IMG/VR virus record: IMGVR_UViG_3300043540_000243
Location: 1-47,731 of that record
DNA: 47,731 nt
From: a virus
Direction: 5' to 3' (one strand)
Shown here one piece after another: positions 1-47,731 of this stretch. The notes below the pieces were generated by a model, which worked only from the letters and a program-made list of their open reading frames with translations, was not told the DNA's origin and ran no database searches. Positions within the stretch are counted from its first letter, which is position 1; each line of letters starts with the position of its first letter. The translations under genes and the position numbers were made by a program.

Positions 1-122
1 GCATCGCAAATCCCCTCGCAGCCAGTTATCTGGCTGCGCCAATGATTCTGGTCGACAACAAGAACACAGCTCAGGTCAGCAGCATTAATGTCCTCAGTTA
101 CGCCGTGGTTTCCACCAAGTAG
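1..122 (+). CDS. C-terminal end of an unknown phage protein (5' truncated)
   Basis: Only the last 39 codons are inside the window, read from base 3 to the TAG at 120-122. The visible tail is small-residue rich (Ala, Ser, Val) and ends in VVSTK. It lies 14 bases before the next CDS on the same strand, at the head of the virion module, so a structural role is likely but is inference. No family is recognised. A perfect 9-bp inverted repeat (17-25 with 30-38) falls inside the coding sequence. Confidence 0.6.
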   Translation, partial: IANPLAASYLAAPMILVDNKNTAQVSSINVLSYAVVSTK

Positions 123-136
123 CAGGATATCGTTAT

Positions 137-406
137 ATGGCAAAGCTCACCACCGAACAGCGCAAGCGGATGCCGGGGAGCGAATTCGCTCTGCCTGGCA
201 AAGAGTACCCGATCGAGGACGAAGAGCACGGCCGGAAGGCGATCCAACTCGGCAAGCGCGCAGAAAACGCCGGCACCTTGAGCCCCAGTGAGTATGCCGA
301 GGTAAAGGACAAGGTGCACGATCGATACCCAGACATCGGAAGCAAGTCGCCGGCCGGAAAAGCCGTGGCGGCACATCGCCAGAAACGGGCGAAGAAGGAG
401 CGTTAA
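137..406 (+). CDS. Small phage protein of the 'PI-D-HAR' type often found next to portal/capsid genes
   Basis: 89 residues, charged and soluble. The segment around residues 14-35 has the pattern FALPGKEYPIEDEEHGRKA. It is followed by a Lys/Arg-rich tail with the KVHDRYPDIG segment. This pattern (LP..FA.P....YPI.D..HAR...., then V...YP) is familiar from short phage proteins and from tails of some phage protease or capsid proteins. Exact function is unknown to me. The ATG is preceded by a weak AGGAT. The stop lies 3 bases before the next start, and that gene's AAGGAG site lies inside this CDS, so the two are coupled. Virion-associated role is inferred from position only. Confidence 0.65.
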   Translation: MAKLTTEQRKRMPGSEFALPGKEYPIEDEEHGRKAIQLGKRAENAGTLSPSEYAEVKDKVHDRYPDIGSKSPAGKAVAAHRQKRAKKER

Positions 407-409
407 ATC

Positions 410-826
410 ATGGCATCAAAGACTCGCATCATTGACGTTCCTGCAACAGGCGGAACTGGGGTGGACATACTGGCAACCAGGCCCGTGCGCCGTTATATCG
501 TGCGCGAGAGCATATTCAAAGCTGATGGTGTGACCAAGAACGCTGCATTTCAAGGCTTCAATGTCACCGACAAGACGCCAGCTAATGTGCCTAGCGGTGC
601 CAATGGACCCAAGGTGCAGATTCCGCCATCGGCTGCCGGCGTCGAACCTCCAAAATTCGTTGTTCCGGAGGAATCCGATGCCAGCTTCCACGAGAATCAC
701 GGCATCGTCATTGCCAATGGTCCGAGCATCAACATCGGCGTTGGTGTTGGCGCTGCGCAACCACTGTGTAATGTCGAATCGGCGACTGCGATAGGTACCT
801 CCATCGAAGTAGTGGAAATCTATTAG
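410..826 (+). CDS. Unknown small structural-type protein
   Basis: 138 residues, rich in Val, Gly, Ala, Pro and Thr, with no charged coiled coil, no membrane segment and no cysteine cluster. The composition looks like a beta-rich virion protein such as a decoration or head-fibre protein, but I do not recognise a family. The start is supported by AAGGAG at 396-401, inside the previous gene. It sits third in a run of short genes upstream of the portal. The role is inferred from neighbours only. Confidence 0.6.
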   Translation: MASKTRIIDVPATGGTGVDILATRPVRRYIVRESIFKADGVTKNAAFQGFNVTDKTPANVPSGANGPKVQIPPSAAGVEPPKFVVPEESDASFHENHGIVIANGPSINIGVGVGAAQPLCNVESATAIGTSIEVVEIY

Positions 827-864
827 CCAAGTATTACCCGGTTGTTACTCATCGCCGAAAGGAG

Positions 865-1188
865 ATGAGGAGGACAGAGCGGGCATCCGGGGAACATTTC
901 GCAATACCAGCCATGCTCAATCTTCCATTTGTCTCACGAGGCCGTTACGAGGACCTCAAGGCCGAAGTGTCGGAACTTAAGATGGAGCGCCAGCAGTTGC
1001 TTGACCGCGTTGAGGAACTCACGCGACTGCTTGCTATCGCGGAGGCCAATGTGAACACCCAGCGCCACGTGCCGACGCGCGCCACGATGGAACAGGTGCG
1101 ATCAGCCGCGAATCGAGCGGCAATGGATGCCGCGGAAGGCAGAGGCCCAAGCCTCTGGCGGAGGAGAGGAGTGCCGAGTGTCCGATAG
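865..1188 (+). CDS. Short coiled-coil protein upstream of the portal
   Basis: 107 residues from the first ATG, or 91 from the in-frame ATG at 913 (MLNLPF). GGAG at 861-864 abuts the first ATG too closely for a normal site, so the start is uncertain. Residues about 27-65 form a charged heptad-like helix (YEDLKAEVSELKMERQQLLD and onward), typical of a coiled coil. The 3' end overlaps the portal start by 11 bases and contains the portal's GGAGGAGAGG ribosome site, so translation is probably coupled. No family recognised. A head-assembly accessory role is possible. Confidence 0.5.
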   Translation: MRRTERASGEHFAIPAMLNLPFVSRGRYEDLKAEVSELKMERQQLLDRVEELTRLLAIAEANVNTQRHVPTRATMEQVRSAANRAAMDAAEGRGPSLWRRRGVPSVR

Positions 1189-3739
1189 CCCACTACTGGC
1201 GATGCAGGCAAGCCTCGAAGAACTACAGCAGCAACCCGAGCAGAACGACCTAGACTACTCGCCGGACAATCCCAAGGTCACCGACGACCAGGACAACTTC
1301 TGTGGCGTCAGCGAAGAGGATCGCAAGACGCTTGTGACGATTATCACGAAGTACCGGGAAGGTTGGGCACCGGATCGCTTGTACCGCATTCCGGTGTGGA
1401 TGAAGTCCATCCTGTTCTACCGCGGCATGCAGGTGCTTGGCTGGGATCCAAGCTCACAGACCTACTTCGATGCGCTCGCGTGGTACCGCCAAGGTGGAGG
1501 GCAAGAGGCTGGCGAGGCTGACTATCTCGAGAAGTACATCAACAACATCACGCAGATGCTCGGGACTGCCTATGTCGGCATCATGTCCCAAGGCATCCCT
1601 GGCACGACCGTGCGTCCTGAGAATGCCGAGATCCTGGCCGACGTCACCACGGCCAAGGCAAGCCAAGAGGCCGTATCGATCATCGAGCGCATGAACAAGA
1701 TCCGGCAGCTTGTTCGCCGCGAAAACCTTCTGCTCTATCTCTACGGCGTGTACTTCAAGTACACCCGCATCGTCATTGACGGGGAGTTCGCCGGTTACGA
1801 CGAAGAACCTGAGTTCGGACAAATTTCGGTCGTCAAGCCGGACCGCTATCACTGTCCGATGTGCGGGGTCGATACCCCAGCAAAGGTACAGGGCGGCAAG
1901 GTAAATGCGATCCGAGCGTGCCCGAACTGCGGTGCGCAGATGGGACCAGAGTGCTTCTATCCAGCAGAAGCTTCTACGGATGAGGGCATCGTCGGCAGCA
2001 ACAAGATTCCCCGGGCCGGCGTCCGCTGGACCGTGCACGGTCCGCTCGAGATAGATGCTGACCCGCAGGCGAACAGCTTAAACGACACTCCCCTGCTGGC
2101 ATTCGATCAGGAAATCGACATCGGCATCGCCCGTAAAACCTTCCCTGGACTGATGAGCAGGATCAAGGAAGGCGCTGATGTGCAGACCACGCCTAACGCA
2201 TCATACGAACGTCTGCGCCGGAACGAGGTGTACTCCAAGGGCTACGCCTATACCTCGGATACCTACCAGCAGAAGATCACGTTCTCGCAGAACTGGTTAC
2301 AGCCGGATGCCTATTACCGGTTAGGCGATGAGTCAAAAGACGAGAACGGCGAGACCTTCGCTGATCGCATGACGCGCATGTTCTCTGACGGAATGAAGGT
2401 TAGCCTGCTTGGCTCGGAAGTTGTTCACGTTCGTCCCGCGAAACTGACAAAAGAGTGGTCGTGCTGTCTGTTGCACGAGAACTGCGGGTTGTATCCGCCA
2501 TCAATCGCTGAGAACGTTGTGCCGTTCAATGAACGCTTTAACGACATCACAGACCTAATCGACGACTGGCTACAGCGATGCGCTGCGGGTTTAGTTCTTT
2601 ATGACCGTACAAAGCTCGATCAGCGGCAGATGCAAGGGCTTGCGGTTTTGCCCGGTGTTTTGAATGGCGTCACCACAAAAGGCGCTGGCGTGGATAAGCC
2701 TCTGTCTGAGGCAATTATGCAGTTCCGCTTCGAAATTGACGCGAACGCCTTCAATTACCCGGGCATGATCATGCAGTGGTGTTACATGATTTCCGGGCTG
2801 CAACCTCAGACGTTTGGCGGCGGGACAAATGACAACGTTGACACATGGCGTGGCCAAAAGGCTCAACTTTCGATGGCCAATGCTCGCCTGCGTATCGGTT
2901 TCGAGAACCTGAAGGAAGAGCACTCTGCCGCAGCACAGAATGCGATTGAAGCACTGCAAGAGGCGAGAAAGCGCGGACTAATCGGCGAACTCTTTGATGT
3001 TGTGGAGGCGAATGGCTCCGAGTTCCGGAACAAGTACATGGACCTCGACAAGATGAACGGCCGCATCCGTGTGTATCCAGATCCCGACCAAGGCCTGCCA
3101 ATGACCGCCGAGGAATTACGCGACATGTTTGAGTCGCTCATGGAGCAGGTTGGTGAGAACAATCCGATCGCGAAGGAAATTTTTGATGTTCAGGCCAATC
3201 AGGAGACCATCCTCTCCGTGATGGCTGGCAGTTCCGGACTCGTTCTTCCTGGCGCCGCCCAGCGCGCGAGGACGTTGCAACATGTTAATACGCTGCTCGA
3301 ACAGGATTGGTCGGCAGAGGTGGATCCGCAGACCGGACAGCAGAAGCAAGCTCTGCCGGTTGTTCCCGAAAAGAATGTGGACGACTTTGTCGAGGCGCGC
3401 ACGGTGATGAAGCAGTTCCGGCAGGAGAACTCTGATCTCGCGCAGAAGAACCCAGAGGGATGGAAGCGGCTTGATGCCTACTACGAGATGCTGAAGCAAC
3501 TCGAAGCTCAGGATGCTGCCGAAGATGCGCAACGGAAGTCGAAGGTGGCGCAGTCTGGCGCTCCAGCACCAGACCCGGCACTGGCCGCTGCGAAGGAGCA
3601 GTTGCTGCAAGACGCTGGAACGGCCGCCCAGGCGCTAACCGCTATCGCTACCGCACCGCCGCTGCCAAAGGGAGCCGGTTCAGCCAATGTCCAAGCTGGA
3701 AAAGAATTGATCGACTCTGTGGTTAAGTCGGTCCAGTAG
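1178..3739 (+). CDS. Portal protein with inserted zinc ribbon
   Basis: Predicted head-tail connector ring through which DNA is packaged. The GTG at 1178 is preferred (853 residues) because GGAGGAGAGG at 1159-1168 is well spaced; an upstream ATG at 1127 would overlap the preceding gene more. Length fits the large portals of podoviruses. Support is positional (upstream of scaffold and capsid) and by its portal-like body: long acidic N-terminus, mixed alpha/beta middle and a C-terminal helical, Gln/Ala-rich tail (residues about 750-853). Unusual: a CxxC at about 226-229 and a second CxxC at about 248-251, with a further Cys near 258, form a treble-clef or ribbon-like insert. I have not seen this as a general portal feature. 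An alternative is a portal fused to a minor head protein. Confidence 0.75.
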   Translation: MSDSPLLAMQASLEELQQQPEQNDLDYSPDNPKVTDDQDNFCGVSEEDRKTLVTIITKYREGWAPDRLYRIPVWMKSILFYRGMQVLGWDPSSQTYFDALAWYRQGGGQEAGEADYLEKYINNITQMLGTAYVGIMSQGIPGTTVRPENAEILADVTTAKASQEAVSIIERMNKIRQLVRRENLLLYLYGVYFKYTRIVIDGEFAGYDEEPEFGQISVVKPDRYHCPMCGVDTPAKVQGGKVNAIRACPNCGAQMGPECFYPAEASTDEGIVGSNKIPRAGVRWTVHGPLEIDADPQANSLNDTPLLAFDQEIDIGIARKTFPGLMSRIKEGADVQTTPNASYERLRRNEVYSKGYAYTSDTYQQKITFSQNWLQPDAYYRLGDESKDENGETFADRMTRMFSDGMKVSLLGSEVVHVRPAKLTKEWSCCLLHENCGLYPPSIAENVVPFNERFNDITDLIDDWLQRCAAGLVLYDRTKLDQRQMQGLAVLPGVLNGVTTKGAGVDKPLSEAIMQFRFEIDANAFNYPGMIMQWCYMISGLQPQTFGGGTNDNVDTWRGQKAQLSMANARLRIGFENLKEEHSAAAQNAIEALQEARKRGLIGELFDVVEANGSEFRNKYMDLDKMNGRIRVYPDPDQGLPMTAEELRDMFESLMEQVGENNPIAKEIFDVQANQETILSVMAGSSGLVLPGAAQRARTLQHVNTLLEQDWSAEVDPQTGQQKQALPVVPEKNVDDFVEARTVMKQFRQENSDLAQKNPEGWKRLDAYYEMLKQLEAQDAAEDAQRKSKVAQSGAPAPDPALAAAKEQLLQDAGTAAQALTAIATAPPLPKGAGSANVQAGKELIDSVVKSVQ

Positions 3740-3751
3740 GAGGCAGAGCCA

Positions 3752-3970
3752 ATGGAATCATGTGAAAGACATACACCGACAGTTGCGCAAGACCTGCGCG
3801 GGGCACTTCGTCGTATCCAGCAGCAGGGTTACTCCGTCTGGGGACAAGCGCATGCGCTTGCGAACCGGGTGGACGGGACCGTGCGCGGCGAGGATGTGCC
3901 GGATCTATGCGCCGAGCAGTTTGATGACCTGGCTACACTCGCCCGAGCACTTGAGCCTGCGAGCAACTAG
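3752..3970 (+). CDS. Short unknown protein between portal and scaffold
   Basis: 72 residues, with two Cys residues and several helix-favouring stretches (AQDLRGALRRIQQQG). It has a good AGGAGG ribosome site at 3738-3743, straddling the portal stop codon. It is followed within 25 bases by a clear terminator, so it closes the portal transcript. No family recognised. Confidence 0.55.
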   Translation: MESCERHTPTVAQDLRGALRRIQQQGYSVWGQAHALANRVDGTVRGEDVPDLCAEQFDDLATLARALEPASN

Positions 3971-3993
3971 CACCAGATTCAATTCGCAGTGAG

Positions 3994-4024
3994 AAGGCAG
4001 CCCTAACTCAGCTGCCTTTTGTTT
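3994..4024 (+). terminator. Rho-independent terminator after portal unit
   Basis: Perfect 8-bp stem AAGGCAGC (3994-4001) with GCTGCCTT (4011-4018), a 9-base loop, then TTTGTTTTG. Sits between the 72-residue gene and the scaffold gene, so the capsid genes may be partly separate in transcript level. Confidence 0.85.
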
Positions 4025-4054
4025 TGCCCATTTGTCGCACCCGGAGAGAATGTT

Positions 4055-5677
4055 ATGCCAGAAGCCGTAGTCACACCCGCACCAGCAGCCGCGACACCAG
4101 CGGCCCCAGCTACTGCATCGCCGACAACCTCGGCGACTACTGCCCCCGCTACATCTGCGCCGGCAACGGAAACGACCAGTACCACAACAAACGCAGCGCC
4201 CGACACTACGAGCGCAGAGACTTCGACGGCTGCCTCATCAACTACTGCGACCGGATCACCGGAGCCCAAACGCGAAGACTTTGAGGACCCCGAGGAATTT
4301 CTCAAGGCCCACTACAAGTGGGAGGCGGAGCAGGAAGGTGGCGAGACCGAAGTAGACGAGGCAACTGCGGCTACAGGCGAAGAGCAACAGACCGGCGAGC
4401 AGCAGACTGGTGACGAGGCGCAAGTTACCAATCTTTCAGAGGAAGTTGAGTCGCTGACTCCTGAATCGTTGACGACGTTGATTGAGTCGTCGCCGGCACT
4501 GAAAGAAGCCATTGAGCAAGACCCAAAAACAAAAGGCGCGCTATATCAGATGGCTCGCGAGAATGCCAAACTGAAGCCGATTGGAGAACTCTTTCCTACA
4601 GTCGAGAGCGCAAAGTTCGCCCATGAGACGGCCGGCCGGTTCACTGGGATTCGCTCGGCGTTCATGCTCGCTGCGGAGGATCCGGCCAAGATCAGCGATG
4701 CCTTCGATATGTTCCTCGACGAGTTCAAGGTTGTGGGAAACGATGGCAAGCCTGTACTTGACGAGGCCGGGAATCAGCTCATTGCCGAGGACTTCAACGT
4801 CCTGATGAACTACGCCATCGACAATTACTACGATGGCGAACTAGCCGAGATTGAAGAACGGCTCAATGCCAACAACTTCAGCAGCGACGTCGCTCGGGAA
4901 AACGCCGAAGCATTCAAGGCTGCGGTGAAGTTTATCCGCGACTACAAGAATGCGAACCCTGCCGAATTTGATCGCCCGGATCTCTCGAGCCTTCCAGAAG
5001 ACCAGCGCAAGTACATCGAGAATCGCGAAGCCGAAATCCGCAAGCGAGAGGAAGAACTTGGCATTCGAAAGCAGCAGCAGTCGAAGAGCGAACGCGCACA
5101 GGTTCGGCAGCAGTACGAACAGAAGTTCCTTTCCTCGTTCGGGAAGGAAGTCGGCACCCGTCTTGGGACGTACTTGAAGGAAAAGATGGAGTCCGGCGTA
5201 TATGTGCCGAGTTATGTACTGGAAACGATCGACAAGCAGACCGGAGTATCGGTCTTCGCCAAGAACGTGTTCGATAAGTTTCAGCAGAAGCTCGACAGCA
5301 TTGCCCAGGTAAAGCAGAAGGCGGCAGAATTGCAGATGCGCCAGCCGTCAGACTTGGCATTACAAGATCGGCTGAATTACACCCGCAGCCTGATCGATGC
5401 CTTCCTGCCGGGAATCATCGACAGCGAGTTGCGACTTGTGCAAGGCAAAGAACGGAAAGACCGAGAAGCACGCTCCGCGAGGAATAGCGCGGCCAGGCAG
5501 ACGGTTGAGCCGGAACCTCGCGGTGGCGCTGCTCCTCGTCCACGCATGATGAGCGAAGAGGATGCCATGAAAGAGGCTTACGCACGAGTCGATAAGCAGT
5601 ACGCCGGGCAGTATCTTGACGCCGCCGAACGCATGCACAGGGCGCTCGTCGAGAAAGAGCGAATCCTGCACCGGTAG
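4055..5677 (+). CDS. Scaffolding-like protein
   Basis: 540 residues from the ATG at 4055, which has GGAGAG at 4043-4048. Residues about 1-75 are low-complexity Ala/Thr/Ser/Pro; the rest is strongly acidic and helical. A Lys/Glu/Gln-rich coiled coil lies around residues 310-380 (near IRKREEELGIRKQQQ) and a basic tail at the end. A disordered, acidic and helical protein just upstream of the major capsid protein is the usual picture of a phage scaffold. It would be expected inside procapsids and absent from the mature particle. No protease motif is evident. Confidence 0.65.
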   Translation: MPEAVVTPAPAAATPAAPATASPTTSATTAPATSAPATETTSTTTNAAPDTTSAETSTAASSTTATGSPEPKREDFEDPEEFLKAHYKWEAEQEGGETEVDEATAATGEEQQTGEQQTGDEAQVTNLSEEVESLTPESLTTLIESSPALKEAIEQDPKTKGALYQMARENAKLKPIGELFPTVESAKFAHETAGRFTGIRSAFMLAAEDPAKISDAFDMFLDEFKVVGNDGKPVLDEAGNQLIAEDFNVLMNYAIDNYYDGELAEIEERLNANNFSSDVARENAEAFKAAVKFIRDYKNANPAEFDRPDLSSLPEDQRKYIENREAEIRKREEELGIRKQQQSKSERAQVRQQYEQKFLSSFGKEVGTRLGTYLKEKMESGVYVPSYVLETIDKQTGVSVFAKNVFDKFQQKLDSIAQVKQKAAELQMRQPSDLALQDRLNYTRSLIDAFLPGIIDSELRLVQGKERKDREARSARNSAARQTVEPEPRGGAAPRPRMMSEEDAMKEAYARVDKQYAGQYLDAAERMHRALVEKERILHR

Positions 5678-5774
5678 CCAGCAGCACCTCTCCGAATTAC
5701 CCCTGAAGGCAGCAGCCAGGGAGTGCTCCATCGGTGTAGCGCGTGTTCACCGAGCGCGAGAGGAGTTGAGTCCC

Positions 5775-5882
5775 ATGGATAGCAGCCGGAATGGCGTCTG
5801 CGGCGGCGCATGGTGCGTCTGCTTCGAGACCAACCATTTCAACGTGCCGCGTGACGGCGGCAGGAGAACAGACCATGCCTAA
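5775..5882 (+). CDS. Possible 35-residue leader ORF overlapping the capsid start
   Basis: ATG at 5775 with AGGAG at 5761-5765, well spaced. The 35-residue product carries the cysteine cluster GVCGGAWCVCF and a basic end. Its stop (TAA 5880-5882) overlaps the first codons of the major capsid gene by 8 bases (ATGCCTAA), an arrangement that couples translation. It could be a translational leader controlling capsid output, or a chance ORF in the 200-base gap after the scaffold gene. No homologue is known to me. Confidence 0.35.
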   Translation: MDSSRNGVCGGAWCVCFETNHFNVPRDGGRRTDHA

Positions 5883-7173
5883 CTATGGCGCAGCTTCGGC
5901 ACAGGCCGTTTTGATGCTGCAGAAAGTGAACAAAGATATCCAGTTGGTCGGCAACTACGATGCCGAACTGGATCAGGAATTCTCCTCGATCGGGCCGGGA
6001 GATGAGATCGGCCTCCAAAACTACCGTCTGCCGTTGCAGATGGAAACCGGCGGTGTCGCTTCGTACTACCAGCCGGACGGCGGAAATTATCCGCAGGGCA
6101 CTGGTCCCCAGTACGACCAGAAGATCATCGCTCCCCAGCCCATCATCCTCGCCTTTGCGGCGACGGAATTGGCGCGGCGCATCGCCAAAGCAGGCAAGGA
6201 CGTAACGGTTGAGAATTACGTGGCGAAGATGATCGCGAATGCCAAAAAGAAAGCCGCGCACGTGCGCAATGCGTATCTGCAAGGCTCGAACGATGGCGTT
6301 CTTGCCACGGTGGACGCGACTGACACCGGCGCTGGTACCTCGATCATTCTTCAAACGGCATCGTTTGGTGGACGCCTGATCAATCGTGGTGACCAGGTCA
6401 TTCTTTCGGCACCGAACTACACCTTCCGCTCGGCGACGCCGGCAAATGTGATCGATGTCTACAAGAATTCAATCGGCAAGCCTGACACGATGATCGTAGA
6501 CGCTAGGCCTGCGGGCACTGTCGCCGGCGATCTGGTGATGGCGGTTGGCTTGACCTCTGGCGCACCGGTGGCCATCAACGGTCTCCAGTACCTGGTCTCG
6601 CCGTCGACGGCTGGCGATTCGGGCGGCATTGTACGCACGAACTCCTATGTGCAGTCGCCTGCGTGGAATGCCAACGGTGCCTTCCTCACCCTGGGAGGGA
6701 TCCTCGCCTTCCTCGCTCGTATGGAGCAAGCGCTCGGCACCGAACGCTTCAACTCTGAGCGCACAAAGAACTTCTGGTATGGCCATCAGGCGCAGTGGCT
6801 GACCGGACAGGTGCTGGGTTTCGGCAAGACCGTCTACATGTCCCAGGACGGCAAGACTCCGACAGTGGACATCGCGCCGAATGCTTTTGCCAAACGCACT
6901 CTGGCCGGGATGCCGTTCCGTTCCGGTTCGATGGCTGCCATCGACAAGCTGTACTGGCTGGACAAGGGCACGCTCAAGCGGGTTCGCTATCCCGACAGTG
7001 AGAAGTTCCTGCCGGGACCGCTCGAAGGGATGTTCTGGCCGCGGCAATCCGGTGGGCTGTGGAACTCCGAGTCGGACGTGCTGTATCAAGACTCGGTACA
7101 GTACGCCGTGAACAACGACTGGGCCAACGGTGTGATGTATGGCCTCGGATTGCAGGCGGTCCTGAGCAACTAG
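5875..7173 (+). CDS. Major capsid protein
   Basis: 432 residues from the ATG at 5875, preceded by CAGGAG at 5861-5866. It follows the scaffold-like gene, is isolated by its own terminator, and has the length and mixed alpha/beta, Gly/Ala-rich composition of an HK97-fold coat protein. An N-terminal arm carries LQKVNKDIQLVGNYDAELDQ. The long helix around residues 95-140 (ELARRIAKAGKDVTVENYV, then a Lys/Ala-rich stretch) would be the backbone helix. Assignment rests mainly on position and size. Expected to be the most abundant virion protein; the strong terminator after it fits a need for high, separate expression. Confidence 0.75.
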   Translation: MPNYGAASAQAVLMLQKVNKDIQLVGNYDAELDQEFSSIGPGDEIGLQNYRLPLQMETGGVASYYQPDGGNYPQGTGPQYDQKIIAPQPIILAFAATELARRIAKAGKDVTVENYVAKMIANAKKKAAHVRNAYLQGSNDGVLATVDATDTGAGTSIILQTASFGGRLINRGDQVILSAPNYTFRSATPANVIDVYKNSIGKPDTMIVDARPAGTVAGDLVMAVGLTSGAPVAINGLQYLVSPSTAGDSGGIVRTNSYVQSPAWNANGAFLTLGGILAFLARMEQALGTERFNSERTKNFWYGHQAQWLTGQVLGFGKTVYMSQDGKTPTVDIAPNAFAKRTLAGMPFRSGSMAAIDKLYWLDKGTLKRVRYPDSEKFLPGPLEGMFWPRQSGGLWNSESDVLYQDSVQYAVNNDWANGVMYGLGLQAVLSN

Positions 7174-7191
7174 GCAATTCCTCACTTTGAC

Positions 7192-7228
7192 AGTGGGGCT
7201 GGGCTAATTCCAGCCCCACTTCTTTTTG
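7192..7228 (+). terminator. Strong rho-independent terminator after capsid gene
   Basis: Perfect 11-bp stem AGTGGGGCTGG (7192-7202) with CCAGCCCCACT (7210-7220), a 7-base loop, then TCTTTTTG. Lies in the 65-base gap between the capsid gene and the next CDS. Confidence 0.92.
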
Positions 7229-7238
7229 AAAGCGAGCC

Positions 7239-7931
7239 ATGACAGAAGCACCAAGAGCAGTCCAGACAGCGATCAGACAATTTGGCGGTACTAATCGTTA
7301 TGGCCGTCCTATTTGGCGGGTTGTCTTAGCACAAGACCAAATCGTTAAGCGCGGGGGCATCTTCATCGAGCGCGGCGAGGGCGATATTCAAACCATCAAG
7401 TTCGAGCCACAGCCAGGAGGGGGCTACAAGCAGGTGTACGTCCCGGTTCCGCCAAAGTCCGTCCGGAATGGCGTGCTTGAAGTTCCGAAGTACCCCGTGC
7501 GTGGCTGGATACTCGAGCGCTGGTGGCCACCTCACATGTTCGGCGATAAAGAGACATGGGAACGACTCAAAGGTCAAGACGGTTTCACGCCGCTCATGGG
7601 TCCATTCCCGTCTGAAGGTGACTACTGGTTCCATGGTGGTCCATGGGAGCAAATCCCGCAGACTGGCGACATCTTGAATGCCATTGCGATGTGGGAAAAA
7701 GGGATTGCCGAATACCCTGCCGATTTCGAAGCCTACCTGAATTCGCAAATTCGGGAACAGCAGGATGCCGAAGAGAAGGCATACCAAAGACTCGTTAACG
7801 AGTTGGAGAAGTATTGCAAGAGCGAAATCGCCCCTATCTTCAACAGCACGTCCCTGGAAGCGCAGCGCGTGCGCAACGAGGTACAGCAAGCCCGCGGGCA
7901 GAAGAGCCACCTTGGAGCAGGACAGCTATGA
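7239..7931 (+). CDS. Unknown virion-module protein downstream of capsid
   Basis: 230 residues. The N-terminal two thirds are rich in aromatic and Pro residues (WRVV, GWILERWWPPHMF, GDYWFHGGPWEQIP). The last third, about residues 155-230, is a charged helix (REQQDAEEKAYQRLVNELEK). No family recognised. The stop overlaps the next start by 4 bases (ATGA), so the two are translated together. It lies between capsid and connector candidates, so a virion or assembly role is inferred. Confidence 0.65.
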   Translation: MTEAPRAVQTAIRQFGGTNRYGRPIWRVVLAQDQIVKRGGIFIERGEGDIQTIKFEPQPGGGYKQVYVPVPPKSVRNGVLEVPKYPVRGWILERWWPPHMFGDKETWERLKGQDGFTPLMGPFPSEGDYWFHGGPWEQIPQTGDILNAIAMWEKGIAEYPADFEAYLNSQIREQQDAEEKAYQRLVNELEKYCKSEIAPIFNSTSLEAQRVRNEVQQARGQKSHLGAGQL

Positions 7932-8404
7932 AGAGCGTCGAAGACCGCGAGACGAACCAGGACAACGCCGTCGAAGCCTATGACTTTGACGCTAGCCTAG
8001 CCACGTATGACGGATGGAAGGGTGCCGATATTGTCGGCGAGCCTATTGAGAATTCCGTCAGGCGCATTAAGAAGTGGCTCAAAGACGGAAAGAAAGTCGT
8101 GATCTTCACCGCCCGAGTGTGGCCGCTCGGGACAACAGATGAGAAGCCGGCACCGAAGAAGTCAGACTTCGACGATCCGGAGAAGTACTTGCGAGCACTC
8201 TACAACTGGCGTCGCGATTGCGGCGACTGCATGGAGTCAGCGAGGACTTCGAAGAAGGCCATAGAGGACTGGTGCAAAAAGCACCTCGGGCAAATTCTGC
8301 CCGTTACCTGCGTCAAGACGCCGCAGATGGTCCGCATCTGGGATGATCGCGCCGTCGAACTTCACCCCAATACCGGTACGCCGGTAAATCAAAGTCACAA
8401 CTAG
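7928..8404 (+). CDS. HAD-superfamily phosphatase-like protein
   Basis: 158 residues from the ATG at 7928, which forms an ATGA overlap with the upstream stop. HAD motifs are visible: motif I YDFDASLATYDGW (DxD near residue 20), motif II KVVIFTAR, then a cap-like Cys-containing insert (RDCGDCMES) and motif IV IWDDRAVEL near the C-terminus. The spacing GEPI...KKWLKDGKKVVIFTAR matches the short HAD hydrolases common in phages. Likely a phosphatase acting on a nucleotide, a 3' phosphate or a small phosphoester; the substrate is unknown. The N-terminus starts close to motif I. Its place among virion genes is odd for an enzyme. Confidence 0.7.
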   Translation: MKSVEDRETNQDNAVEAYDFDASLATYDGWKGADIVGEPIENSVRRIKKWLKDGKKVVIFTARVWPLGTTDEKPAPKKSDFDDPEKYLRALYNWRRDCGDCMESARTSKKAIEDWCKKHLGQILPVTCVKTPQMVRIWDDRAVELHPNTGTPVNQSHN

Positions 8405-8436
8405 CTACACCATTTCGCAGTACCAGGAGAAAAGTT

Positions 8437-9402
8437 ATGGCAGAGTTTGGCGAGCAGGTACAACTCCCACCCGATACACCAGCGGTTAATGGCGCCGCCA
8501 TGCGTGCGGTCGCCGAAAAGATCAGATCTGAACGGCAACGCATTGCTGCATCCGGCTTGTTGAAGCCATGGACCATCATCAATTTCAACCCCATCGAGCT
8601 CACAGTCGAGTGCGCTCTCGTTCGGTACAAAGTTCCAGCCGCCGGCAAGAGCCAGAAAACCGTTAAGTTCAAGAACAAGCACGGCGAGGTGAGCGGGTCC
8701 TTCCTCACTATACGAGAGGCTATTGTCCGCCCCAAAATTCGCAACGTGCAGAAGCCGCAAGTTGAAGGCGACGATCCAATTGCCGAATACGAGGCGATGA
8801 CGATTCTTCCGGTTGAGCAGGCTTATCTGTTCTGGCATGAGTTCTTCAAGGGTGAAAACCCGGTTGGTGGTGTGCTCTGCCTGGAGGGTGATTCACATCT
8901 ATTCAGCCGCAAGATCGAGGAAGTGCGTGTGCCCGATTTCGTCACGCTTGCGGACCGGACTCGTCAGTATTTCGGGACGCCCATCGCGTTCGACGAGGTG
9001 CTTGATGACGTTCTGCACACCCAGCGGAACTACTGCAATGGAATTCTAGCGGCGGCGCATTCGATGGCCAACGACGAAGAGCAGGCGCGCAATATCAATA
9101 ACGGGCATCGGGCATGGGCCGATTTCGCGCTTCGATCTGGCTGGATTCAGCAGATTCCTGCGTGGGTATTCGCGTCAGTCGATCAGCGCGATATCTGCAA
9201 GGGGTGCGGGGCTGTGAAAAAACATCCAAATGCCCTCTTCTGCAGTTGTGGCCGCCCCTACGATGCGTTTGCCGCCTTCATGGCTGGTGAAAACGTTCCA
9301 CTTTCGTACCTCGTCACACTTCCGGCGGAACAACTGAAGAAGGTTAAGGAAGAGCAGGCGAGACGGAAGAAACTCGAGGAAGAACTGCTCGGCAAGAACT
9401 AA
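8437..9402 (+). CDS. Unknown protein with C-terminal zinc ribbon
   Basis: 321 residues, start supported by AGGAG at 8426-8430. Residues about 255-280 carry CKGCG, then FCSCGRPYD, a rubredoxin/ribbon-like four-Cys site; this is followed by a Lys/Glu helix to the end (EQLKKVKEEQARRKKLEEE). The upstream body has no motif I recognise. It sits just before the adaptor-like gene. With the portal this is a second zinc ribbon in the virion module. Could be a head-completion or tail accessory protein; that is inference. Confidence 0.6.
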   Translation: MAEFGEQVQLPPDTPAVNGAAMRAVAEKIRSERQRIAASGLLKPWTIINFNPIELTVECALVRYKVPAAGKSQKTVKFKNKHGEVSGSFLTIREAIVRPKIRNVQKPQVEGDDPIAEYEAMTILPVEQAYLFWHEFFKGENPVGGVLCLEGDSHLFSRKIEEVRVPDFVTLADRTRQYFGTPIAFDEVLDDVLHTQRNYCNGILAAAHSMANDEEQARNINNGHRAWADFALRSGWIQQIPAWVFASVDQRDICKGCGAVKKHPNALFCSCGRPYDAFAAFMAGENVPLSYLVTLPAEQLKKVKEEQARRKKLEEELLGKN

Positions 9403-9417
9403 ACGGAGCGACCGACC

Positions 9418-10107
9418 ATGAACACGCTGAAGGATGTGAAGCAGCAGGCGCGAGCGATCAACGGTGATCCCGATGGAGAGTGGATGACCGATACATACCT
9501 GTTGCCAATCATCAATCACCTCTACACGCTGCAGGTGAATTATCTGTCGAACTTCTGCAGTCCGTTCATTGAGTCGGTCGCGACAATCCTTAACCTCCAG
9601 CCAGGGCAGACTGATCTTTCGCTTTACCAGGCAAATGGGAAGCCATTGAGTGGACTCGTCGAACCGTATCGCGAGGGCATTCACTGGAAGATCGCAGGAG
9701 ATCAACCCAGCAGTTACGTTCCCGCTAAGAAAACTGACACCTTGCCCTATGTGACGCCAGCGACGCCCGGGCCCAGGTTTCAGCTTTGGTGGGAGTGGCG
9801 TTCCTTTAAGTTGTTTATTACGCCCATGACACAGGCGATTGACCTTGAGGTCCGCGGCGATTTTCGTCCGCCTGTGCTCGTGCAAGATGACGACATCATC
9901 GTTATTCACCCAACGATGGATGCGGTACTAGCCGAAGAGACGGCTGCGGCAGCATGGCGGGAACGGCAAAATGCCGGGGCTTTGCAGACGTACCAACTGG
10001 TGTTTACCAGCGCTCTCGACGATATCGCGAACCAGTTGGTCCGCGGTGAACAAGGAACTCCCTTGCGACTGGCAAGGGCAAACGGCCGCCGTTGCGGATG
10101 GCGGTAA
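9418..10107 (+). CDS. Head-tail adaptor-like protein (T7 gp11 position)
   Basis: 229 residues. The N-terminal helical part (MNTLKDVKQQARAINGDPDG, then WMTDTYLLPIINHLYTLQVN) and the beta-rich middle resemble podoviral adaptor or tail-tubular-A proteins that dock under the portal. The family match is from overall pattern and gene order: it precedes the long nozzle-like gene. The start has GGAGCG upstream at 9403-9408. The C-terminus is basic (RLARANGRRCGWR). Alternative: an unrelated connector of the same position. Confidence 0.5.
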   Translation: MNTLKDVKQQARAINGDPDGEWMTDTYLLPIINHLYTLQVNYLSNFCSPFIESVATILNLQPGQTDLSLYQANGKPLSGLVEPYREGIHWKIAGDQPSSYVPAKKTDTLPYVTPATPGPRFQLWWEWRSFKLFITPMTQAIDLEVRGDFRPPVLVQDDDIIVIHPTMDAVLAEETAAAAWRERQNAGALQTYQLVFTSALDDIANQLVRGEQGTPLRLARANGRRCGWR

Positions 10108-10118
10108 AGGAGAAAACT

Positions 10119-10487
10119 ATGGCACTAGCGGCGAAAGCAAAGAAGTACAACAACCCCCCGGCGCCCGATCGGTTGATTGTGCAAGTGACTCCCTCTGGCA
10201 ACTACGTCGCCGGCGGAGACACTCTTAACCTTACCAAAATCACCGATCCCGATGGAGTTGGGATTCTCGGGTTCAATCAACTTCCACTGTGCGTGCAGAT
10301 TGTTGGCGAAAATGCCGGTGGATACCGCGGTGAGTGGGTTACAGGCACAACCCGCGCAAATGGAAAGGTGAAGTTCTACACCCCAGCAACTGGGGCCACG
10401 GATGAAGTTGCGGCTGGCGCCTATCCAGCAGGGATTACCGGTGGCGTATGGTTTGCCATCATCGATCTCATTAAAGGCGACGAGTAA
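10119..10487 (+). CDS. Small beta-rich virion protein
   Basis: 122 residues. The ATG at 10119 follows an excellent AAAGGAG (10106-10112) located at the end of the upstream gene; an upstream in-frame TTG is not needed. The sequence is mostly short beta-type segments with Gly, Thr and Val (VQVTPSGNYVAGGDTLNL). This suggests a decoration or tail accessory protein. No family recognised. Confidence 0.55.
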   Translation: MALAAKAKKYNNPPAPDRLIVQVTPSGNYVAGGDTLNLTKITDPDGVGILGFNQLPLCVQIVGENAGGYRGEWVTGTTRANGKVKFYTPATGATDEVAAGAYPAGITGGVWFAIIDLIKGDE

Positions 10488-10547
10488 TGACAATGGCCGG
10501 TATCGTGCGGCGCGATCCGGCCTCTAACCTAAGCCGCAATCCCAGAC

Positions 10548-13500
10548 ATGGCCCAATTCGTCGGCGTACCCAACATTATTAACCGATTTCTTGGTCTCTG
10601 TGACCAAGACGACCAGACCAATCTCCCTATTGGACTGGCGTGGGTTTGCCGCAACATGCAGTTCTCTCTCACCTCCGCCAAAACGCGCGACGGCATCAAC
10701 AAAGCCATTCAAGGGATAAACAAGAGCCCAATCACTGGACTGCTTGGTCTTGTTTATCAGCCCGAATCTGACACAGAAGCCATCTTTCAACGACCCCTCT
10801 TGTTCGACATGATGGGCGCATTGCAAGCCGAGTATGAGGTTGGCACAGGTGTTGCGAAGCAGATAACGAGCACTTTATTCTCTCCGCCGCAAGTCGCACA
10901 TATGATCGCCGTGCAAGCCTACAACAAGGCTTGGATGGCATTTTCGGACCTGATCACACCGAAATCTCGCATGGCCGTCTACAAGATGAAGACGGATACG
11001 CTCGATCCATTCGGGATGAAGCCATATGGCTGGAACTGGGCTGCAAACACGCCATGTATCGCAGGTGAGGTTGCAACGCCAAGTGTGGACGGTGGCAACG
11101 GGCACACCTACCTCTGCACACAAGCCGGAACCACCGGAGCAGTAGAGCCGGTATGGCCGACGACGGAGGGTGCGACTGTCAATGACGGAACCGTGGTCTG
11201 GAAGGAGCAGACTGCGGTGATGGCAAACCGGCTTCCCTCTCCGCCTTCCCCGACGCTGGTCCTGACTGCTGGCGGCACCGTTCCTATCGGTGATGTGTGG
11301 GTAGTACTGACGTACAGCAATCAGCAGGGCGAAACTACCGCATCGACGCCGGTAAAGATTACGACAACAGCCGGGAATCAGTCGTTTAACGTGGTAACCC
11401 CCGGATTGACCGCGTTCTCGCAGTGGATTCAGACCCTTGCACCGGAGTATGTCCCGACCAAACTGAGCATCTATCTTGCGGTGGTTGCTGCCGGGGCTGC
11501 GCAGCCGCCAGGCACAGCCTACTACAAGTCGCAAGACTTCAATCTAACAGCCCAGGCACAATACACGATTCCAGTAACCGGACCGGCGACCGGTTCGCAA
11601 CTCGGATATGCCGCCGGTGTGATCGCGGGAACCGAGGTAAACCAGTCAAACAATGCGCTGGTTCCTGACGACAACAGCTACAACGCAGCACAGTGGGAGG
11701 TAGCGTCGGCCTCTCCCCACCAACTGCGTACCACGGGCGCTGCGACCAGTGCTCCTGGACTACTGGATTACGTTTACGCGAAGAACTTAGGCTTCAACAT
11801 TCCCAGTGGAGTGACAATTCTCGGTATTTCGATCGATGTCGGGTTTGTTGCGCAAAGCGCAACCAGCGCGACCATCCAAAACGTCAGCCTCTGCTACAGT
11901 GGCGCGAATCTTGGGACAGCAAAGACGCCAAATAAAGGCTTTACGACAGTCAATCAGGACCTCGTGCTGGGAAGTAATTCGGACCTATGGGGAGCAGCGC
12001 TGACGCCGGCGATCGTCAATGACCCTTCTTTCGGGTTTGGTGTGCAGGTAAATGTTCAGACGGTTCGCTGCTTCCTCAATAGCTTCTCGGTGACGGTGTA
12101 CTACGCCGAACAGGCGAACTCGCAAGCGGTGAATGCAGCCCGAATCACGCCGGGTCAGCTTCCCACGCCGACCGCTGGACCGAACCTGCAGAAGTTGGCG
12201 AGTCAGGGCAGTTTCCCGATTCACCGTGACGTTTACGTCTGCATTACCTATACGAACGCAGCAGGCGAGACGCTACCAGGTCCGCCAAGCGCTGTTTACG
12301 ACACGGCTACAAATGACGCCGTGCAGGCAACACTCAAGTCCCCAGGAAACTTCCAGTACAGCGGAATCAATGTCTATGAATGTGACGTACCTACCGGAGC
12401 ACCCCAGCCTCCATTCTCACAATTCGCTCTCGTTGGCTCGTACAGCGCGACCCAATCGGTGCTCATATCACAGAGCGCCTCTGGTTCTCCGCCGCCTACT
12501 GCCAACACAACGGGGCCGGGAGGCCAAATTGCTGCGGATACACCGACCGGAGGAGTGAATAGCACCCAGGGATACCGCTACGCCGCCATAATGTTTATCA
12601 ACCGCAACGATACGATGTCGGGATTTACAAAGAATTCCGTCATCAAATACGCCGTAGATCAGGACGGATGGCAACTTGGCTTGTTTAATGTGCCAGCAGG
12701 ACCGTCCAACGTCGCTGCACGTGCAGTCGGATTTACGGTCGCTGACGGAACGCCTTCGGGAGACTTCTTTGTTATCGGCGGTTGGGCATCGAATACAACG
12801 GACAATCTGGTTTATCCGAAAACAGTTACAGTGGACGGCATTCCCCAGACGGCAACAGTGCTAGGCGACAATGTGAGCACGTCGGGCACTTTTAACTTCA
12901 CCGACTCGTTCCTGATCGCGAATATCGGGACCAATGTTACCGACCGCCTGCGTGTAATTTGGCCCTATGAAGGCGTGGATGTTTACTACTCGGAATCAAC
13001 CGACAGGCTTTTTGTCACTGGCGCGCCCGGCTTCAACGGTCACTGGGTGTCGCTCAAAGGGGATCCGGAATCGTTCTACGGCGACACTTGTTTCATCGCC
13101 ACCAATAATTCTGACGGCGAACGTGCAATCTGCGTCCGCGAATACCGTGGATCGCTCTATTCCTTCCGTGAGCGCTCGGCCTATGTGATCACACCGGGAG
13201 ATGGTGACCCTGCGACCTGGTCCATCCCGGTACGGCGCTGGTCGAAGGTTGGTCCATGCGGACCGCGAGCCGTGGATGTGGACGACGACTTCATTATCTT
13301 TGCGCACCGGTCTGGAGTGTACCGCTACACCGAAACCAACCCCGACCTGATGACCAAGGAAGTCCCGAAGTTATGGAACTCGATCAACTGGTCTGCAGGC
13401 CAGACGATCTGCGTGAAGATTGATCGCGAAACCCATACGGTACGAATCCTTGTGCCGGTTGGAAACAGCACTATCCCCAATCAAGAAATCGTCCTCAGCT

Positions 13501-14144
13501 ACATTGAGGGATGGCAAAACCCTATTCACTTCTCCCCTTACGCCCAGCGAGAGGTTTCAATGGACGCGGCGCGGCGCTGGTCCATCAATGATGTTGCGGC
13601 TTATGTATGTGGGCGCGTGGAGCGGCTAATTCCCAATGCACCTCCGTTTCTCGACGGAGTGGATGGTGTGGATGATATGGGCTCGTCCTGGTATATCTCG
13701 CAGTTTCTTTATGGATCAAGCGCTCCCGATGGAACGGTGCAGGCAATCACGCCGGGCATTTATCAGGACAACGGTACCGGAATACGCAGCGAGTATGAGA
13801 CGGTATGCCCGCAAAACGGGATGGCGCTATCGAAACTGGAAGGCTTCACCTTGAACGCCAAAGGCAATGGCACCTTACTGGTCTCGGCTCTGAGCGGACG
13901 TGACATGACCAGCGACTGGGCACCGGAAGGAAGTGCGAAGAAGTCGCGCGAGTTACACGCACGTCCAGTTGATCTCTCGCCCGACCAACCTATTGGGATC
14001 TCGCGCATGTACCCTTCCCGTATTTCCGAGCGCTGGCGTTTGCGCTTCCGCACTGATTGGCAGCCAGGGAGTTGGATGGAGTTGAAATGGGCATCGATCT
14101 ACACCATTCCTGTGGCGAGTGCGCGCACTGAGGGCGAAGGATAA
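10548..14144 (+). CDS. Tail nozzle-like structural protein (T7 gp12 position) with Ig/FN3-like inserts
   Basis: 1198 residues. N-terminal and C-terminal parts look like a beta-propeller-type tail tube/nozzle: near residues 860-950 there is LYSFRERSAYVITPGDGDPA followed by DDFIIFAHRSGVYRYTE, the kind of repeated blade text seen in podoviral nozzle proteins. The middle, about residues 230-700, has two similar modules (VWVVLTYSNQQGETTAS and VYVCITYTNAAGETLPGPPS) typical of Ig- or fibronectin-like domains on virion surfaces. It is about 1.5 times the length of T7 gp12, the excess being these inserts. No clear ribosome site precedes the ATG. It directly abuts the fibre gene (TAA then ATG). Confidence 0.55.
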   Translation: MAQFVGVPNIINRFLGLCDQDDQTNLPIGLAWVCRNMQFSLTSAKTRDGINKAIQGINKSPITGLLGLVYQPESDTEAIFQRPLLFDMMGALQAEYEVGTGVAKQITSTLFSPPQVAHMIAVQAYNKAWMAFSDLITPKSRMAVYKMKTDTLDPFGMKPYGWNWAANTPCIAGEVATPSVDGGNGHTYLCTQAGTTGAVEPVWPTTEGATVNDGTVVWKEQTAVMANRLPSPPSPTLVLTAGGTVPIGDVWVVLTYSNQQGETTASTPVKITTTAGNQSFNVVTPGLTAFSQWIQTLAPEYVPTKLSIYLAVVAAGAAQPPGTAYYKSQDFNLTAQAQYTIPVTGPATGSQLGYAAGVIAGTEVNQSNNALVPDDNSYNAAQWEVASASPHQLRTTGAATSAPGLLDYVYAKNLGFNIPSGVTILGISIDVGFVAQSATSATIQNVSLCYSGANLGTAKTPNKGFTTVNQDLVLGSNSDLWGAALTPAIVNDPSFGFGVQVNVQTVRCFLNSFSVTVYYAEQANSQAVNAARITPGQLPTPTAGPNLQKLASQGSFPIHRDVYVCITYTNAAGETLPGPPSAVYDTATNDAVQATLKSPGNFQYSGINVYECDVPTGAPQPPFSQFALVGSYSATQSVLISQSASGSPPPTANTTGPGGQIAADTPTGGVNSTQGYRYAAIMFINRNDTMSGFTKNSVIKYAVDQDGWQLGLFNVPAGPSNVAARAVGFTVADGTPSGDFFVIGGWASNTTDNLVYPKTVTVDGIPQTATVLGDNVSTSGTFNFTDSFLIANIGTNVTDRLRVIWPYEGVDVYYSESTDRLFVTGAPGFNGHWVSLKGDPESFYGDTCFIATNNSDGERAICVREYRGSLYSFRERSAYVITPGDGDPATWSIPVRRWSKVGPCGPRAVDVDDDFIIFAHRSGVYRYTETNPDLMTKEVPKLWNSINWSAGQTICVKIDRETHTVRILVPVGNSTIPNQEIVLSYIEGWQNPIHFSPYAQREVSMDAARRWSINDVAAYVCGRVERLIPNAPPFLDGVDGVDDMGSSWYISQFLYGSSAPDGTVQAITPGIYQDNGTGIRSEYETVCPQNGMALSKLEGFTLNAKGNGTLLVSALSGRDMTSDWAPEGSAKKSRELHARPVDLSPDQPIGISRMYPSRISERWRLRFRTDWQPGSWMELKWASIYTIPVASARTEGEG

Positions 14145-15410
14145 ATGGCGGGAAGCATCAAACTCGACCGCAGTCTCATCGAGACGGCCGTAAGAGGCAG
14201 CAAGCAGCCTGATGACGCGCGTAAGTTGTGGCTGTCGATTGAGAAACACCTGCAGGACTTGCAGGCGGCAGCGAGCACACAAGCGCCGGCGGCTGTGCCC
14301 TCGCCGTCCTCGCCATCGTCAAGCCAAAGCGGATCGAACAGCCAGGCTCCCAGCACCGTCGTAGTGCAGCAGGTTAGCTTCAGCGGGATCCAGCAGTTAG
14401 CGCAGGACCCTATCAGCCCCACTCCAGGACAGGTCTGGTACAACACCTCAACTAACCAGATCAAACTTTGGGATGGTACAGCCATTCAGATTGTCGCGGA
14501 ACTGGCCAACACTCTGGATCAGTTTCAGGCGCCCGCGGTGGATCTCTCGGTAGGCGGACACAAACTGACCAACCTTTCCGACCCAGGGACTGCCCAAGAC
14601 GCGGCGACCAAGAACTATGTGGATGCTAGGCCAGCCGTTTTCAGCGGTACAGGAGCTCCTGCTAGTGGAATTGGCAACAATGGCGACTATTACCTGAACA
14701 CGTCCAACGGGCTGATGTATCAAAAGTCCGCAGGTGCATGGGCATCGCTTGCTCTTTCGACAGTCGGCAAGGGAGCGATCAAAGCTGGCTTGAATGTGAC
14801 TGTAACCGATAACGGTGATGGCACGACGACGGTTGCCAGCACCGGCGGCGGCGGCTTGCCTTCTAAGTCATTGCTTGTGCAGGGCATGACCCCATACTCA
14901 AGCGCAAGCACGAGCTGGAATAATTACACGATTCGCTGGCGACTCGGAGCACACCAGGTTCTGGCTCCAAATGGCAATTTTAAGATCCGTTTCGCGTTTA
15001 ACGGCGGAACTGGAATCACCATCGGTAACGTTGTCATCAAGAGGACGAATAGAGGATCGACGGCCGTCATCGATACGACAGCGGTGACGTTTAACACCGG
15101 AGCCGCTTACCCTTATGCGTACGCCTTCGGATTCACAGCATCCCCAACAAAACCAGCTTTTCTCGATTCCGATACCATCAACCTTGCCATCGACGACGAG
15201 CATGACTTTTGGGTCTATCTCTACACCCCTAATGATTCATCTGGGGCAAATTACAACGCCACAGTCGGGTATTCTGTGCACAGTACGAACCCAGGGCAAT
15301 CCAATCCAATTCAGGGAAGCTACACGGGAGGGGATCAGACGGCAGAAACTACCGTAGGGACCGGAACCAACGCGACTCAATGCGCCGTTACGAGGGTGTT
15401 CATTCCGTGA
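14145..15410 (+). CDS. Tail fibre-like protein
   Basis: 421 residues. A short helical N-terminus and a Ser/Pro/Ala linker (about 43-75) are followed by PTPGQVWYNTSTNQIKLWDG and then HKLTNLSDPGTAQDAATKNY, the classic trimeric phage-fibre repeat ('KI.NL..P....DA..K.Y'). The C-terminal half is Gly/Ser/Thr-rich beta sequence and would hold the receptor-binding tip. The start immediately follows the previous stop. A fibre here, before the ejection block, differs from T7, where gp17 follows gp16. Expected outside the capsid, attached to the tail. Confidence 0.75.
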   Translation: MAGSIKLDRSLIETAVRGSKQPDDARKLWLSIEKHLQDLQAAASTQAPAAVPSPSSPSSSQSGSNSQAPSTVVVQQVSFSGIQQLAQDPISPTPGQVWYNTSTNQIKLWDGTAIQIVAELANTLDQFQAPAVDLSVGGHKLTNLSDPGTAQDAATKNYVDARPAVFSGTGAPASGIGNNGDYYLNTSNGLMYQKSAGAWASLALSTVGKGAIKAGLNVTVTDNGDGTTTVASTGGGGLPSKSLLVQGMTPYSSASTSWNNYTIRWRLGAHQVLAPNGNFKIRFAFNGGTGITIGNVVIKRTNRGSTAVIDTTAVTFNTGAAYPYAYAFGFTASPTKPAFLDSDTINLAIDDEHDFWVYLYTPNDSSGANYNATVGYSVHSTNPGQSNPIQGSYTGGDQTAETTVGTGTNATQCAVTRVFIP

Positions 15411-15823
15411 GGGTTCGTAATGCCGAGCCTCGCGACATTCCAGCCATTGCCGATCGCCATGCCGAGCAAAACCGGCGTGATGGTACTAACTACCCGATGG
15501 CGAGGATATTTAACGAGCAAGGGCAATTGCTTCCAAACATCGCGCTTGCACTCGTCGTCGAGGATGACGACGGAGCCGTGCTCCAAGGAATTGTGTTTGA
15601 GAGCATCCCTGAGATGCAGATTTACGGCACCAATCCACGCGCGACGGCGTTTCTCGAGCGCAATATCGAGGGTGCTTGGTATCTGTTGGCTGGCAAAGGA
15701 TTTCAGGTAGTGAATTGCGAAGTGCCAAAACAGGTAGCAAAGCCGATCAGCAAGCCGCTGAAACGGGCTGGATTCACCCGCAGTAAAGGTCTCATCAATT
15801 TCTTCCGGGAGTTGTCCCGATGA
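15407..15823 (+). CDS. GNAT-like internal protein (T7 gp13 position and size)
   Basis: 138 residues from the GTG at 15407, which overlaps the upstream stop as GTGA. N-terminal VRNAEPRDIPAIADRHAEQN, a central strand pair and an LVVEDDDGAVLQGIVFESIP segment fit a GNAT acetyltransferase fold. A clear acetyl-CoA pyrophosphate loop (R/Q-x-x-G-x-G/A) is not evident, so catalysis is doubtful. T7 gp13 is also 138 residues and its place, directly before gp14, is the same. Likely needed for assembly of the ejection apparatus. The next gene overlaps by ATGA, so this is a tightly coupled block. Confidence 0.6.
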   Translation: MRVRNAEPRDIPAIADRHAEQNRRDGTNYPMARIFNEQGQLLPNIALALVVEDDDGAVLQGIVFESIPEMQIYGTNPRATAFLERNIEGAWYLLAGKGFQVVNCEVPKQVAKPISKPLKRAGFTRSKGLINFFRELSR

Positions 15824-16413
15824 GCAGAAAGCAAAGCACGGAAGCCTTCAACACAGCCAAAGATCAGAACGCGCAAAGTTTCGAAGATGCGCAGAACTCA
15901 TACAAGAGCGCCCAGGAAGATGTCGGCAATTACGAGGACCAACTCTCGAAATATGCGGCCAGCAACCCGTACACGAAAGGTGGCGAGTTCCAAACCGCAG
16001 AGAATCGCGTACTTGCGGATACCGCAGGAGGGGTCTCCTCCAGCCTACGCAGCGCCTTGCAGTCTTCGGCAGCGCGTACCGGACAGAACGCGCTGGGAGC
16101 GAACGCGACGGCAAAAGCGATTGCCGACCAGGCAGAGCGAAACTTGGGCGCACAGCAGGCTGAGACGGAAAACCAGCGCATCGGCAAGGAAGCTGGGTAT
16201 AACGCCGGTGTCCTGAGTGCGACCGCAGAACCGGTCAACATGCAGACACGTCTTTATGGAGCGGCATCTGGTGCCGCCGGTGATTCACTAAGAGCCGAGA
16301 CTGATGCAGCCAAAACGCCGGGTTTCTGGGACATGATGGCGGGAGGATTGGCTCAAGGACTTGGACAGGGCCTTGGCGGTGGCTGGTTCCCGGGCGGCGG
16401 GTCAAGAGGATAA
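15820..16413 (+). CDS. Internal virion/ejection protein (T7 gp14 position and size)
   Basis: 197 residues, close to the 196 of T7 gp14. Nearly all helix-forming, rich in Ala, Gln, Asn and Gly (SYKSAQEDVGNYEDQLSKYA). It ends in a Gly-rich amphipathic/hydrophobic segment (FWDMMAGGLAQGLGQGLGGG) that could insert in a membrane. Short Ala/Gly-rich proteins of this kind form the outer-membrane part of podoviral ejection channels. ATGA overlap with the upstream gene. Function by position and composition, not by a recognised domain. Confidence 0.55.
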   Translation: MSRKQSTEAFNTAKDQNAQSFEDAQNSYKSAQEDVGNYEDQLSKYAASNPYTKGGEFQTAENRVLADTAGGVSSSLRSALQSSAARTGQNALGANATAKAIADQAERNLGAQQAETENQRIGKEAGYNAGVLSATAEPVNMQTRLYGAASGAAGDSLRAETDAAKTPGFWDMMAGGLAQGLGQGLGGGWFPGGGSRG

Positions 16414-16423
16414 GGAGAGCGAG

Positions 16424-17800
16424 ATGGCAGACAACACTCAGGACCAGAACTACATCGACCGCGACGCCAGAATCGCTCAGCAGTTTGCACCGGTCATTTC
16501 TCCGCTGACGGCACAGGGCGTCGACCCCGACGAGGCGTATATGAATCGCGCCCTAATGGCGCGAGCCGCCACCGACCTCGCCTCGCGCGGGATGCCAGGA
16601 GCGGCACCGACATCGACGACGCCGGTGGCCTCACCCTCGGCGTCGGTACCAGCCACTGTAACGCCATCCGGAAAACCATCAACATGGCAAGACATTGCGC
16701 GGAAATCGGCGCAATCGCAGCTATCGGCCGCCGATGCGGCTTCAAGTGCGTTGGCAAGCGTCCCCGCTGAGGACGACAAGAGTGCAGCTATTCAGGCGCG
16801 CATCGATCAAGAAAACAAACCGATTCAGGCGCGCGATGCACAAGGGAAGCTACTGCAGCAATATCGTCCATCACTGGGACAGAAGATCAAGCGCGGGCTT
16901 GCCGGCGCTGGCATGGGATTACTTCGCGGAGGAATCGTTGGCTCTGTGGCTGGGGCGGTGAATCCACACATCGCCGGCGAGCGTGGCTACGACGATCCCA
17001 ACAATGCTTATGAGCAGGCAGAGAATGCTCGGCAGCAGAGCCTTGCTGCGGATACACAATCGCTCAATACGTCGCGGAAAGCGTTTGAAGATGCCACGAA
17101 TCGAGCGAAGTCGATCTCACAGGAACAACGTGGCGTTGCTGGGGCCTACAAGGATGCAGGTGCTACTGCGACCACCGCAATGGAACGCGAGGAGACGGCG
17201 CGCCATAACCAGGCGGAAGAGGACATCAAGCGTAACCCAACTAACGATGTGAAGACGGAGTTTCAGTCAATACATACCGAAGCGCAGCGCCGTTTTCCGA
17301 ACCAGCCATTCCAGGCATACGAGTGGGAGCGGAAGCAGTTAATCGACCTGAAAAATGCGGAGCGTGCGCCGAAAGACACATCCGCGACGGATCTCGCAAA
17401 AGCGATTCAGGCGACGGAATTCGGTATGCGCATGTCGTCGCAGATTGATCAGCAAAAGGAAGCCGAGCGCAATCGACGATACGCCGAACTGGGAAAGGAT
17501 ATTTCACTCAAGTACGACGAACAAAAGATGTCGGCGGCAAAACAGAAGATCGATAGCGAACTCGATACCAAGTATGGGCCGAAGTATCAGCAGGCGCAGG
17601 ACAAGGTCGATCGGATGCTCGGCATCACAAAAACCGGAGGACCGTTACAGAGCAAGAACCTGCCAAAACGGGTAAAAGTTGGCGATGATCTCGGACCGGC
17701 TCCAGCGGGAAGGCGTGAGGGACAAACCGGAACACTTCCAGATGGAACGAAGGTGGTAATCAAGAATGGACGCGCAGTCGTGCTGAAGCTAAAGGGATAA
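16424..17800 (+). CDS. Internal virion/ejection protein (T7 gp15 position)
   Basis: 458 residues from the ATG at 16424, with AAGGAG at 16412-16417. N-terminal 100 residues are Ala/Ser/Pro/Thr-rich. Around residues 150-185 lies a Gly/Ala hydrophobic stretch (GLAGAGMGLLRGGIVGSVAG), followed by a long Gln/Glu/Lys helix region to about 400 (QIDQQKEAERNRRYAELGKD). The Gly-rich C-terminus is short. It lies 10 bases after the gp14-like gene and 3 before the giant gene. Shorter than T7 gp15 (747). Expected to be packaged in the head and ejected. Confidence 0.5.
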   Translation: MADNTQDQNYIDRDARIAQQFAPVISPLTAQGVDPDEAYMNRALMARAATDLASRGMPGAAPTSTTPVASPSASVPATVTPSGKPSTWQDIARKSAQSQLSAADAASSALASVPAEDDKSAAIQARIDQENKPIQARDAQGKLLQQYRPSLGQKIKRGLAGAGMGLLRGGIVGSVAGAVNPHIAGERGYDDPNNAYEQAENARQQSLAADTQSLNTSRKAFEDATNRAKSISQEQRGVAGAYKDAGATATTAMEREETARHNQAEEDIKRNPTNDVKTEFQSIHTEAQRRFPNQPFQAYEWERKQLIDLKNAERAPKDTSATDLAKAIQATEFGMRMSSQIDQQKEAERNRRYAELGKDISLKYDEQKMSAAKQKIDSELDTKYGPKYQQAQDKVDRMLGITKTGGPLQSKNLPKRVKVGDDLGPAPAGRREGQTGTLPDGTKVVIKNGRAVVLKLKG

Positions 17801-17803
17801 GGG

Positions 17804-20800
17804 ATGGCGACGACACCAACGATTACATGGGACGACGAAGAGACACGGCAGTCTCCGCTGCAACATGTCCAGTGGGACGAGACGCCGGCGCAGACGGCCA
17901 ACGACGTGCTCGCGAAACAGGGCCTCTCTGTCTCCGAGCCGTCGGTACCTAATCCCGAGGCTGGGCCAGCGAAACCGCCAGCACGACCGCAAACCTCACG
18001 TCCGGTCGGGAATCTTACGAAACAGCAGGCAGATGCATCCATTGCCGCAACGGATATACGTCCACGATCACAGAACTATGGCGACGGCGGACGGTTCAAT
18101 GTGGGAACCCCTCCGCCACGCTCTATGGTAAGTGGACTTGTCACCGAGCAGGCAGAGCGAGCTAAGGGTGCTGGCGCTTATCGCATTCAGGACAGGGATG
18201 TACTTGCAGCGCCCTTTGGGCGCAATCCGGTACCGGCACCCGTCGAGTCGGCAGTACCGCAGGGACAGTCCAATATCTCTGTAACGGCTCCCAAAGACCA
18301 GCGCCTTACGAAGATGCAGTACGAGAACTCGATTTCGCCGACGGGCGAGGTGTTCACTGCCGGCGAAACGGATGTCCGTCCGCCTGCCGATCGCAAGGCC
18401 GCTCCACTCACACCACAGGAACAGGAAGAGATTGCCAAGGCGATTACGTCTCCGGAGAACATCGCCAACAATGCCATCTATCCGGGCATTGGAAGTATGG
18501 GATCGAGCCTCACGTATGCCACAAAGGGAGACGTCGCGACGGCTGCGGCAAAGTTCCTCGGGGGCGCTGGTGAAGCTCTATCGCCCATGATCGGTCCGGA
18601 CGCTGCCGAGATTGCCCGGGGCGGAGAATTGGCGCGCGCCATCTGGCTCGGTACCACCATGGCAGGAGGCCAAGGTGCCGATATCGCCGTGCGCAAGATC
18701 GGCAAAGACAGAGGTTGGAGTCCTGAACGGATAGAGGCTGCGTCGCAGGCTGCACAGTGGCTCGTCCCTGTCCTGTCGCTGACGCATGGCGTTGCTCGTG
18801 GTGCGGCGGAACTGACGCCCTCTGCGCAGAACGCTCGCGCACATGTGGATCTGGTCAACGCAACGACCGAACACATACTGAACACGATAGGTATCAAGGA
18901 CCCAGACGTGTTGCAGTACAACGCAGCGCGCCGCTACGCAGAAAAGGTCGTCGCCGAGAACTTCGCCGAAGCGGGCACGGCGATGGAGAAGTACAAAGCA
19001 GCGATCAATAAACGGGAAGCTGCGAAACGAGTCCGGGAAGCCACGGCAAATCAGCCACCGATCGAAGAGCCAGCAAAGTCGAAGGCACCGCCGGCGGGAT
19101 CCAGCGGCAAGCCGGGTGAGGCAACACCCGGGCTCGTTCCCACCAAGCCGACCGCCCAGCCGAAGGTGACCGACGTCACGTGGGATGACGAGCAAGTATC
19201 ACCGGCGAAAACCGACAATAGTCAGGGCCCACTTGTGTCCACTAACCCCTCCACTGGGAAAGTGGACAACTACGAGCAGGCAAAGGACCTCGTTTCGAAG
19301 GCTGGCAAAGCGTCTACCTCGATGCTGCAGCGCCACCTGAAGATCGGATACGGCGAAGCGGCGAAGCTCGTCGATCGCATGCAGCAGGATGGCCTGATCG
19401 GGAAAGACCGTGCGTGGACGGGAAAGCCTGTAAATGAGGGGCAAAAGCCAGGCGGCAACGGCCAGCGTCCGGTCGTCCAGGGCAGCAGCAGCCCGGCAGA
19501 AATCCGCCAGTCGGCCGAAGCGCAGAAACCCAAGATCAACGAGATGGCCCAGCAGGCCGTAGCCAGCGTGGAAGGTGGCAAGGTCGAAGGTACTCGGGTA
19601 AAGGATGCCGAGAGTCAGGAGAACAAGGAACAGCGCGGCAAGCCGCCTGAGACGAACATCGATAACCTCGGAGCGCGAGTTTCGGGCGAGACTCCGGAAG
19701 CGATCGAGCAGATCAAGGACAACATCGAGCAGAAGCTGCCCGTCGTTGATCACAAAAAGATCACCTCCAACGGCATCGACGCCGACCAGTACACCGTCCG
19801 GACCGGCAAGCCCGGGGAGGCAAACCAGGTATCCGAAATTCAGGTTCTGAGCAAGCCGCAGGCCGACGCACTGAAGAAGACCGATGAACTCTACCACCAG
19901 CAGAAGGAAGCGCTTGCGGCTGGTGACCAAAAGAAGGCGGACGAACTCGGCAAGCAAATTGAGAAAATCCACCAGGAAGCACAGCAAGAGTTCCAGAAAC
20001 CGGAACCGGTAGCGGTCGGCACAACCGTAGGAACGGCTGCTGGCGCCAAGGCTGATAACAATTTCATCCAGCAGGCCAAACAGGAACTCGGACCAGACGC
20101 CAGCGCTAGTGATGTACTCAGGCGGGCTGAGGACCTGAAGCGCCACAAGAACGGAACCCCGCAGTACGTGTATCGCTCTCGGGATGTCGGCGAGCAGGGC
20201 GTTCCGTCCCAGTCTCACTCCCAGGCTACAGTTTCAAAACAGGAAGCCGAGCGCTACCTCACCTCCCGTGGCAATACCACCGGGAAAGAACAGGAACTGG
20301 TTCGGGTTGATCTCTCGAAACTGCCACCTGATAGCTATGAACGGAAGCCCGGGCCCAATGGGCATGACTGGATCAAGTTCAAGCACGACGTGCCAGAGAG
20401 TGCCGTCGAGAGGGTTCACCAGTTACCTGAGTCACAGCAAGCGAAACCAGAAACCCATAAGTTCGTTGATAAGGCGGTAGAAAAGGCAAACAATTCTGCT
20501 AGTGAAGGACGAGGACCTACAGGAACTGATCAGGGACTTCCTAGCGCTGCCGGACGAGGAGAAGCCGAAAGCGATCGAGGCACTGGGCACCGTCTGGACG
20601 TTTACAGCACGGTGGACGACAAGACAGGCCAGCGTGTTGTCGGCGTCGAGATCCCGAAAGAGCAGATTCAGCGCGTGCTCAATCGCATTACGGGCGGAGC
20701 AAGCACGGTCACTACCGCGCAGGTCATCCCCGATGTGCTGAACAACGGAACACAATACGACCTCGAAGGCGGCATCAAGCTCCGTCGCGGTCGTGTCGCA

Positions 20801-23800
20801 AGACAGAGCGTGGTGCAGTTCGTCGCCAGCAATCCGAATACCCTGAAGGACCTGAAAGACATGGGCGTGCTGCATGAAATCGGGATCCAGCCCATCTATT
20901 ACCTGCCGACGGACAGTAGCAAGGCGCGCACGGTGATGGACAAGGTTCTCGAGCGGTACCCGGTGAAAGCCGAGGGAGGGAGCAATGGCCAGCGGAACAG
21001 CAGCGGCGGCAGCGCCGCTCCAACTTCAACGAATGGAGGGACAGAAGCGAATGCCGGCGAAGGAAATCATGAACCTGTTTCGCAAGAAGAAATTGCACTC
21101 GAGCAGCCCGGACGGTCCGATCGTAACCAACCCGCACCAAGCGAAGGCAATCCAGATGAGCTACGCGCGCGAGGAGGGGGCGGACATCCCACCTCCGCCG
21201 GACAGGGCGAAGAAAATGATGGCGGCGCACCGCAAGCGAATGGCAAAGAGCTAAAGACGGGCGACCGAGTAACCTTCAGTAAGACGCCGCCGGGTAGCTA
21301 CCTCCATGCAGGCGAATACTACACGATTGACCATGCCGACGATTCCTATGTCTATTTTCACAATGACAAGACCGGCGGCGCGACATCTGTGCATCGTGCG
21401 GATCTACGCCTTTCGCAATACACGAAGGTAGACGCCAGCGGGAGGCCGATTAGCGAGGACGAGGGAGGTGCCGTCCTCTCGGCGAACCCTCTATTCGATC
21501 CACGGAACTGGAAGAAGGCAGGCAAGGCGTACGACACTGCCATCGACCGATTCATCGATCGTGGCCTGAAGATTGGCGACAAGTATTATCACGTCGCCGA
21601 ATACGACCCAAAAGTTGCCGACAATCTGCACCTGCTGGACAATGCGCCGCGGTACATGCGCGAGAAAGCACTTGCCAATATCGCGTCTGTCACTGAGGGA
21701 CTGAATAAGGATCAGGTCCGGCTAGCGGCGCTGATGGCCGATTCGGATTCGCGCGATTACCTGCAGGAGAAACATCCCGACGAGTACCATCGGGCACTGC
21801 ACGATCCCAAGGTGATGCAGGCCGTCCGGAAGTTCGAGCCTCTGCAGGACGAGCTGGCCGATGATCGCGTGGCCCTGGGATGGCCGGTACGTCTCAGCCT
21901 GCAAGCGGAAGAGGATCCGACCGTAAATGAGGGGGAAATTGGGCGCTGGACGGTGAAGGACCGCGACGGCAACCTCGTTTCGGAATTCGAGAAAGAACGT
22001 GAGGCGAGGAAGTTCGTCGAAGAGAACGGGATTATCGAGCCTCACCTGAAGCGGACCTATCCAGAACACCTGCGGCAGCCGTTGCCATTCCAGACTGCAG
22101 AGCAGGGACAGGGACCGTGGACGGGCGCGTTCTATCGGGAGCCTGGCGTGCGTCCGCCGAGGATGGACAAAAAGGCCCGTCTGGCATCGGCTGAATACCA
22201 CTACCAAAAAGGTGCACACGACTTCAGCGGATACGTCGAGAGCTATCGCCGCGTGAAAGAGGCGATGCTGAAACAGAACATCTACGACGACTTTACGACG
22301 CGCGCGACGCCGTGGAAGGTCGGCACTGCCCAACCGCCGCAGATTACCTACAACGGCAAGACGTATTACCGCCCGGACATCGCCGTGAAGATGCGCGCTG
22401 GCGGGGAGAAGAACGTTCAGGAGTACTCCGTCTACGATCCGACGCGCGGCGAACGATTCCTTGTCAGCACTCCTGATTTCTCGGTGATCACAACAGGGAA
22501 GCCGGGAATCACAGCAAAAGACCGCTGGTTAGCGCCGAGGCCAGTAGTCGACGGCCTCGAGCAATATGACGCATCGCGTGGAGGAAAGGGCGCAGGCAAG
22601 ATCAAACGATTCTTCCAGGAGCAGATTGTCGGGTTCTACGGGCCGATGGTTCACGTAAATAACATCATTCGCCGCATAGGCCAGGCGATAGGCACAGGTA
22701 CGTTTGACCCGCGTTCATGGGTATCGATCGCGAAAGTTATCGGCAGTGCTGATCTCCGCCATAGGGTGATGCAGGGCGTAAACGACGACACGATTGACAT
22801 GCTTACGCAGCGAGGCGCGTACACGGACTGGGGAGACATCGGCAACCTGAACCACTACATTGGCGGAAATCTGAACCCGTTTAACTGGGTGAGGGCCTTC
22901 GGCAAGGGTGTGCTCTTCGATCCGAGGTTCGCTGGCGGGTGGGGAGGATTGGATCCCAAGGCGCGCGTCATTTTGGCGGATTTCCTCAAAGACCACATTC
23001 CTGGAATTACCGACCAAGAGATTGCCGATGCTGTAAACGACGCATTCGGCAACTACAACCGCGCGAATTGGACAGAGCGGCAAAGGCTGCTGGCAAAATT
23101 CACACTATTCCCGGGATGGGACACGGCATCCGCGAAATGGTTCCTACGGCACCCATTCAAGGTTGCCATTGCTCCTGCACTCGTCGTACTTCTGGCGAAT
23201 CTCGTGATGAATATGCTCGGCAAGAACAAGGATCAGGACAAGTACGACTTCTCCTACCTGCACTACGGAGACCGCCGTTGGCGGTGGGGTGGGGTCACCG
23301 ACTCATTTGGTCTGAAACTAGGCCGTCCGATTCTTGAACCGATGCGTGCATCGCTTGAGGGACGAGACTCGCGCGAGGTTGCCGGATCTGCCGGACAGGG
23401 TCTTGTCGATGCTGGCATTGGGCTTGCCTCCTACTTGCGGCCCGACATCATGGGCATGGCGGAAGTCGCCTCGAATCGCGAAGTGTTGGGACGATCAAGA
23501 GAGGTATGGAATCCGGGCGATGAATACCAACCCGGAAAGGTAATGCCGAACCGCAAGCTCGACAAAATTGTCGCGCATACGGTGATTCGTTCCTTCCCCG
23601 CAGTAAGCCGGTGGCTCGCTGCCGATCAGACGTTTGACGCTGAGACCGGGCTTACCAGCATCGCCGGAATCACGACCTACCCATACGGAGCCGAGCAACG
23701 GCTGCGGGAGAACGAAGCAAAGGCCAGAGGGTACTCGGTAACGATCAGTCACCTCGCAGAGACCGACCCAGAAAGCGCTGATTCCATGGCCGAAGACCCC

Positions 23801-24100
23801 AATAAAGCTGCCTATCTGATGTTCCACGGCGACCTATCGCAGATGCTGAAGGACTTAAAGCAGATCGATACGGAATCCGACAAAGTACGCACTACAAAGG
23901 ACCTTACCGCAGAAGAGAAATCAAAGACGCTGGACAGTCTTGACGCGGCACGGAAGCAGCTTCTGAAATCGGCAGACACTCTCAACGATCAACTATTTGC
24001 CGCCAAGCGTGAAGCCGGACGGAACCCGGAAAACCGTTCGCGAGGTGCTGAATTGCTGAATGTGTTGAGTCGAGCCAATGGACAAACTGAAGCACCGTAA
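17804..24100 (+). CDS. Giant internal virion/ejection protein with FtsK-gamma-like and polyvalent-protein domains
   Basis: 2098 residues, T7 gp16 position. Visible layout: short repeats of WDDE/WDE near residues 9, 24 and 460; a disordered stretch to about 130; a Gly/Ala helical region to about 330; an FtsK-gamma-like winged helix at about 490-543 (YEQAKDLVSKAGKASTSMLQ, then LKIGYGEAAKLVDRM). Acidic linkers follow, then a mixed domain near 760-870 with YVYRSRDVGEQG; low complexity to 1150; a large C-terminal alpha-helical region from about 1230. The part around 1610-1810 (FYGPMVHVNNIIRRIG onward) resembles large-polyvalent-protein domains of phages and ends with a membrane helix (VAIAPALVVLLANLVMNML). 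Likely ejected into the cell and able to touch the membrane. A lytic transglycosylase domain is not seen. Family assignments beyond FtsK-gamma are tentative. Confidence 0.65.
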   Translation: MATTPTITWDDEETRQSPLQHVQWDETPAQTANDVLAKQGLSVSEPSVPNPEAGPAKPPARPQTSRPVGNLTKQQADASIAATDIRPRSQNYGDGGRFNVGTPPPRSMVSGLVTEQAERAKGAGAYRIQDRDVLAAPFGRNPVPAPVESAVPQGQSNISVTAPKDQRLTKMQYENSISPTGEVFTAGETDVRPPADRKAAPLTPQEQEEIAKAITSPENIANNAIYPGIGSMGSSLTYATKGDVATAAAKFLGGAGEALSPMIGPDAAEIARGGELARAIWLGTTMAGGQGADIAVRKIGKDRGWSPERIEAASQAAQWLVPVLSLTHGVARGAAELTPSAQNARAHVDLVNATTEHILNTIGIKDPDVLQYNAARRYAEKVVAENFAEAGTAMEKYKAAINKREAAKRVREATANQPPIEEPAKSKAPPAGSSGKPGEATPGLVPTKPTAQPKVTDVTWDDEQVSPAKTDNSQGPLVSTNPSTGKVDNYEQAKDLVSKAGKASTSMLQRHLKIGYGEAAKLVDRMQQDGLIGKDRAWTGKPVNEGQKPGGNGQRPVVQGSSSPAEIRQSAEAQKPKINEMAQQAVASVEGGKVEGTRVKDAESQENKEQRGKPPETNIDNLGARVSGETPEAIEQIKDNIEQKLPVVDHKKITSNGIDADQYTVRTGKPGEANQVSEIQVLSKPQADALKKTDELYHQQKEALAAGDQKKADELGKQIEKIHQEAQQEFQKPEPVAVGTTVGTAAGAKADNNFIQQAKQELGPDASASDVLRRAEDLKRHKNGTPQYVYRSRDVGEQGVPSQSHSQATVSKQEAERYLTSRGNTTGKEQELVRVDLSKLPPDSYERKPGPNGHDWIKFKHDVPESAVERVHQLPESQQAKPETHKFVDKAVEKANNSASEGRGPTGTDQGLPSAAGRGEAESDRGTGHRLDVYSTVDDKTGQRVVGVEIPKEQIQRVLNRITGGASTVTTAQVIPDVLNNGTQYDLEGGIKLRRGRVARQSVVQFVASNPNTLKDLKDMGVLHEIGIQPIYYLPTDSSKARTVMDKVLERYPVKAEGGSNGQRNSSGGSAAPTSTNGGTEANAGEGNHEPVSQEEIALEQPGRSDRNQPAPSEGNPDELRARGGGGHPTSAGQGEENDGGAPQANGKELKTGDRVTFSKTPPGSYLHAGEYYTIDHADDSYVYFHNDKTGGATSVHRADLRLSQYTKVDASGRPISEDEGGAVLSANPLFDPRNWKKAGKAYDTAIDRFIDRGLKIGDKYYHVAEYDPKVADNLHLLDNAPRYMREKALANIASVTEGLNKDQVRLAALMADSDSRDYLQEKHPDEYHRALHDPKVMQAVRKFEPLQDELADDRVALGWPVRLSLQAEEDPTVNEGEIGRWTVKDRDGNLVSEFEKEREARKFVEENGIIEPHLKRTYPEHLRQPLPFQTAEQGQGPWTGAFYREPGVRPPRMDKKARLASAEYHYQKGAHDFSGYVESYRRVKEAMLKQNIYDDFTTRATPWKVGTAQPPQITYNGKTYYRPDIAVKMRAGGEKNVQEYSVYDPTRGERFLVSTPDFSVITTGKPGITAKDRWLAPRPVVDGLEQYDASRGGKGAGKIKRFFQEQIVGFYGPMVHVNNIIRRIGQAIGTGTFDPRSWVSIAKVIGSADLRHRVMQGVNDDTIDMLTQRGAYTDWGDIGNLNHYIGGNLNPFNWVRAFGKGVLFDPRFAGGWGGLDPKARVILADFLKDHIPGITDQEIADAVNDAFGNYNRANWTERQRLLAKFTLFPGWDTASAKWFLRHPFKVAIAPALVVLLANLVMNMLGKNKDQDKYDFSYLHYGDRRWRWGGVTDSFGLKLGRPILEPMRASLEGRDSREVAGSAGQGLVDAGIGLASYLRPDIMGMAEVASNREVLGRSREVWNPGDEYQPGKVMPNRKLDKIVAHTVIRSFPAVSRWLAADQTFDAETGLTSIAGITTYPYGAEQRLRENEAKARGYSVTISHLAETDPESADSMAEDPNKAAYLMFHGDLSQMLKDLKQIDTESDKVRTTKDLTAEEKSKTLDSLDAARKQLLKSADTLNDQLFAAKREAGRNPENRSRGAELLNVLSRANGQTEAP
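19430..19443 (+). repeat. Dispersed 14-bp site, copy 1
   Basis: GTAAATGAGGGGCA, exact, inside the giant ejection gene, same direction as transcription. Confidence 0.7.
21923..21936 (+). repeat. Dispersed 14-bp site, copy 2
   Basis: GTAAATGAGGGGGA, 13 of 14, inside the giant ejection gene, same direction as transcription. Confidence 0.6.
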
Positions 24101-24113
24101 CAATGAGGACACC

Positions 24114-24776
24114 ATGGCATCATCTACCGTTGTACCTAGAACCGAAGCGGTCGTACCTTGTCCGCCTGTGCCACTCCCCGAGAAAAAACAGGAGTTAATT
24201 TTGTGCGGCGTAGAGGCGATGTTTGTCGCGAAATTTGTACAGGTTCACCTGAAGTACAAAAACGAGCGCCAGGTAGCGGATGCCGTAAGCGATGCACTCG
24301 GGATTCGTATCCAGGAAGGCCGAGCCCTCCTGCGGCGAAGCGAGATTCGCGATGCTATCAAAAAGAAGATCGACCAGTCCTTCGACTTGCTCGCGCAGCG
24401 GGTAACAAATGCCTTTGAACTGGTTGTCGAGACGCTGGACGACGAACTGCTCAAGACCGTGAAAGCTCCTATCGCAAAAGGGATTGTGCCCTCGAAGGTC
24501 GAAGCGATCAAGGTTGGATACGGACGGCTGCGCATCCCAATCAAAGATGCGGAACCGGAGCCAGTGAAGGAAGACACCTCGCAAGGGAATCCCATCTACC
24601 GTGCGATTGGAACGAAGCTACACACCAAGCTCATGCGTCAGACGGTCACCGAGGTAATCGAGCAAACAGAGGAAACAGTCGCGGCGGTGACGGAATCGGT
24701 GGCACCAGCGTTGTCTGCACAAACGGACAGTGACAACCCGAACACAGAGTACGAAGTGATTGTGGAGGACTACTGA
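24114..24776 (+). CDS. Terminase small subunit
   Basis: 220 residues from the ATG at 24114 (GAGG at 24105-24108; an upstream in-frame ATG at 24078 lies inside the previous gene). The region around residues 35-80 (VQVHLKYKNERQVADAVSDA) looks like the N-terminal helix-turn-helix of small terminases. The middle is a charged helix and the tail Glu/Thr-rich. Position directly upstream of the large subunit (stop 24774-24776, next ATG 24778) supports the call. Would recognise pac or cos DNA and load the large subunit. Confidence 0.7.
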   Translation: MASSTVVPRTEAVVPCPPVPLPEKKQELILCGVEAMFVAKFVQVHLKYKNERQVADAVSDALGIRIQEGRALLRRSEIRDAIKKKIDQSFDLLAQRVTNAFELVVETLDDELLKTVKAPIAKGIVPSKVEAIKVGYGRLRIPIKDAEPEPVKEDTSQGNPIYRAIGTKLHTKLMRQTVTEVIEQTEETVAAVTESVAPALSAQTDSDNPNTEYEVIVEDY

Positions 24777-24777
24777 G

Positions 24778-26346
24778 ATGGCGCTGATGCAGTACGTCCC
24801 TCCTGATCCCAATAGCAAGCACTGGTGGTATCCGATCAACGCCGGACAACTGACGGCGCTGTATTCGCCAGCCGAAATGTTGCTTTACGGCGGAGGTAGT
24901 GGAGGCGGGAAAACCGACCTTCTTGTCGCTGATGCGGTCCAAGAGCACGACAACCCCAACCTGCGGGCCCTACTGATTCGCCGCTCCTTCACGGAAATGA
25001 ATCAGCTCATGGATCGATGCTACGCCATCTACTCGCAAATGGGAGCTACTTACAAAGGCGAGGATCACACCTGGCGGTTCCCTGCTGGATATCCGAATGG
25101 CGCTCGCGTGCAGTTGGGATACATGAAGGACAACGGCGACGTCACACAGTATCAGGGCAACCCGCGCACGTGGCTTGGAGTTGACGAAAGCACTTTCTTG
25201 CTGGAAAAAGCGGTGCGTGACCTATTGCCGTGGCTGGCGACGACTGACGCATCGCTGTTTCCCCGCGTGCGACTGGCGACTAACCCGGGCGAAATCGGCG
25301 CCGACTGGCACATCAAGGTGTTCTTGCGCGGCAGATGTCCTTTGCATCATCCCGATGAGTCGGTTAAGCCAGGCGTTGTTTATCGTGGCGCAAGATGGCC
25401 GTCGGACAACGTTTCTATCGGGCTGACAGTCTCGTTCATTCCATCGCTGGCGAGCGACAACCCTCTCTACGGAGACAAAAAATTGGCGATGCTGGCTTCA
25501 CAGACGGCAGAACGGCGCGACCGACTGCTGACCGGATGTTGGTGCCAGTTGAGTGGCCGGTACTTCTCATTCCTCAATGAGCAATTTAAGCGGCCTTACG
25601 CGGAATCGGGTGACCGCTGGTGGTACACCCACATCATCTCGATCGACTATGGATATGGCGGCAACAATGGCGGTTCGTGGGCCGCGGCAGGCCTGTATGC
25701 CATCACCGAACCGTCGCCGGCGTTTCCGGAAGGACGCATGTATAAGGTCGGAGAGATGATCGAGCCAGAGATGGGATCTAAGGATTTCGCGCGTCAAATC
25801 TGCGACCGCTGGGCAGAGCCGCATCTTGGAGAGCAGCGACGCCGGTTTGCCGGGGTGTACTTCGATCCCGCCAACGACGCGCATACCGGAACCGGAAAAT
25901 CGAACATGGACCTGATGATGGAAGTGTTCGAGCGCTACGACATTCCCGGGCTGAAGGCGGCAAAGGACCGCGTCGGCAATGCGCAGAACCTATACAACAT
26001 GCTGAAGTATGGCCAGGTAGTAATCTGCGATTCCTGTCCTCAGACATTCACCAGTCTGAGCACTCGGATGCACGACGAGAAAAACCCAGGCGACATCAAG
26101 AAGATCAAAGGCGACCCGCTAGACGATTACTACGACGAGACAGCGTATGCGGCGAACACATACTTCGAACAGACCGTGATGCCGACAGAAGTCGCCAATC
26201 TTGAGCGATTGAAGCGTATGCAGGAGCAAGGGGCTAATGACCGAACTATCGCGATCGAGATGCAGAAGATGATGACGAAGCAACAAAAGGAAGATGCGCC
26301 CATTTATCTGGGAAGACATAGGCGGGGCCCGGTCGTCCGCCGCTAG
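24778..26346 (+). CDS. Terminase large subunit
   Basis: 522 residues. Walker A LYGGGSGGGKTD at about residues 36-47, a Walker B-type TWLGVDEST at about 132-140, and nuclease-domain acids in ISIDYGYGG (about 288), GVYFDPAND (about 362) and DPLDDYYDETAYA near 450. This is the order ATPase motor then RNase H-like nuclease, with full family length. Start ATG 24778 has GGAGG 10 bases upstream. Packages DNA through the portal and cuts concatemers. A terminator follows, closing the late rightward unit. Confidence 0.92.
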   Translation: MALMQYVPPDPNSKHWWYPINAGQLTALYSPAEMLLYGGGSGGGKTDLLVADAVQEHDNPNLRALLIRRSFTEMNQLMDRCYAIYSQMGATYKGEDHTWRFPAGYPNGARVQLGYMKDNGDVTQYQGNPRTWLGVDESTFLLEKAVRDLLPWLATTDASLFPRVRLATNPGEIGADWHIKVFLRGRCPLHHPDESVKPGVVYRGARWPSDNVSIGLTVSFIPSLASDNPLYGDKKLAMLASQTAERRDRLLTGCWCQLSGRYFSFLNEQFKRPYAESGDRWWYTHIISIDYGYGGNNGGSWAAAGLYAITEPSPAFPEGRMYKVGEMIEPEMGSKDFARQICDRWAEPHLGEQRRRFAGVYFDPANDAHTGTGKSNMDLMMEVFERYDIPGLKAAKDRVGNAQNLYNMLKYGQVVICDSCPQTFTSLSTRMHDEKNPGDIKKIKGDPLDDYYDETAYAANTYFEQTVMPTEVANLERLKRMQEQGANDRTIAIEMQKMMTKQQKEDAPIYLGRHRRGPVVRR

Positions 26347-26370
26347 AGTTTGCGCTAATCGAGTCGTACC

Positions 26371-26395
26371 GCAGCCTTTTGGGCCTGCTTTTTTA
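26371..26395 (+). terminator. Probable rho-independent terminator after terminase
   Basis: GCAGCC (26371-26376), loop TTTT, then GGGCCTGC (26381-26388): outer 4 bp GCAG/CTGC plus inner CC/GG with one bulge, followed by TTTTTTATTG. Separates packaging from lysis genes. Confidence 0.65.
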
Positions 26396-26435
26396 TTGCC
26401 ACTTCGCAGTACCAATTTACATGGGGAACGGGCAT

Positions 26436-26684
26436 ATGGATAAGTGGGCACCGACGATCGTCACCGTTGTCGTCATGCTACTGGGATGGGCGTTCACATG
26501 GGGAACGCTCACCCAAGCACTCAAAAACACTGCCGAAAAAACCGACAAAAACGGATCTGACCTGTCCAAACACAAGGACGAAATCTGGCCGCGCGTGACC
26601 GACCTTGAGGCCGATGTTGCTGTCCTCAATGATCGCTCCGGCGTAACCAATCCACACAGCCGGCCCAGAGGACATGTCCACTGA
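26436..26684 (+). CDS. Small single-span membrane protein of lysis cassette (holin-like)
   Basis: 82 residues from the ATG at 26436; in-frame ATG at 26421 is an alternative. One N-terminal hydrophobic helix (WAPTIVTVVVMLLGWAFTWG, about residues 3-23) is followed by a charged, helical, soluble tail with a heptad-like pattern. This N-in/C-out or N-out/C-in single-span shape fits a small holin, antiholin or spanin-type protein. It overlaps the endolysin start by one base (TGATG). The lysis role is by context. Confidence 0.6.
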   Translation: MDKWAPTIVTVVVMLLGWAFTWGTLTQALKNTAEKTDKNGSDLSKHKDEIWPRVTDLEADVAVLNDRSGVTNPHSRPRGHVH

Positions 26685-27268
26685 TGGCTACTCTACCGCT
26701 TACCCATCAAGATATCGCCAGTGCGCTCGACGTTCCACTGGAGAATGTCAGCGCGAACTGGCCAACGATTGAGACATGCCTTGATGCGCTGAAATGTGGG
26801 AGCGTCAACAGCAAAGTTGGATCTCTAGCGACGATAGCCGTAGAAACGGCTAACGAGTTCAAGCCGATTCACGAATTTGGCAGCAAGAACTATTTTATCC
26901 GTCACTACGACGGACGCACGGACCTAGGCAACGCTCATCCCGGAGATGGATACCGTTATCGCGGGCGCGGATACATACAGATCACAGGGGAGTTCAATTA
27001 CGAGCAGTACGGAAAATTGTTGGGCATCGATATGCTCGACGATCCCAATGATCCGACAGACGACACAGATCCAGAGAAAGCCTGTGACCCGAATGTCGCC
27101 GCAGCAATCTTTGCGGCGTTTTGGCACGAACATAAATGCGACTTGTACGCCGACGCTGGGCAATGGTCAGCGGTGCGCAAGCGGGTGAATGGCGGGACAA
27201 ATGGCTTGGTCCCGTTCCTGCGCTACGTGGCAAATCTACAGGAAGCGATTCAAAAGAAAACAGCTTAG
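26684..27268 (+). CDS. Endolysin, GH19 chitinase/lysozyme-like
   Basis: 194 residues with a typical GH19-type core: IAVETANEF with catalytic Glu near residue 54, second Glu near 64 (KPIHEFG), then HYDGRTDLGN, and the signature GDGYRYRGRGYIQITGEFNY. The tail WSAVRKRVNGGTNG is also family-like. No signal peptide and no cell-wall-binding domain, so release depends on a holin. Its bond specificity, between the sugars of peptidoglycan, is known for the family. Tail of the gene holds part of the next gene's AGGAGGTGA site. Confidence 0.9.
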   Translation: MATLPLTHQDIASALDVPLENVSANWPTIETCLDALKCGSVNSKVGSLATIAVETANEFKPIHEFGSKNYFIRHYDGRTDLGNAHPGDGYRYRGRGYIQITGEFNYEQYGKLLGIDMLDDPNDPTDDTDPEKACDPNVAAAIFAAFWHEHKCDLYADAGQWSAVRKRVNGGTNGLVPFLRYVANLQEAIQKKTA

Positions 27269-27277
27269 GAGGTGAAT

Positions 27278-27853
27278 ATGCCTGACGTACTTGGATTTTT
27301 GAAGAAAGCCGCTCCTTGGGTAGCTACGGCCGTGAGTGCCGTCGCGCCGGGGCCAATTGGAGTTGTTGCTGGCGTCGTGTCGAAGGCGCTTGGCGGAGCG
27401 GCAGAAGTGAAACCCACGGCCGACTCTGTGCTTGCGGCGATTAGTCCACTAATGAATACCGAGGACGGCCGGCTGAAGTTGGCGCAGATCGAGGCCGACA
27501 CACAGAAGGCGTTCAACGATCTGCAGGTCAAGAGTCTCGACGAGCTGGTACAGCTTGAACAGATCGAAGCCGGTGATCGCGCGTCCGCTAGGACGATGGC
27601 ATCGACGAAGGACGTTTGGACACCGCGGCTGCTTGCTGCCTACGTGTGCTTCTCCTCGACTTTGATCCTCATCTCAGTGCTGCGTGGCTGGGATAAGGGG
27701 ATTGATGCCGTGGCCATGAACATTCTGAGTATGCTCATGGGTTTCGTTTTCAAGGACCTGACGCAAGTGCTGAACTTCTACTTTGGCACCTCCTCCGGCA
27801 GTGAGGAGAAGACAAAGCTGATCGCCAACCTCACCAACTCACCCAAACAGTAA
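27278..27853 (+). CDS. Holin, GTA-type three-TM family
   Basis: 191 residues. ATG 27278 has a near-perfect AGGAGGTGA (27267-27275). N-terminal Ala/Gly hydrophobic helix (residues 9-42), a charged middle (DTQKAFNDLQVKSLDELVQL then EAGDRASARTMASTKDVWTP), and two C-terminal membrane helices (about 109-130 and 140-160). It ends with FYFGTSSGSEEKTKLI. The DR.SAR...DVWTPR...FYFGSS.GS pattern is that of the 3TM holins first described for gene transfer agents. It would form the lesion that releases the endolysin. Confidence 0.82.
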   Translation: MPDVLGFLKKAAPWVATAVSAVAPGPIGVVAGVVSKALGGAAEVKPTADSVLAAISPLMNTEDGRLKLAQIEADTQKAFNDLQVKSLDELVQLEQIEAGDRASARTMASTKDVWTPRLLAAYVCFSSTLILISVLRGWDKGIDAVAMNILSMLMGFVFKDLTQVLNFYFGTSSGSEEKTKLIANLTNSPKQ

Positions 27854-27864
27854 CGGAGGAACAT

Positions 27865-28242
27865 ATGCTCGTGCTGGCGCTAATAGTTTCGCTCTTGGTG
27901 TACTACACAGGCTTTTACCTTTTTGCGGTCTGGTACGCACATCGCAGGATGGCTCCCGGTGGCCCACCTTCTGGTGATTTCATCGCCCAGATGGGTCATG
28001 CCGGGTGGGGTGCCTTGATCGTGAGCCAGTGTGTGATCTGGCTACCGAGGTTCGCCTGGATGGAGTCTTGGATCGCAGCACTGATCGGACTGGGTGCCGC
28101 GATACTGCTCTGGGCGGCGCCGAAGGAATTCTTGTGGGATAAGTATGTCGAGGGGCAAGATTTCGCGTCTAATCTGACGGATTTCTTGTTCTACTTGCTT
28201 GGAGCGGGAATTATCACGTCGCTAGCGGTCTCCATTCTCTGA
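27865..28242 (+). CDS. Polytopic membrane protein, last gene of rightward late region
   Basis: 125 residues with about four hydrophobic segments (residues 1-24, 45-60, 67-85 and 105-125). Short loops, one with HRRMAPGGPPSGDF. GGAGGA precedes the ATG. It ends just before a convergent minus-strand gene, marking the end of the late region. Could be an antiholin, spanin-like or superinfection-exclusion protein; not resolved by sequence. Confidence 0.6.
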   Translation: MLVLALIVSLLVYYTGFYLFAVWYAHRRMAPGGPPSGDFIAQMGHAGWGALIVSQCVIWLPRFAWMESWIAALIGLGAAILLWAAPKEFLWDKYVEGQDFASNLTDFLFYLLGAGIITSLAVSIL

Positions 28243-28266
28243 TTTAATTCCGCAAGCACCAAAACT

Positions 28267-28611
28267 TCACTGGGGCGGGGCCGGAATGGGCTGCCAGTGG
28301 GTGACATCCTCAGCCGGATGTCTGGATTTGCCAGCCCGGAAGTATTGATTGAAGCCGTCGTATCGCCATACATCCTGATAAGGCGGTGAACAGTTCCCAA
28401 AGTAAACTTGCACAGTCTGCCCACTTTTGGGATAACGCTCGGAGCACGGAACCCACCTAGTCTGCTCCCTCAGCCTCTCCACCTCGGCGGTCAACTTGAC
28501 GAACTCTTCGCGCAACATACAAAGCTCACAGGCCGATTTAGGTACGTAACCCTGATATTCGTGATCATCACAAAGCGGAACAAGTTCTTGCGTCTCACTG
28601 TCAGCGTCCAT
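28267..28611 (-). CDS. DUF551-domain protein
   Basis: 114 residues. The C-terminal half has the DUF551 pattern: WVPCSERYPKSGQTVQVYFG, then a VWRYDGF strand, then VTHWQPIPAPPQ at the end. The N-terminal half contains Cys pairs (LCDDHEY, CELCMLREEF) and a coiled-coil-like helix. DUF551 is common in phages; its function is unknown. It is the last gene of the leftward operon and starts 8 bases inside the previous gene. Confidence 0.75.
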   Translation of the reverse strand: MDADSETQELVPLCDDHEYQGYVPKSACELCMLREEFVKLTAEVERLREQTRWVPCSERYPKSGQTVQVYFGNCSPPYQDVWRYDGFNQYFRAGKSRHPAEDVTHWQPIPAPPQ

Positions 28612-28756
28612 AGCGCCTCCGCGTCATCAACACATCAAACGTTCCACTGTGCTTCGCTAAGACGAACTCTGTCGCCCCAAGCCAGTTCCATTTCCGCTTA
28701 TCGTAGAAGGCAATCAGTTCCTTGACCTCTTTCATTTTGTCAGCGTCAGCGTCCAT
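28601..28756 (-). CDS. 51-residue unknown protein
   Basis: Reads MDADADKMKEVKELIAFYDK, then KRKWNWLGATEFVLAKHSGT, ending MTRRRYGR. Start overlaps the end of the upstream small gene by 11 bases and its stop overlaps the next start by 11 bases, so it fits exactly in an overlapping operon. Basic, helical N-terminus. No family known to me. Its first 12 bases, ATGGACGCTGAC, are identical to those of the next gene. Confidence 0.5.
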   Translation of the reverse strand: MDADADKMKEVKELIAFYDKRKWNWLGATEFVLAKHSGTFDVLMTRRRYGR

Positions 28757-28919
28757 TGCGTGCCTCCCTCTCTTCCGCGATGCGTTTGATCCAATACGGA
28801 TCGGTTGCTAGCTTTTCCGCGCAGGTCTTTCCGGGTGGGCAGTGTGGGCAATCACCGAGCTTGTACCAGCCACACCAGCACTTTTCTTCCGGCGACAAAC
28901 TATCCAGATACCGCCGGGG
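28746..28919 (-). pseudogene. Zinc-site fragment fused out of frame behind a PAPS-reductase fragment
   Basis: In the reading frame that ends with TGA at 28746, the protein text becomes credible only from about 28919: RRYLDSLSPEEKCWCGWYKL, then GDCPHCPPGKTC, then ATDPYWIKRIAEE. It has CWC and CPHC cysteine pairs of a small zinc-binding protein. Upstream in this frame the text is a shadow of the reductase frame. No start codon lies near the junction. This looks like the surviving 3' part of a separate small gene. It could still be made if a start lies further upstream, at the ATG at 29009. Confidence 0.45.
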
Positions 28920-29113
28920 TATTTCTCGGACTTGAGGCGAACGAGAGATCCGCCAAGCACCGTCTGGTTGATCTCCTCTACATAGGCATAGGTAATCGGG
29001 TGCTCCCATCCGGTATCACAGAAAACCGTGGTGAACTCAGGCAGGTTCTCTTTCGCCCAAAGAACTAATGCAGTTGAGTCCTTGCCACCGGAAAAACAGA
29101 CGATATGCTTCAA
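28808..29113 (-). pseudogene. Truncated PAPS-reductase/PP-loop protein
   Basis: The first about 66 residues are a clean N-terminus of phage phosphoadenosine-phosphosulfate reductase-like proteins: MKHIVCFSGGKDSTALVLWA (PP-loop SGGKDS), FCDTGWEHPITYAYVEEIN, LGGSLVRLKSEKYPGG. After that the frame reads unrelated text (IWIVCRRKKSAGVAG...) and stops at 101 residues. Family members are usually over 200 residues, so the rest is missing and the zinc-site fragment above takes over in another frame. Likely inactive. It could be made as a short PP-loop peptide. Confidence 0.7.
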
Positions 29114-29149
29114 TGGTTCCCTATCTTTAACCGGGCAGCCTGCGCCCCT

Positions 29150-29231
29150 GGGGCGATCCTAGCCGCCCCATTTGCTTGAACCTTTCGTTAAAGCTCTACT
29201 TTAGAACCGCGAGGGGCGGAAAACCCCTCGC
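29150..29231. other. Hairpin-rich gap between two leftward genes
   Basis: The 138-base gap 29114-29251 holds two inverted repeats: GGGGCG (29150-29155) with CGCCCC (29164-29169), and GCGAGGGG (29209-29216) with CCCCTCGC (29224-29231). Neither has a clear T-tract on either strand, so simple termination is not supported. Could be RNA-stability or processing elements. Confidence 0.4.
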
Positions 29232-29251
29232 ATTTCGATGATGTGGAATAG

Positions 29252-29488
29252 TTACTCTTCCTGTCCGGCATAGATCCCGTACACATACCGTTTCTCAATC
29301 TCCATCTCTCGGCAATTCCTGCAGTTCCCGATATTCGAGAGATCCTCGCTGGTAATATCCCCGTCCACCATGAAGGCAAAGGCTGCTTTCTTTACCGGAC
29401 GCGGATTCGTCTTCCCCAATTGACAGAAGGGAACTAGGTCGGAGCCTTCCTGCAGTGGTTCTTCGGAATCGATCAAGTGAACTTTCAT
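29252..29488 (-). CDS. Small protein with CxxC near C-terminus
   Basis: 78 residues, acidic N-terminal half (IDSEEPLQEGSDLVPFCQLG), and NIGNCRNCREMEIEKRYVYG with a CxxC. Start overlaps the HNH gene stop as ATGA, so it is co-translated with it. Probably a metal-binding or HNH-associated small protein; no family recognised. Confidence 0.6.
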   Translation of the reverse strand: MKVHLIDSEEPLQEGSDLVPFCQLGKTNPRPVKKAAFAFMVDGDITSEDLSNIGNCRNCREMEIEKRYVYGIYAGQEE

Positions 29489-29856
29489 GCTGGCCGACTC
29501 CCACGCTCGGTATTACATGCGCCATGAACCGCACGGATGTTGTCGTATGAGTCGTCTCTCCAGGCTGCTCCCATTCCCCTAACCTCAATATGATCTGCAG
29601 TCGCTTCCCGGAAATCATCGATCAACAGACCACAGATGGCACACTTTCCATTCTGTTCACCCAGTTTGCGTATCATCCGCCGGCGCATCTCGGCCGGACT
29701 GCAAAGTTCCCGGTAGCCATTCCAGACTTCTGGATCAGGCACTCTGGTCACCGGCCCTTTAATCTCAACATGCCGCTTGAACTTTCGCTTCTTCTCTCGC
29801 CCACAACAGAACCGAGAGCGGTGAATCGGACACATCTCGTTGCGCTTGAGTTTCAT
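29485..29856 (-). CDS. HNH endonuclease
   Basis: 123 residues. The zinc/HNH core is at about residues 70-120: CAICGLLIDDF, then EATADHIEVRGMGAAWRDDS, then YDNIRAVHGACNTERGS. The first His of the HNH is in ADHI, the Asn in YDNIR, and the closing His in VHGACN. N-terminal part is basic with another Cys set (MCPIHRSRFCC). Length fits phage HNH proteins. Role may be packaging-related nicking or general DNA cleavage; here it is far from terminase and near VRR-NUC, so recombination/repair or host DNA attack is more likely. Its start abuts the upstream stop. Confidence 0.85.
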   Translation of the reverse strand: MKLKRNEMCPIHRSRFCCGREKKRKFKRHVEIKGPVTRVPDPEVWNGYRELCSPAEMRRRMIRKLGEQNGKCAICGLLIDDFREATADHIEVRGMGAAWRDDSYDNIRAVHGACNTERGSRPA

Positions 29857-30237
29857 CTAGCGGTGCTCCTTCAGCCATCGCAGCAAGTCATCTGAGGAGC
29901 GAACGACAAGGTAGTAGTGGCCTGCCTCCTCGACTTGGCGCTGGAATTCTTCCTGCTCAGGACGTTGCGCACCGGTGTCCGACTTCGCTTCGATCCAGAG
30001 CACGACCATATCGCCGTGACACATCCCGCAGTCATAGCGCTGTAGCCGCTGGAAGAGAGCGAGAATGTCCGCATCGCCCTTCCTGCCAAAGAATACCGGC
30101 CTTCCTTTGGCGTTCCGGATGGCACCGGAATTCCAGCGGCGGTGCCAGATGCGCTCGGCTGCCAGCAGGTCTAGGCACGCCCGGAGTACGCCTGACTCGG
30201 GGACGTTAATGCGCGATTCCTTGCATGTGCCCCTCAT
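29857..30237 (-). CDS. VRR-NUC domain nuclease
   Basis: 126 residues from the ATG at 30237, which overlaps the upstream stop as ATGA (a longer in-frame start at 30258 is possible). VRR-NUC pattern: WNSGAIRNAKGRPVFFGRKG, DADILALFQ, then VLWIEAKSDTGAQRPEQEE with the D..E.K catalytic set, and HYYLVVRSSDDLLRWL. Family enzymes cut Holliday junctions or flaps. Stand-alone versions of this size are frequent in phages. Its start codon region carries one of the 14-bp GTAAATGAGGGGCA-like sites. Confidence 0.88.
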   Translation of the reverse strand: MRGTCKESRINVPESGVLRACLDLLAAERIWHRRWNSGAIRNAKGRPVFFGRKGDADILALFQRLQRYDCGMCHGDMVVLWIEAKSDTGAQRPEQEEFQRQVEEAGHYYLVVRSSDDLLRWLKEHR

Positions 30238-30241
30238 TTGC
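30228..30241 (-). repeat. Dispersed 14-bp site, copy 3
   Basis: GCAAATGAGGGGCA, 13 of 14, over the VRR-NUC start codon, same direction as transcription. Confidence 0.6.
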
Positions 30242-30431
30242 GGACTCCCTCTGTGCATGTTTCGCTGGCTGTTTTCACCGCCTTCATCCTCGCTTCATTC
30301 AGGTGCTCGATGACAGTCTGTGCCGTCGAGGCTTGAATCTGGTAACTCCCGCCAGTGGCAAGATGCCAGAAGACTTCCTGAATCACATCTAGGTCGAATA
30401 CGCTGATTGGTACGGTAGCGGGGCTATTCAT
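30234..30431 (-). CDS. 65-residue unknown protein
   Basis: ATG at 30431 lies 8 bases inside the preceding gene and the stop overlaps the VRR-NUC start. Reads MNSPATVPISVFDLDVIQEV, then HLATGGSYQIQASTAQTVIE, ending in a basic helix. A longer ORF reaching 30542 is Ser/Pro/Thr junk from a shifted frame and is not used. No family recognised. Confidence 0.55.
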   Translation of the reverse strand: MNSPATVPISVFDLDVIQEVFWHLATGGSYQIQASTAQTVIEHLNEARMKAVKTASETCTEGVRK

Positions 30432-30858
30432 CGCTATCCTCGTACTCGTGATCGTCGTCGTACTGATCCTCTTCGGGATATTGGGCTTCGCCAGCGGCGA
30501 CGAGCTGCTTTCCTTCCGGAAGGGAGATGATTGACAGTTCACGCTTCACTAACGACTCACAGGCTTTTCTGACTGCGCTCTCGGTGCAGGGATTGAGGGC
30601 ATAAACGGCACTCGGTCCGATGTAGCGTGTGCGCCCAGGGACGGCCTCGCGTCTAACTTTCGTTCCGGCTGGTGTGAGCTGACTTCCAATGTATTCCGGA
30701 TAGGTCGTTTCGTAATCCCGTTCTGGCAATTCCGGAACATCAATACGAAACATCGCGGCTCCGCCAAAGTACTCCGTGGTGACAAATCCGGCCTCGCACT
30801 GATGACCGAACAGTTCAATTACCGCCCATCCTTCGAACTTCGCCTGTGATGCGTCCAT
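30424..30858 (-). CDS. Conserved-looking phage protein of unknown function
   Basis: 144 residues. Start ATG 30858 has a strong AGGAGG 5 bases upstream; the ATG at 30885 also fits in frame. Text such as FEGWAVIELFGHQCEAGFVT, FRIDVPELPERD, and PGRTRYIGPSAVYALNPCTE is of a type I associate with small proteins in many phages. It has no assigned function. The tail is very acidic (DQYDDDHEYEDSDE). It follows the methylase at 3 bases or so. The longer start region contains a GTAAATGAGGGGCA site. Confidence 0.65.
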   Translation of the reverse strand: MDASQAKFEGWAVIELFGHQCEAGFVTTEYFGGAAMFRIDVPELPERDYETTYPEYIGSQLTPAGTKVRREAVPGRTRYIGPSAVYALNPCTESAVRKACESLVKRELSIISLPEGKQLVAAGEAQYPEEDQYDDDHEYEDSDE

Positions 30859-30875
30859 AAGTTCCTCCTGAGTTA

Positions 30876-30889
30876 TGCCCCTCATTTAC
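30876..30889 (-). repeat. Dispersed 14-bp site, copy 4
   Basis: GTAAATGAGGGGCA, exact, between the cytosine methylase and the next gene, same direction as transcription. Confidence 0.7.
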
Positions 30890-31949
30890 CGCTTCATTGT
30901 TCTGGCTTCCGAATACGCTTCGATGAACGCCTTCGCTGTCTCCGCACAAATTGCATCGCCGTAACCCCGCAGTCGCAGAACACGGGCGGCAGCCCATGAG
31001 CCAGCGGGAATAAGCCGGGTCCAATTGGCCTCCACTTCCCGTCTCTCCCATACCACCAGTCGCAGTCGGCCCAGAAGCCGCGAGTTGCGCCTGCATCGGA
31101 AGCTGATCGAGCCGAGTTCGGGTCGAGCCATCCGGGTCCACGCCACTCTCGGACATCCCCGCTGTGTCCTTCCAATCCCGTGCGCTCGGAGTGCTCACTG
31201 TGGCCAACTCCACTATCCGGCGCGAATAATCGTTGTTCCCCGCAGCGTTGTAGGTCTCCGTTGCTGGACTTCCTGCCATCGGAGTCGGAACCGACGCGAG
31301 ATGCACTGCTGTCTCCAGATCGGATGGTGATTTCCTTCCCGGTTCTCTTTGGAACTTCGCCATGTCGTGGCCGTGCTTTGGCTGTCTGGACGTGGGCACC
31401 GAAGTACAGGCGTTGCCGGATGTGTGGCGCACCAACGCTTGCCGCTCCAAGTACCGCCTTCCCAACGGCGTAGTTCTCCGCTTCCAGGTCAGTCTGAACA
31501 AGGTCGAGCCAGCCGAATCCAATCGCGTCATCAGACTGTTCTCCAAAGATGACTGGAGGCTTGCGCTTGCGGATGAGTCGTACCCAATCAGGCCAGAGGT
31601 GACGAGGGTCATCAAACCCTTCGCCTTTGCCTGCACACGAGAAGGACGGGCAGGGGCAGCTTCCGGTCCAGACGGGTTCGTCGTCTGGCCATCCGGCGAG
31701 TCGGAGAGCGTAACTCCACACGGCGATCCCGGCGAAGAAGTGGCACTGGGTGTATCCTCGAACATCGTCTGCTGAAACATCGATAATTGATCGCTCATCG
31801 ACTTCCCCGTCTGCTACGACCCCAGCCTTGATCAGTTCGCGTATCCATTCCGCCTTCTCGGGATCATGTTCGTTGTAGTAGGCACCTTCAGCCAAGTTCC
31901 TATTCGACCCTCTTTTACCACCTACGGTTACTCCCTCGCCAGAGGTCAA
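30886..31949 (-). pseudogene. C5-cytosine DNA methyltransferase with C-terminal frameshift
   Basis: Motif I CHFFAGIAVWSYALRLAG, catalytic TGSCPCPSFSCAGKG (PCQ replaced by PCP), FGEQSDDAIG, and VGAPHIRQRLYFGA are all in one frame. That frame runs on to 30894 with an odd end after PLAHGLPP. In the frame that ends at 30886, the missing family end appears: RVLRLRGYGDAI, then KAFIEAYSEA. One extra base in the GCCGCCCGTG stretch (about 30984-30986) would join both parts, so a one-base deletion is likely. The first start (TTG 31949) is weak; TTG at 31895 is an alternative. Activity may be lost or changed, since the displaced end carries the last conserved motif. Confidence 0.75.
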
Positions 31950-31984
31950 ATTCTGGCGAATACGGGCTCACTGCTCAAAAACGC

Positions 31985-32206
31985 TTATAGCTGTCCTATC
32001 CCGCAGTAGGAGCATTCGTTGAATGGCTCTCCGATAATTGCGTTCCCTGGAACCCAGTGATGTTTGCCGTCGGGCGACAGTGGACACTTGCCGGTGATCG
32101 AGCAGTAATCGCCACCATCGACGTCGTACTGGCATTTCTCGCACGCGCCACTGAGCATGACGCGGTGCCTACCACAATTCGGACATGCAATGTTGCGATA
32201 ACTCAC
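31985..32206 (-). CDS. Small zinc-ribbon protein next to attP
   Basis: 73 residues from GTG 32206 (TTAGGAGC upstream). Three Cys pairs: ACPNCGRH, ACEKCQYD, and ECSYCGIG, plus one CSITGKC. Such multi-ribbon microproteins occur in this genome at several places. It may bind nucleic acid or the host transcription or repair machinery; this is inference. It lies between attP and the methylase. Confidence 0.6.
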   Translation of the reverse strand: MSYRNIACPNCGRHRVMLSGACEKCQYDVDGGDYCSITGKCPLSPDGKHHWVPGNAIIGEPFNECSYCGIGQL

Positions 32207-32235
32207 TTCGAAGCTCCTAATTTATCGTTTGCGAG

Positions 32236-32253
32236 TGTGACAAATGTGACAAA
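32236..32253. repeat. Left arm repeats: two TGTGACAAA in tandem
   Basis: TGTGACAAA at 32236-32244 and 32245-32253, directly abutting. Same 9-mer recurs on the other side of the tRNA-like core, so these are likely arm-type sites for the integrase N-terminal domain or an excisionase. Confidence 0.65.
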
Positions 32254-32290
32254 GCAGGTGATTCAGCAGGCAGGTAAGTTATTGATTCTA

Positions 32291-32356
32291 TGGTGGACGT
32301 GACTGGGATCGAACCAGCGACCTCATCGTTGCGAACGATGCGCTCTCCCATAGCTA
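32291..32356 (-). other. attP core: 3' part of a tRNA-Ala(CGC) gene
   Basis: The minus strand carries the 3' part of a tRNA: D-stem remnant, a perfect anticodon stem CATCG/CGATG with loop TTCGCAA (anticodon CGC at 32331-32333), a 5-base variable loop, T-arm with loop TTCGATC, acceptor 3' strand CACGTCC, A73 and CCA (32291-32293). Base 70 is U, as in tRNA-Ala (G3:U70). The 5' acceptor strand is not complementary and the D-loop is only 5 bases, so this is not a full tRNA. It lies 3 bases after the integrase stop. This is the classic attP fragment that restores the host tRNA on integration. Confidence 0.85.
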
Positions 32357-32358
32357 AC

Positions 32359-33579
32359 CTACTGAATCGTAACCACTTCGTTGCCGTTTCCCTCGCTCAA
32401 AACGGCGGTTTTTTGTGACAAGTTTGTGACAAACTGTGACAACTTCCGCAATGCACGCCGCTGCGCCTCGGGAACCGCTTGGGCGTAAATGTCCATCGTG
32501 GTCCCAACGCGCGAGTGACGCGCCAGTGCCTGCACCGTCTTTGGATCCGCCCCTGCCTCAACCAGCCAGGTGAGGAACGAACGCCGCAAGCAATGCCAGT
32601 TCACCTTCCCGAGTCCGACCGCTCGCGCGGCTGGCTTGATGTGGCGGCCGAGAATGTTGTGATCGTCCATCTCGGCGCCGGCGTACACCGACTGGAATAT
32701 GAGATCGTCCGGCCCGTCGGCGCGCACGGCCTTGACCTTGCGCGTCGCACGACCAGCTCGGTATGTAACTGTCATGTCCTTCAGTCGGTTGATACGCTGG
32801 ATCACCTCGGGCGGGACGCCGATCGTCGCTGCGCTGTGTACGCTCTTCGTGTGCGACCAGTCGCCGCGGCAGTACCGCTCCTCGATCGCGATCGAATCCT
32901 CGCCGATGCAGCGCCACTTCAGGCCGATCAATTCGCTCACGCGCAGCCCCGTCCACACGGCGACAAAGACCATTGTCGCGTACGGTTCACGGATCCCGGC
33001 GAGAATCTGCACGAACTCCTCGGGAGTGATGACGAACTTCTTTCGCTTCCCGCGCTTGTCCGGAGGCAGAGTGACATTCTCAAGGGGATTGCCTTCGACC
33101 AGTCCGAAGCGCCTGGCCGAACGCAGCACGCTCGAGAGCGCGTCGCGTACCTTCACTCGTGTCGGATGCTCGATGCTTTTCGCGGCCATCCCACTAAAGA
33201 ACACCTGCAATTCCATCGTGGTGATTTCCCGGAAGCACATCGAACCGAACACCGGCTTGAGATGGTTATCGATCGCACGCTCGTAGCTGTCTCGCGTGGT
33301 TGACGCCAGCAGTGGTGACTCGGTGATGTTGTAGTGTTTGTCCACGTAATCGCTGAACTGCATCCCGCCGCCGACGTTCTGCAAACCCTGATTGATGGAC
33401 TGCAGGTAGTCGGCTGCGAGCTTTCTTACTTCGCGTATCTTCTTCGAGCCGCTACACAGCTTTTCGCGATGCTGCCTGCGAACGCGCTGGCCGTTCTCGA
33501 AAAAGTCCTTCCGTACCCGTATGTACCACCAGTTCCCGATTCGCTCGGGTTCTGGGTCCTGATACCGACGTCTGGCCAT
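32359..33579 (-). CDS. int: Tyrosine integrase
   Basis: 406 residues from ATG 33579 (AAAGGAG 11 bases upstream); an upstream TTG at 33657 would add 26 residues. N-terminal arm-binding region with WYIRVRKDFFENGQRVRRQH, a core-binding helical domain (STTRDSYERAIDNHLKPVFG), and the catalytic domain: Arg in TGLRVSELIGLKW, His-x-x-Arg in WHCLRRSFLTWL, His in ARHSRVGTTMDIYAQ with the nucleophile Tyr in DIYAQ. Its stop is 3 bases from the attP tRNA fragment, and its last codons contain three TGTGACAA repeats. Catalyses recombination between attP and the host tRNA-Ala. Confidence 0.93.
   Translation of the reverse strand: MARRRYQDPEPERIGNWWYIRVRKDFFENGQRVRRQHREKLCSGSKKIREVRKLAADYLQSINQGLQNVGGGMQFSDYVDKHYNITESPLLASTTRDSYERAIDNHLKPVFGSMCFREITTMELQVFFSGMAAKSIEHPTRVKVRDALSSVLRSARRFGLVEGNPLENVTLPPDKRGKRKKFVITPEEFVQILAGIREPYATMVFVAVWTGLRVSELIGLKWRCIGEDSIAIEERYCRGDWSHTKSVHSAATIGVPPEVIQRINRLKDMTVTYRAGRATRKVKAVRADGPDDLIFQSVYAGAEMDDHNILGRHIKPAARAVGLGKVNWHCLRRSFLTWLVEAGADPKTVQALARHSRVGTTMDIYAQAVPEAQRRALRKLSQFVTNLSQKTAVLSEGNGNEVVTIQ
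32414..32443. repeat. Right arm repeats: three TGTGACAA copies inside int 3' end
   Basis: TGTGACAAG at 32414-32422, TGTGACAAA at 32425-32433 and TGTGACAAC at 32435-32443. Starts are 11 and 10 bases apart, one helical turn. They lie inside the integrase coding sequence, encoding a repeated SQ/VTN-type segment, about 60 bases from the tRNA core. Confidence 0.65.
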
Positions 33580-33665
33580 CTGCTCGAGTTCTCCTTTCGA
33601 GAGCAGAGAGCCTTTCTTCGCCGGCGGTAGAGTATCGGATTGTGTACGGGTAGACAACGGGTTTG

Positions 33666-35357
33666 TTACTCCACAATGTTGACGCGCATGCCTTCGACCG
33701 CGCGGTACCTGCCGCTGCCATCTGCCGGCAGCAGAAACCCGAGTTCAACCAGTTCCTTTAGCGCTTCGGAAACCCGCGGCGACGGCGTTATGCCCATGCC
33801 GCGCTCAGTAATGGCGGCGATGATTTCCGACGGACGCTTGCCGCTGGACAGTGCACCGTCGGCGATGAGCACGGCGATGCGCCCCTTGGCGTTCGAGCTG
33901 TCCATCTTGATCGTGCGGCGCTCGACGCGGACCTCAATCTCAGGCTTCGAATGCGCAATGGTGGCGAGGATGCCAGGCGCTTCTTTGGCCAGGCGTTCCT
34001 TTATGTGCTGGTAGATTGAGTCAGCGTCGTCTGTTCTCGGGAACGTTTGGCCATTCAGTGGAACCATGGGCTTATTCGGTTCCGGTTCTGCGACAAACGG
34101 CGCCGGCAGCGTCTTGTTTTCGAGCTCGACGATGCGCGCCCGGAGCGCTTCGATTTCCCGCTGGGCTTTCTCGTAAAGCGGCTTGTACATGTCATCCTCG
34201 TTTGCTTCGGAATTGGAATTGCCGTAGGCTTCCCCATCTGGTTTCAGGAACATTCCCGGTGGCTCGTAAACGACGTGCGCAACCTTGGGTGCGTGCCCGG
34301 GCGGAAGATCATCATGCGGTGGATACGCCGTGCGGACGTCACCGATAGTCGGCTCTAGTGGTGCCTGGCAAACTGCGTTGATGGTTCGGACGGCGGAGTG
34401 GGCAATCCTGCCCGTCGCGATACCAATCGCATCGGCCGCATTTATCCACGTCGGCTGCACGTATGTCTTGTGGACATTGGTTACCCAGCAGGCGAAAAAC
34501 TCGCCCAGCTTCAACTGGGGAATGTCGCCCTCTTTCGGACGCTTGACGCCCTTGGGGATGGCATCGAGCGATCGCCGTATCTCGTTCGGCTCACGCTGCA
34601 CGCCCAGCAGCCAGACCGCGGCGGCGCGCAGGATTTCCTTTTCCACGCCAGCCATGTCCTGCGAGTCGATCCAGATGTAGTTCTTGAGCGCGGCACCTTC
34701 CCGCGCTAACTTGCGGACTTCAACCTTGACTGGAGTGTTGCGGCCTTGCGGGACGAACTTCCATGCCTCGGGGATAATGGTGATGACGTCCTGGGCGTGC
34801 TGATAAATCCATCGAATCGAGGAACTGATCACCAGCAGTTGTAATTCCTCCGGGTACTCACGCACGTCCATGACGTTGAGACCTGGCGCAAGGTCCACAG
34901 ATGGAGTTTTGGGAAGCGACCGGACCAGTGGTACGACTTTAGACAGATACTCTCCCAGCAGCATGAAGATGTCTTTGTCCATGCTGCGCTTAGAGCGCTC
35001 CATCAAGTCAGAGACGTTGCGCTGCACTCCAGCGAGGCCATGGGCGCCCTTGCAGGCCTTTACGATCCAAGCGCGCTCGAACTTCATCCGCTGCTTCATG
35101 GTGGCTTCGAGTATCGACTCGATAAACTCCCAGTCGGCACGTTCCTGGAAGTAGGGCAATATGCGGCGCCCCTGGGAGAATCCGGATTCCCCGCGCTTGG
35201 TGATGAACGCGATGGCGCGGAGACCACTGCGCGAAATCAGTGCTTCGAGAGCCGTAGTTTTGCCGGCCTCCTGGGTCTGTCCGCAGACTGCCATGTGGCG
35301 CAGCGGAATCTCGATCGCTTTGCCAGTGCCAACTTCGTAGCCCAAATGGATGTTCAT
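33666..35357 (-). CDS. HerA/FtsK-like P-loop ATPase with C-terminal winged helix
   Basis: 563 residues. N-terminal start MNIHLGYEVGTGKAIEIPLR leads into Walker A AVCGQTQEAGKTTALEAL (residues about 24-40). Walker B-type DVITIIPEAWKFVP near 190-203 and a sensor-like WLLGVQREPNEIRRSL near 250 follow. This is the HerA/VirB4/FtsK helicase-translocase pattern (DUF87-like), which works as a hexamer on DNA. Near residues 385-410 there is a coiled coil (YEKAQREIEALRARIVELEN). The last 80 residues have a winged-helix look (SEIIAAITERGMGITPSPRV). Located between int and early genes. Could move phage DNA, load nuclease, or secure partition of an extrachromosomal form; the exact role is unknown. Confidence 0.75.
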   Translation of the reverse strand: MNIHLGYEVGTGKAIEIPLRHMAVCGQTQEAGKTTALEALISRSGLRAIAFITKRGESGFSQGRRILPYFQERADWEFIESILEATMKQRMKFERAWIVKACKGAHGLAGVQRNVSDLMERSKRSMDKDIFMLLGEYLSKVVPLVRSLPKTPSVDLAPGLNVMDVREYPEELQLLVISSSIRWIYQHAQDVITIIPEAWKFVPQGRNTPVKVEVRKLAREGAALKNYIWIDSQDMAGVEKEILRAAAVWLLGVQREPNEIRRSLDAIPKGVKRPKEGDIPQLKLGEFFACWVTNVHKTYVQPTWINAADAIGIATGRIAHSAVRTINAVCQAPLEPTIGDVRTAYPPHDDLPPGHAPKVAHVVYEPPGMFLKPDGEAYGNSNSEANEDDMYKPLYEKAQREIEALRARIVELENKTLPAPFVAEPEPNKPMVPLNGQTFPRTDDADSIYQHIKERLAKEAPGILATIAHSKPEIEVRVERRTIKMDSSNAKGRIAVLIADGALSSGKRPSEIIAAITERGMGITPSPRVSEALKELVELGFLLPADGSGRYRAVEGMRVNIVE

Positions 35358-35368
35358 CGTTTCGTTTC

Positions 35369-35677
35369 CTACACTGTGGATACTGAATCAAACTCCACAT
35401 AGGTCAAGTCTGTTAAGCGGGTGACTTCTATGCTGCCGTCCTCAAAGCGCTGACGCCACTGGTAGCGTCCATAATTTGGATATTCGAGCGTCCACTCATC
35501 GTCATCGTCGAGCGATTCGACCATCTCTTTGACGTGCTCGGTTTTGCACTCCTGCCACGGCTCACCGCATAGACACAGTTCCTCGTGGACCGCCTCTTTC
35601 AGTTTTTCGCCGGGAACAAGGAAGCACTGCGCACCATCGCCAGTCGTTATCAGGACGTACCATTCGACGCAGCTCAT
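35369..35677 (-). CDS. 102-residue protein with Cys pair, partner of ATPase gene
   Basis: ATG at 35677 with GAGAGCAACTGAAG upstream; the longer in-frame ORF to 35995 is the shadow of the neighbouring zinc-ribbon gene. Text: MSCVEWYVLITTGDGAQCFL, LKEAVHEELCLCGEPWQECK, then acidic DDDDEWTLEYPNYGRYQWRQ. One CLCxxxxxxC cluster. No family recognised. Its stop is 11 bases before the ATPase start. Confidence 0.55.
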   Translation of the reverse strand: MSCVEWYVLITTGDGAQCFLVPGEKLKEAVHEELCLCGEPWQECKTEHVKEMVESLDDDDEWTLEYPNYGRYQWRQRFEDGSIEVTRLTDLTYVEFDSVSTV

Positions 35678-35679
35678 CT

Positions 35680-35868
35680 TCAGTTGCTCTCTTTCGTTGT
35701 GCGCGACGTTGGATCGTCGCAATTTCTGTGTTTCACTTGAGAACCCTCGAACCGGTACTTGTGGCCCTTGAGTATCGGCTTGCCACATTGAGCGCATCGG
35801 CGGCCTTTTGTCGGCAACGGCTGGCCGCACATCAGGCAGAGTTCTCCGGATTGTTGCTGCTTCTTCAG
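35680..35868 (-). CDS. Zinc-ribbon microprotein with no in-frame ATG before its zinc site (possible CTG start)
   Basis: In this frame the protein reads KKQQQSGELCLMCGQPLPTK, then GRRCAQCGKPILKGHKYRFE, then HRNCDDPTSRTTKESN, a clean four-Cys ribbon (CLMC, CAQC). The only in-frame ATG (35832) lies inside the first CxxC and would lose its first Cys. Upstream of that, the sole start-like codon before a stop is CTG at 35868, which overlaps the preceding TGA as CTGA. The stop is 2 bases before the next ATG. So the gene is real by content, with a start that is uncertain and may be CTG. Confidence 0.55.
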   Translation of the reverse strand: MKKQQQSGELCLMCGQPLPTKGRRCAQCGKPILKGHKYRFEGSQVKHRNCDDPTSRTTKESN

Positions 35869-36059
35869 GCTGAGTGGCCTCCATCAAACGGAATCGCATC
35901 GGCCAGCACAAATACCTGAAGTGGTTCGCGCCCCTCGTGTCCAAGGCAGTGGTGCTTACCGTCGTGACACTGGAATAGCGGATGTGTACGATCAATGACG
36001 ATATGCCGCTCGCATCGATCGCAAAACACCATGCGCGGATCCTCTGTCGACTTAAGCAT
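35865..36059 (-). CDS. Small Cys/His-rich protein
   Basis: 64 residues from ATG 36059, which overlaps the preceding gene's TAA by 8 bases. The ATG at 36032 with GAGG upstream is a good alternative (55 residues). Core text MVFCDRCERHIVIDRTHPLF, then QCHDGKHHCLGHEGREPLQV: a zinc-finger-like set of Cys and His. No family recognised. The stop overlaps the CTG of the next zinc-ribbon ORF. Confidence 0.55.
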   Translation of the reverse strand: MLKSTEDPRMVFCDRCERHIVIDRTHPLFQCHDGKHHCLGHEGREPLQVFVLADAIPFDGGHSA

Positions 36060-36597
36060 TAGCAATCACCTCAAAGATGCCTAGTGGTAACCATCCAACC
36101 GCTCCCTCGTGCGTCCCTCCAACAGCGAGTACAGTCGGGAGATCGAAGAACTCGCCCGGGCTATGCGCTCCGTCTGGGGATAGATGTGGTACTCGGTCCC
36201 CAGGGGTCCAGTAGCCAAGGAATCCAACGACCAAATTCTGTAGCAGTGAGTCCGGATCGAAATCCATATCTTTACCTTTCATCGTCGCGGCGCGCACCGC
36301 GTAGCGGCCAGCGGCACGGATCATGTCAGCAAATTCCGTGCGTGTGACGACGTGTAACTTCTCATATGTACCGAAACTGCAGATAAGAGCCTTGGAAGTC
36401 GTTCCCATCCGAAATACCATCGGTGGAGGTTCAAAACCTTCGTTCTCGGCAGACGGGTCGCCGTATATCCAGTGATCTTTCGGAAGAGGCATTGACATCA
36501 CAGCAAAACCGGAACCGTCGGAAAGCACGCCGGCGTTTTCAATCTCGCCATTACAGGCGTTGGCAATCTGCTGGAGTACATTCTTTTCCTCGCTCAT
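36052..36597 (-). CDS. Unknown 181-residue early protein
   Basis: ATG 36597 with AAAGG at 36607-36611; the upstream in-frame start at 36606 is less well spaced. Mixed alpha/beta, with MSEEKNVLQQIANACNGEIE at the start and AVGGTHEGAVGWLPLGIFEV near the end. No membrane segment or metal site. It lies after the very short 36594 ORF, overlapping it by 4 bases. No family recognised. Confidence 0.6.
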   Translation of the reverse strand: MSEEKNVLQQIANACNGEIENAGVLSDGSGFAVMSMPLPKDHWIYGDPSAENEGFEPPPMVFRMGTTSKALICSFGTYEKLHVVTRTEFADMIRAAGRYAVRAATMKGKDMDFDPDSLLQNLVVGFLGYWTPGDRVPHLSPDGAHSPGEFFDLPTVLAVGGTHEGAVGWLPLGIFEVIANA

Positions 36598-36665
36598 TTC
36601 CACCATCCTTTCAACCTGATTGACAGGCCATCGCTATATTCAACATCGATGTCAATGGAACCCAT
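36594..36665 (-). CDS. Possible 23-residue peptide
   Basis: MGSIDIDVEYSDGLSIRLKG then WWK, ending in an ATGA overlap with the next gene. Fills the only gap in an otherwise overlapping run of genes. No clear ribosome site for its ATG. The protein text reads as a beta hairpin and looks real, but it is too short to be sure. Confidence 0.35.
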   Translation of the reverse strand: MGSIDIDVEYSDGLSIRLKGWWK

Positions 36666-36709
36666 AAGTACCAAGTACAACAGGCACCATCTGATTGTTC
36701 TCAACAAGA

Positions 36710-36871
36710 TCACTTCCTCGCTGGCGGCAGTGGCCGCACTGAATATTCCTTTTTGCTCTCGTCCTTCAGGTACGGGAACTCGTAACAAAACCAGTGTTTC
36801 GGATCGTAATACAGCGGATCCCGCTCGCGTTCCATGGCAGCCAAGACGGCACTGGTATCTGTTTCGTCCAT
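36710..36871 (-). CDS. 53-residue unknown protein
   Basis: Begins 2 bases after the Fis-type gene stop. Reads MDETDTSAVLAAMERERDPL, then YYDPKHWFCYEFPYLKDESK, ending RPLPPARK. GGAGAG lies 9 bases before its ATG. Text has coding character and no frame competitor of quality. No family recognised. Confidence 0.55.
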   Translation of the reverse strand: MDETDTSAVLAAMERERDPLYYDPKHWFCYEFPYLKDESKKEYSVRPLPPARK

Positions 36872-36873
36872 GG

Positions 36874-37155
36874 CTACGCTCTCCGCAGCATTGCTTCACA
36901 TTCGGTGGCGCTGCGCACGGACTTGCGCTTAGACATCTCTCTTCGGATGCCACGCACATCGATGTTCAGGTCGTCGATGTATCGCGACATCGTATTGCGG
37001 TGGACTCCGATGGCACGTGCGGCGCGGCATTGATTCCCACGGTGCTGAGTCAGCACGCTCACCACAAACTCGCGGCGAACAGCTTCTACTGCTTCGTCGA
37101 GCGTGACCTCGGCGCTGACCATTGCTGATACCAATTGCTGTAGTAGGACTCTCAT
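36874..37155 (-). CDS. Fis-type helix-turn-helix DNA-binding protein
   Basis: 93 residues from ATG 37155 (GAGAGGGA upstream). A longer in-frame ORF to 37374 is Arg/Ser shadow. HTH core: VRREFVVSVLTQHRGNQCRA, then ARAIGVHRNTMSRYIDDLNI, matching the HTH_8/Fis family (F..VL..H.GN..RAA..LG..R.TL...). Basic C-terminal tail. Likely a small transcription regulator or architectural protein of the leftward operon, able also to help integrase. Confidence 0.8.
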   Translation of the reverse strand: MRVLLQQLVSAMVSAEVTLDEAVEAVRREFVVSVLTQHRGNQCRAARAIGVHRNTMSRYIDDLNIDVRGIRREMSKRKSVRSATECEAMLRRA

Positions 37156-37249
37156 TCCCTCTCCGCTCCTATGACTGAATAGACAGCGTTCGACCTGCCG
37201 GTACGTTGAAGTCGAACGCTGCCTGTTTCGTTGCCATGGCCTGGACCTC

Positions 37250-37993
37250 TTACGAAATGACCGGTATGTCCTTGATGTCGAGGATGCGGATAAACCGCGC
37301 AACCTCATCGATCGCCGCAATCTGCCACTTGCCGCCATCGGCCTCGGTGAGCATGAGCGTCGGTGACTCGCCACCGCGCGCCCGGAATACGAAATCCGAG
37401 ATAGGTTGGTGGCATTCGGGGAAGGTACGATACGGCGCCAGGCTCACAGTGCGCTTGATTTCGACGTTTTCCTTGATGCCGAGGCCGGCCTTGATCGTGA
37501 CTTTCTGGCTGACTCCGTCGTCCTCGGAGAGACTGGTTGCCTCGGTCGTCATGGCCGATGCAACCTTGAGGACGTACTCGCGGTCCGGTGTATCCGCGAA
37601 CAGAGCAGTGACCGCGATCACGAAACTCTCTTGGTCGAGCCACTTGCCGAACTGGTATTCGGTGAAGTTGACGGGCGAGGCTTCGATGAGCACCTGGCGC
37701 CGACCACACTCGTCGGACACCTTCGACACCAGTTTGACGTTGCGATGGTCAACGACGTGGATGAGGTACTGCTCAAGATCGAACTTCTCGATGTTCTGCT
37801 GGATCAGGTCGGCGAGGCCGTTGAGAGTGGTCACTCTCATCGGCTCGGGAACCGGCAGCTTCACCGGCTGCTCGGGCTGTTGGGGAGAGTCGTACACTTG
37901 GTAGAGTCTCTTACTGGAATAGGTTTTGCCGTTGATTTGAAACGTCGTCGGCGATGCAATTTCCAGAACTCTGTCAATGGCTTCCTTGATCAT
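37250..37993 (-). CDS. Unknown recombination-region protein (possibly DUF2303/YfdQ-like)
   Basis: 247 residues. N-terminal helix MIKEAIDRVLEIASPTTFQI, Pro-rich linker, then the core: LADLIQQNIEKFDLEQYLIH, VDHRNVKLVSKVSDECGRRQ, and EYQFGKWLDQESFVIAVTAL. It ends with a DGGKWQIAAIDEVARFIRIL segment. The HR, EYQFGKW and similar patterns recall DUF2303-type phage proteins (E. coli YfdQ), but this is a weak impression. Next gene (138 residues) is 40 bases upstream in the operon. Confidence 0.6.
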   Translation of the reverse strand: MIKEAIDRVLEIASPTTFQINGKTYSSKRLYQVYDSPQQPEQPVKLPVPEPMRVTTLNGLADLIQQNIEKFDLEQYLIHVVDHRNVKLVSKVSDECGRRQVLIEASPVNFTEYQFGKWLDQESFVIAVTALFADTPDREYVLKVASAMTTEATSLSEDDGVSQKVTIKAGLGIKENVEIKRTVSLAPYRTFPECHQPISDFVFRARGGESPTLMLTEADGGKWQIAAIDEVARFIRILDIKDIPVIS

Positions 37994-38033
37994 TTTCTTA
38001 TCTCGCTTCTGTGAATTGGTACTGCGGTGAAAC

Positions 38034-38450
38034 CTAGTTTCCCTTCAATGGCGGCGCGTATCCCGGTGTTGCCGCCGGTACTCCGGCACCATGAGAATGC
38101 TCACCGATGGGCTTGATTTCCGTCGTCATTGGTTCCTGGAAAAGCGCTTCCTGACGGACATCGGCGTTGAACAGCGTGATCTCCTTGCTGTGCGAGTCCA
38201 TTGCGATGTAGGCCATGGCCTGTCCTGGCTCTGCGCCCGGAAGCTCGGTCTTCACCTCATAGACGATTTGGGCGGTCTGGCCCTTTTTGTCGGGCTTGAC
38301 CTTGATCGTCAGTTTCAGTTTGCGAACGCCCTCGTTTGGCACGTTCGGATCGGCGATGTTCTCAGCAATCTTGACGAAGGCCCTCTGCACGAGAGCCGAC
38401 ATCTCACCGCCAGCGATATTGTTCAGGTCTAATTTCTGGGCGTTGCTCAC
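38034..38450 (-). CDS. Phage protein often labelled 'replication terminator protein'
   Basis: 138 residues from GTG 38450, with AGGAGG 8 bases upstream. Text MSNAQKLDLNNIAGGEMSAL, then AFVKIAENIADPNVPNEGVR, then KLKLTIKVKPDKKGQTAQIV fits the common phage family with 'NI.DPNT....RK..I.....P', which is often annotated as replication terminator. That label is not experimentally firm to my knowledge. The C-terminal 30 residues are Pro/Gly-rich. Sits between DUF5131 and the DUF2303-like gene. Confidence 0.65.
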   Translation of the reverse strand: MSNAQKLDLNNIAGGEMSALVQRAFVKIAENIADPNVPNEGVRKLKLTIKVKPDKKGQTAQIVYEVKTELPGAEPGQAMAYIAMDSHSKEITLFNADVRQEALFQEPMTTEIKPIGEHSHGAGVPAATPGYAPPLKGN

Positions 38451-38469
38451 TGCTACCACCTCCTGTAAG

Positions 38470-39195
38470 TCAGTTCCGTAATCCACCTTCACTACGCATG
38501 AGTGCTAGAGCCTCGTCGTAGCTCATCAGCCGCAATACAAAGCGATTGTTCCGTGCGTCGGGGCCGGACTCACCGCCGACGACAACCCAGTTGATCAGCA
38601 GAGTGTTTAAGTTACGTACTAGAACATCCTCAAGTAAGGGTTCAGCGGACCACCAACGAGTGATCGCTGGCGTTTGCCTCAGAATGTCCAAGTACGCATC
38701 TGCGCACTTTTTCGTCCCCGCACTGACGCCTTCCCAGATGTGTGCGTATTTTGCTGCGGCGATGCCCTTGCCTTCCTCGGTCTGTGTTAAGAAGTGCAAT
38801 CTCCGCTCTGGCCTTTTGGTGAGAATCTGAAAGGTATGACCCTTGTGCAGCGCGCCGGCGAGTGCCATCACTGCATAGACTTCGCTGATCCATTCATCGG
38901 GCACAAACTCGCCGTACAGGTCCGTCATTGAGCACACGAAGAACGTGGACGGCTTGCGAATGTGCAGCGGTTCCTCAAGTACGCGCTGGTCGAGATAGAG
39001 CTCGACTTTGTCTGCCTGATCGACGGCGTAGCGGATTCCGTTGCCGAAGCGCCCGGAGTTCATCCGTTCGGCATAGCAGTTCTTGCATTCGGAAGCTACC
39101 TTGGTGCAGAACCAGCCGCGTTTGCTGGTCTCACGGTTTCGCGCCCGTATTGGGTTCCACGTGCGCTCCGTCCACTCGATTGATGTCTTACTCAT
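38470..39195 (-). CDS. DUF5131 (Gp37/Gp68-like) protein
   Basis: 241 residues. MSKTSIEWTERTWNPIRARN, then TKVASECKNCYAERM, the Cys set of phage DUF5131 proteins, and later FFVCSMTDLYGEFVPDEWI, LTKRPERRLHFL, WWSAEPLLEDV and WVVVGGESGPDARN. All expected blocks are present. The fold is thought to be radical-SAM/TIM-barrel-like with an iron-sulfur site, but the reaction is unknown. It begins 3 bases after a 38-codon ORF. Confidence 0.85.
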   Translation of the reverse strand: MSKTSIEWTERTWNPIRARNRETSKRGWFCTKVASECKNCYAERMNSGRFGNGIRYAVDQADKVELYLDQRVLEEPLHIRKPSTFFVCSMTDLYGEFVPDEWISEVYAVMALAGALHKGHTFQILTKRPERRLHFLTQTEEGKGIAAAKYAHIWEGVSAGTKKCADAYLDILRQTPAITRWWSAEPLLEDVLVRNLNTLLINWVVVGGESGPDARNNRFVLRLMSYDEALALMRSEGGLRN

Positions 39196-39198
39196 TCT

Positions 39199-39315
39199 TC
39201 AGAACAGTCCTTTCACCTGATTGAGCCGGTCCGTGTTGTGCTGCAGCCAGTCTTTGGCTTCGTCGTAAATCTCGGCATAGCCATCGGAGAGCGGCTTGTA
39301 TAGGTCGCTCCTCAG
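39199..39315 (-). CDS. 38-codon ORF with candidate CTG start
   Basis: Between two small genes, the frame reads RSDLYKPLSDGYAEIYDEAK, then DWLQHNTDRLNQVKGLF. It has protein-like character, is free of stops and ends 3 bases before DUF5131. The only start-like codon before the upstream stop is CTG 39315, which overlaps TGA of the preceding gene as CTGA. Same geometry as at 35868. Alternatively it is the 3' part of that gene after a frameshift. Confidence 0.4.
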   Translation of the reverse strand: MRSDLYKPLSDGYAEIYDEAKDWLQHNTDRLNQVKGLF

Positions 39316-39422
39316 CTTCTAGCGACAAGAGTGAAGGTCCTCTGTCCGCGCTGCTTTGCCTTCGCAAAACAGCGGTTGTCTTTTTCGTTCTCGCTGATCT
39401 GAATCACGTCTCCTCCATCCAT
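39312..39422 (-). CDS. 36-residue small protein
   Basis: ATG 39422 gives MDGGDVIQISENEKDNRCFA, then KAKQRGQRTFTLVARS. The end (F.KA..RG..TFTLVA) is a pattern common in longer phage proteins, which continue past this point. So it may be a natural short form or the front of a frameshifted gene whose continuation is the 38-codon ORF. Weak AAAGAAC ribosome site. Confidence 0.45.
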   Translation of the reverse strand: MDGGDVIQISENEKDNRCFAKAKQRGQRTFTLVARS

Positions 39423-39457
39423 ATGTTCTTTGTGGTCACAGCCATACACTGATACTG

Positions 39458-39673
39458 CTAGTGAATGGTTTCCGCTTCCATGGAATCGGCGACGGGAAAC
39501 ATGCCGACGTGGTGCGCAATCTGCTCGCCCATGTCCATATTGAAGCCCGCACGGCAAGCGACACAGTTCGTTACCGGCAACGGCGGATCGTCTAAAAAGA
39601 AGCGAAGAGTCTGCTTGTGATTGCAACGGCGGTTTGTGCATTGGTACGTTACTTCTCTCAATTCTTCTGGCAT
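39458..39673 (-). CDS. 71-residue zinc-ribbon protein
   Basis: ATG 39673 with AGGAGG upstream (spacing about 11). Text: MPEELREVTYQCTNRRCNHK, then TLRFFLDDPPLPVTNCVACR. Cys pairs CTNRRC and CVAC form a ribbon. The longer ORF to 39811 starts in junk. No family recognised. About 144 bases upstream to KTSC hold no convincing gene, only a short frame ending in CMVSREIRERGAVDGLP. Confidence 0.6.
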   Translation of the reverse strand: MPEELREVTYQCTNRRCNHKQTLRFFLDDPPLPVTNCVACRAGFNMDMGEQIAHHVGMFPVADSMEAETIH

Positions 39674-39817
39674 TGATAGACATTCCTCCTGAGATATAGG
39701 TGTGGCGCCGCGTATTTCAAGGAAGGCCATCCACCGCGCCCCGTTCGCGGATCTCCCGCGACACCATGCACGGCGCCACTTGCCAGCAGAGCGGATCGTC
39801 GCCGCTGGCAAACTTGG

Positions 39818-40030
39818 TTACAGCGCCTTACCGGGAATCTTGCGAATGTGATCCGCGAAGAACTTCCCTTTTGATTCCGACTTCATAAAGTTTCGGTGGA
39901 CTTCCGGCGAGACCCCTTCGTACTGGTAGGTCTTGCCACTGGAAAAAGTCACCTGCAAGTGGCCGGTTTTGTCGTCGTAACCGATCGACTTGATGCTGCT
40001 GGAACTAACTGCGGTGTGTTGCATAGGCAT
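39818..40030 (-). CDS. KTSC domain protein
   Basis: 70 residues; matches the KTSC pattern: VSSSSIKSIGYDDKTGHLQV, then FSSGKTYQYEGVSPEVHRNF, then MKSESKGKFFADHIRKI. KTSC domains occur alone in phages and fused to lysyl-tRNA synthetases; nucleic-acid binding has been suggested. AAAAGGAGAACACC precedes the ATG. Upstream, in the 64-base gap, lies a GTAAATGAGG site. Confidence 0.88.
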   Translation of the reverse strand: MPMQHTAVSSSSIKSIGYDDKTGHLQVTFSSGKTYQYEGVSPEVHRNFMKSESKGKFFADHIRKIPGKAL

Positions 40031-40057
40031 GGTGTTCTCCTTTTCAGTACTGCTATT

Positions 40058-40071
40058 TGCACCTCATTTAC
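40058..40071 (-). repeat. Dispersed 14-bp site, copy 5
   Basis: GTAAATGAGGTGCA, 13 of 14, in the gap upstream of the KTSC gene, same direction as transcription. Confidence 0.65.
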
Positions 40072-40094
40072 CAACTACCACAGAACCTGAAATC

Positions 40095-40910
40095 TTAGCG
40101 TTTCCGTCCAGTTGTGCGCGGTTCAAGCTTCGAGTAGGCCCGGACGCCCGGGATATTGGTCGCGCCCTTGAGCGCCTTGACGACCTTGCCGATCGCCGAT
40201 TCGTTGATCAACAGGTACTCGCGCGGTACGGCGTTTGCATCGGCGATCTCGAAATACCAGTTCTCCACCATGGAGCCCTGCCCTTCCACTTTGGCGCTGA
40301 CAGTCTCCGGTACCACGACCGGTACGGTTGGCACAATGACCGGAGCCACAGGAGCGACCACGACAGGAGTCGCAAGAATGGCCCTGGCGACTTCAGGCTT
40401 GCCTGCAGCTTCAGCAGCGATGGCCTCATTTATCCGAGTCTCTTCCGCCTTGCGCTGCGCTTCCTCGTGGGCTTTGCGTGCTGCTTCTTCCGCAGCCTTG
40501 CGTGCTTCCTCCTCGGCCTGGCGCTGCGCTTCTCGTTGCTGCCGATCGAGCTCTTCCTGTATCCGACGGCACTCGGTTTCATACGCCGACAGCTTAGAGC
40601 GGATAATTGTGTCGGGTTCGTCGAGATTGTCGAGGTGCCTCTTCTCCTGTGAGCAGATAGCCTTCCATGTGTCATAGGCCTTTTTCTTCGACTCGACGAA
40701 GTCGGAAATGATGTCCTTGCGGAGTTCGGCGATGCCATTCAGCAGATCCCACGCGATCTGCTTGGTCTCGGCGTCGCGGACCACGAGCGCTACAGCGCGG
40801 TCAAGCAGGCCATTGCGCTTGGTTTCAATCTTTTCGATCGCCTGCTCCATTGCCTGCTCGGCAATAAGCGGCGCGAGGGTGTGAGAAGTTTCTACGGCTG
40901 GTGTGGCCAT
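40095..40910 (-). CDS. Coiled-coil early protein
   Basis: 271 residues. Residues 1-120 are helical (MEQAIEKIETKRNGLLDRAV). Residues 120-165 are a strong Glu/Gln/Lys/Arg/Ala coiled coil (EELDRQQREAQRQAEEEARK). It has a Val/Pro hinge, then a compact C-terminal domain (WYFEIADANAVPREYLLINE). This layout is common for phage proteins beside recombination nucleases. Likely an accessory or scaffolding partner for recombination; not a recognised enzyme. AAGGAAA before the ATG. Confidence 0.65.
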   Translation of the reverse strand: MATPAVETSHTLAPLIAEQAMEQAIEKIETKRNGLLDRAVALVVRDAETKQIAWDLLNGIAELRKDIISDFVESKKKAYDTWKAICSQEKRHLDNLDEPDTIIRSKLSAYETECRRIQEELDRQQREAQRQAEEEARKAAEEAARKAHEEAQRKAEETRINEAIAAEAAGKPEVARAILATPVVVAPVAPVIVPTVPVVVPETVSAKVEGQGSMVENWYFEIADANAVPREYLLINESAIGKVVKALKGATNIPGVRAYSKLEPRTTGRKR

Positions 40911-40928
40911 GATGAATGTTTCCTTTCC

Positions 40929-41576
40929 TTAGAGGTTCAATTTGTAACCACGATTCAACTGCAACCAAACGACGGCGAGCGACCATGCGAACGCTTGGTA
41001 ATCGCCCTCGTCCTCATACTTGTGCATCTGGTATGTGCTGTTCTTGCGTAATTGCACGGCATAACGATCACGGTGTAACTGGTTCGGACATTGCGGCATC
41101 GTGGAGTCGTATCCCGCGAGCTGCAACCCCCACCAGGCGTACTTGCTTTCGCCGGTTTTGATTTCGAGGACAGACTCCCGCCCGTTCACAATGGCGCGGC
41201 GGTCGTACTTGCGTCCGACCGGCATTCCGTTGATGGTGCCAATCGCCTGTTGTTCCACGTCGAGAATCTGCACGTCGCACTCACGCTTAAATTGCAGCCA
41301 CTGTAGCACGTAGGGCAAATACTCGGCATTGATGGGAGAGAGGTCAATTTCTTCCTCAGGCACGCCAGCCATCTCGGTATCGATAAATTCGGTGATGGCA
41401 TGGACAGCGGTACCGCGAGCACTGGCACGTTCGAGGATATCGGACTGGATGTCGTCATAGTTAGCCCATCCGGTCTGCTTGAGCACCTGCGTCGTTGACG
41501 GGATGACAACGCCGTCTGACCGTATATACAGATGTCGAGCTTCATCGAAAGTGAAAGCAACCGCAGCGGTGGCCAT
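40929..41576 (-). CDS. PD-(D/E)XK nuclease (RecB-like)
   Basis: 215 residues from ATG 41576 (GGGGGGAAA upstream). N-terminal FTFDEARHLYIRSDGVVIPS and TQVLKQTG, then the active site: GRKYDRRAIVNGRESVLEIK (Asp then ExK), followed by WGLQLAGYDSTM, the Q-x-x-x-Y motif of RecB/Cas4-type nucleases. Probably a 5'-3' or end-processing exonuclease for phage recombination, paired with the next gene, whose stop codon is 2 bases upstream of this gene's ATG (no overlap). Confidence 0.85.
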   Translation of the reverse strand: MATAAVAFTFDEARHLYIRSDGVVIPSTTQVLKQTGWANYDDIQSDILERASARGTAVHAITEFIDTEMAGVPEEEIDLSPINAEYLPYVLQWLQFKRECDVQILDVEQQAIGTINGMPVGRKYDRRAIVNGRESVLEIKTGESKYAWWGLQLAGYDSTMPQCPNQLHRDRYAVQLRKNSTYQMHKYEDEGDYQAFAWSLAVVWLQLNRGYKLNL

Positions 41577-41578
41577 GG

Positions 41579-42559
41579 CTATTTCCCCCCTCGCGCAGCC
41601 CATGCACAGGCTTCCTCATATCCCGACTTGGGCATCAGGCGATCATCCTCAATACCAAAGCGCTGTATGAGGTAGTTCTTCATCTCTGTCTTGGTGACGC
41701 CATTGCCCATGCATAGCCCAAAGAAGCGGCGCGCTTGAGGAACGGTAATGGTCTCGTAATTTGGTTGAGACGACGGGGTTTGCTGATCGCCTATCGGCGA
41801 ATGCGCTACCTGTGGCAGCGGTGCGGACTGAGCCGGTTGTGTAGCTGGCTGGGGCGGCGCACTACTGCCCTTTCGTTGTGGCATAGCGACCGGCGCGGCA
41901 GGCTTTGCTGGTTGGCTTGCGCTGCCGGCGCCGCTTGCCGCTTCGCCATCGGCGACTTCGTGCTGCAACTCCTCGGGGAGATCCTCGATGTCCTGGGTGA
42001 AGATGTCGGACGCCGCAGTGACAGTCAACGTGACATCAATCTGTGAGCGCTTCTTCGCCATCTTGAGCACCGTATTGGCGACGTCGGCCCACTCGGTACG
42101 AACCTGCTGAATCTGGTAAACGCGGTCGCGTTGGTCTTTGCCCCATTTGATACGCCGCCGATGTTCTGGAGTGGCATCAAATTCTTCCTGGCAGACTGCG
42201 CGGCGCCACTTGTATTTCTCTTCGTTGGAACTGGCCTCGCCGATTCCTGATCCGAGATAAGCGCCCGTCGGGATGCTGGTCGCACGAGTGGTCACGCGGA
42301 AGCGTGCAACGTCGTCGGTACTCAGGTCCTCGACGATCGGCTCGATCGCGATGTGGAAGGTGCTGAGTAATATTTCCGAGCCAGGCTTCCAGAGACTCGG
42401 CTTTTTCGTCCCGGGGATGACACCATAATGCTCGCCTTCCTTCATTACGGCGCGCATGACTTCCTGTATCAGATTGACCTGCGCTCTGATCTCGGCGGCC
42501 GATTGCGGCTTACTGGGAACCTCGTGTTTGACTTCGACGATTGCTGCATTCGATCCCAT
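41579..42559 (-). CDS. Recombination-module protein, candidate single-strand annealing partner
   Basis: 326 residues. The N-terminal 190 residues resemble a widespread phage family next to nucleases: VMRAVMKEGEHYGVIPGTKK, PSLWKPGSEILLSTF, then TEWADVANTVLKMAKKRSQI, and AASDIFTQDIEDLPEEL. A Pro/Gln/Ala linker (about 205-270) leads to a C-terminal helical domain (RFFGLCMGNGVTKTEMKNYL). The order nuclease + this protein matches exonuclease + annealing protein pairs, so annealing or DNA binding is inferred. I do not recognise it as RecT, Erf or Rad52. Confidence 0.65.
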   Translation of the reverse strand: MGSNAAIVEVKHEVPSKPQSAAEIRAQVNLIQEVMRAVMKEGEHYGVIPGTKKPSLWKPGSEILLSTFHIAIEPIVEDLSTDDVARFRVTTRATSIPTGAYLGSGIGEASSNEEKYKWRRAVCQEEFDATPEHRRRIKWGKDQRDRVYQIQQVRTEWADVANTVLKMAKKRSQIDVTLTVTAASDIFTQDIEDLPEELQHEVADGEAASGAGSASQPAKPAAPVAMPQRKGSSAPPQPATQPAQSAPLPQVAHSPIGDQQTPSSQPNYETITVPQARRFFGLCMGNGVTKTEMKNYLIQRFGIEDDRLMPKSGYEEACAWAARGGK

Positions 42560-42570
42560 GCAGTCCTCCT

Positions 42571-42834
42571 TTATTTAACCGGCTCCTTCTTAGGGACCGG
42601 CTTACTACTAAGCTCTCGCGAGACCCATTGCATGGCGTGCTCAATCCCGCATAGATGGACAGCGTCAACGTTAATGACGTCACGCACGATGTCAGCGGCT
42701 TCGTCCCACATCGTGGAACCCCATGGCAGCAGTAGCACTCCGCCGTTGACGACATGTCCATGGAACCAGTGATTGGCATCGCTGGCGTGATGCTTGTCGC
42801 ACAACTCGCACTTGTAGGTCTCCGGTACCCTCAT
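42571..42834 (-). CDS. Small Cys/His protein
   Basis: 87 residues from ATG 42834, overlapping the upstream stop as ATGA. MRVPETYKCELCDKHHASDA has CELC plus two His, a zinc knuckle; later text HLCGIEHAMQWVSRELS is helical. No family recognised. Longer ORF to 42909 is a shadow. Confidence 0.6.
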   Translation of the reverse strand: MRVPETYKCELCDKHHASDANHWFHGHVVNGGVLLLPWGSTMWDEAADIVRDVINVDAVHLCGIEHAMQWVSRELSSKPVPKKEPVK

Positions 42835-43097
42835 CGCGTTACCCACTCCGCAAACAGACGAATACCGTAGGCGATACCGACAAAGATCAAGTAAATCGCC
42901 GTGCTGCACAGACCTAGGGCGAGCGACTTACACAGCGCTTCTGCGTGCGACCGGAACAGTCCTGGCTTGGTGGATTGCGCCCTGTGCTCCTCGTGCCAGC
43001 GCTCATTGTTGTTCTGCCACTTATCGGCAATCCGTAGCGATTTCAGGAAGTGGATATCCTGCTCGGTGATTTCCTGTTTTTCCCAAAGAACCGACAT
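42831..43097 (-). CDS. Single-span membrane protein
   Basis: 88 residues with a soluble, charged N-terminus (EKQEITEQDIHFLKSLRIAD) and one C-terminal membrane helix (SLALGLCSTAIYLIFVGIAY, about residues 57-77). A tail-anchored early membrane protein may serve superinfection exclusion or membrane attachment of replication; that is a guess. Confidence 0.6.
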   Translation of the reverse strand: MSVLWEKQEITEQDIHFLKSLRIADKWQNNNERWHEEHRAQSTKPGLFRSHAEALCKSLALGLCSTAIYLIFVGIAYGIRLFAEWVTR

Positions 43098-43101
43098 GGT
43101 C

Positions 43102-43332
43102 TTATCCTCTGGCTACAGCGGCGTAAACCTTTCGCTTGGACTGTAGTTCCGCAAAGCAACGCTGGCAGACGGTGGGATCTTTCGGATCAGGCCTGTGCCG
43201 CTTGAAGATTGGGCGTAATTTCTCGTTAATCCCCAGCAGGAGATGTTGATTGCGGCGTCCGCCAACCTTTTGGCAAGGCAACTTGATGCGACGATTGTCG
43301 CGGCCCGTCAGCAAACTCATACAAAAACTCAT
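43102..43332 (-). CDS. Small basic protein with CxxC
   Basis: 76 residues from ATG 43332 (GGAGG upstream, ATGA overlap). Very basic text LLTGRDNRRIKLPCQKVGGR, then RHRPDPKDPTVCQRCFAELQ. A CQRC site and many Arg/Lys suggest nucleic-acid binding. No family recognised. ATG at 43320 is an alternative. Confidence 0.55.
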   Translation of the reverse strand: MSFCMSLLTGRDNRRIKLPCQKVGGRRNQHLLLGINEKLRPIFKRHRPDPKDPTVCQRCFAELQSKRKVYAAVARG

Positions 43333-43541
43333 TGAGCCTCCAAGATGGCATTGGCGATTTCCTGATATGTCGCATTGACCGCGATGGCGATGGCATGTTT
43401 AATGCGAGGATCTGCTGTAGCGAGTGCCGGATCGTCCTCGTATTGCTTCATCTTGCGCTGGCCAACCTCAATTGCAATCTCAGCCGCACGCTGGCGGGTT
43501 CCTTCCGCGACTGCCGTCGCTTTCTCTAGGGGAGTCAACAT
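43329..43541 (-). CDS. Helical 70-residue protein
   Basis: ATG 43541 with GAGGTGATC just upstream. MLTPLEKATAVAEGTRQRAA, then DDPALATADPRIKHAIAIAV, then EIANAILEAQ. Wholly helical. A longer ORF to 43718 passes through the tRNA on the same strand and is not used. No family recognised. Confidence 0.55.
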   Translation of the reverse strand: MLTPLEKATAVAEGTRQRAAEIAIEVGQRKMKQYEDDPALATADPRIKHAIAIAVNATYQEIANAILEAQ

Positions 43542-43617
43542 GATCACCTCACGGCACGGCTGCGCTTCACGGACGCAGCTCGATAACTTCCCGCATAGTT
43601 GTTTGGTTGGTGAAAAT

Positions 43618-43695
43618 TGGTAGCGGGGCCGGGAGTTCAACCCGGTAAAGTCTGGGTTATGAGGCCAGCGAGCGCAGCGTAGCTCAATCCCCGCA
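43618..43695 (-). tRNA. tRNA-Met-like gene, anticodon CAU, initiator-like
   Basis: 78 bases with encoded CCA. Acceptor TGCGGGG pairs by 6 bp with CCCCGCT; bases 1 and 72 (U and U) do not pair, as in initiator tRNAs. T-arm is perfect (CCGGG/CCCGG). Anticodon loop CTCATAA (CAU at 43659-43661) with stem CTGGC/CCCAG, four of five pairs (C31-C39 mismatch). D-arm is reduced. CAU may mean initiator Met, elongator Met or Ile2. Lies between two leftward small genes. Confidence 0.75.
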
Positions 43696-43714
43696 TTGAA
43701 ATTGGTTGCGATAT

Positions 43715-43900
43715 TCATGCCACTTCAATCTCCCGCTGAACATCGGATAGCTTCTTGTTGAGCGCACCCACAACACGAAAGCCGTTCTTCCAGATGGCAT
43801 TCGCTTCAACTCCGACAAGGATGCAATCTTTCAGAATCGCGTCGGAGATCATTGGGTATTTGCGGCGCAATTCATCGAGTTGGCGCTTCCAGTAATTCAT
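43715..43900 (-). CDS. 61-residue helical protein
   Basis: MNYWKRQLDELRRKYPMISD, then AIWKNGFRVVGALNKKLSDV. ATGA overlap with the upstream gene. Charged helix at the N-terminus. No family recognised. Its stop lies about 20 bases before the tRNA. Confidence 0.55.
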   Translation of the reverse strand: MNYWKRQLDELRRKYPMISDAILKDCILVGVEANAIWKNGFRVVGALNKKLSDVQREIEVA

Positions 43901-44304
43901 GCACGGCCTGCAGCGCGATCACACGCCTCTTGTTCGGCGCGGTCTTCTTCGGCTTGCTCGGTGAATTCGTCTCCGGTGTAGCCGGGTTCCATGTCTTCCA
44001 ATTCCCACGTCTCCACCTCTACAGTCTTCTTCGTTTTTTTCCCGACATTGCCAAAGTAGGTTGCGAGAGTGATTTTCAATATCCCTAGCTGCGACTCAAA
44101 ACGACAGAAGTAATCATCTGTGACCGCGTTGCCACCCAAGATTTTCATGGCAGCCTGAAATGAACTGCCATCGTGATAGTGAAGAGCGAGGCCATTGAAG
44201 CCACCTGTTTCAACACAGAATGGAGGATGAGATTCCAATTTCTCCGCGAGACGATGTAGCGCAGCGGCCAATTCGTGGGAGGTATTGAGTTCACTATGGT
44301 TCAT
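43897..44304 (-). CDS. Unknown 135-residue protein
   Basis: MNHSELNTSHELAAALHRLA, then EKLESHPPFCVETGGFNGLA and KILGGNAVTDDYFCRFESQL. The C-terminal 40 residues are acidic (GDEFTEQAEEDRAEQEACDR). Mixed alpha/beta core. It follows the RHH gene by 33 bases in the leftward operon. No family recognised. Confidence 0.6.
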   Translation of the reverse strand: MNHSELNTSHELAAALHRLAEKLESHPPFCVETGGFNGLALHYHDGSSFQAAMKILGGNAVTDDYFCRFESQLGILKITLATYFGNVGKKTKKTVEVETWELEDMEPGYTGDEFTEQAEEDRAEQEACDRAAGRA

Positions 44305-44337
44305 GTCATGCCGCTCCTTAGACGGCAGAAATTGCGG

Positions 44338-44559
44338 TTACCTTACAGGCTCCTCTGTCTTGGCAAGACCTAAATCCTTGCGCGCCTGTTCCAGTACGAC
44401 GGCGCGGATGTAAGCGGTGCGAGTGCGATGCACACTTTTCCGCGCTGCCCGTTCGACGAGGCGTATGTCGGCCCGCGTCTTGAAGTAGACGTCGATGCCG
44501 TTGCGTGGCAAGCTCCCTGGATGCCCGCCGCGTTTCCTGTGAGTTTCCCTGTCTGTCAT
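44338..44559 (-). CDS. Ribbon-helix-helix (CopG/Arc-like) regulator
   Basis: 73 residues. After a basic arm (MTDRETHRKRGGHPGSLPRN) comes an RHH pattern: strand GIDVYFKTR, helix ADIRLVERAARKS, helix RTRTAYIRAVVLEQARKDLG. First gene of the leftward operon and directly behind promoter 44597-44626 and the GTAAAT operator. RHH dimers bind short repeats spaced in tandem, just as seen at 44571-44592, so autoregulation is the natural hypothesis. Confidence 0.7.
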   Translation of the reverse strand: MTDRETHRKRGGHPGSLPRNGIDVYFKTRADIRLVERAARKSVHRTRTAYIRAVVLEQARKDLGLAKTEEPVR

Positions 44560-44570
44560 AAGTATTGGTC

Positions 44571-44592
44571 ATTTACCTGTAAATAGATTTAC
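44571..44592. promoter_or_regulatory. Operator: three alternating GTAAAT half-sites
   Basis: ATTTAC CT GTAAAT AG ATTTAC. Half-sites at 44571-44576, 44579-44584 and 44587-44592 alternate in direction with 8-base pitch, making two overlapping palindromes. They lie just downstream of the -10 box of the leftward promoter, over the likely transcription start. Confidence 0.8.
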
Positions 44593-44596
44593 GTGC

Positions 44597-44626
44597 ATGT
44601 TACCCGCAATGACAAAGTGGTGTCAA
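44597..44626 (-). promoter_or_regulatory. Leftward early promoter
   Basis: On the minus strand, perfect -35 TTGACA (44621-44626), spacer 18, -10 TAACAT (44597-44602). The RHH gene starts about 40 bases downstream. Drives the whole leftward operon. Confidence 0.75.
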
Positions 44627-44751
44627 GCCAATTCTTCGGGGGAGAAGTAGATATCGACCCGTTTGTCATGCCGTCGGCCCTCGACTTGGCGCTTACGGCG
44701 CAGCCCGGGGATCGGCGATGTTCCCTTGCCCTTCTTTTTTAGTGGTGCCAT
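44623..44751 (-). CDS. 42-residue basic protein
   Basis: MAPLKKKGKGTSPIPGLRRK, then RQVEGRRHDKRVDIYFSPEE, ending LA. Highly basic; the last part (RVDIYFSPEEL) looks like the strand and first turn of an RHH protein. No clear ribosome site. Its stop codon overlaps the -35 box of the leftward promoter. May be a cut-down RHH relative. Confidence 0.45.
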   Translation of the reverse strand: MAPLKKKGKGTSPIPGLRRKRQVEGRRHDKRVDIYFSPEELA

Positions 44752-44845
44752 ACGGGTATTTTGGGGGTATTACCAAAGTTATGCAACAGAATTTTGGTAC
44801 ATGTGCGGGATTATATGAGTGGTCATTTCCCACTATGAAAACAAG

Positions 44846-44868
44846 AGGCCCATTTCTGGGCCTTTCTT
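44846..44868 (-). terminator. Terminator after the 51-residue leftward gene
   Basis: AGGCCCA (44846-44852) with TGGGCCT (44857-44863), loop of 4. On the minus strand the stem is followed by CTTGTTTTC, on the plus strand by TTCTT, so it could act both ways. It lies 15 bases past the stop of the 51-residue gene. Confidence 0.65.
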
Positions 44869-44877
44869 GCTCGAAAG

Positions 44878-45033
44878 TTACGGACTCCGGCGCTTTGGGC
44901 TGCACTGAACAAGCAAGTGATTACGGGCGTAATGAAGAATTTCACCTACCTGGGCGTCGGTCAGAGGTTTAGCCGGGCCTAGCTCGCTTTCTAGGAACTT
45001 GCGAAAAAGTGATAGCGTGTCTGCGTCATCCAT
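44878..45033 (-). CDS. 51-residue monocistronic control-region protein
   Basis: ATG 45033 with AGGGG about 9 bases upstream. MDDADTLSLFRKFLESELGP, then LTDAQVGEILHYARNHLLVQ. It has its own promoter (-10 TATAAT at 45083-45088) and own terminator, between the two early operons. No HTH is evident, but a repressor gene would sit here in a lambdoid plan. Candidate regulator, by position only. Confidence 0.55.
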   Translation of the reverse strand: MDDADTLSLFRKFLESELGPAKPLTDAQVGEILHYARNHLLVQCSPKRRSP

Positions 45034-45082
45034 TTTTGTCCCCTTTGTTCCGATTGCAAAACCGCCCCAACATTTACCACGG

Positions 45083-45113
45083 ATTATAGGTATCACCGGT
45101 GGGTGTTCGTGAA
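45083..45113 (-). promoter_or_regulatory. Promoter of the 51-residue gene
   Basis: On the minus strand, perfect -10 TATAAT (45083-45088) and a TTCACG -35 (45108-45113), spacer 19. A GTAAAT half-site begins 5 bases after the -10 box, the same layout as at the leftward early promoter (4 bases). Confidence 0.6.
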
Positions 45114-45215
45114 GTGACTCTGGTTGTAGAACCTGTTTGGGAGGGGTAACTAAGTTTGGACAATTAGGGTGGCGTTCTCCGCGAGATATCCACTTTTACA
45201 CAAAGTTTTCCTATT

Positions 45216-45229
45216 TATACCTCATTTAC
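45216..45229 (-). repeat. Dispersed 14-bp site, copy 6
   Basis: GTAAATGAGGTATA, 11 of 14 (first ten bases exact), in the control region. Confidence 0.55.
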
Positions 45230-45350
45230 CCGCAGATTTTTCTTGCAGCCGGGCCACCAAAACGACTACAAAGCAGGCATCCGCTTTTAGTTATCCGTCC
45301 GGATCGACTGCGTGAGCGTCGCAGTGGGAATCTCGGGCGAGGTGTGCGCA

Positions 45351-46247
45351 TTGTCAACGAATAAGATCCGTCCGCGTCCGGTTTTGCGCTATTACGGCGG
45401 CAAGTGGAGACTTGCGCCCTGGCTCATCTCGCTGTTCCCGCCACATCGGATCTACGTTGAACCATTCGGCGGTGGCGCGTCCGTGCTGATGCGAAAAGAG
45501 CGCACCTATGCCGAGGTGTACAACGATCTCAATGACGAAATCGTGAATGTTTTCCGGGTGCTTCAGGATCCCGACATGGCGAATGCCCTTTGCCGGCAGT
45601 TGATGCTGACGCCCTATGCGCGCAATGAGCTAGAGCGAGCATACGTGCCGTCGCTGAACCCGATCGAGGCAGCTAGGCGCACAATCGTGCGCTCATTTAT
45701 GGGCTTCGGAAGCACCGCCCTTGAGACGCCGCGCGGCTTTCGAAGCAGGGCAAGCGTTTGGGGACACACAGGATTTCGTCGTTCATCGTACAGGAGTGGC
45801 ACGATTCCGGCACACGACTGGGCGAACTATCCCGTTCAGATTCAGAACTTCATCGAGCGACTCGCCGGCGTGGTGATCGAATGTAAACCGGCGGCCGAAG
45901 TGATGGCCGACCACGATCGCGCGGACACTCTCCATTACGTCGATCCCCCTTATCTGCAGCAGACGCGCTCGAGCCCACGGCACGAATATCGGCACGAAAT
46001 GACCGAGCAAGATCACATTGACCTCGCCAATCAACTCCATCGACTGAAAGGCATGGTCGTGCTGTCGGGGTACCCGAGCTCGCTGTACGACGACGAACTG
46101 TACCGAAATTGGACACGGCTGGAACGTATCCACATGGCCGATGGCGCTCGGAAGCGTACCGAGGTCGTTTGGCTGAATCCAGCCGCGGCCGAGAACACCC
46201 ACCATTCAACGCTGTTCACTGAAACCTCGGAGGTGCTTCGCACGTGA
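45351..46247 (+). CDS. N6-adenine DNA methyltransferase, Dam/D12 class
   Basis: 298 residues from TTG 45351, which has GAGGTG at a good distance; GTG 45312 is another start. Motif I-type RYYGGKWRLAPWLISLFPPH, then YVEPFGGGASVLMRK, and catalytic DPPY in HYVDPPYLQQTR near residues 198-201. Full D12-class length. First gene of the rightward operon, so it modifies DNA early: protection from host restriction or timing of replication. Overlaps the next gene as GTGA. Confidence 0.92.
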   Translation: MSTNKIRPRPVLRYYGGKWRLAPWLISLFPPHRIYVEPFGGGASVLMRKERTYAEVYNDLNDEIVNVFRVLQDPDMANALCRQLMLTPYARNELERAYVPSLNPIEAARRTIVRSFMGFGSTALETPRGFRSRASVWGHTGFRRSSYRSGTIPAHDWANYPVQIQNFIERLAGVVIECKPAAEVMADHDRADTLHYVDPPYLQQTRSSPRHEYRHEMTEQDHIDLANQLHRLKGMVVLSGYPSSLYDDELYRNWTRLERIHMADGARKRTEVVWLNPAAAENTHHSTLFTETSEVLRT

Positions 46248-46453
46248 GCATGATGGCGGTCTTTGAGTGCGCACACTGTAAATCTCGGACCATCCGCGGC
46301 TACTACAAGGGCGGCGATATGTACCAGGCGGAGTTGCCTTGCCTGCCCTGTAAGGCAGTAACCGATCACAAGTTCGACGAGTACGAGTTCATCGACGAAC
46401 GCTCCGACGTCGTTCGCGCGCAGGAGGCGCGAGAAAAAGCCAATGGCCGTTGA
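46244..46453 (+). CDS. Small zinc-binding protein
   Basis: 69 residues from GTG 46244 (GTGA overlap with the methylase stop). FECAHCKSRTIRGYYKGGDM, then ELPCLPCKAVTDHKFDEYEF: two CxxC pairs, a zinc ribbon. Acidic C-terminus. It overlaps the replication gene start by 11 bases. Likely a partner of replication or of the methylase; inference. Confidence 0.65.
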   Translation: MSMMAVFECAHCKSRTIRGYYKGGDMYQAELPCLPCKAVTDHKFDEYEFIDERSDVVRAQEAREKANGR

Positions 46454-47453
46454 TGCCCAGCATCTAGCTCAGCGTTATGGTGAGCAACTAGGTCAGCTAC
46501 TCGCTGACCTTGCAGTAGGCAACAAGGTACCTGTGCCGAAAGCGATAGCTGGACCGCAGCTACCGTACTTGCCGCTGTACCCTTCGGACTTCTATGGCAA
46601 TCCGATCGTCGACGCGATGACGGACCGCCAGCAGAACTGGTACCGCCGACTCCTCGATAAGTCGTGGCAGATGTCCGAACCTTGTTTCATCCCCAAAGAC
46701 ATGAACCTTATCGCCGGCCTGTGTCGCTGTACTCCGTTGGATTTACAGGGAGAAGGCGGTATTGTCCTCGATCGATTCACGGAGACGACTGACGGTAAAC
46801 ACCTCTTCAACTATCGGCTTTTGAAGGAGTACATCCTCGCGCGGATCCCGTACGACGCTCGTGTGCAGGCAGGTAAGCAGACCGCTCAGAAGAAGAAAGC
46901 AGGCAAGTCACCTACTAGCTCACCTACTAACTCACCTGATAGTTCACCTGATAGCTCACCATCTAGCAAGCTGGATGACAACCAGAACCAGAACCAGAAC
47001 CATGTAAATACAGAGAGAGAGATAGCGTTTGAGCTCGAGGACGCCGACGAGAAAGTGCGCGCAATCTTCCGTGAGCATCCAGCCAACAAGCATATCCGGG
47101 AGCGTATCGAGATCCCGCGCGAACAGGCGGACGCCATCCTCCAAGCCCTCGCCGTCGACGGCTTCGATCTAGTTCTCGCAGGCACCCGCAACCTAGCCGA
47201 CGCCGTCGCGCACTGGCCAAAGTCAGAACACCGGTTTATGCCGAACCCCGTCAAGTTCTACCGGGAAGGTGAATATCGCAAGGATCCCGCGATATGGGAC
47301 CGCAGTAAACCCCAAACACAGGAGCAGAACCATGAAACGATGCCGCCAGGATCTAGTAACGCGCAAGTCGGAAGATCAACTCGCAACGCCGATCGAATCG
47401 TTGAGTCCATCCGAAAGCACCGTGGCCCGGATGTTGTTCCTTCTGGCAGCTAA
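46443..47453 (+). CDS. Replication initiator-like protein (DUF1376-type N-terminus) carrying iterons
   Basis: 336 residues. About residues 42-90: YLPLYPSDFYGNPIVDAMTD, then QQNWYRRLLDKSWQMSEPCF and LIAGLCRC, a winged-helix/DUF1376-like N-terminal domain of phage replication proteins. Residues about 155-177 are SPTSSPTNSPDSSPDSSPSS, encoded by the five 12-bp repeats, then a QNQNQNQN tract. A C-terminal domain follows (EREIAFELEDADEKVRAIFR). The tandem repeats inside the gene resemble lambda O with its origin. The last 122 bases overlap the next gene in another frame. Confidence 0.7.
   Translation: MAVDAQHLAQRYGEQLGQLLADLAVGNKVPVPKAIAGPQLPYLPLYPSDFYGNPIVDAMTDRQQNWYRRLLDKSWQMSEPCFIPKDMNLIAGLCRCTPLDLQGEGGIVLDRFTETTDGKHLFNYRLLKEYILARIPYDARVQAGKQTAQKKKAGKSPTSSPTNSPDSSPDSSPSSKLDDNQNQNQNHVNTEREIAFELEDADEKVRAIFREHPANKHIRERIEIPREQADAILQALAVDGFDLVLAGTRNLADAVAHWPKSEHRFMPNPVKFYREGEYRKDPAIWDRSKPQTQEQNHETMPPGSSNAQVGRSTRNADRIVESIRKHRGPDVVPSGS
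46908..46967 (+). repeat. Five tandem 12-bp repeats, candidate replication origin
   Basis: TCACCTACTAGC, TCACCTACTAAC, TCACCTGATAGT, TCACCTGATAGC, TCACCATCTAGC, end to end. A further run of AACCAG repeats and an AT-rich patch (CATGTAAATACAG) follow to about 47010. Confidence 0.7.
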
Positions 47454-47731
47454 CGCGAAGTACGAGATGACGGACCCAGAGACCGATCTCTGGACGAAGT
47501 CCCTCCTTGAGTTCGATCCGGCAGACGTCGCGAGCGTGGTCAATGGGTACCTGCGCACTCCGGAGAGCAAGTTCTTCCCTGCTCTGGGCACGATCGTCGG
47601 ACCGCTCGAGGCGATGGCAGCCGAACGGCGTCGCCAGCAGCAGATTCAGGCGGAAACCGGGGAGCGTCGAGAACTGATTCGGCGCCGTGATGCCGGCGAA
47701 TTCGGACCCATGCCGCCAGAGCAGGCGGAAA
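47332..47731 (+). CDS. Replication-associated protein, 3' truncated by window end
   Basis: 133 codons are visible, start ATG 47332 with CAGGAG upstream. Starts MKRCRQDLVTRKSEDQLATP, later ESTVARMLFLLAANAKYEMT, then a basic helix ERRRQQQIQAETGERRELIR. It fits a helicase-loader-like protein after an initiator gene, as lambda P after O, but I cannot name the family. It overlaps the initiator gene by 122 bases in the +1 relative frame. Confidence 0.6.
   Translation, partial: MKRCRQDLVTRKSEDQLATPIESLSPSESTVARMLFLLAANAKYEMTDPETDLWTKSLLEFDPADVASVVNGYLRTPESKFFPALGTIVGPLEAMAAERRRQQQIQAETGERRELIRRRDAGEFGPMPPEQAE

What the first reader, a model, noticed from the sequence alone, without database searches (positions are those of the whole stretch)
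19430..45229. A stoperator-like family of 14-bp sites running with transcription
GTAAATGAGGGGCA or close variants occur at 19430 (+), 21923 (+), 30228 (-), 30876 (-), 40058 (-) and 45216 (-). Two copies are identical over 14 bases, three match at 13 positions, one at 11. The core GTAAATGAGG occurs five times exactly in 47.7 kb, where about 0.1 is expected for a 10-mer on both strands at equal base use. Five copies lie in transcribed regions (inside genes or in short gaps between them), all on the coding strand; the sixth, the weakest match, lies in the control region, where local transcription direction is not settled. The core GTAAAT(GA) also forms the operator at the leftward promoter. Mycobacteriophage L5 uses asymmetric, transcription-aligned repressor sites (stoperators) to silence a prophage; this could be an unrelated version with a new repressor. 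Function is inference.
Basis: partly seen in the sequence, partly recalled or inferred. Interest (0 to 1): 0.85.

Follow-up and report, generated by a model that had tools for sequence, protein, structure and literature searches.

The report
Candidate operator sites in temperate phage
An unclassified temperate phage carries a short DNA word more often than chance allows, clustered at its control region and in gaps of its early genes, so it is probably a binding site for the phage's own switch protein, but the evidence that it stops running transcription (a 'stoperator') is weak.

Summary
The six sites exist as described, and GTAAATGAGG is the most over-represented 10-mer of the window (5 copies, 0.04 expected). 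The stoperator reading is only partly supported. (1) Running with transcription is not informative: other 10-mers of the same composition lie 149:48 on the coding strand, so 5 of 5 has P about 0.25. (2) In true stoperator phages handled the same way, Trixie and Peaches, about 20 sites are found, 18/21 and 20/20 in one orientation against a near 50:50 background. (3) Three copies (19430, 21923, 30228) lie in translated sequence or at a start codon and lack the leading G of the others; they are probably incidental. What survives is a shorter element, GGTAAATGA. It has four copies (up to one mismatch) in the 0.76-kb control region (0.24 expected), three of them at promoter-like sequence. Three more lie in gaps of the leftward early operon: 7 of 9 leftward-arm copies are non-coding, where 10% of the sequence is (P 4e-6). 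Best reading: operators of a phage-encoded regulator, with a few promoter-less copies that might act as roadblocks. The only structural relative found lacks the motif; no regulator is identified. Ordinary in kind.

The parts
45216..45229 (-). site GTAAATGAGGTATA in the control region; full element GGTAAATGAGGTATAAATAGG
   Evidence: shares 18 of 20 bases (CTATTTNNACCTCATTTACC) with the 40058 site, one of about 8 such near-repeats in the window
45064..45077 (-). related site GTAAATGTTGGGGC, 5 bases downstream of a TATAAT (45088-45083) ahead of the 51-residue gene
44821..44831 (-). related site GGGAAATGACC in the spacer of a promoter-like TTCATA-18-TATAAT (44839-44810)
44579..44592 (.). dyad GTAAATCTATTTAC, 4 bases downstream of TAACAT of a promoter-like TTGACA-18-TAACAT (44626-44597)
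44567..44577 (-). GGTAAATGACC directly after the dyad and ahead of the 73-residue gene
40058..40071 (-). site GTAAATGAGGTGCA in the 64-base gap between the exonuclease-like gene (40095-40910) and the KTSC gene (39818-40030)
31905..31918 (-). weaker site GTAAAAGAGGGTCG (element GGTAAAAGAGGGTCGAATAGG) just upstream of the probable start of the dcm-type methylase; that start is my judgement
30876..30889 (-). site GTAAATGAGGGGCA in the 35-base gap between the methylase stop (30894) and an ATG with a strong SD (30858)
30228..30241 (-). GCAAATGAGGGGCA; overlaps an ATGA stop/start junction; probably a translation signal, not a site
19430..19443 (+). GTAAATGAGGGGCA inside the 2098-aa late gene, codons of VNEG; probably incidental
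21923..21936 (+). GTAAATGAGGGGGA inside the same late gene, codons of VNEG; probably incidental
44338..44559 (-). 73-residue protein, ribbon-helix-helix-like by eye; candidate binder
   Evidence: no family hit, low-confidence model
44878..45033 (-). 51-residue two-helix protein; alternative candidate
   Evidence: mean pLDDT 81, helices 3-18 and 26-43, single sequence

Best explanation
The functional element is GGTAAATGA, often followed by GG, with GTAAAT as its half-site. It is the binding site of a phage-encoded DNA-binding regulator. Copies at and near the promoter-like sequences of the control region (44.5-45.3 kb) would act as operators that shut leftward, and perhaps rightward, early transcription in the prophage and make the regulator control its own gene; the candidate is the 73-residue protein, whose upstream region carries GTAAATCTATTTACAGGTAAATGACC. 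Three further copies lie in gaps of the leftward early operon (40058, 31905, 30876) and would be secondary operators of internal promoters or roadblocks to elongation. The copies at 19430, 21923 and 30228 are probably incidental. Shown: the sites, their enrichment, the clustering and the preference for non-coding gaps. Inferred: protein binding, repression and the identity of the binder.
For: The 10-mer is the most over-represented of the window beyond a Markov null. GTAAAT: 5 in the 0.76-kb control region, 0.29 expected from the rest (P 1.4e-5) and 0.57 in shuffles of the region itself (P 0.001); GGTAAATGA with up to one mismatch: 4 there against 0.24 expected (P 1.2e-4). Of 9 leftward-arm copies, 7 are non-coding although 10% of the sequence is (P 4e-6); outside the control region 3 of 5 (P 0.004, with gene starts partly chosen by me). 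GTAAAT begins 4-5 bases after the -10-like hexamer of two promoter-like sequences and GGGAAATGACC sits in the spacer of a third. Sites 40058 and 45216 share 18 of 20 bases.
Against: No binder identified; the ribbon-helix-helix assignment has no profile or structural support. No relative with the same regulator was found, so there is no conservation test. Dispersed families of this strength occur in 6 of 21 other phage records. Two of the best six matches lie in a late gene with identical codons, which is unlikely under synonymous shuffling (P 0.002, chosen after the fact), so calling them incidental may be wrong. The division into real and incidental copies was made after seeing the data.
Confidence: 0.5

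Rival explanations
1. A true stoperator system: one repressor binds all six asymmetric sites, early and late, and halts RNA polymerase in an orientation-dependent way.
For: Sites are asymmetric, 14 bp, dispersed over both arms, on the coding strand 5 of 5, partly in short gaps, and one lies in the control region; no consensus promoter near 40058, 31905 or 30876; two late-gene copies with identical codons.
Against: Composition alone gives 76% coding-strand placement; six sites against 20-21 in Trixie and Peaches, where orientation is 18/21 and 20/20 against a near 50:50 background and the top 10-mer reaches log10 P -16.7 and -18.1; no repressor homologue; 30228 is a start codon.
Confidence: 0.15
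2. Phage-specific promoter or activator sites: the element is part of promoters used at one stage of infection.
For: Sites precede genes at 40058, 31905 and 30876; the 45216, 40058 and 31905 elements share an extension GGTAAAWGAGGKNNNAATAG; other phage records here carry dispersed families with long conserved flanks that look like promoters (G014).
Against: Flanks are not conserved over all six sites; no RNA polymerase or sigma factor was seen among the proteins scanned, though not every gene was scanned; two sites are deep in one gene.
Confidence: 0.15
3. A compound of unrelated causes: codon coincidence (VNEG twice), an ATGA start, SD-like GAGG and one or two real control-region sites, grouped by eye.
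For: Three of six sites have a translational explanation; families this strong occur in 6 of 21 other phage records.
Against: The six stand 10 bits above everything else, beyond all 60 simulations; the non-coding preference of GGTAAATGA is not explained.
Confidence: 0.2

Closest known systems
Cluster A mycobacteriophage operators and stoperators (L5, Trixie, Peaches)
   Same: Asymmetric 13-14 bp sites, dispersed, in one orientation to transcription, some at promoters and some in short gaps (PMC6550527, PMC9283540).
   Different: About a quarter as many sites; orientation no stronger than composition; two sites in mid-gene; no repressor homologue.
Arc/Mnt-type ribbon-helix-helix operators of P22-like phages (own knowledge)
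   Same: A small ribbon-helix-helix-like gene sits just downstream of short AT-rich half-sites in dyad and direct-repeat arrangement.
   Different: The fold is not confirmed, and Arc operators are not known to me as dispersed in operon gaps.
Dispersed phage promoter families
   Same: Repeated, oriented, in gaps.
   Different: Shorter conserved block without a common start-site region.

Membership tests
Cluster A stoperators | 20-30 copies of a 13-14 bp asymmetric site | tested here: not met
   6 copies here; 21 in Trixie and 20 in Peaches at up to 2 mismatches
Cluster A stoperators | orientation follows transcription beyond composition | tested here: inconclusive
   5 of 5 (6 of 6 with the control-region site if transcription there runs leftward), but the background is 149:48; in Trixie 18/21 against 87:73, in Peaches 20/20 against 393:442
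Cluster A stoperators | mostly in short intergenic gaps | tested here: inconclusive
   3 of 6 in gaps or the control region, 2 mid-gene, 1 start codon; the shorter element GGTAAATGA does prefer gaps in the leftward arm
Cluster A stoperators | a homologue of the monomeric two-domain repressor | tested here: not met
   tblastn of the Trixie and Peaches repressors against the window: best E 0.036 over 31 residues
Cluster A stoperators | repressor-dependent block of elongation | not testable with these tools
   needs a reporter assay
Autoregulated operator of a small phage repressor | sites overlap or adjoin the regulator's promoter | tested here: met
   dyad and direct half-site between TTGACA-18-TAACAT and the 73-residue gene; the promoter is a consensus match only
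Ribbon-helix-helix (Arc/CopG) repressor | profile or fold match | tested here: inconclusive
   no meaningful Pfam, NCBIfam or PDB-sequence hit; AF2 mean pLDDT 63 without an alignment

The most novel reading that the evidence does not exclude
A stoperator-type prophage silencing system outside the actinobacteriophages, using an unrelated small repressor that reads GGTAAATGA sites across early and late genes.
Probability: 0.12. Interest if true: 0.75.

Novelty: new member of a known kind. Interest (0 to 1): 0.3.

Why it matters
If the sites are operators they give direct entry to the lysis-lysogeny switch of a phage with no close relative in the collections searched. If the operon-internal copies block elongation, stoperator control would have arisen twice. 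The calibration also shows how to judge such claims: compare strand bias with composition, and site number with true stoperator phages.

Tried and rejected
Exact 14-mer in IMG/VR: 76 contigs, one match each; followed in 14 of the records, none has more than 3 copies of the 10-mer core, so no sign of a shared family. Portal, scaffold, capsid, phrog_1029 and 73-residue proteins as queries for relatives: one structural relative (G001) and a few distant hits; one scan was wasted on a wrong reading frame (44318-44572) before the 73-residue frame was used. attP core searched in GTDB genomes to find the host: none, so prophage relatives could not be sought. Sigma-54 reading (GG-N10-GC): fits only 2 of the gap and control-region sites, rejected. 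Minimal ORF reading (ATG AGG TRY AAA TAG at 45216 and 40058): noted, not testable. L5, Bxb1 and Bxz2 records not found under the accessions tried; Trixie and Peaches used instead.

Full report
The window is a single IMG/VR virus record of 47,731 bases. It encodes a temperate phage: a rightward late arm (1-28.2 kb), a leftward early operon (45.1-28.3 kb) with an integrase at 32359-33657, and a control region at about 44.5-45.3 kb. A near-match search with 19-43 kb found nothing in 50,697 phage records apart from 150 bases of a methylase.

Observation. The six sites are real and placed as stated. GTAAATGAGG is the most over-represented 10-mer of the window, and the six 14-mers score above 20 bits, with the next best match at 10.8. 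For scale, the same measure gives log10 P -9.1 here, -16.7 and -18.1 in two true stoperator phages, and a value at least as extreme as ours in 6 of 21 other phage records.

Strand. The claim that the sites run with transcription carries little weight. The coding strand of this phage is purine-rich, and all 10-mers with the composition of the core lie 149 to 48 on it; five of five is then P about 0.25. In Trixie and Peaches the background is close to 50:50 and the sites are 18 of 21 and 20 of 20 in one orientation.

Context of each site. 19430 and 21923 are the codons GTA AAT GAG GGG (VNEG) of one 2098-residue late protein; in the relative G001 the stretch just before the aligned part is not VNEG. 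30228 overlaps an ATGA stop/start junction with a good SD. 30876 lies in the 35 bases between the methylase stop and an ATG with AGGAGG. 40058 lies in a 64-base gap. 45216 lies in the control region. The last three share a leading G (GGTAAATGAGG) which the first three lack.

The refined element. GGTAAATGA with up to one mismatch occurs 19 times. In the leftward arm 7 of 9 copies are non-coding, where 10% of the sequence is (P 4e-6; outside the control region 3 of 5, P 0.004). Four are in the control region against 0.24 expected. Three of them are at promoter-like sequence: 5 bases after TATAAT (45083), in the spacer of TTCATA-18-TATAAT (44839-44810), and, together with the dyad GTAAATCTATTTAC, just after TTGACA-18-TAACAT (44626-44597) ahead of the 73-residue gene. 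The fourth is 45216. The promoter scan as a whole found no more matches than shuffles (6 against 7.5), so these promoters are candidates only. Gene starts were partly chosen by me, and the refinement was made after seeing the data.

Relatives. One structural relative was found, a 66-kb record (G001) with portal 50% and capsid protein 64% identical. It has no copy of the core with up to one mismatch, shares the late genes but, apart from a 63-residue methylase match, none of the early module at E 1e-4, and shows no match to the 73-residue protein. This fits sites that go with a particular regulator but does not prove it.

Mechanism. The best-supported reading is a set of operators for a phage regulator, with autoregulation at the 73-residue gene, plus a few operon-internal copies whose role (internal promoter control or roadblock) is open. 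Binding, repression and the binder are inferred. The stoperator reading is not excluded, but the features that could be tested are either not met or not settled. Stoperator features are taken from PMC6550527 and PMC9283540.

Noticed in passing
32302-32356 (-): The 3' part of a tRNA (Rfam RF00005, 31.7 bits) lies just downstream of the integrase gene, by eye tRNA-Ala with anticodon CGC: the probable attP core. Its 50-base core has no exact match in the GTDB genomes held.
   Followed up: partly
44623-44751 (-): A 42-residue ORF ends in KRVDIYFSPEELA, which looks like the first strand of a ribbon-helix-helix protein cut short, directly upstream of the 73-residue gene; its stop overlaps the TTGACA of that gene's putative promoter. 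No Pfam hit.
   Followed up: partly
44821-44831 (-) and 44567-44577 (-): GGGAAATGACC and GGTAAATGACC form a second small pair that shares AAATGACCA with each other and AAATGA with the family.
   Followed up: partly
L116 and L117 (G014, IMGVR_UViG_2974746064_000001): Ten copies of TTTTAACAAAAAGTGCTAT (one copy TTTTAGCA), log10 P -16.8 for its 10-mer: a strong dispersed family, probably phage promoters.
   Followed up: partly
L096 and L097 (G002, IMGVR_UViG_3300035502_000222): Eight copies of GTAAATAGTT, seven of them on one strand with conserved flanks (roughly ATATCTTATCAC ... TTTGTAAATAGTTTTT), probably promoters.
   Followed up: no
36874-37155 (-): Small protein with a Fis-type helix-turn-helix (PF02954, E 8e-5), another candidate regulator.
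   Followed up: no
19081-19171 (-): ARAGORN calls a tRNA-Pro (GGG) antisense inside the 2098-residue late gene; probably spurious, Rfam does not report it.
   Followed up: partly

Follow-up and report, generated by a model that had tools for sequence, protein, structure and literature searches.

The start site predicted for the leftward early promoter of this phage is covered by a three-part array of alternating half-sites, GTAAAT-CT-ATTTAC-AG-GTAAAT, and it is very unlikely that this array arose by chance. We read it as the operator of the early promoter, at which a small phage regulator, most likely the product of gene 44338-44559 (73 residues), blocks initiation and shuts its own operon; we give this reading an even chance of being correct. 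We infer that a protein binds the array, that the 73-residue product is the binder, and that repression is the outcome. The product would bind the three half-sites cooperatively and cover about -3 to +20, so that RNA polymerase could not start. Transcription of the operon would thereby lead to accumulation of the protein, which would switch off its own promoter together with the downstream recombination and other early genes. If this is true, the phage, which has no known close relatives, would possess a compact early-gene switch operated by a regulator that escapes recognition in sequence searches. The array is a ready-made test site for the 73-residue protein.

The analyzed window is the entire IMG/VR virus record IMGVR_UViG_3300043540_000243, 47,731 bases in length. 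Mainly structural genes run rightward at about 400-28200, followed by a leftward early region at about 28300-44560, which encodes an integrase, a methyltransferase, exonuclease-like proteins and a phrog_10048 family protein. From 45312 the genes run rightward again (a Dam-like methylase and a primosomal protein), and the stretch 44560-45311 separates the two divergent units. The phage is probably temperate, as it carries an integrase gene.

The early promoter and its array

On the minus strand, TTGACA (44626-44621) is followed by an 18-bp spacer, TAACAT (44602-44597) and the four bases GCAC. Boxes of this quality were found at chance level in the pattern scan, i.e., two versus 2.7 expected in shuffles. 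Because matches at 10 of 12 positions occur at chance frequency in the region, the promoter role rests on the position upstream of the operon. The array comes next, with GTAAAT at 44592-44587, CT, ATTTAC at 44584-44579, AG, and GTAAAT at 44576-44571; these are three half-sites of alternating orientation with 2-base gaps and an exact 8-bp pitch, the first of which contains the predicted start (about 44590). The first-pass annotation had described a GTAAAT four bases past TAACAT, continued as alternating half-sites at 8-base pitch, and both direct reading and the pattern scan agree with it. The coordinates of all features are collected in the table below.

Features of the leftward leaders discussed in the text
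Feature	Position	Strand	Remarks
GTAAATGAGGTGCAAATAG in the leader of the KTSC-domain gene (39818-40030)	40053..40071	-	intergenic repeat copy
Small basic protein of 73 residues, encoded by the first leftward operon gene; candidate autorepressor	44338..44559	-	codon fit z 2.25
Operator-like array GTAAAT-CT-ATTTAC-AG-GTAAAT	44571..44592	-	22 bp, covers predicted start about 44590
Leftward early promoter TTGACA-18-TAACAT	44597..44626	-	10/12 consensus match
42-residue ORF, end VDIYF	44623..44751	-	stop codon overlaps TTGACA box; ORF list, repeat search
51-residue ORF	44878..45033	-	good Shine-Dalgarno AAAGGGG; codon fit z 2.14
Single GTAAAT, part of GGTAAATG	45072..45077	-	5 bases (CCGTG) past TATAAT; pattern scan
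TATAAT of the putative promoter of the 51-residue gene	45083..45088	-	perfect -10, poor -35
Second-site candidate GTAAATGAGGTATAAATAG	45211..45229	-	17/19 identical to 40053-40071, intergenic

We simulated window-sized sequences with the local dinucleotide content kept and counted arrays of the form X-N(g)-revcomp(X)-N(g)-X, for any hexamer X and any equal gap g of 0-6. The expectation is 0.025 such arrays per simulation (about one in 40 windows), versus the one present, which is located at this promoter. Outside the array, no two half-sites in the window are spaced at 8-bp pitch, even when one mismatch is allowed over the pair. The array lies in a short intergenic leader, bounded upstream by the early promoter and downstream by the ORF that opens the leftward operon, and this location between promoter and first gene makes negative autoregulation by the product of the first gene the simplest account.

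The array pattern was found in seven stretches of IMG/VR viruses, most of them within coding DNA, and none of the seven has a comparable promoter leader ahead of a small regulator gene. Twenty-two stretches of GTDB genomes contain the pattern, mostly within genes; five represent one conserved coding place, probably rpoC, in Erysipelotrichia-like genomes, and no recognizable small regulator gene adjoins the array in any of the 22. A close phage relative with the same array, which could be used for the analysis of conservation, was not found, and searches via the 73-, 135- and 51-residue proteins, the terminase and the portal yielded no usable relatives. The phrog_10048 protein and the Dam-like methylase as queries led to many distant loci; relatives of the 73-, 42-, 51- or 135-residue proteins were present in 0 of 167 of these loci.

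Two further candidates in this region were rejected. An alternative 84-residue frame (44318-44572), which starts inside the array, has a poor codon fit, and by our own estimate a repeat as long as TGGTCATTTACC/TGGTCATTTCCC (44566, 44820) is to be expected by chance.

The 73-residue protein and known repressor systems

One point against the autorepressor reading is that the 73-residue protein is without sequence or structural support as a DNA-binding protein. The failure to find a related phage with this array, and the missing Shine-Dalgarno sequence at normal distance from ATG 44559, also count against it. Its earlier designation as an RHH protein is not supported. The RHH_1, Arc and RHH_3 models had no match in the record at E up to 10; Pfam, PHROGs and NCBIfam provided no family, the PDB sequences gave nothing, and no relatives were found in phages, plasmids, viral contigs and genome contigs. 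Pairwise scores against Arc and Mnt are at shuffle level, in a test that also misses true RHH pairs. By eye, the segment IDVYF (IDVYFKTRAD...) is strand-like, with a long helical segment after it. Two single-sequence AlphaFold models consist of one long helix with no strand (pLDDT 63 and 83); a helix modeled with no alignment says little either way, given that the expected fold is an intertwined dimer. Thus, the protein is not filed as RHH, yet it may work like one. Repeated sub-sites of fixed pitch near the protein's own promoter, as expected of an RHH operator, are found here, with the array and the protein paired by position only.

The end of the 42-residue ORF, VDIYFSPEELA, resembles IDVYF of the 73-residue protein, with a similarity at shuffle level; the ORF could be a truncated paralogue. 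A possible promoter of this ORF is TTCATA-18-TATAAT, with TATAAT at 44815-44810. About 10 bases past this TATAAT, on the minus strand, there is a dyad with 13-base arms, TACCAAAATTCTG-TTG-CATAACTTTGGTA (44771-44799). The expected number of such dyads in the region is 0.075, and the RNA of this dyad folds poorly; it may be a different, putative operator.

A repressor seated over the start site of its own operon is a textbook principle, and switches are known in which the first gene of an early operon represses that operon via short tandem sites across the start. In P22 immI, the operators of the small phage repressors Mnt and Arc overlap or directly follow the -10 box of the blocked promoter (at Pant, the Mnt operator palindrome GGTCCACGGTGGACC begins 7 bases past the -10), as would be the case for the putative operator described here. 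However, P22 has two distinct operators, whereas the present phage has one three-part alternating array with 8-bp pitch, and the 73-residue protein shows no detectable sequence relation to either Arc or Mnt. MetJ is an RHH protein with tandem sub-sites at 8-bp pitch, of which at least two are needed; the pitch is that of the array, but met boxes are palindromic 8-mers, and MetJ is a cellular protein that needs SAM. Operators of the 434/P22 c2 HTH type are 14-bp dyads with two half-sites, whereas the dyads in the array overlap and share the middle half-site, and no HTH repressor was found. The omega RHH protein of pSM19035 (ParB-pSM) recognizes 7-bp repeats in both orientations, a single repeat being bound weakly and two repeats strongly (PMC9499535). 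Omega sites resemble the array in being short sub-sites of fixed pitch and mixed orientation located over promoters, including that of omega itself (PMC9499535); they differ in the 7-bp pitch, the number of repeats (7-10), the sequence (WATCACW) and the role in plasmid partition.

The promoter of the 51-residue gene

The single GTAAAT at the second promoter is present where the first-pass annotation had placed it, five bases past the TATAAT at 45088-45083. The best -35 candidates are TTCACG at 19 bp and CGAACA at 15 bp, and this promoter is absent from the list of promoters produced by the pattern scan. In this stretch, a half-site is expected 0-10 bp downstream of any one TATAAT with a probability of about 1%, or 2% when both TATAAT boxes are counted, and the earlier reader picked out the site at 45072 from several possible promoters and spacings. 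Of the 114 promoter-like sites in the window, the early promoter and the promoter of the 51-residue gene are the only ones with GTAAAT or ATTTAC at -10 to +25 of the -10 box; by our own estimate from the hexamer frequency, roughly two such sites are expected. The earlier interpretation holds up in part: the array at the early promoter is non-random and sits where an operator that blocks initiation is expected, but the second site is a lone hexamer next to a poor -35. Thus, one repressor might shut both promoters. The GTAAAT at the promoter of the 51-residue gene would be, at most, a weak secondary site, and the proposed stronger binding at the early promoter would follow from the number of sites alone.

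Relatives of the 51-residue protein were not found in family and contig searches. A possible leader ORF of 15 codons (45026-45073, minus strand) begins with ATG at 45073 and has a stop codon that overlaps the place where the 51-residue gene starts (ATGGATGA). The spacer of the promoter of this gene contains, at 45090-45106, GTATCACCGGTGGGTGT with the palindrome CACCGGTG, which looks operator-like.

Other readings of the repeats

The main rival is an HTH protein, from an unrecognized phage gene or from the host, that reads the 14-bp dyads, in which case the array would be an operator for an HTH dimer on GTA-N8-TAC. This is possible although on the doubtful side. The array holds two overlapping 14-bp dyads GTAAAT-N2-ATTTAC, with roughly one helical turn between the outer GTA and TAC triplets, the spacing that an HTH dimer requires, and no repressor has been identified for this presumed temperate phage. 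Conversely, the two overlapping dyads could not both be occupied by such a dimer; a search of the record, which may be incomplete, for the HTH_3 domain at E up to 10 gave no hit, and searches of the early genes revealed no regulator. The dyad also agrees with the cyanobacterial NtcA box, GTA-N8-TAC, but a match to so short a pattern carries no meaning. Under a different alternative, the repeats work as RNA in the leftward transcripts, either by forming a hairpin in the leader or by acting on translation. All five minus-strand copies of GGTAAATG are on the sense strand of leftward transcription, and the 73-residue gene has no well-placed Shine-Dalgarno sequence (there is none at normal distance from ATG 44559). 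However, the leader RNAs are no more stably folded than shuffled sequences, with z of +0.73 for the array leader and -0.31 for the leader of the 51-residue gene; this lack of unusual structure favors a DNA site over an RNA hairpin. An RNA hairpin in the leader is unlikely, and we consider a role of the repeats as RNA very improbable.

It has also to be considered that one regulator reads GGTAAATG at several leftward leaders (44577, 45078, 45230, 40072 and 30890), as the first-pass annotation proposed for two of them; we regard this explanation as unlikely. The minus strand has five copies of GGTAAATG, four in leftward leaders and the fifth elsewhere in intergenic DNA, whereas both plus-strand copies lie within genes. 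The hexamer GTAAAT occurs seven times in 4635 intergenic bases, versus 1.1 expected, with three of the seven supplied by the array, and 40053-40071 and 45211-45229 are the only intergenic pair with a match of 17/19. Evaluated as a de novo 8-mer, however, four intergenic copies are a usual maximum (reached in 680 of 1000 simulations). A leader count of four is rare (1 in 300) only with the downstream start of one gene, chosen after the motif had been seen; using the longer ORF, the count is three, which is reached in 20% of simulations. No copy of GGTAAATG outside the array has an 8-bp partner. Two of the places (40066 and 30884) are without a recognizable promoter just upstream; therefore, the logic of a site just past the -10 box does not generalize. 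The recurrence at five places may be taken as a moderate hint that keeps the idea of one factor with several sites alive as a lead. The more specific version, in which an orphan small protein with no recognizable relatives governs several leftward transcription units via GGTAAATG, with tight autoregulation at the array and single sites that tune other genes, is improbable in our estimation.

The 19-base repeat GTAAATGAGGTNNAAATAG (40053-40071/45211-45229) includes two of the GGTAAATG copies, and its exact pattern is absent from IMG/VR. An excess of GTAAAT in the whole window (23 versus 10.3 expected) was discounted, as it is gone under a higher-order model (18.9 expected). The start of the minus-strand gene 30424-30885 is probably the in-frame ATG at 30858, with AGGAGG just upstream, rather than 30885.
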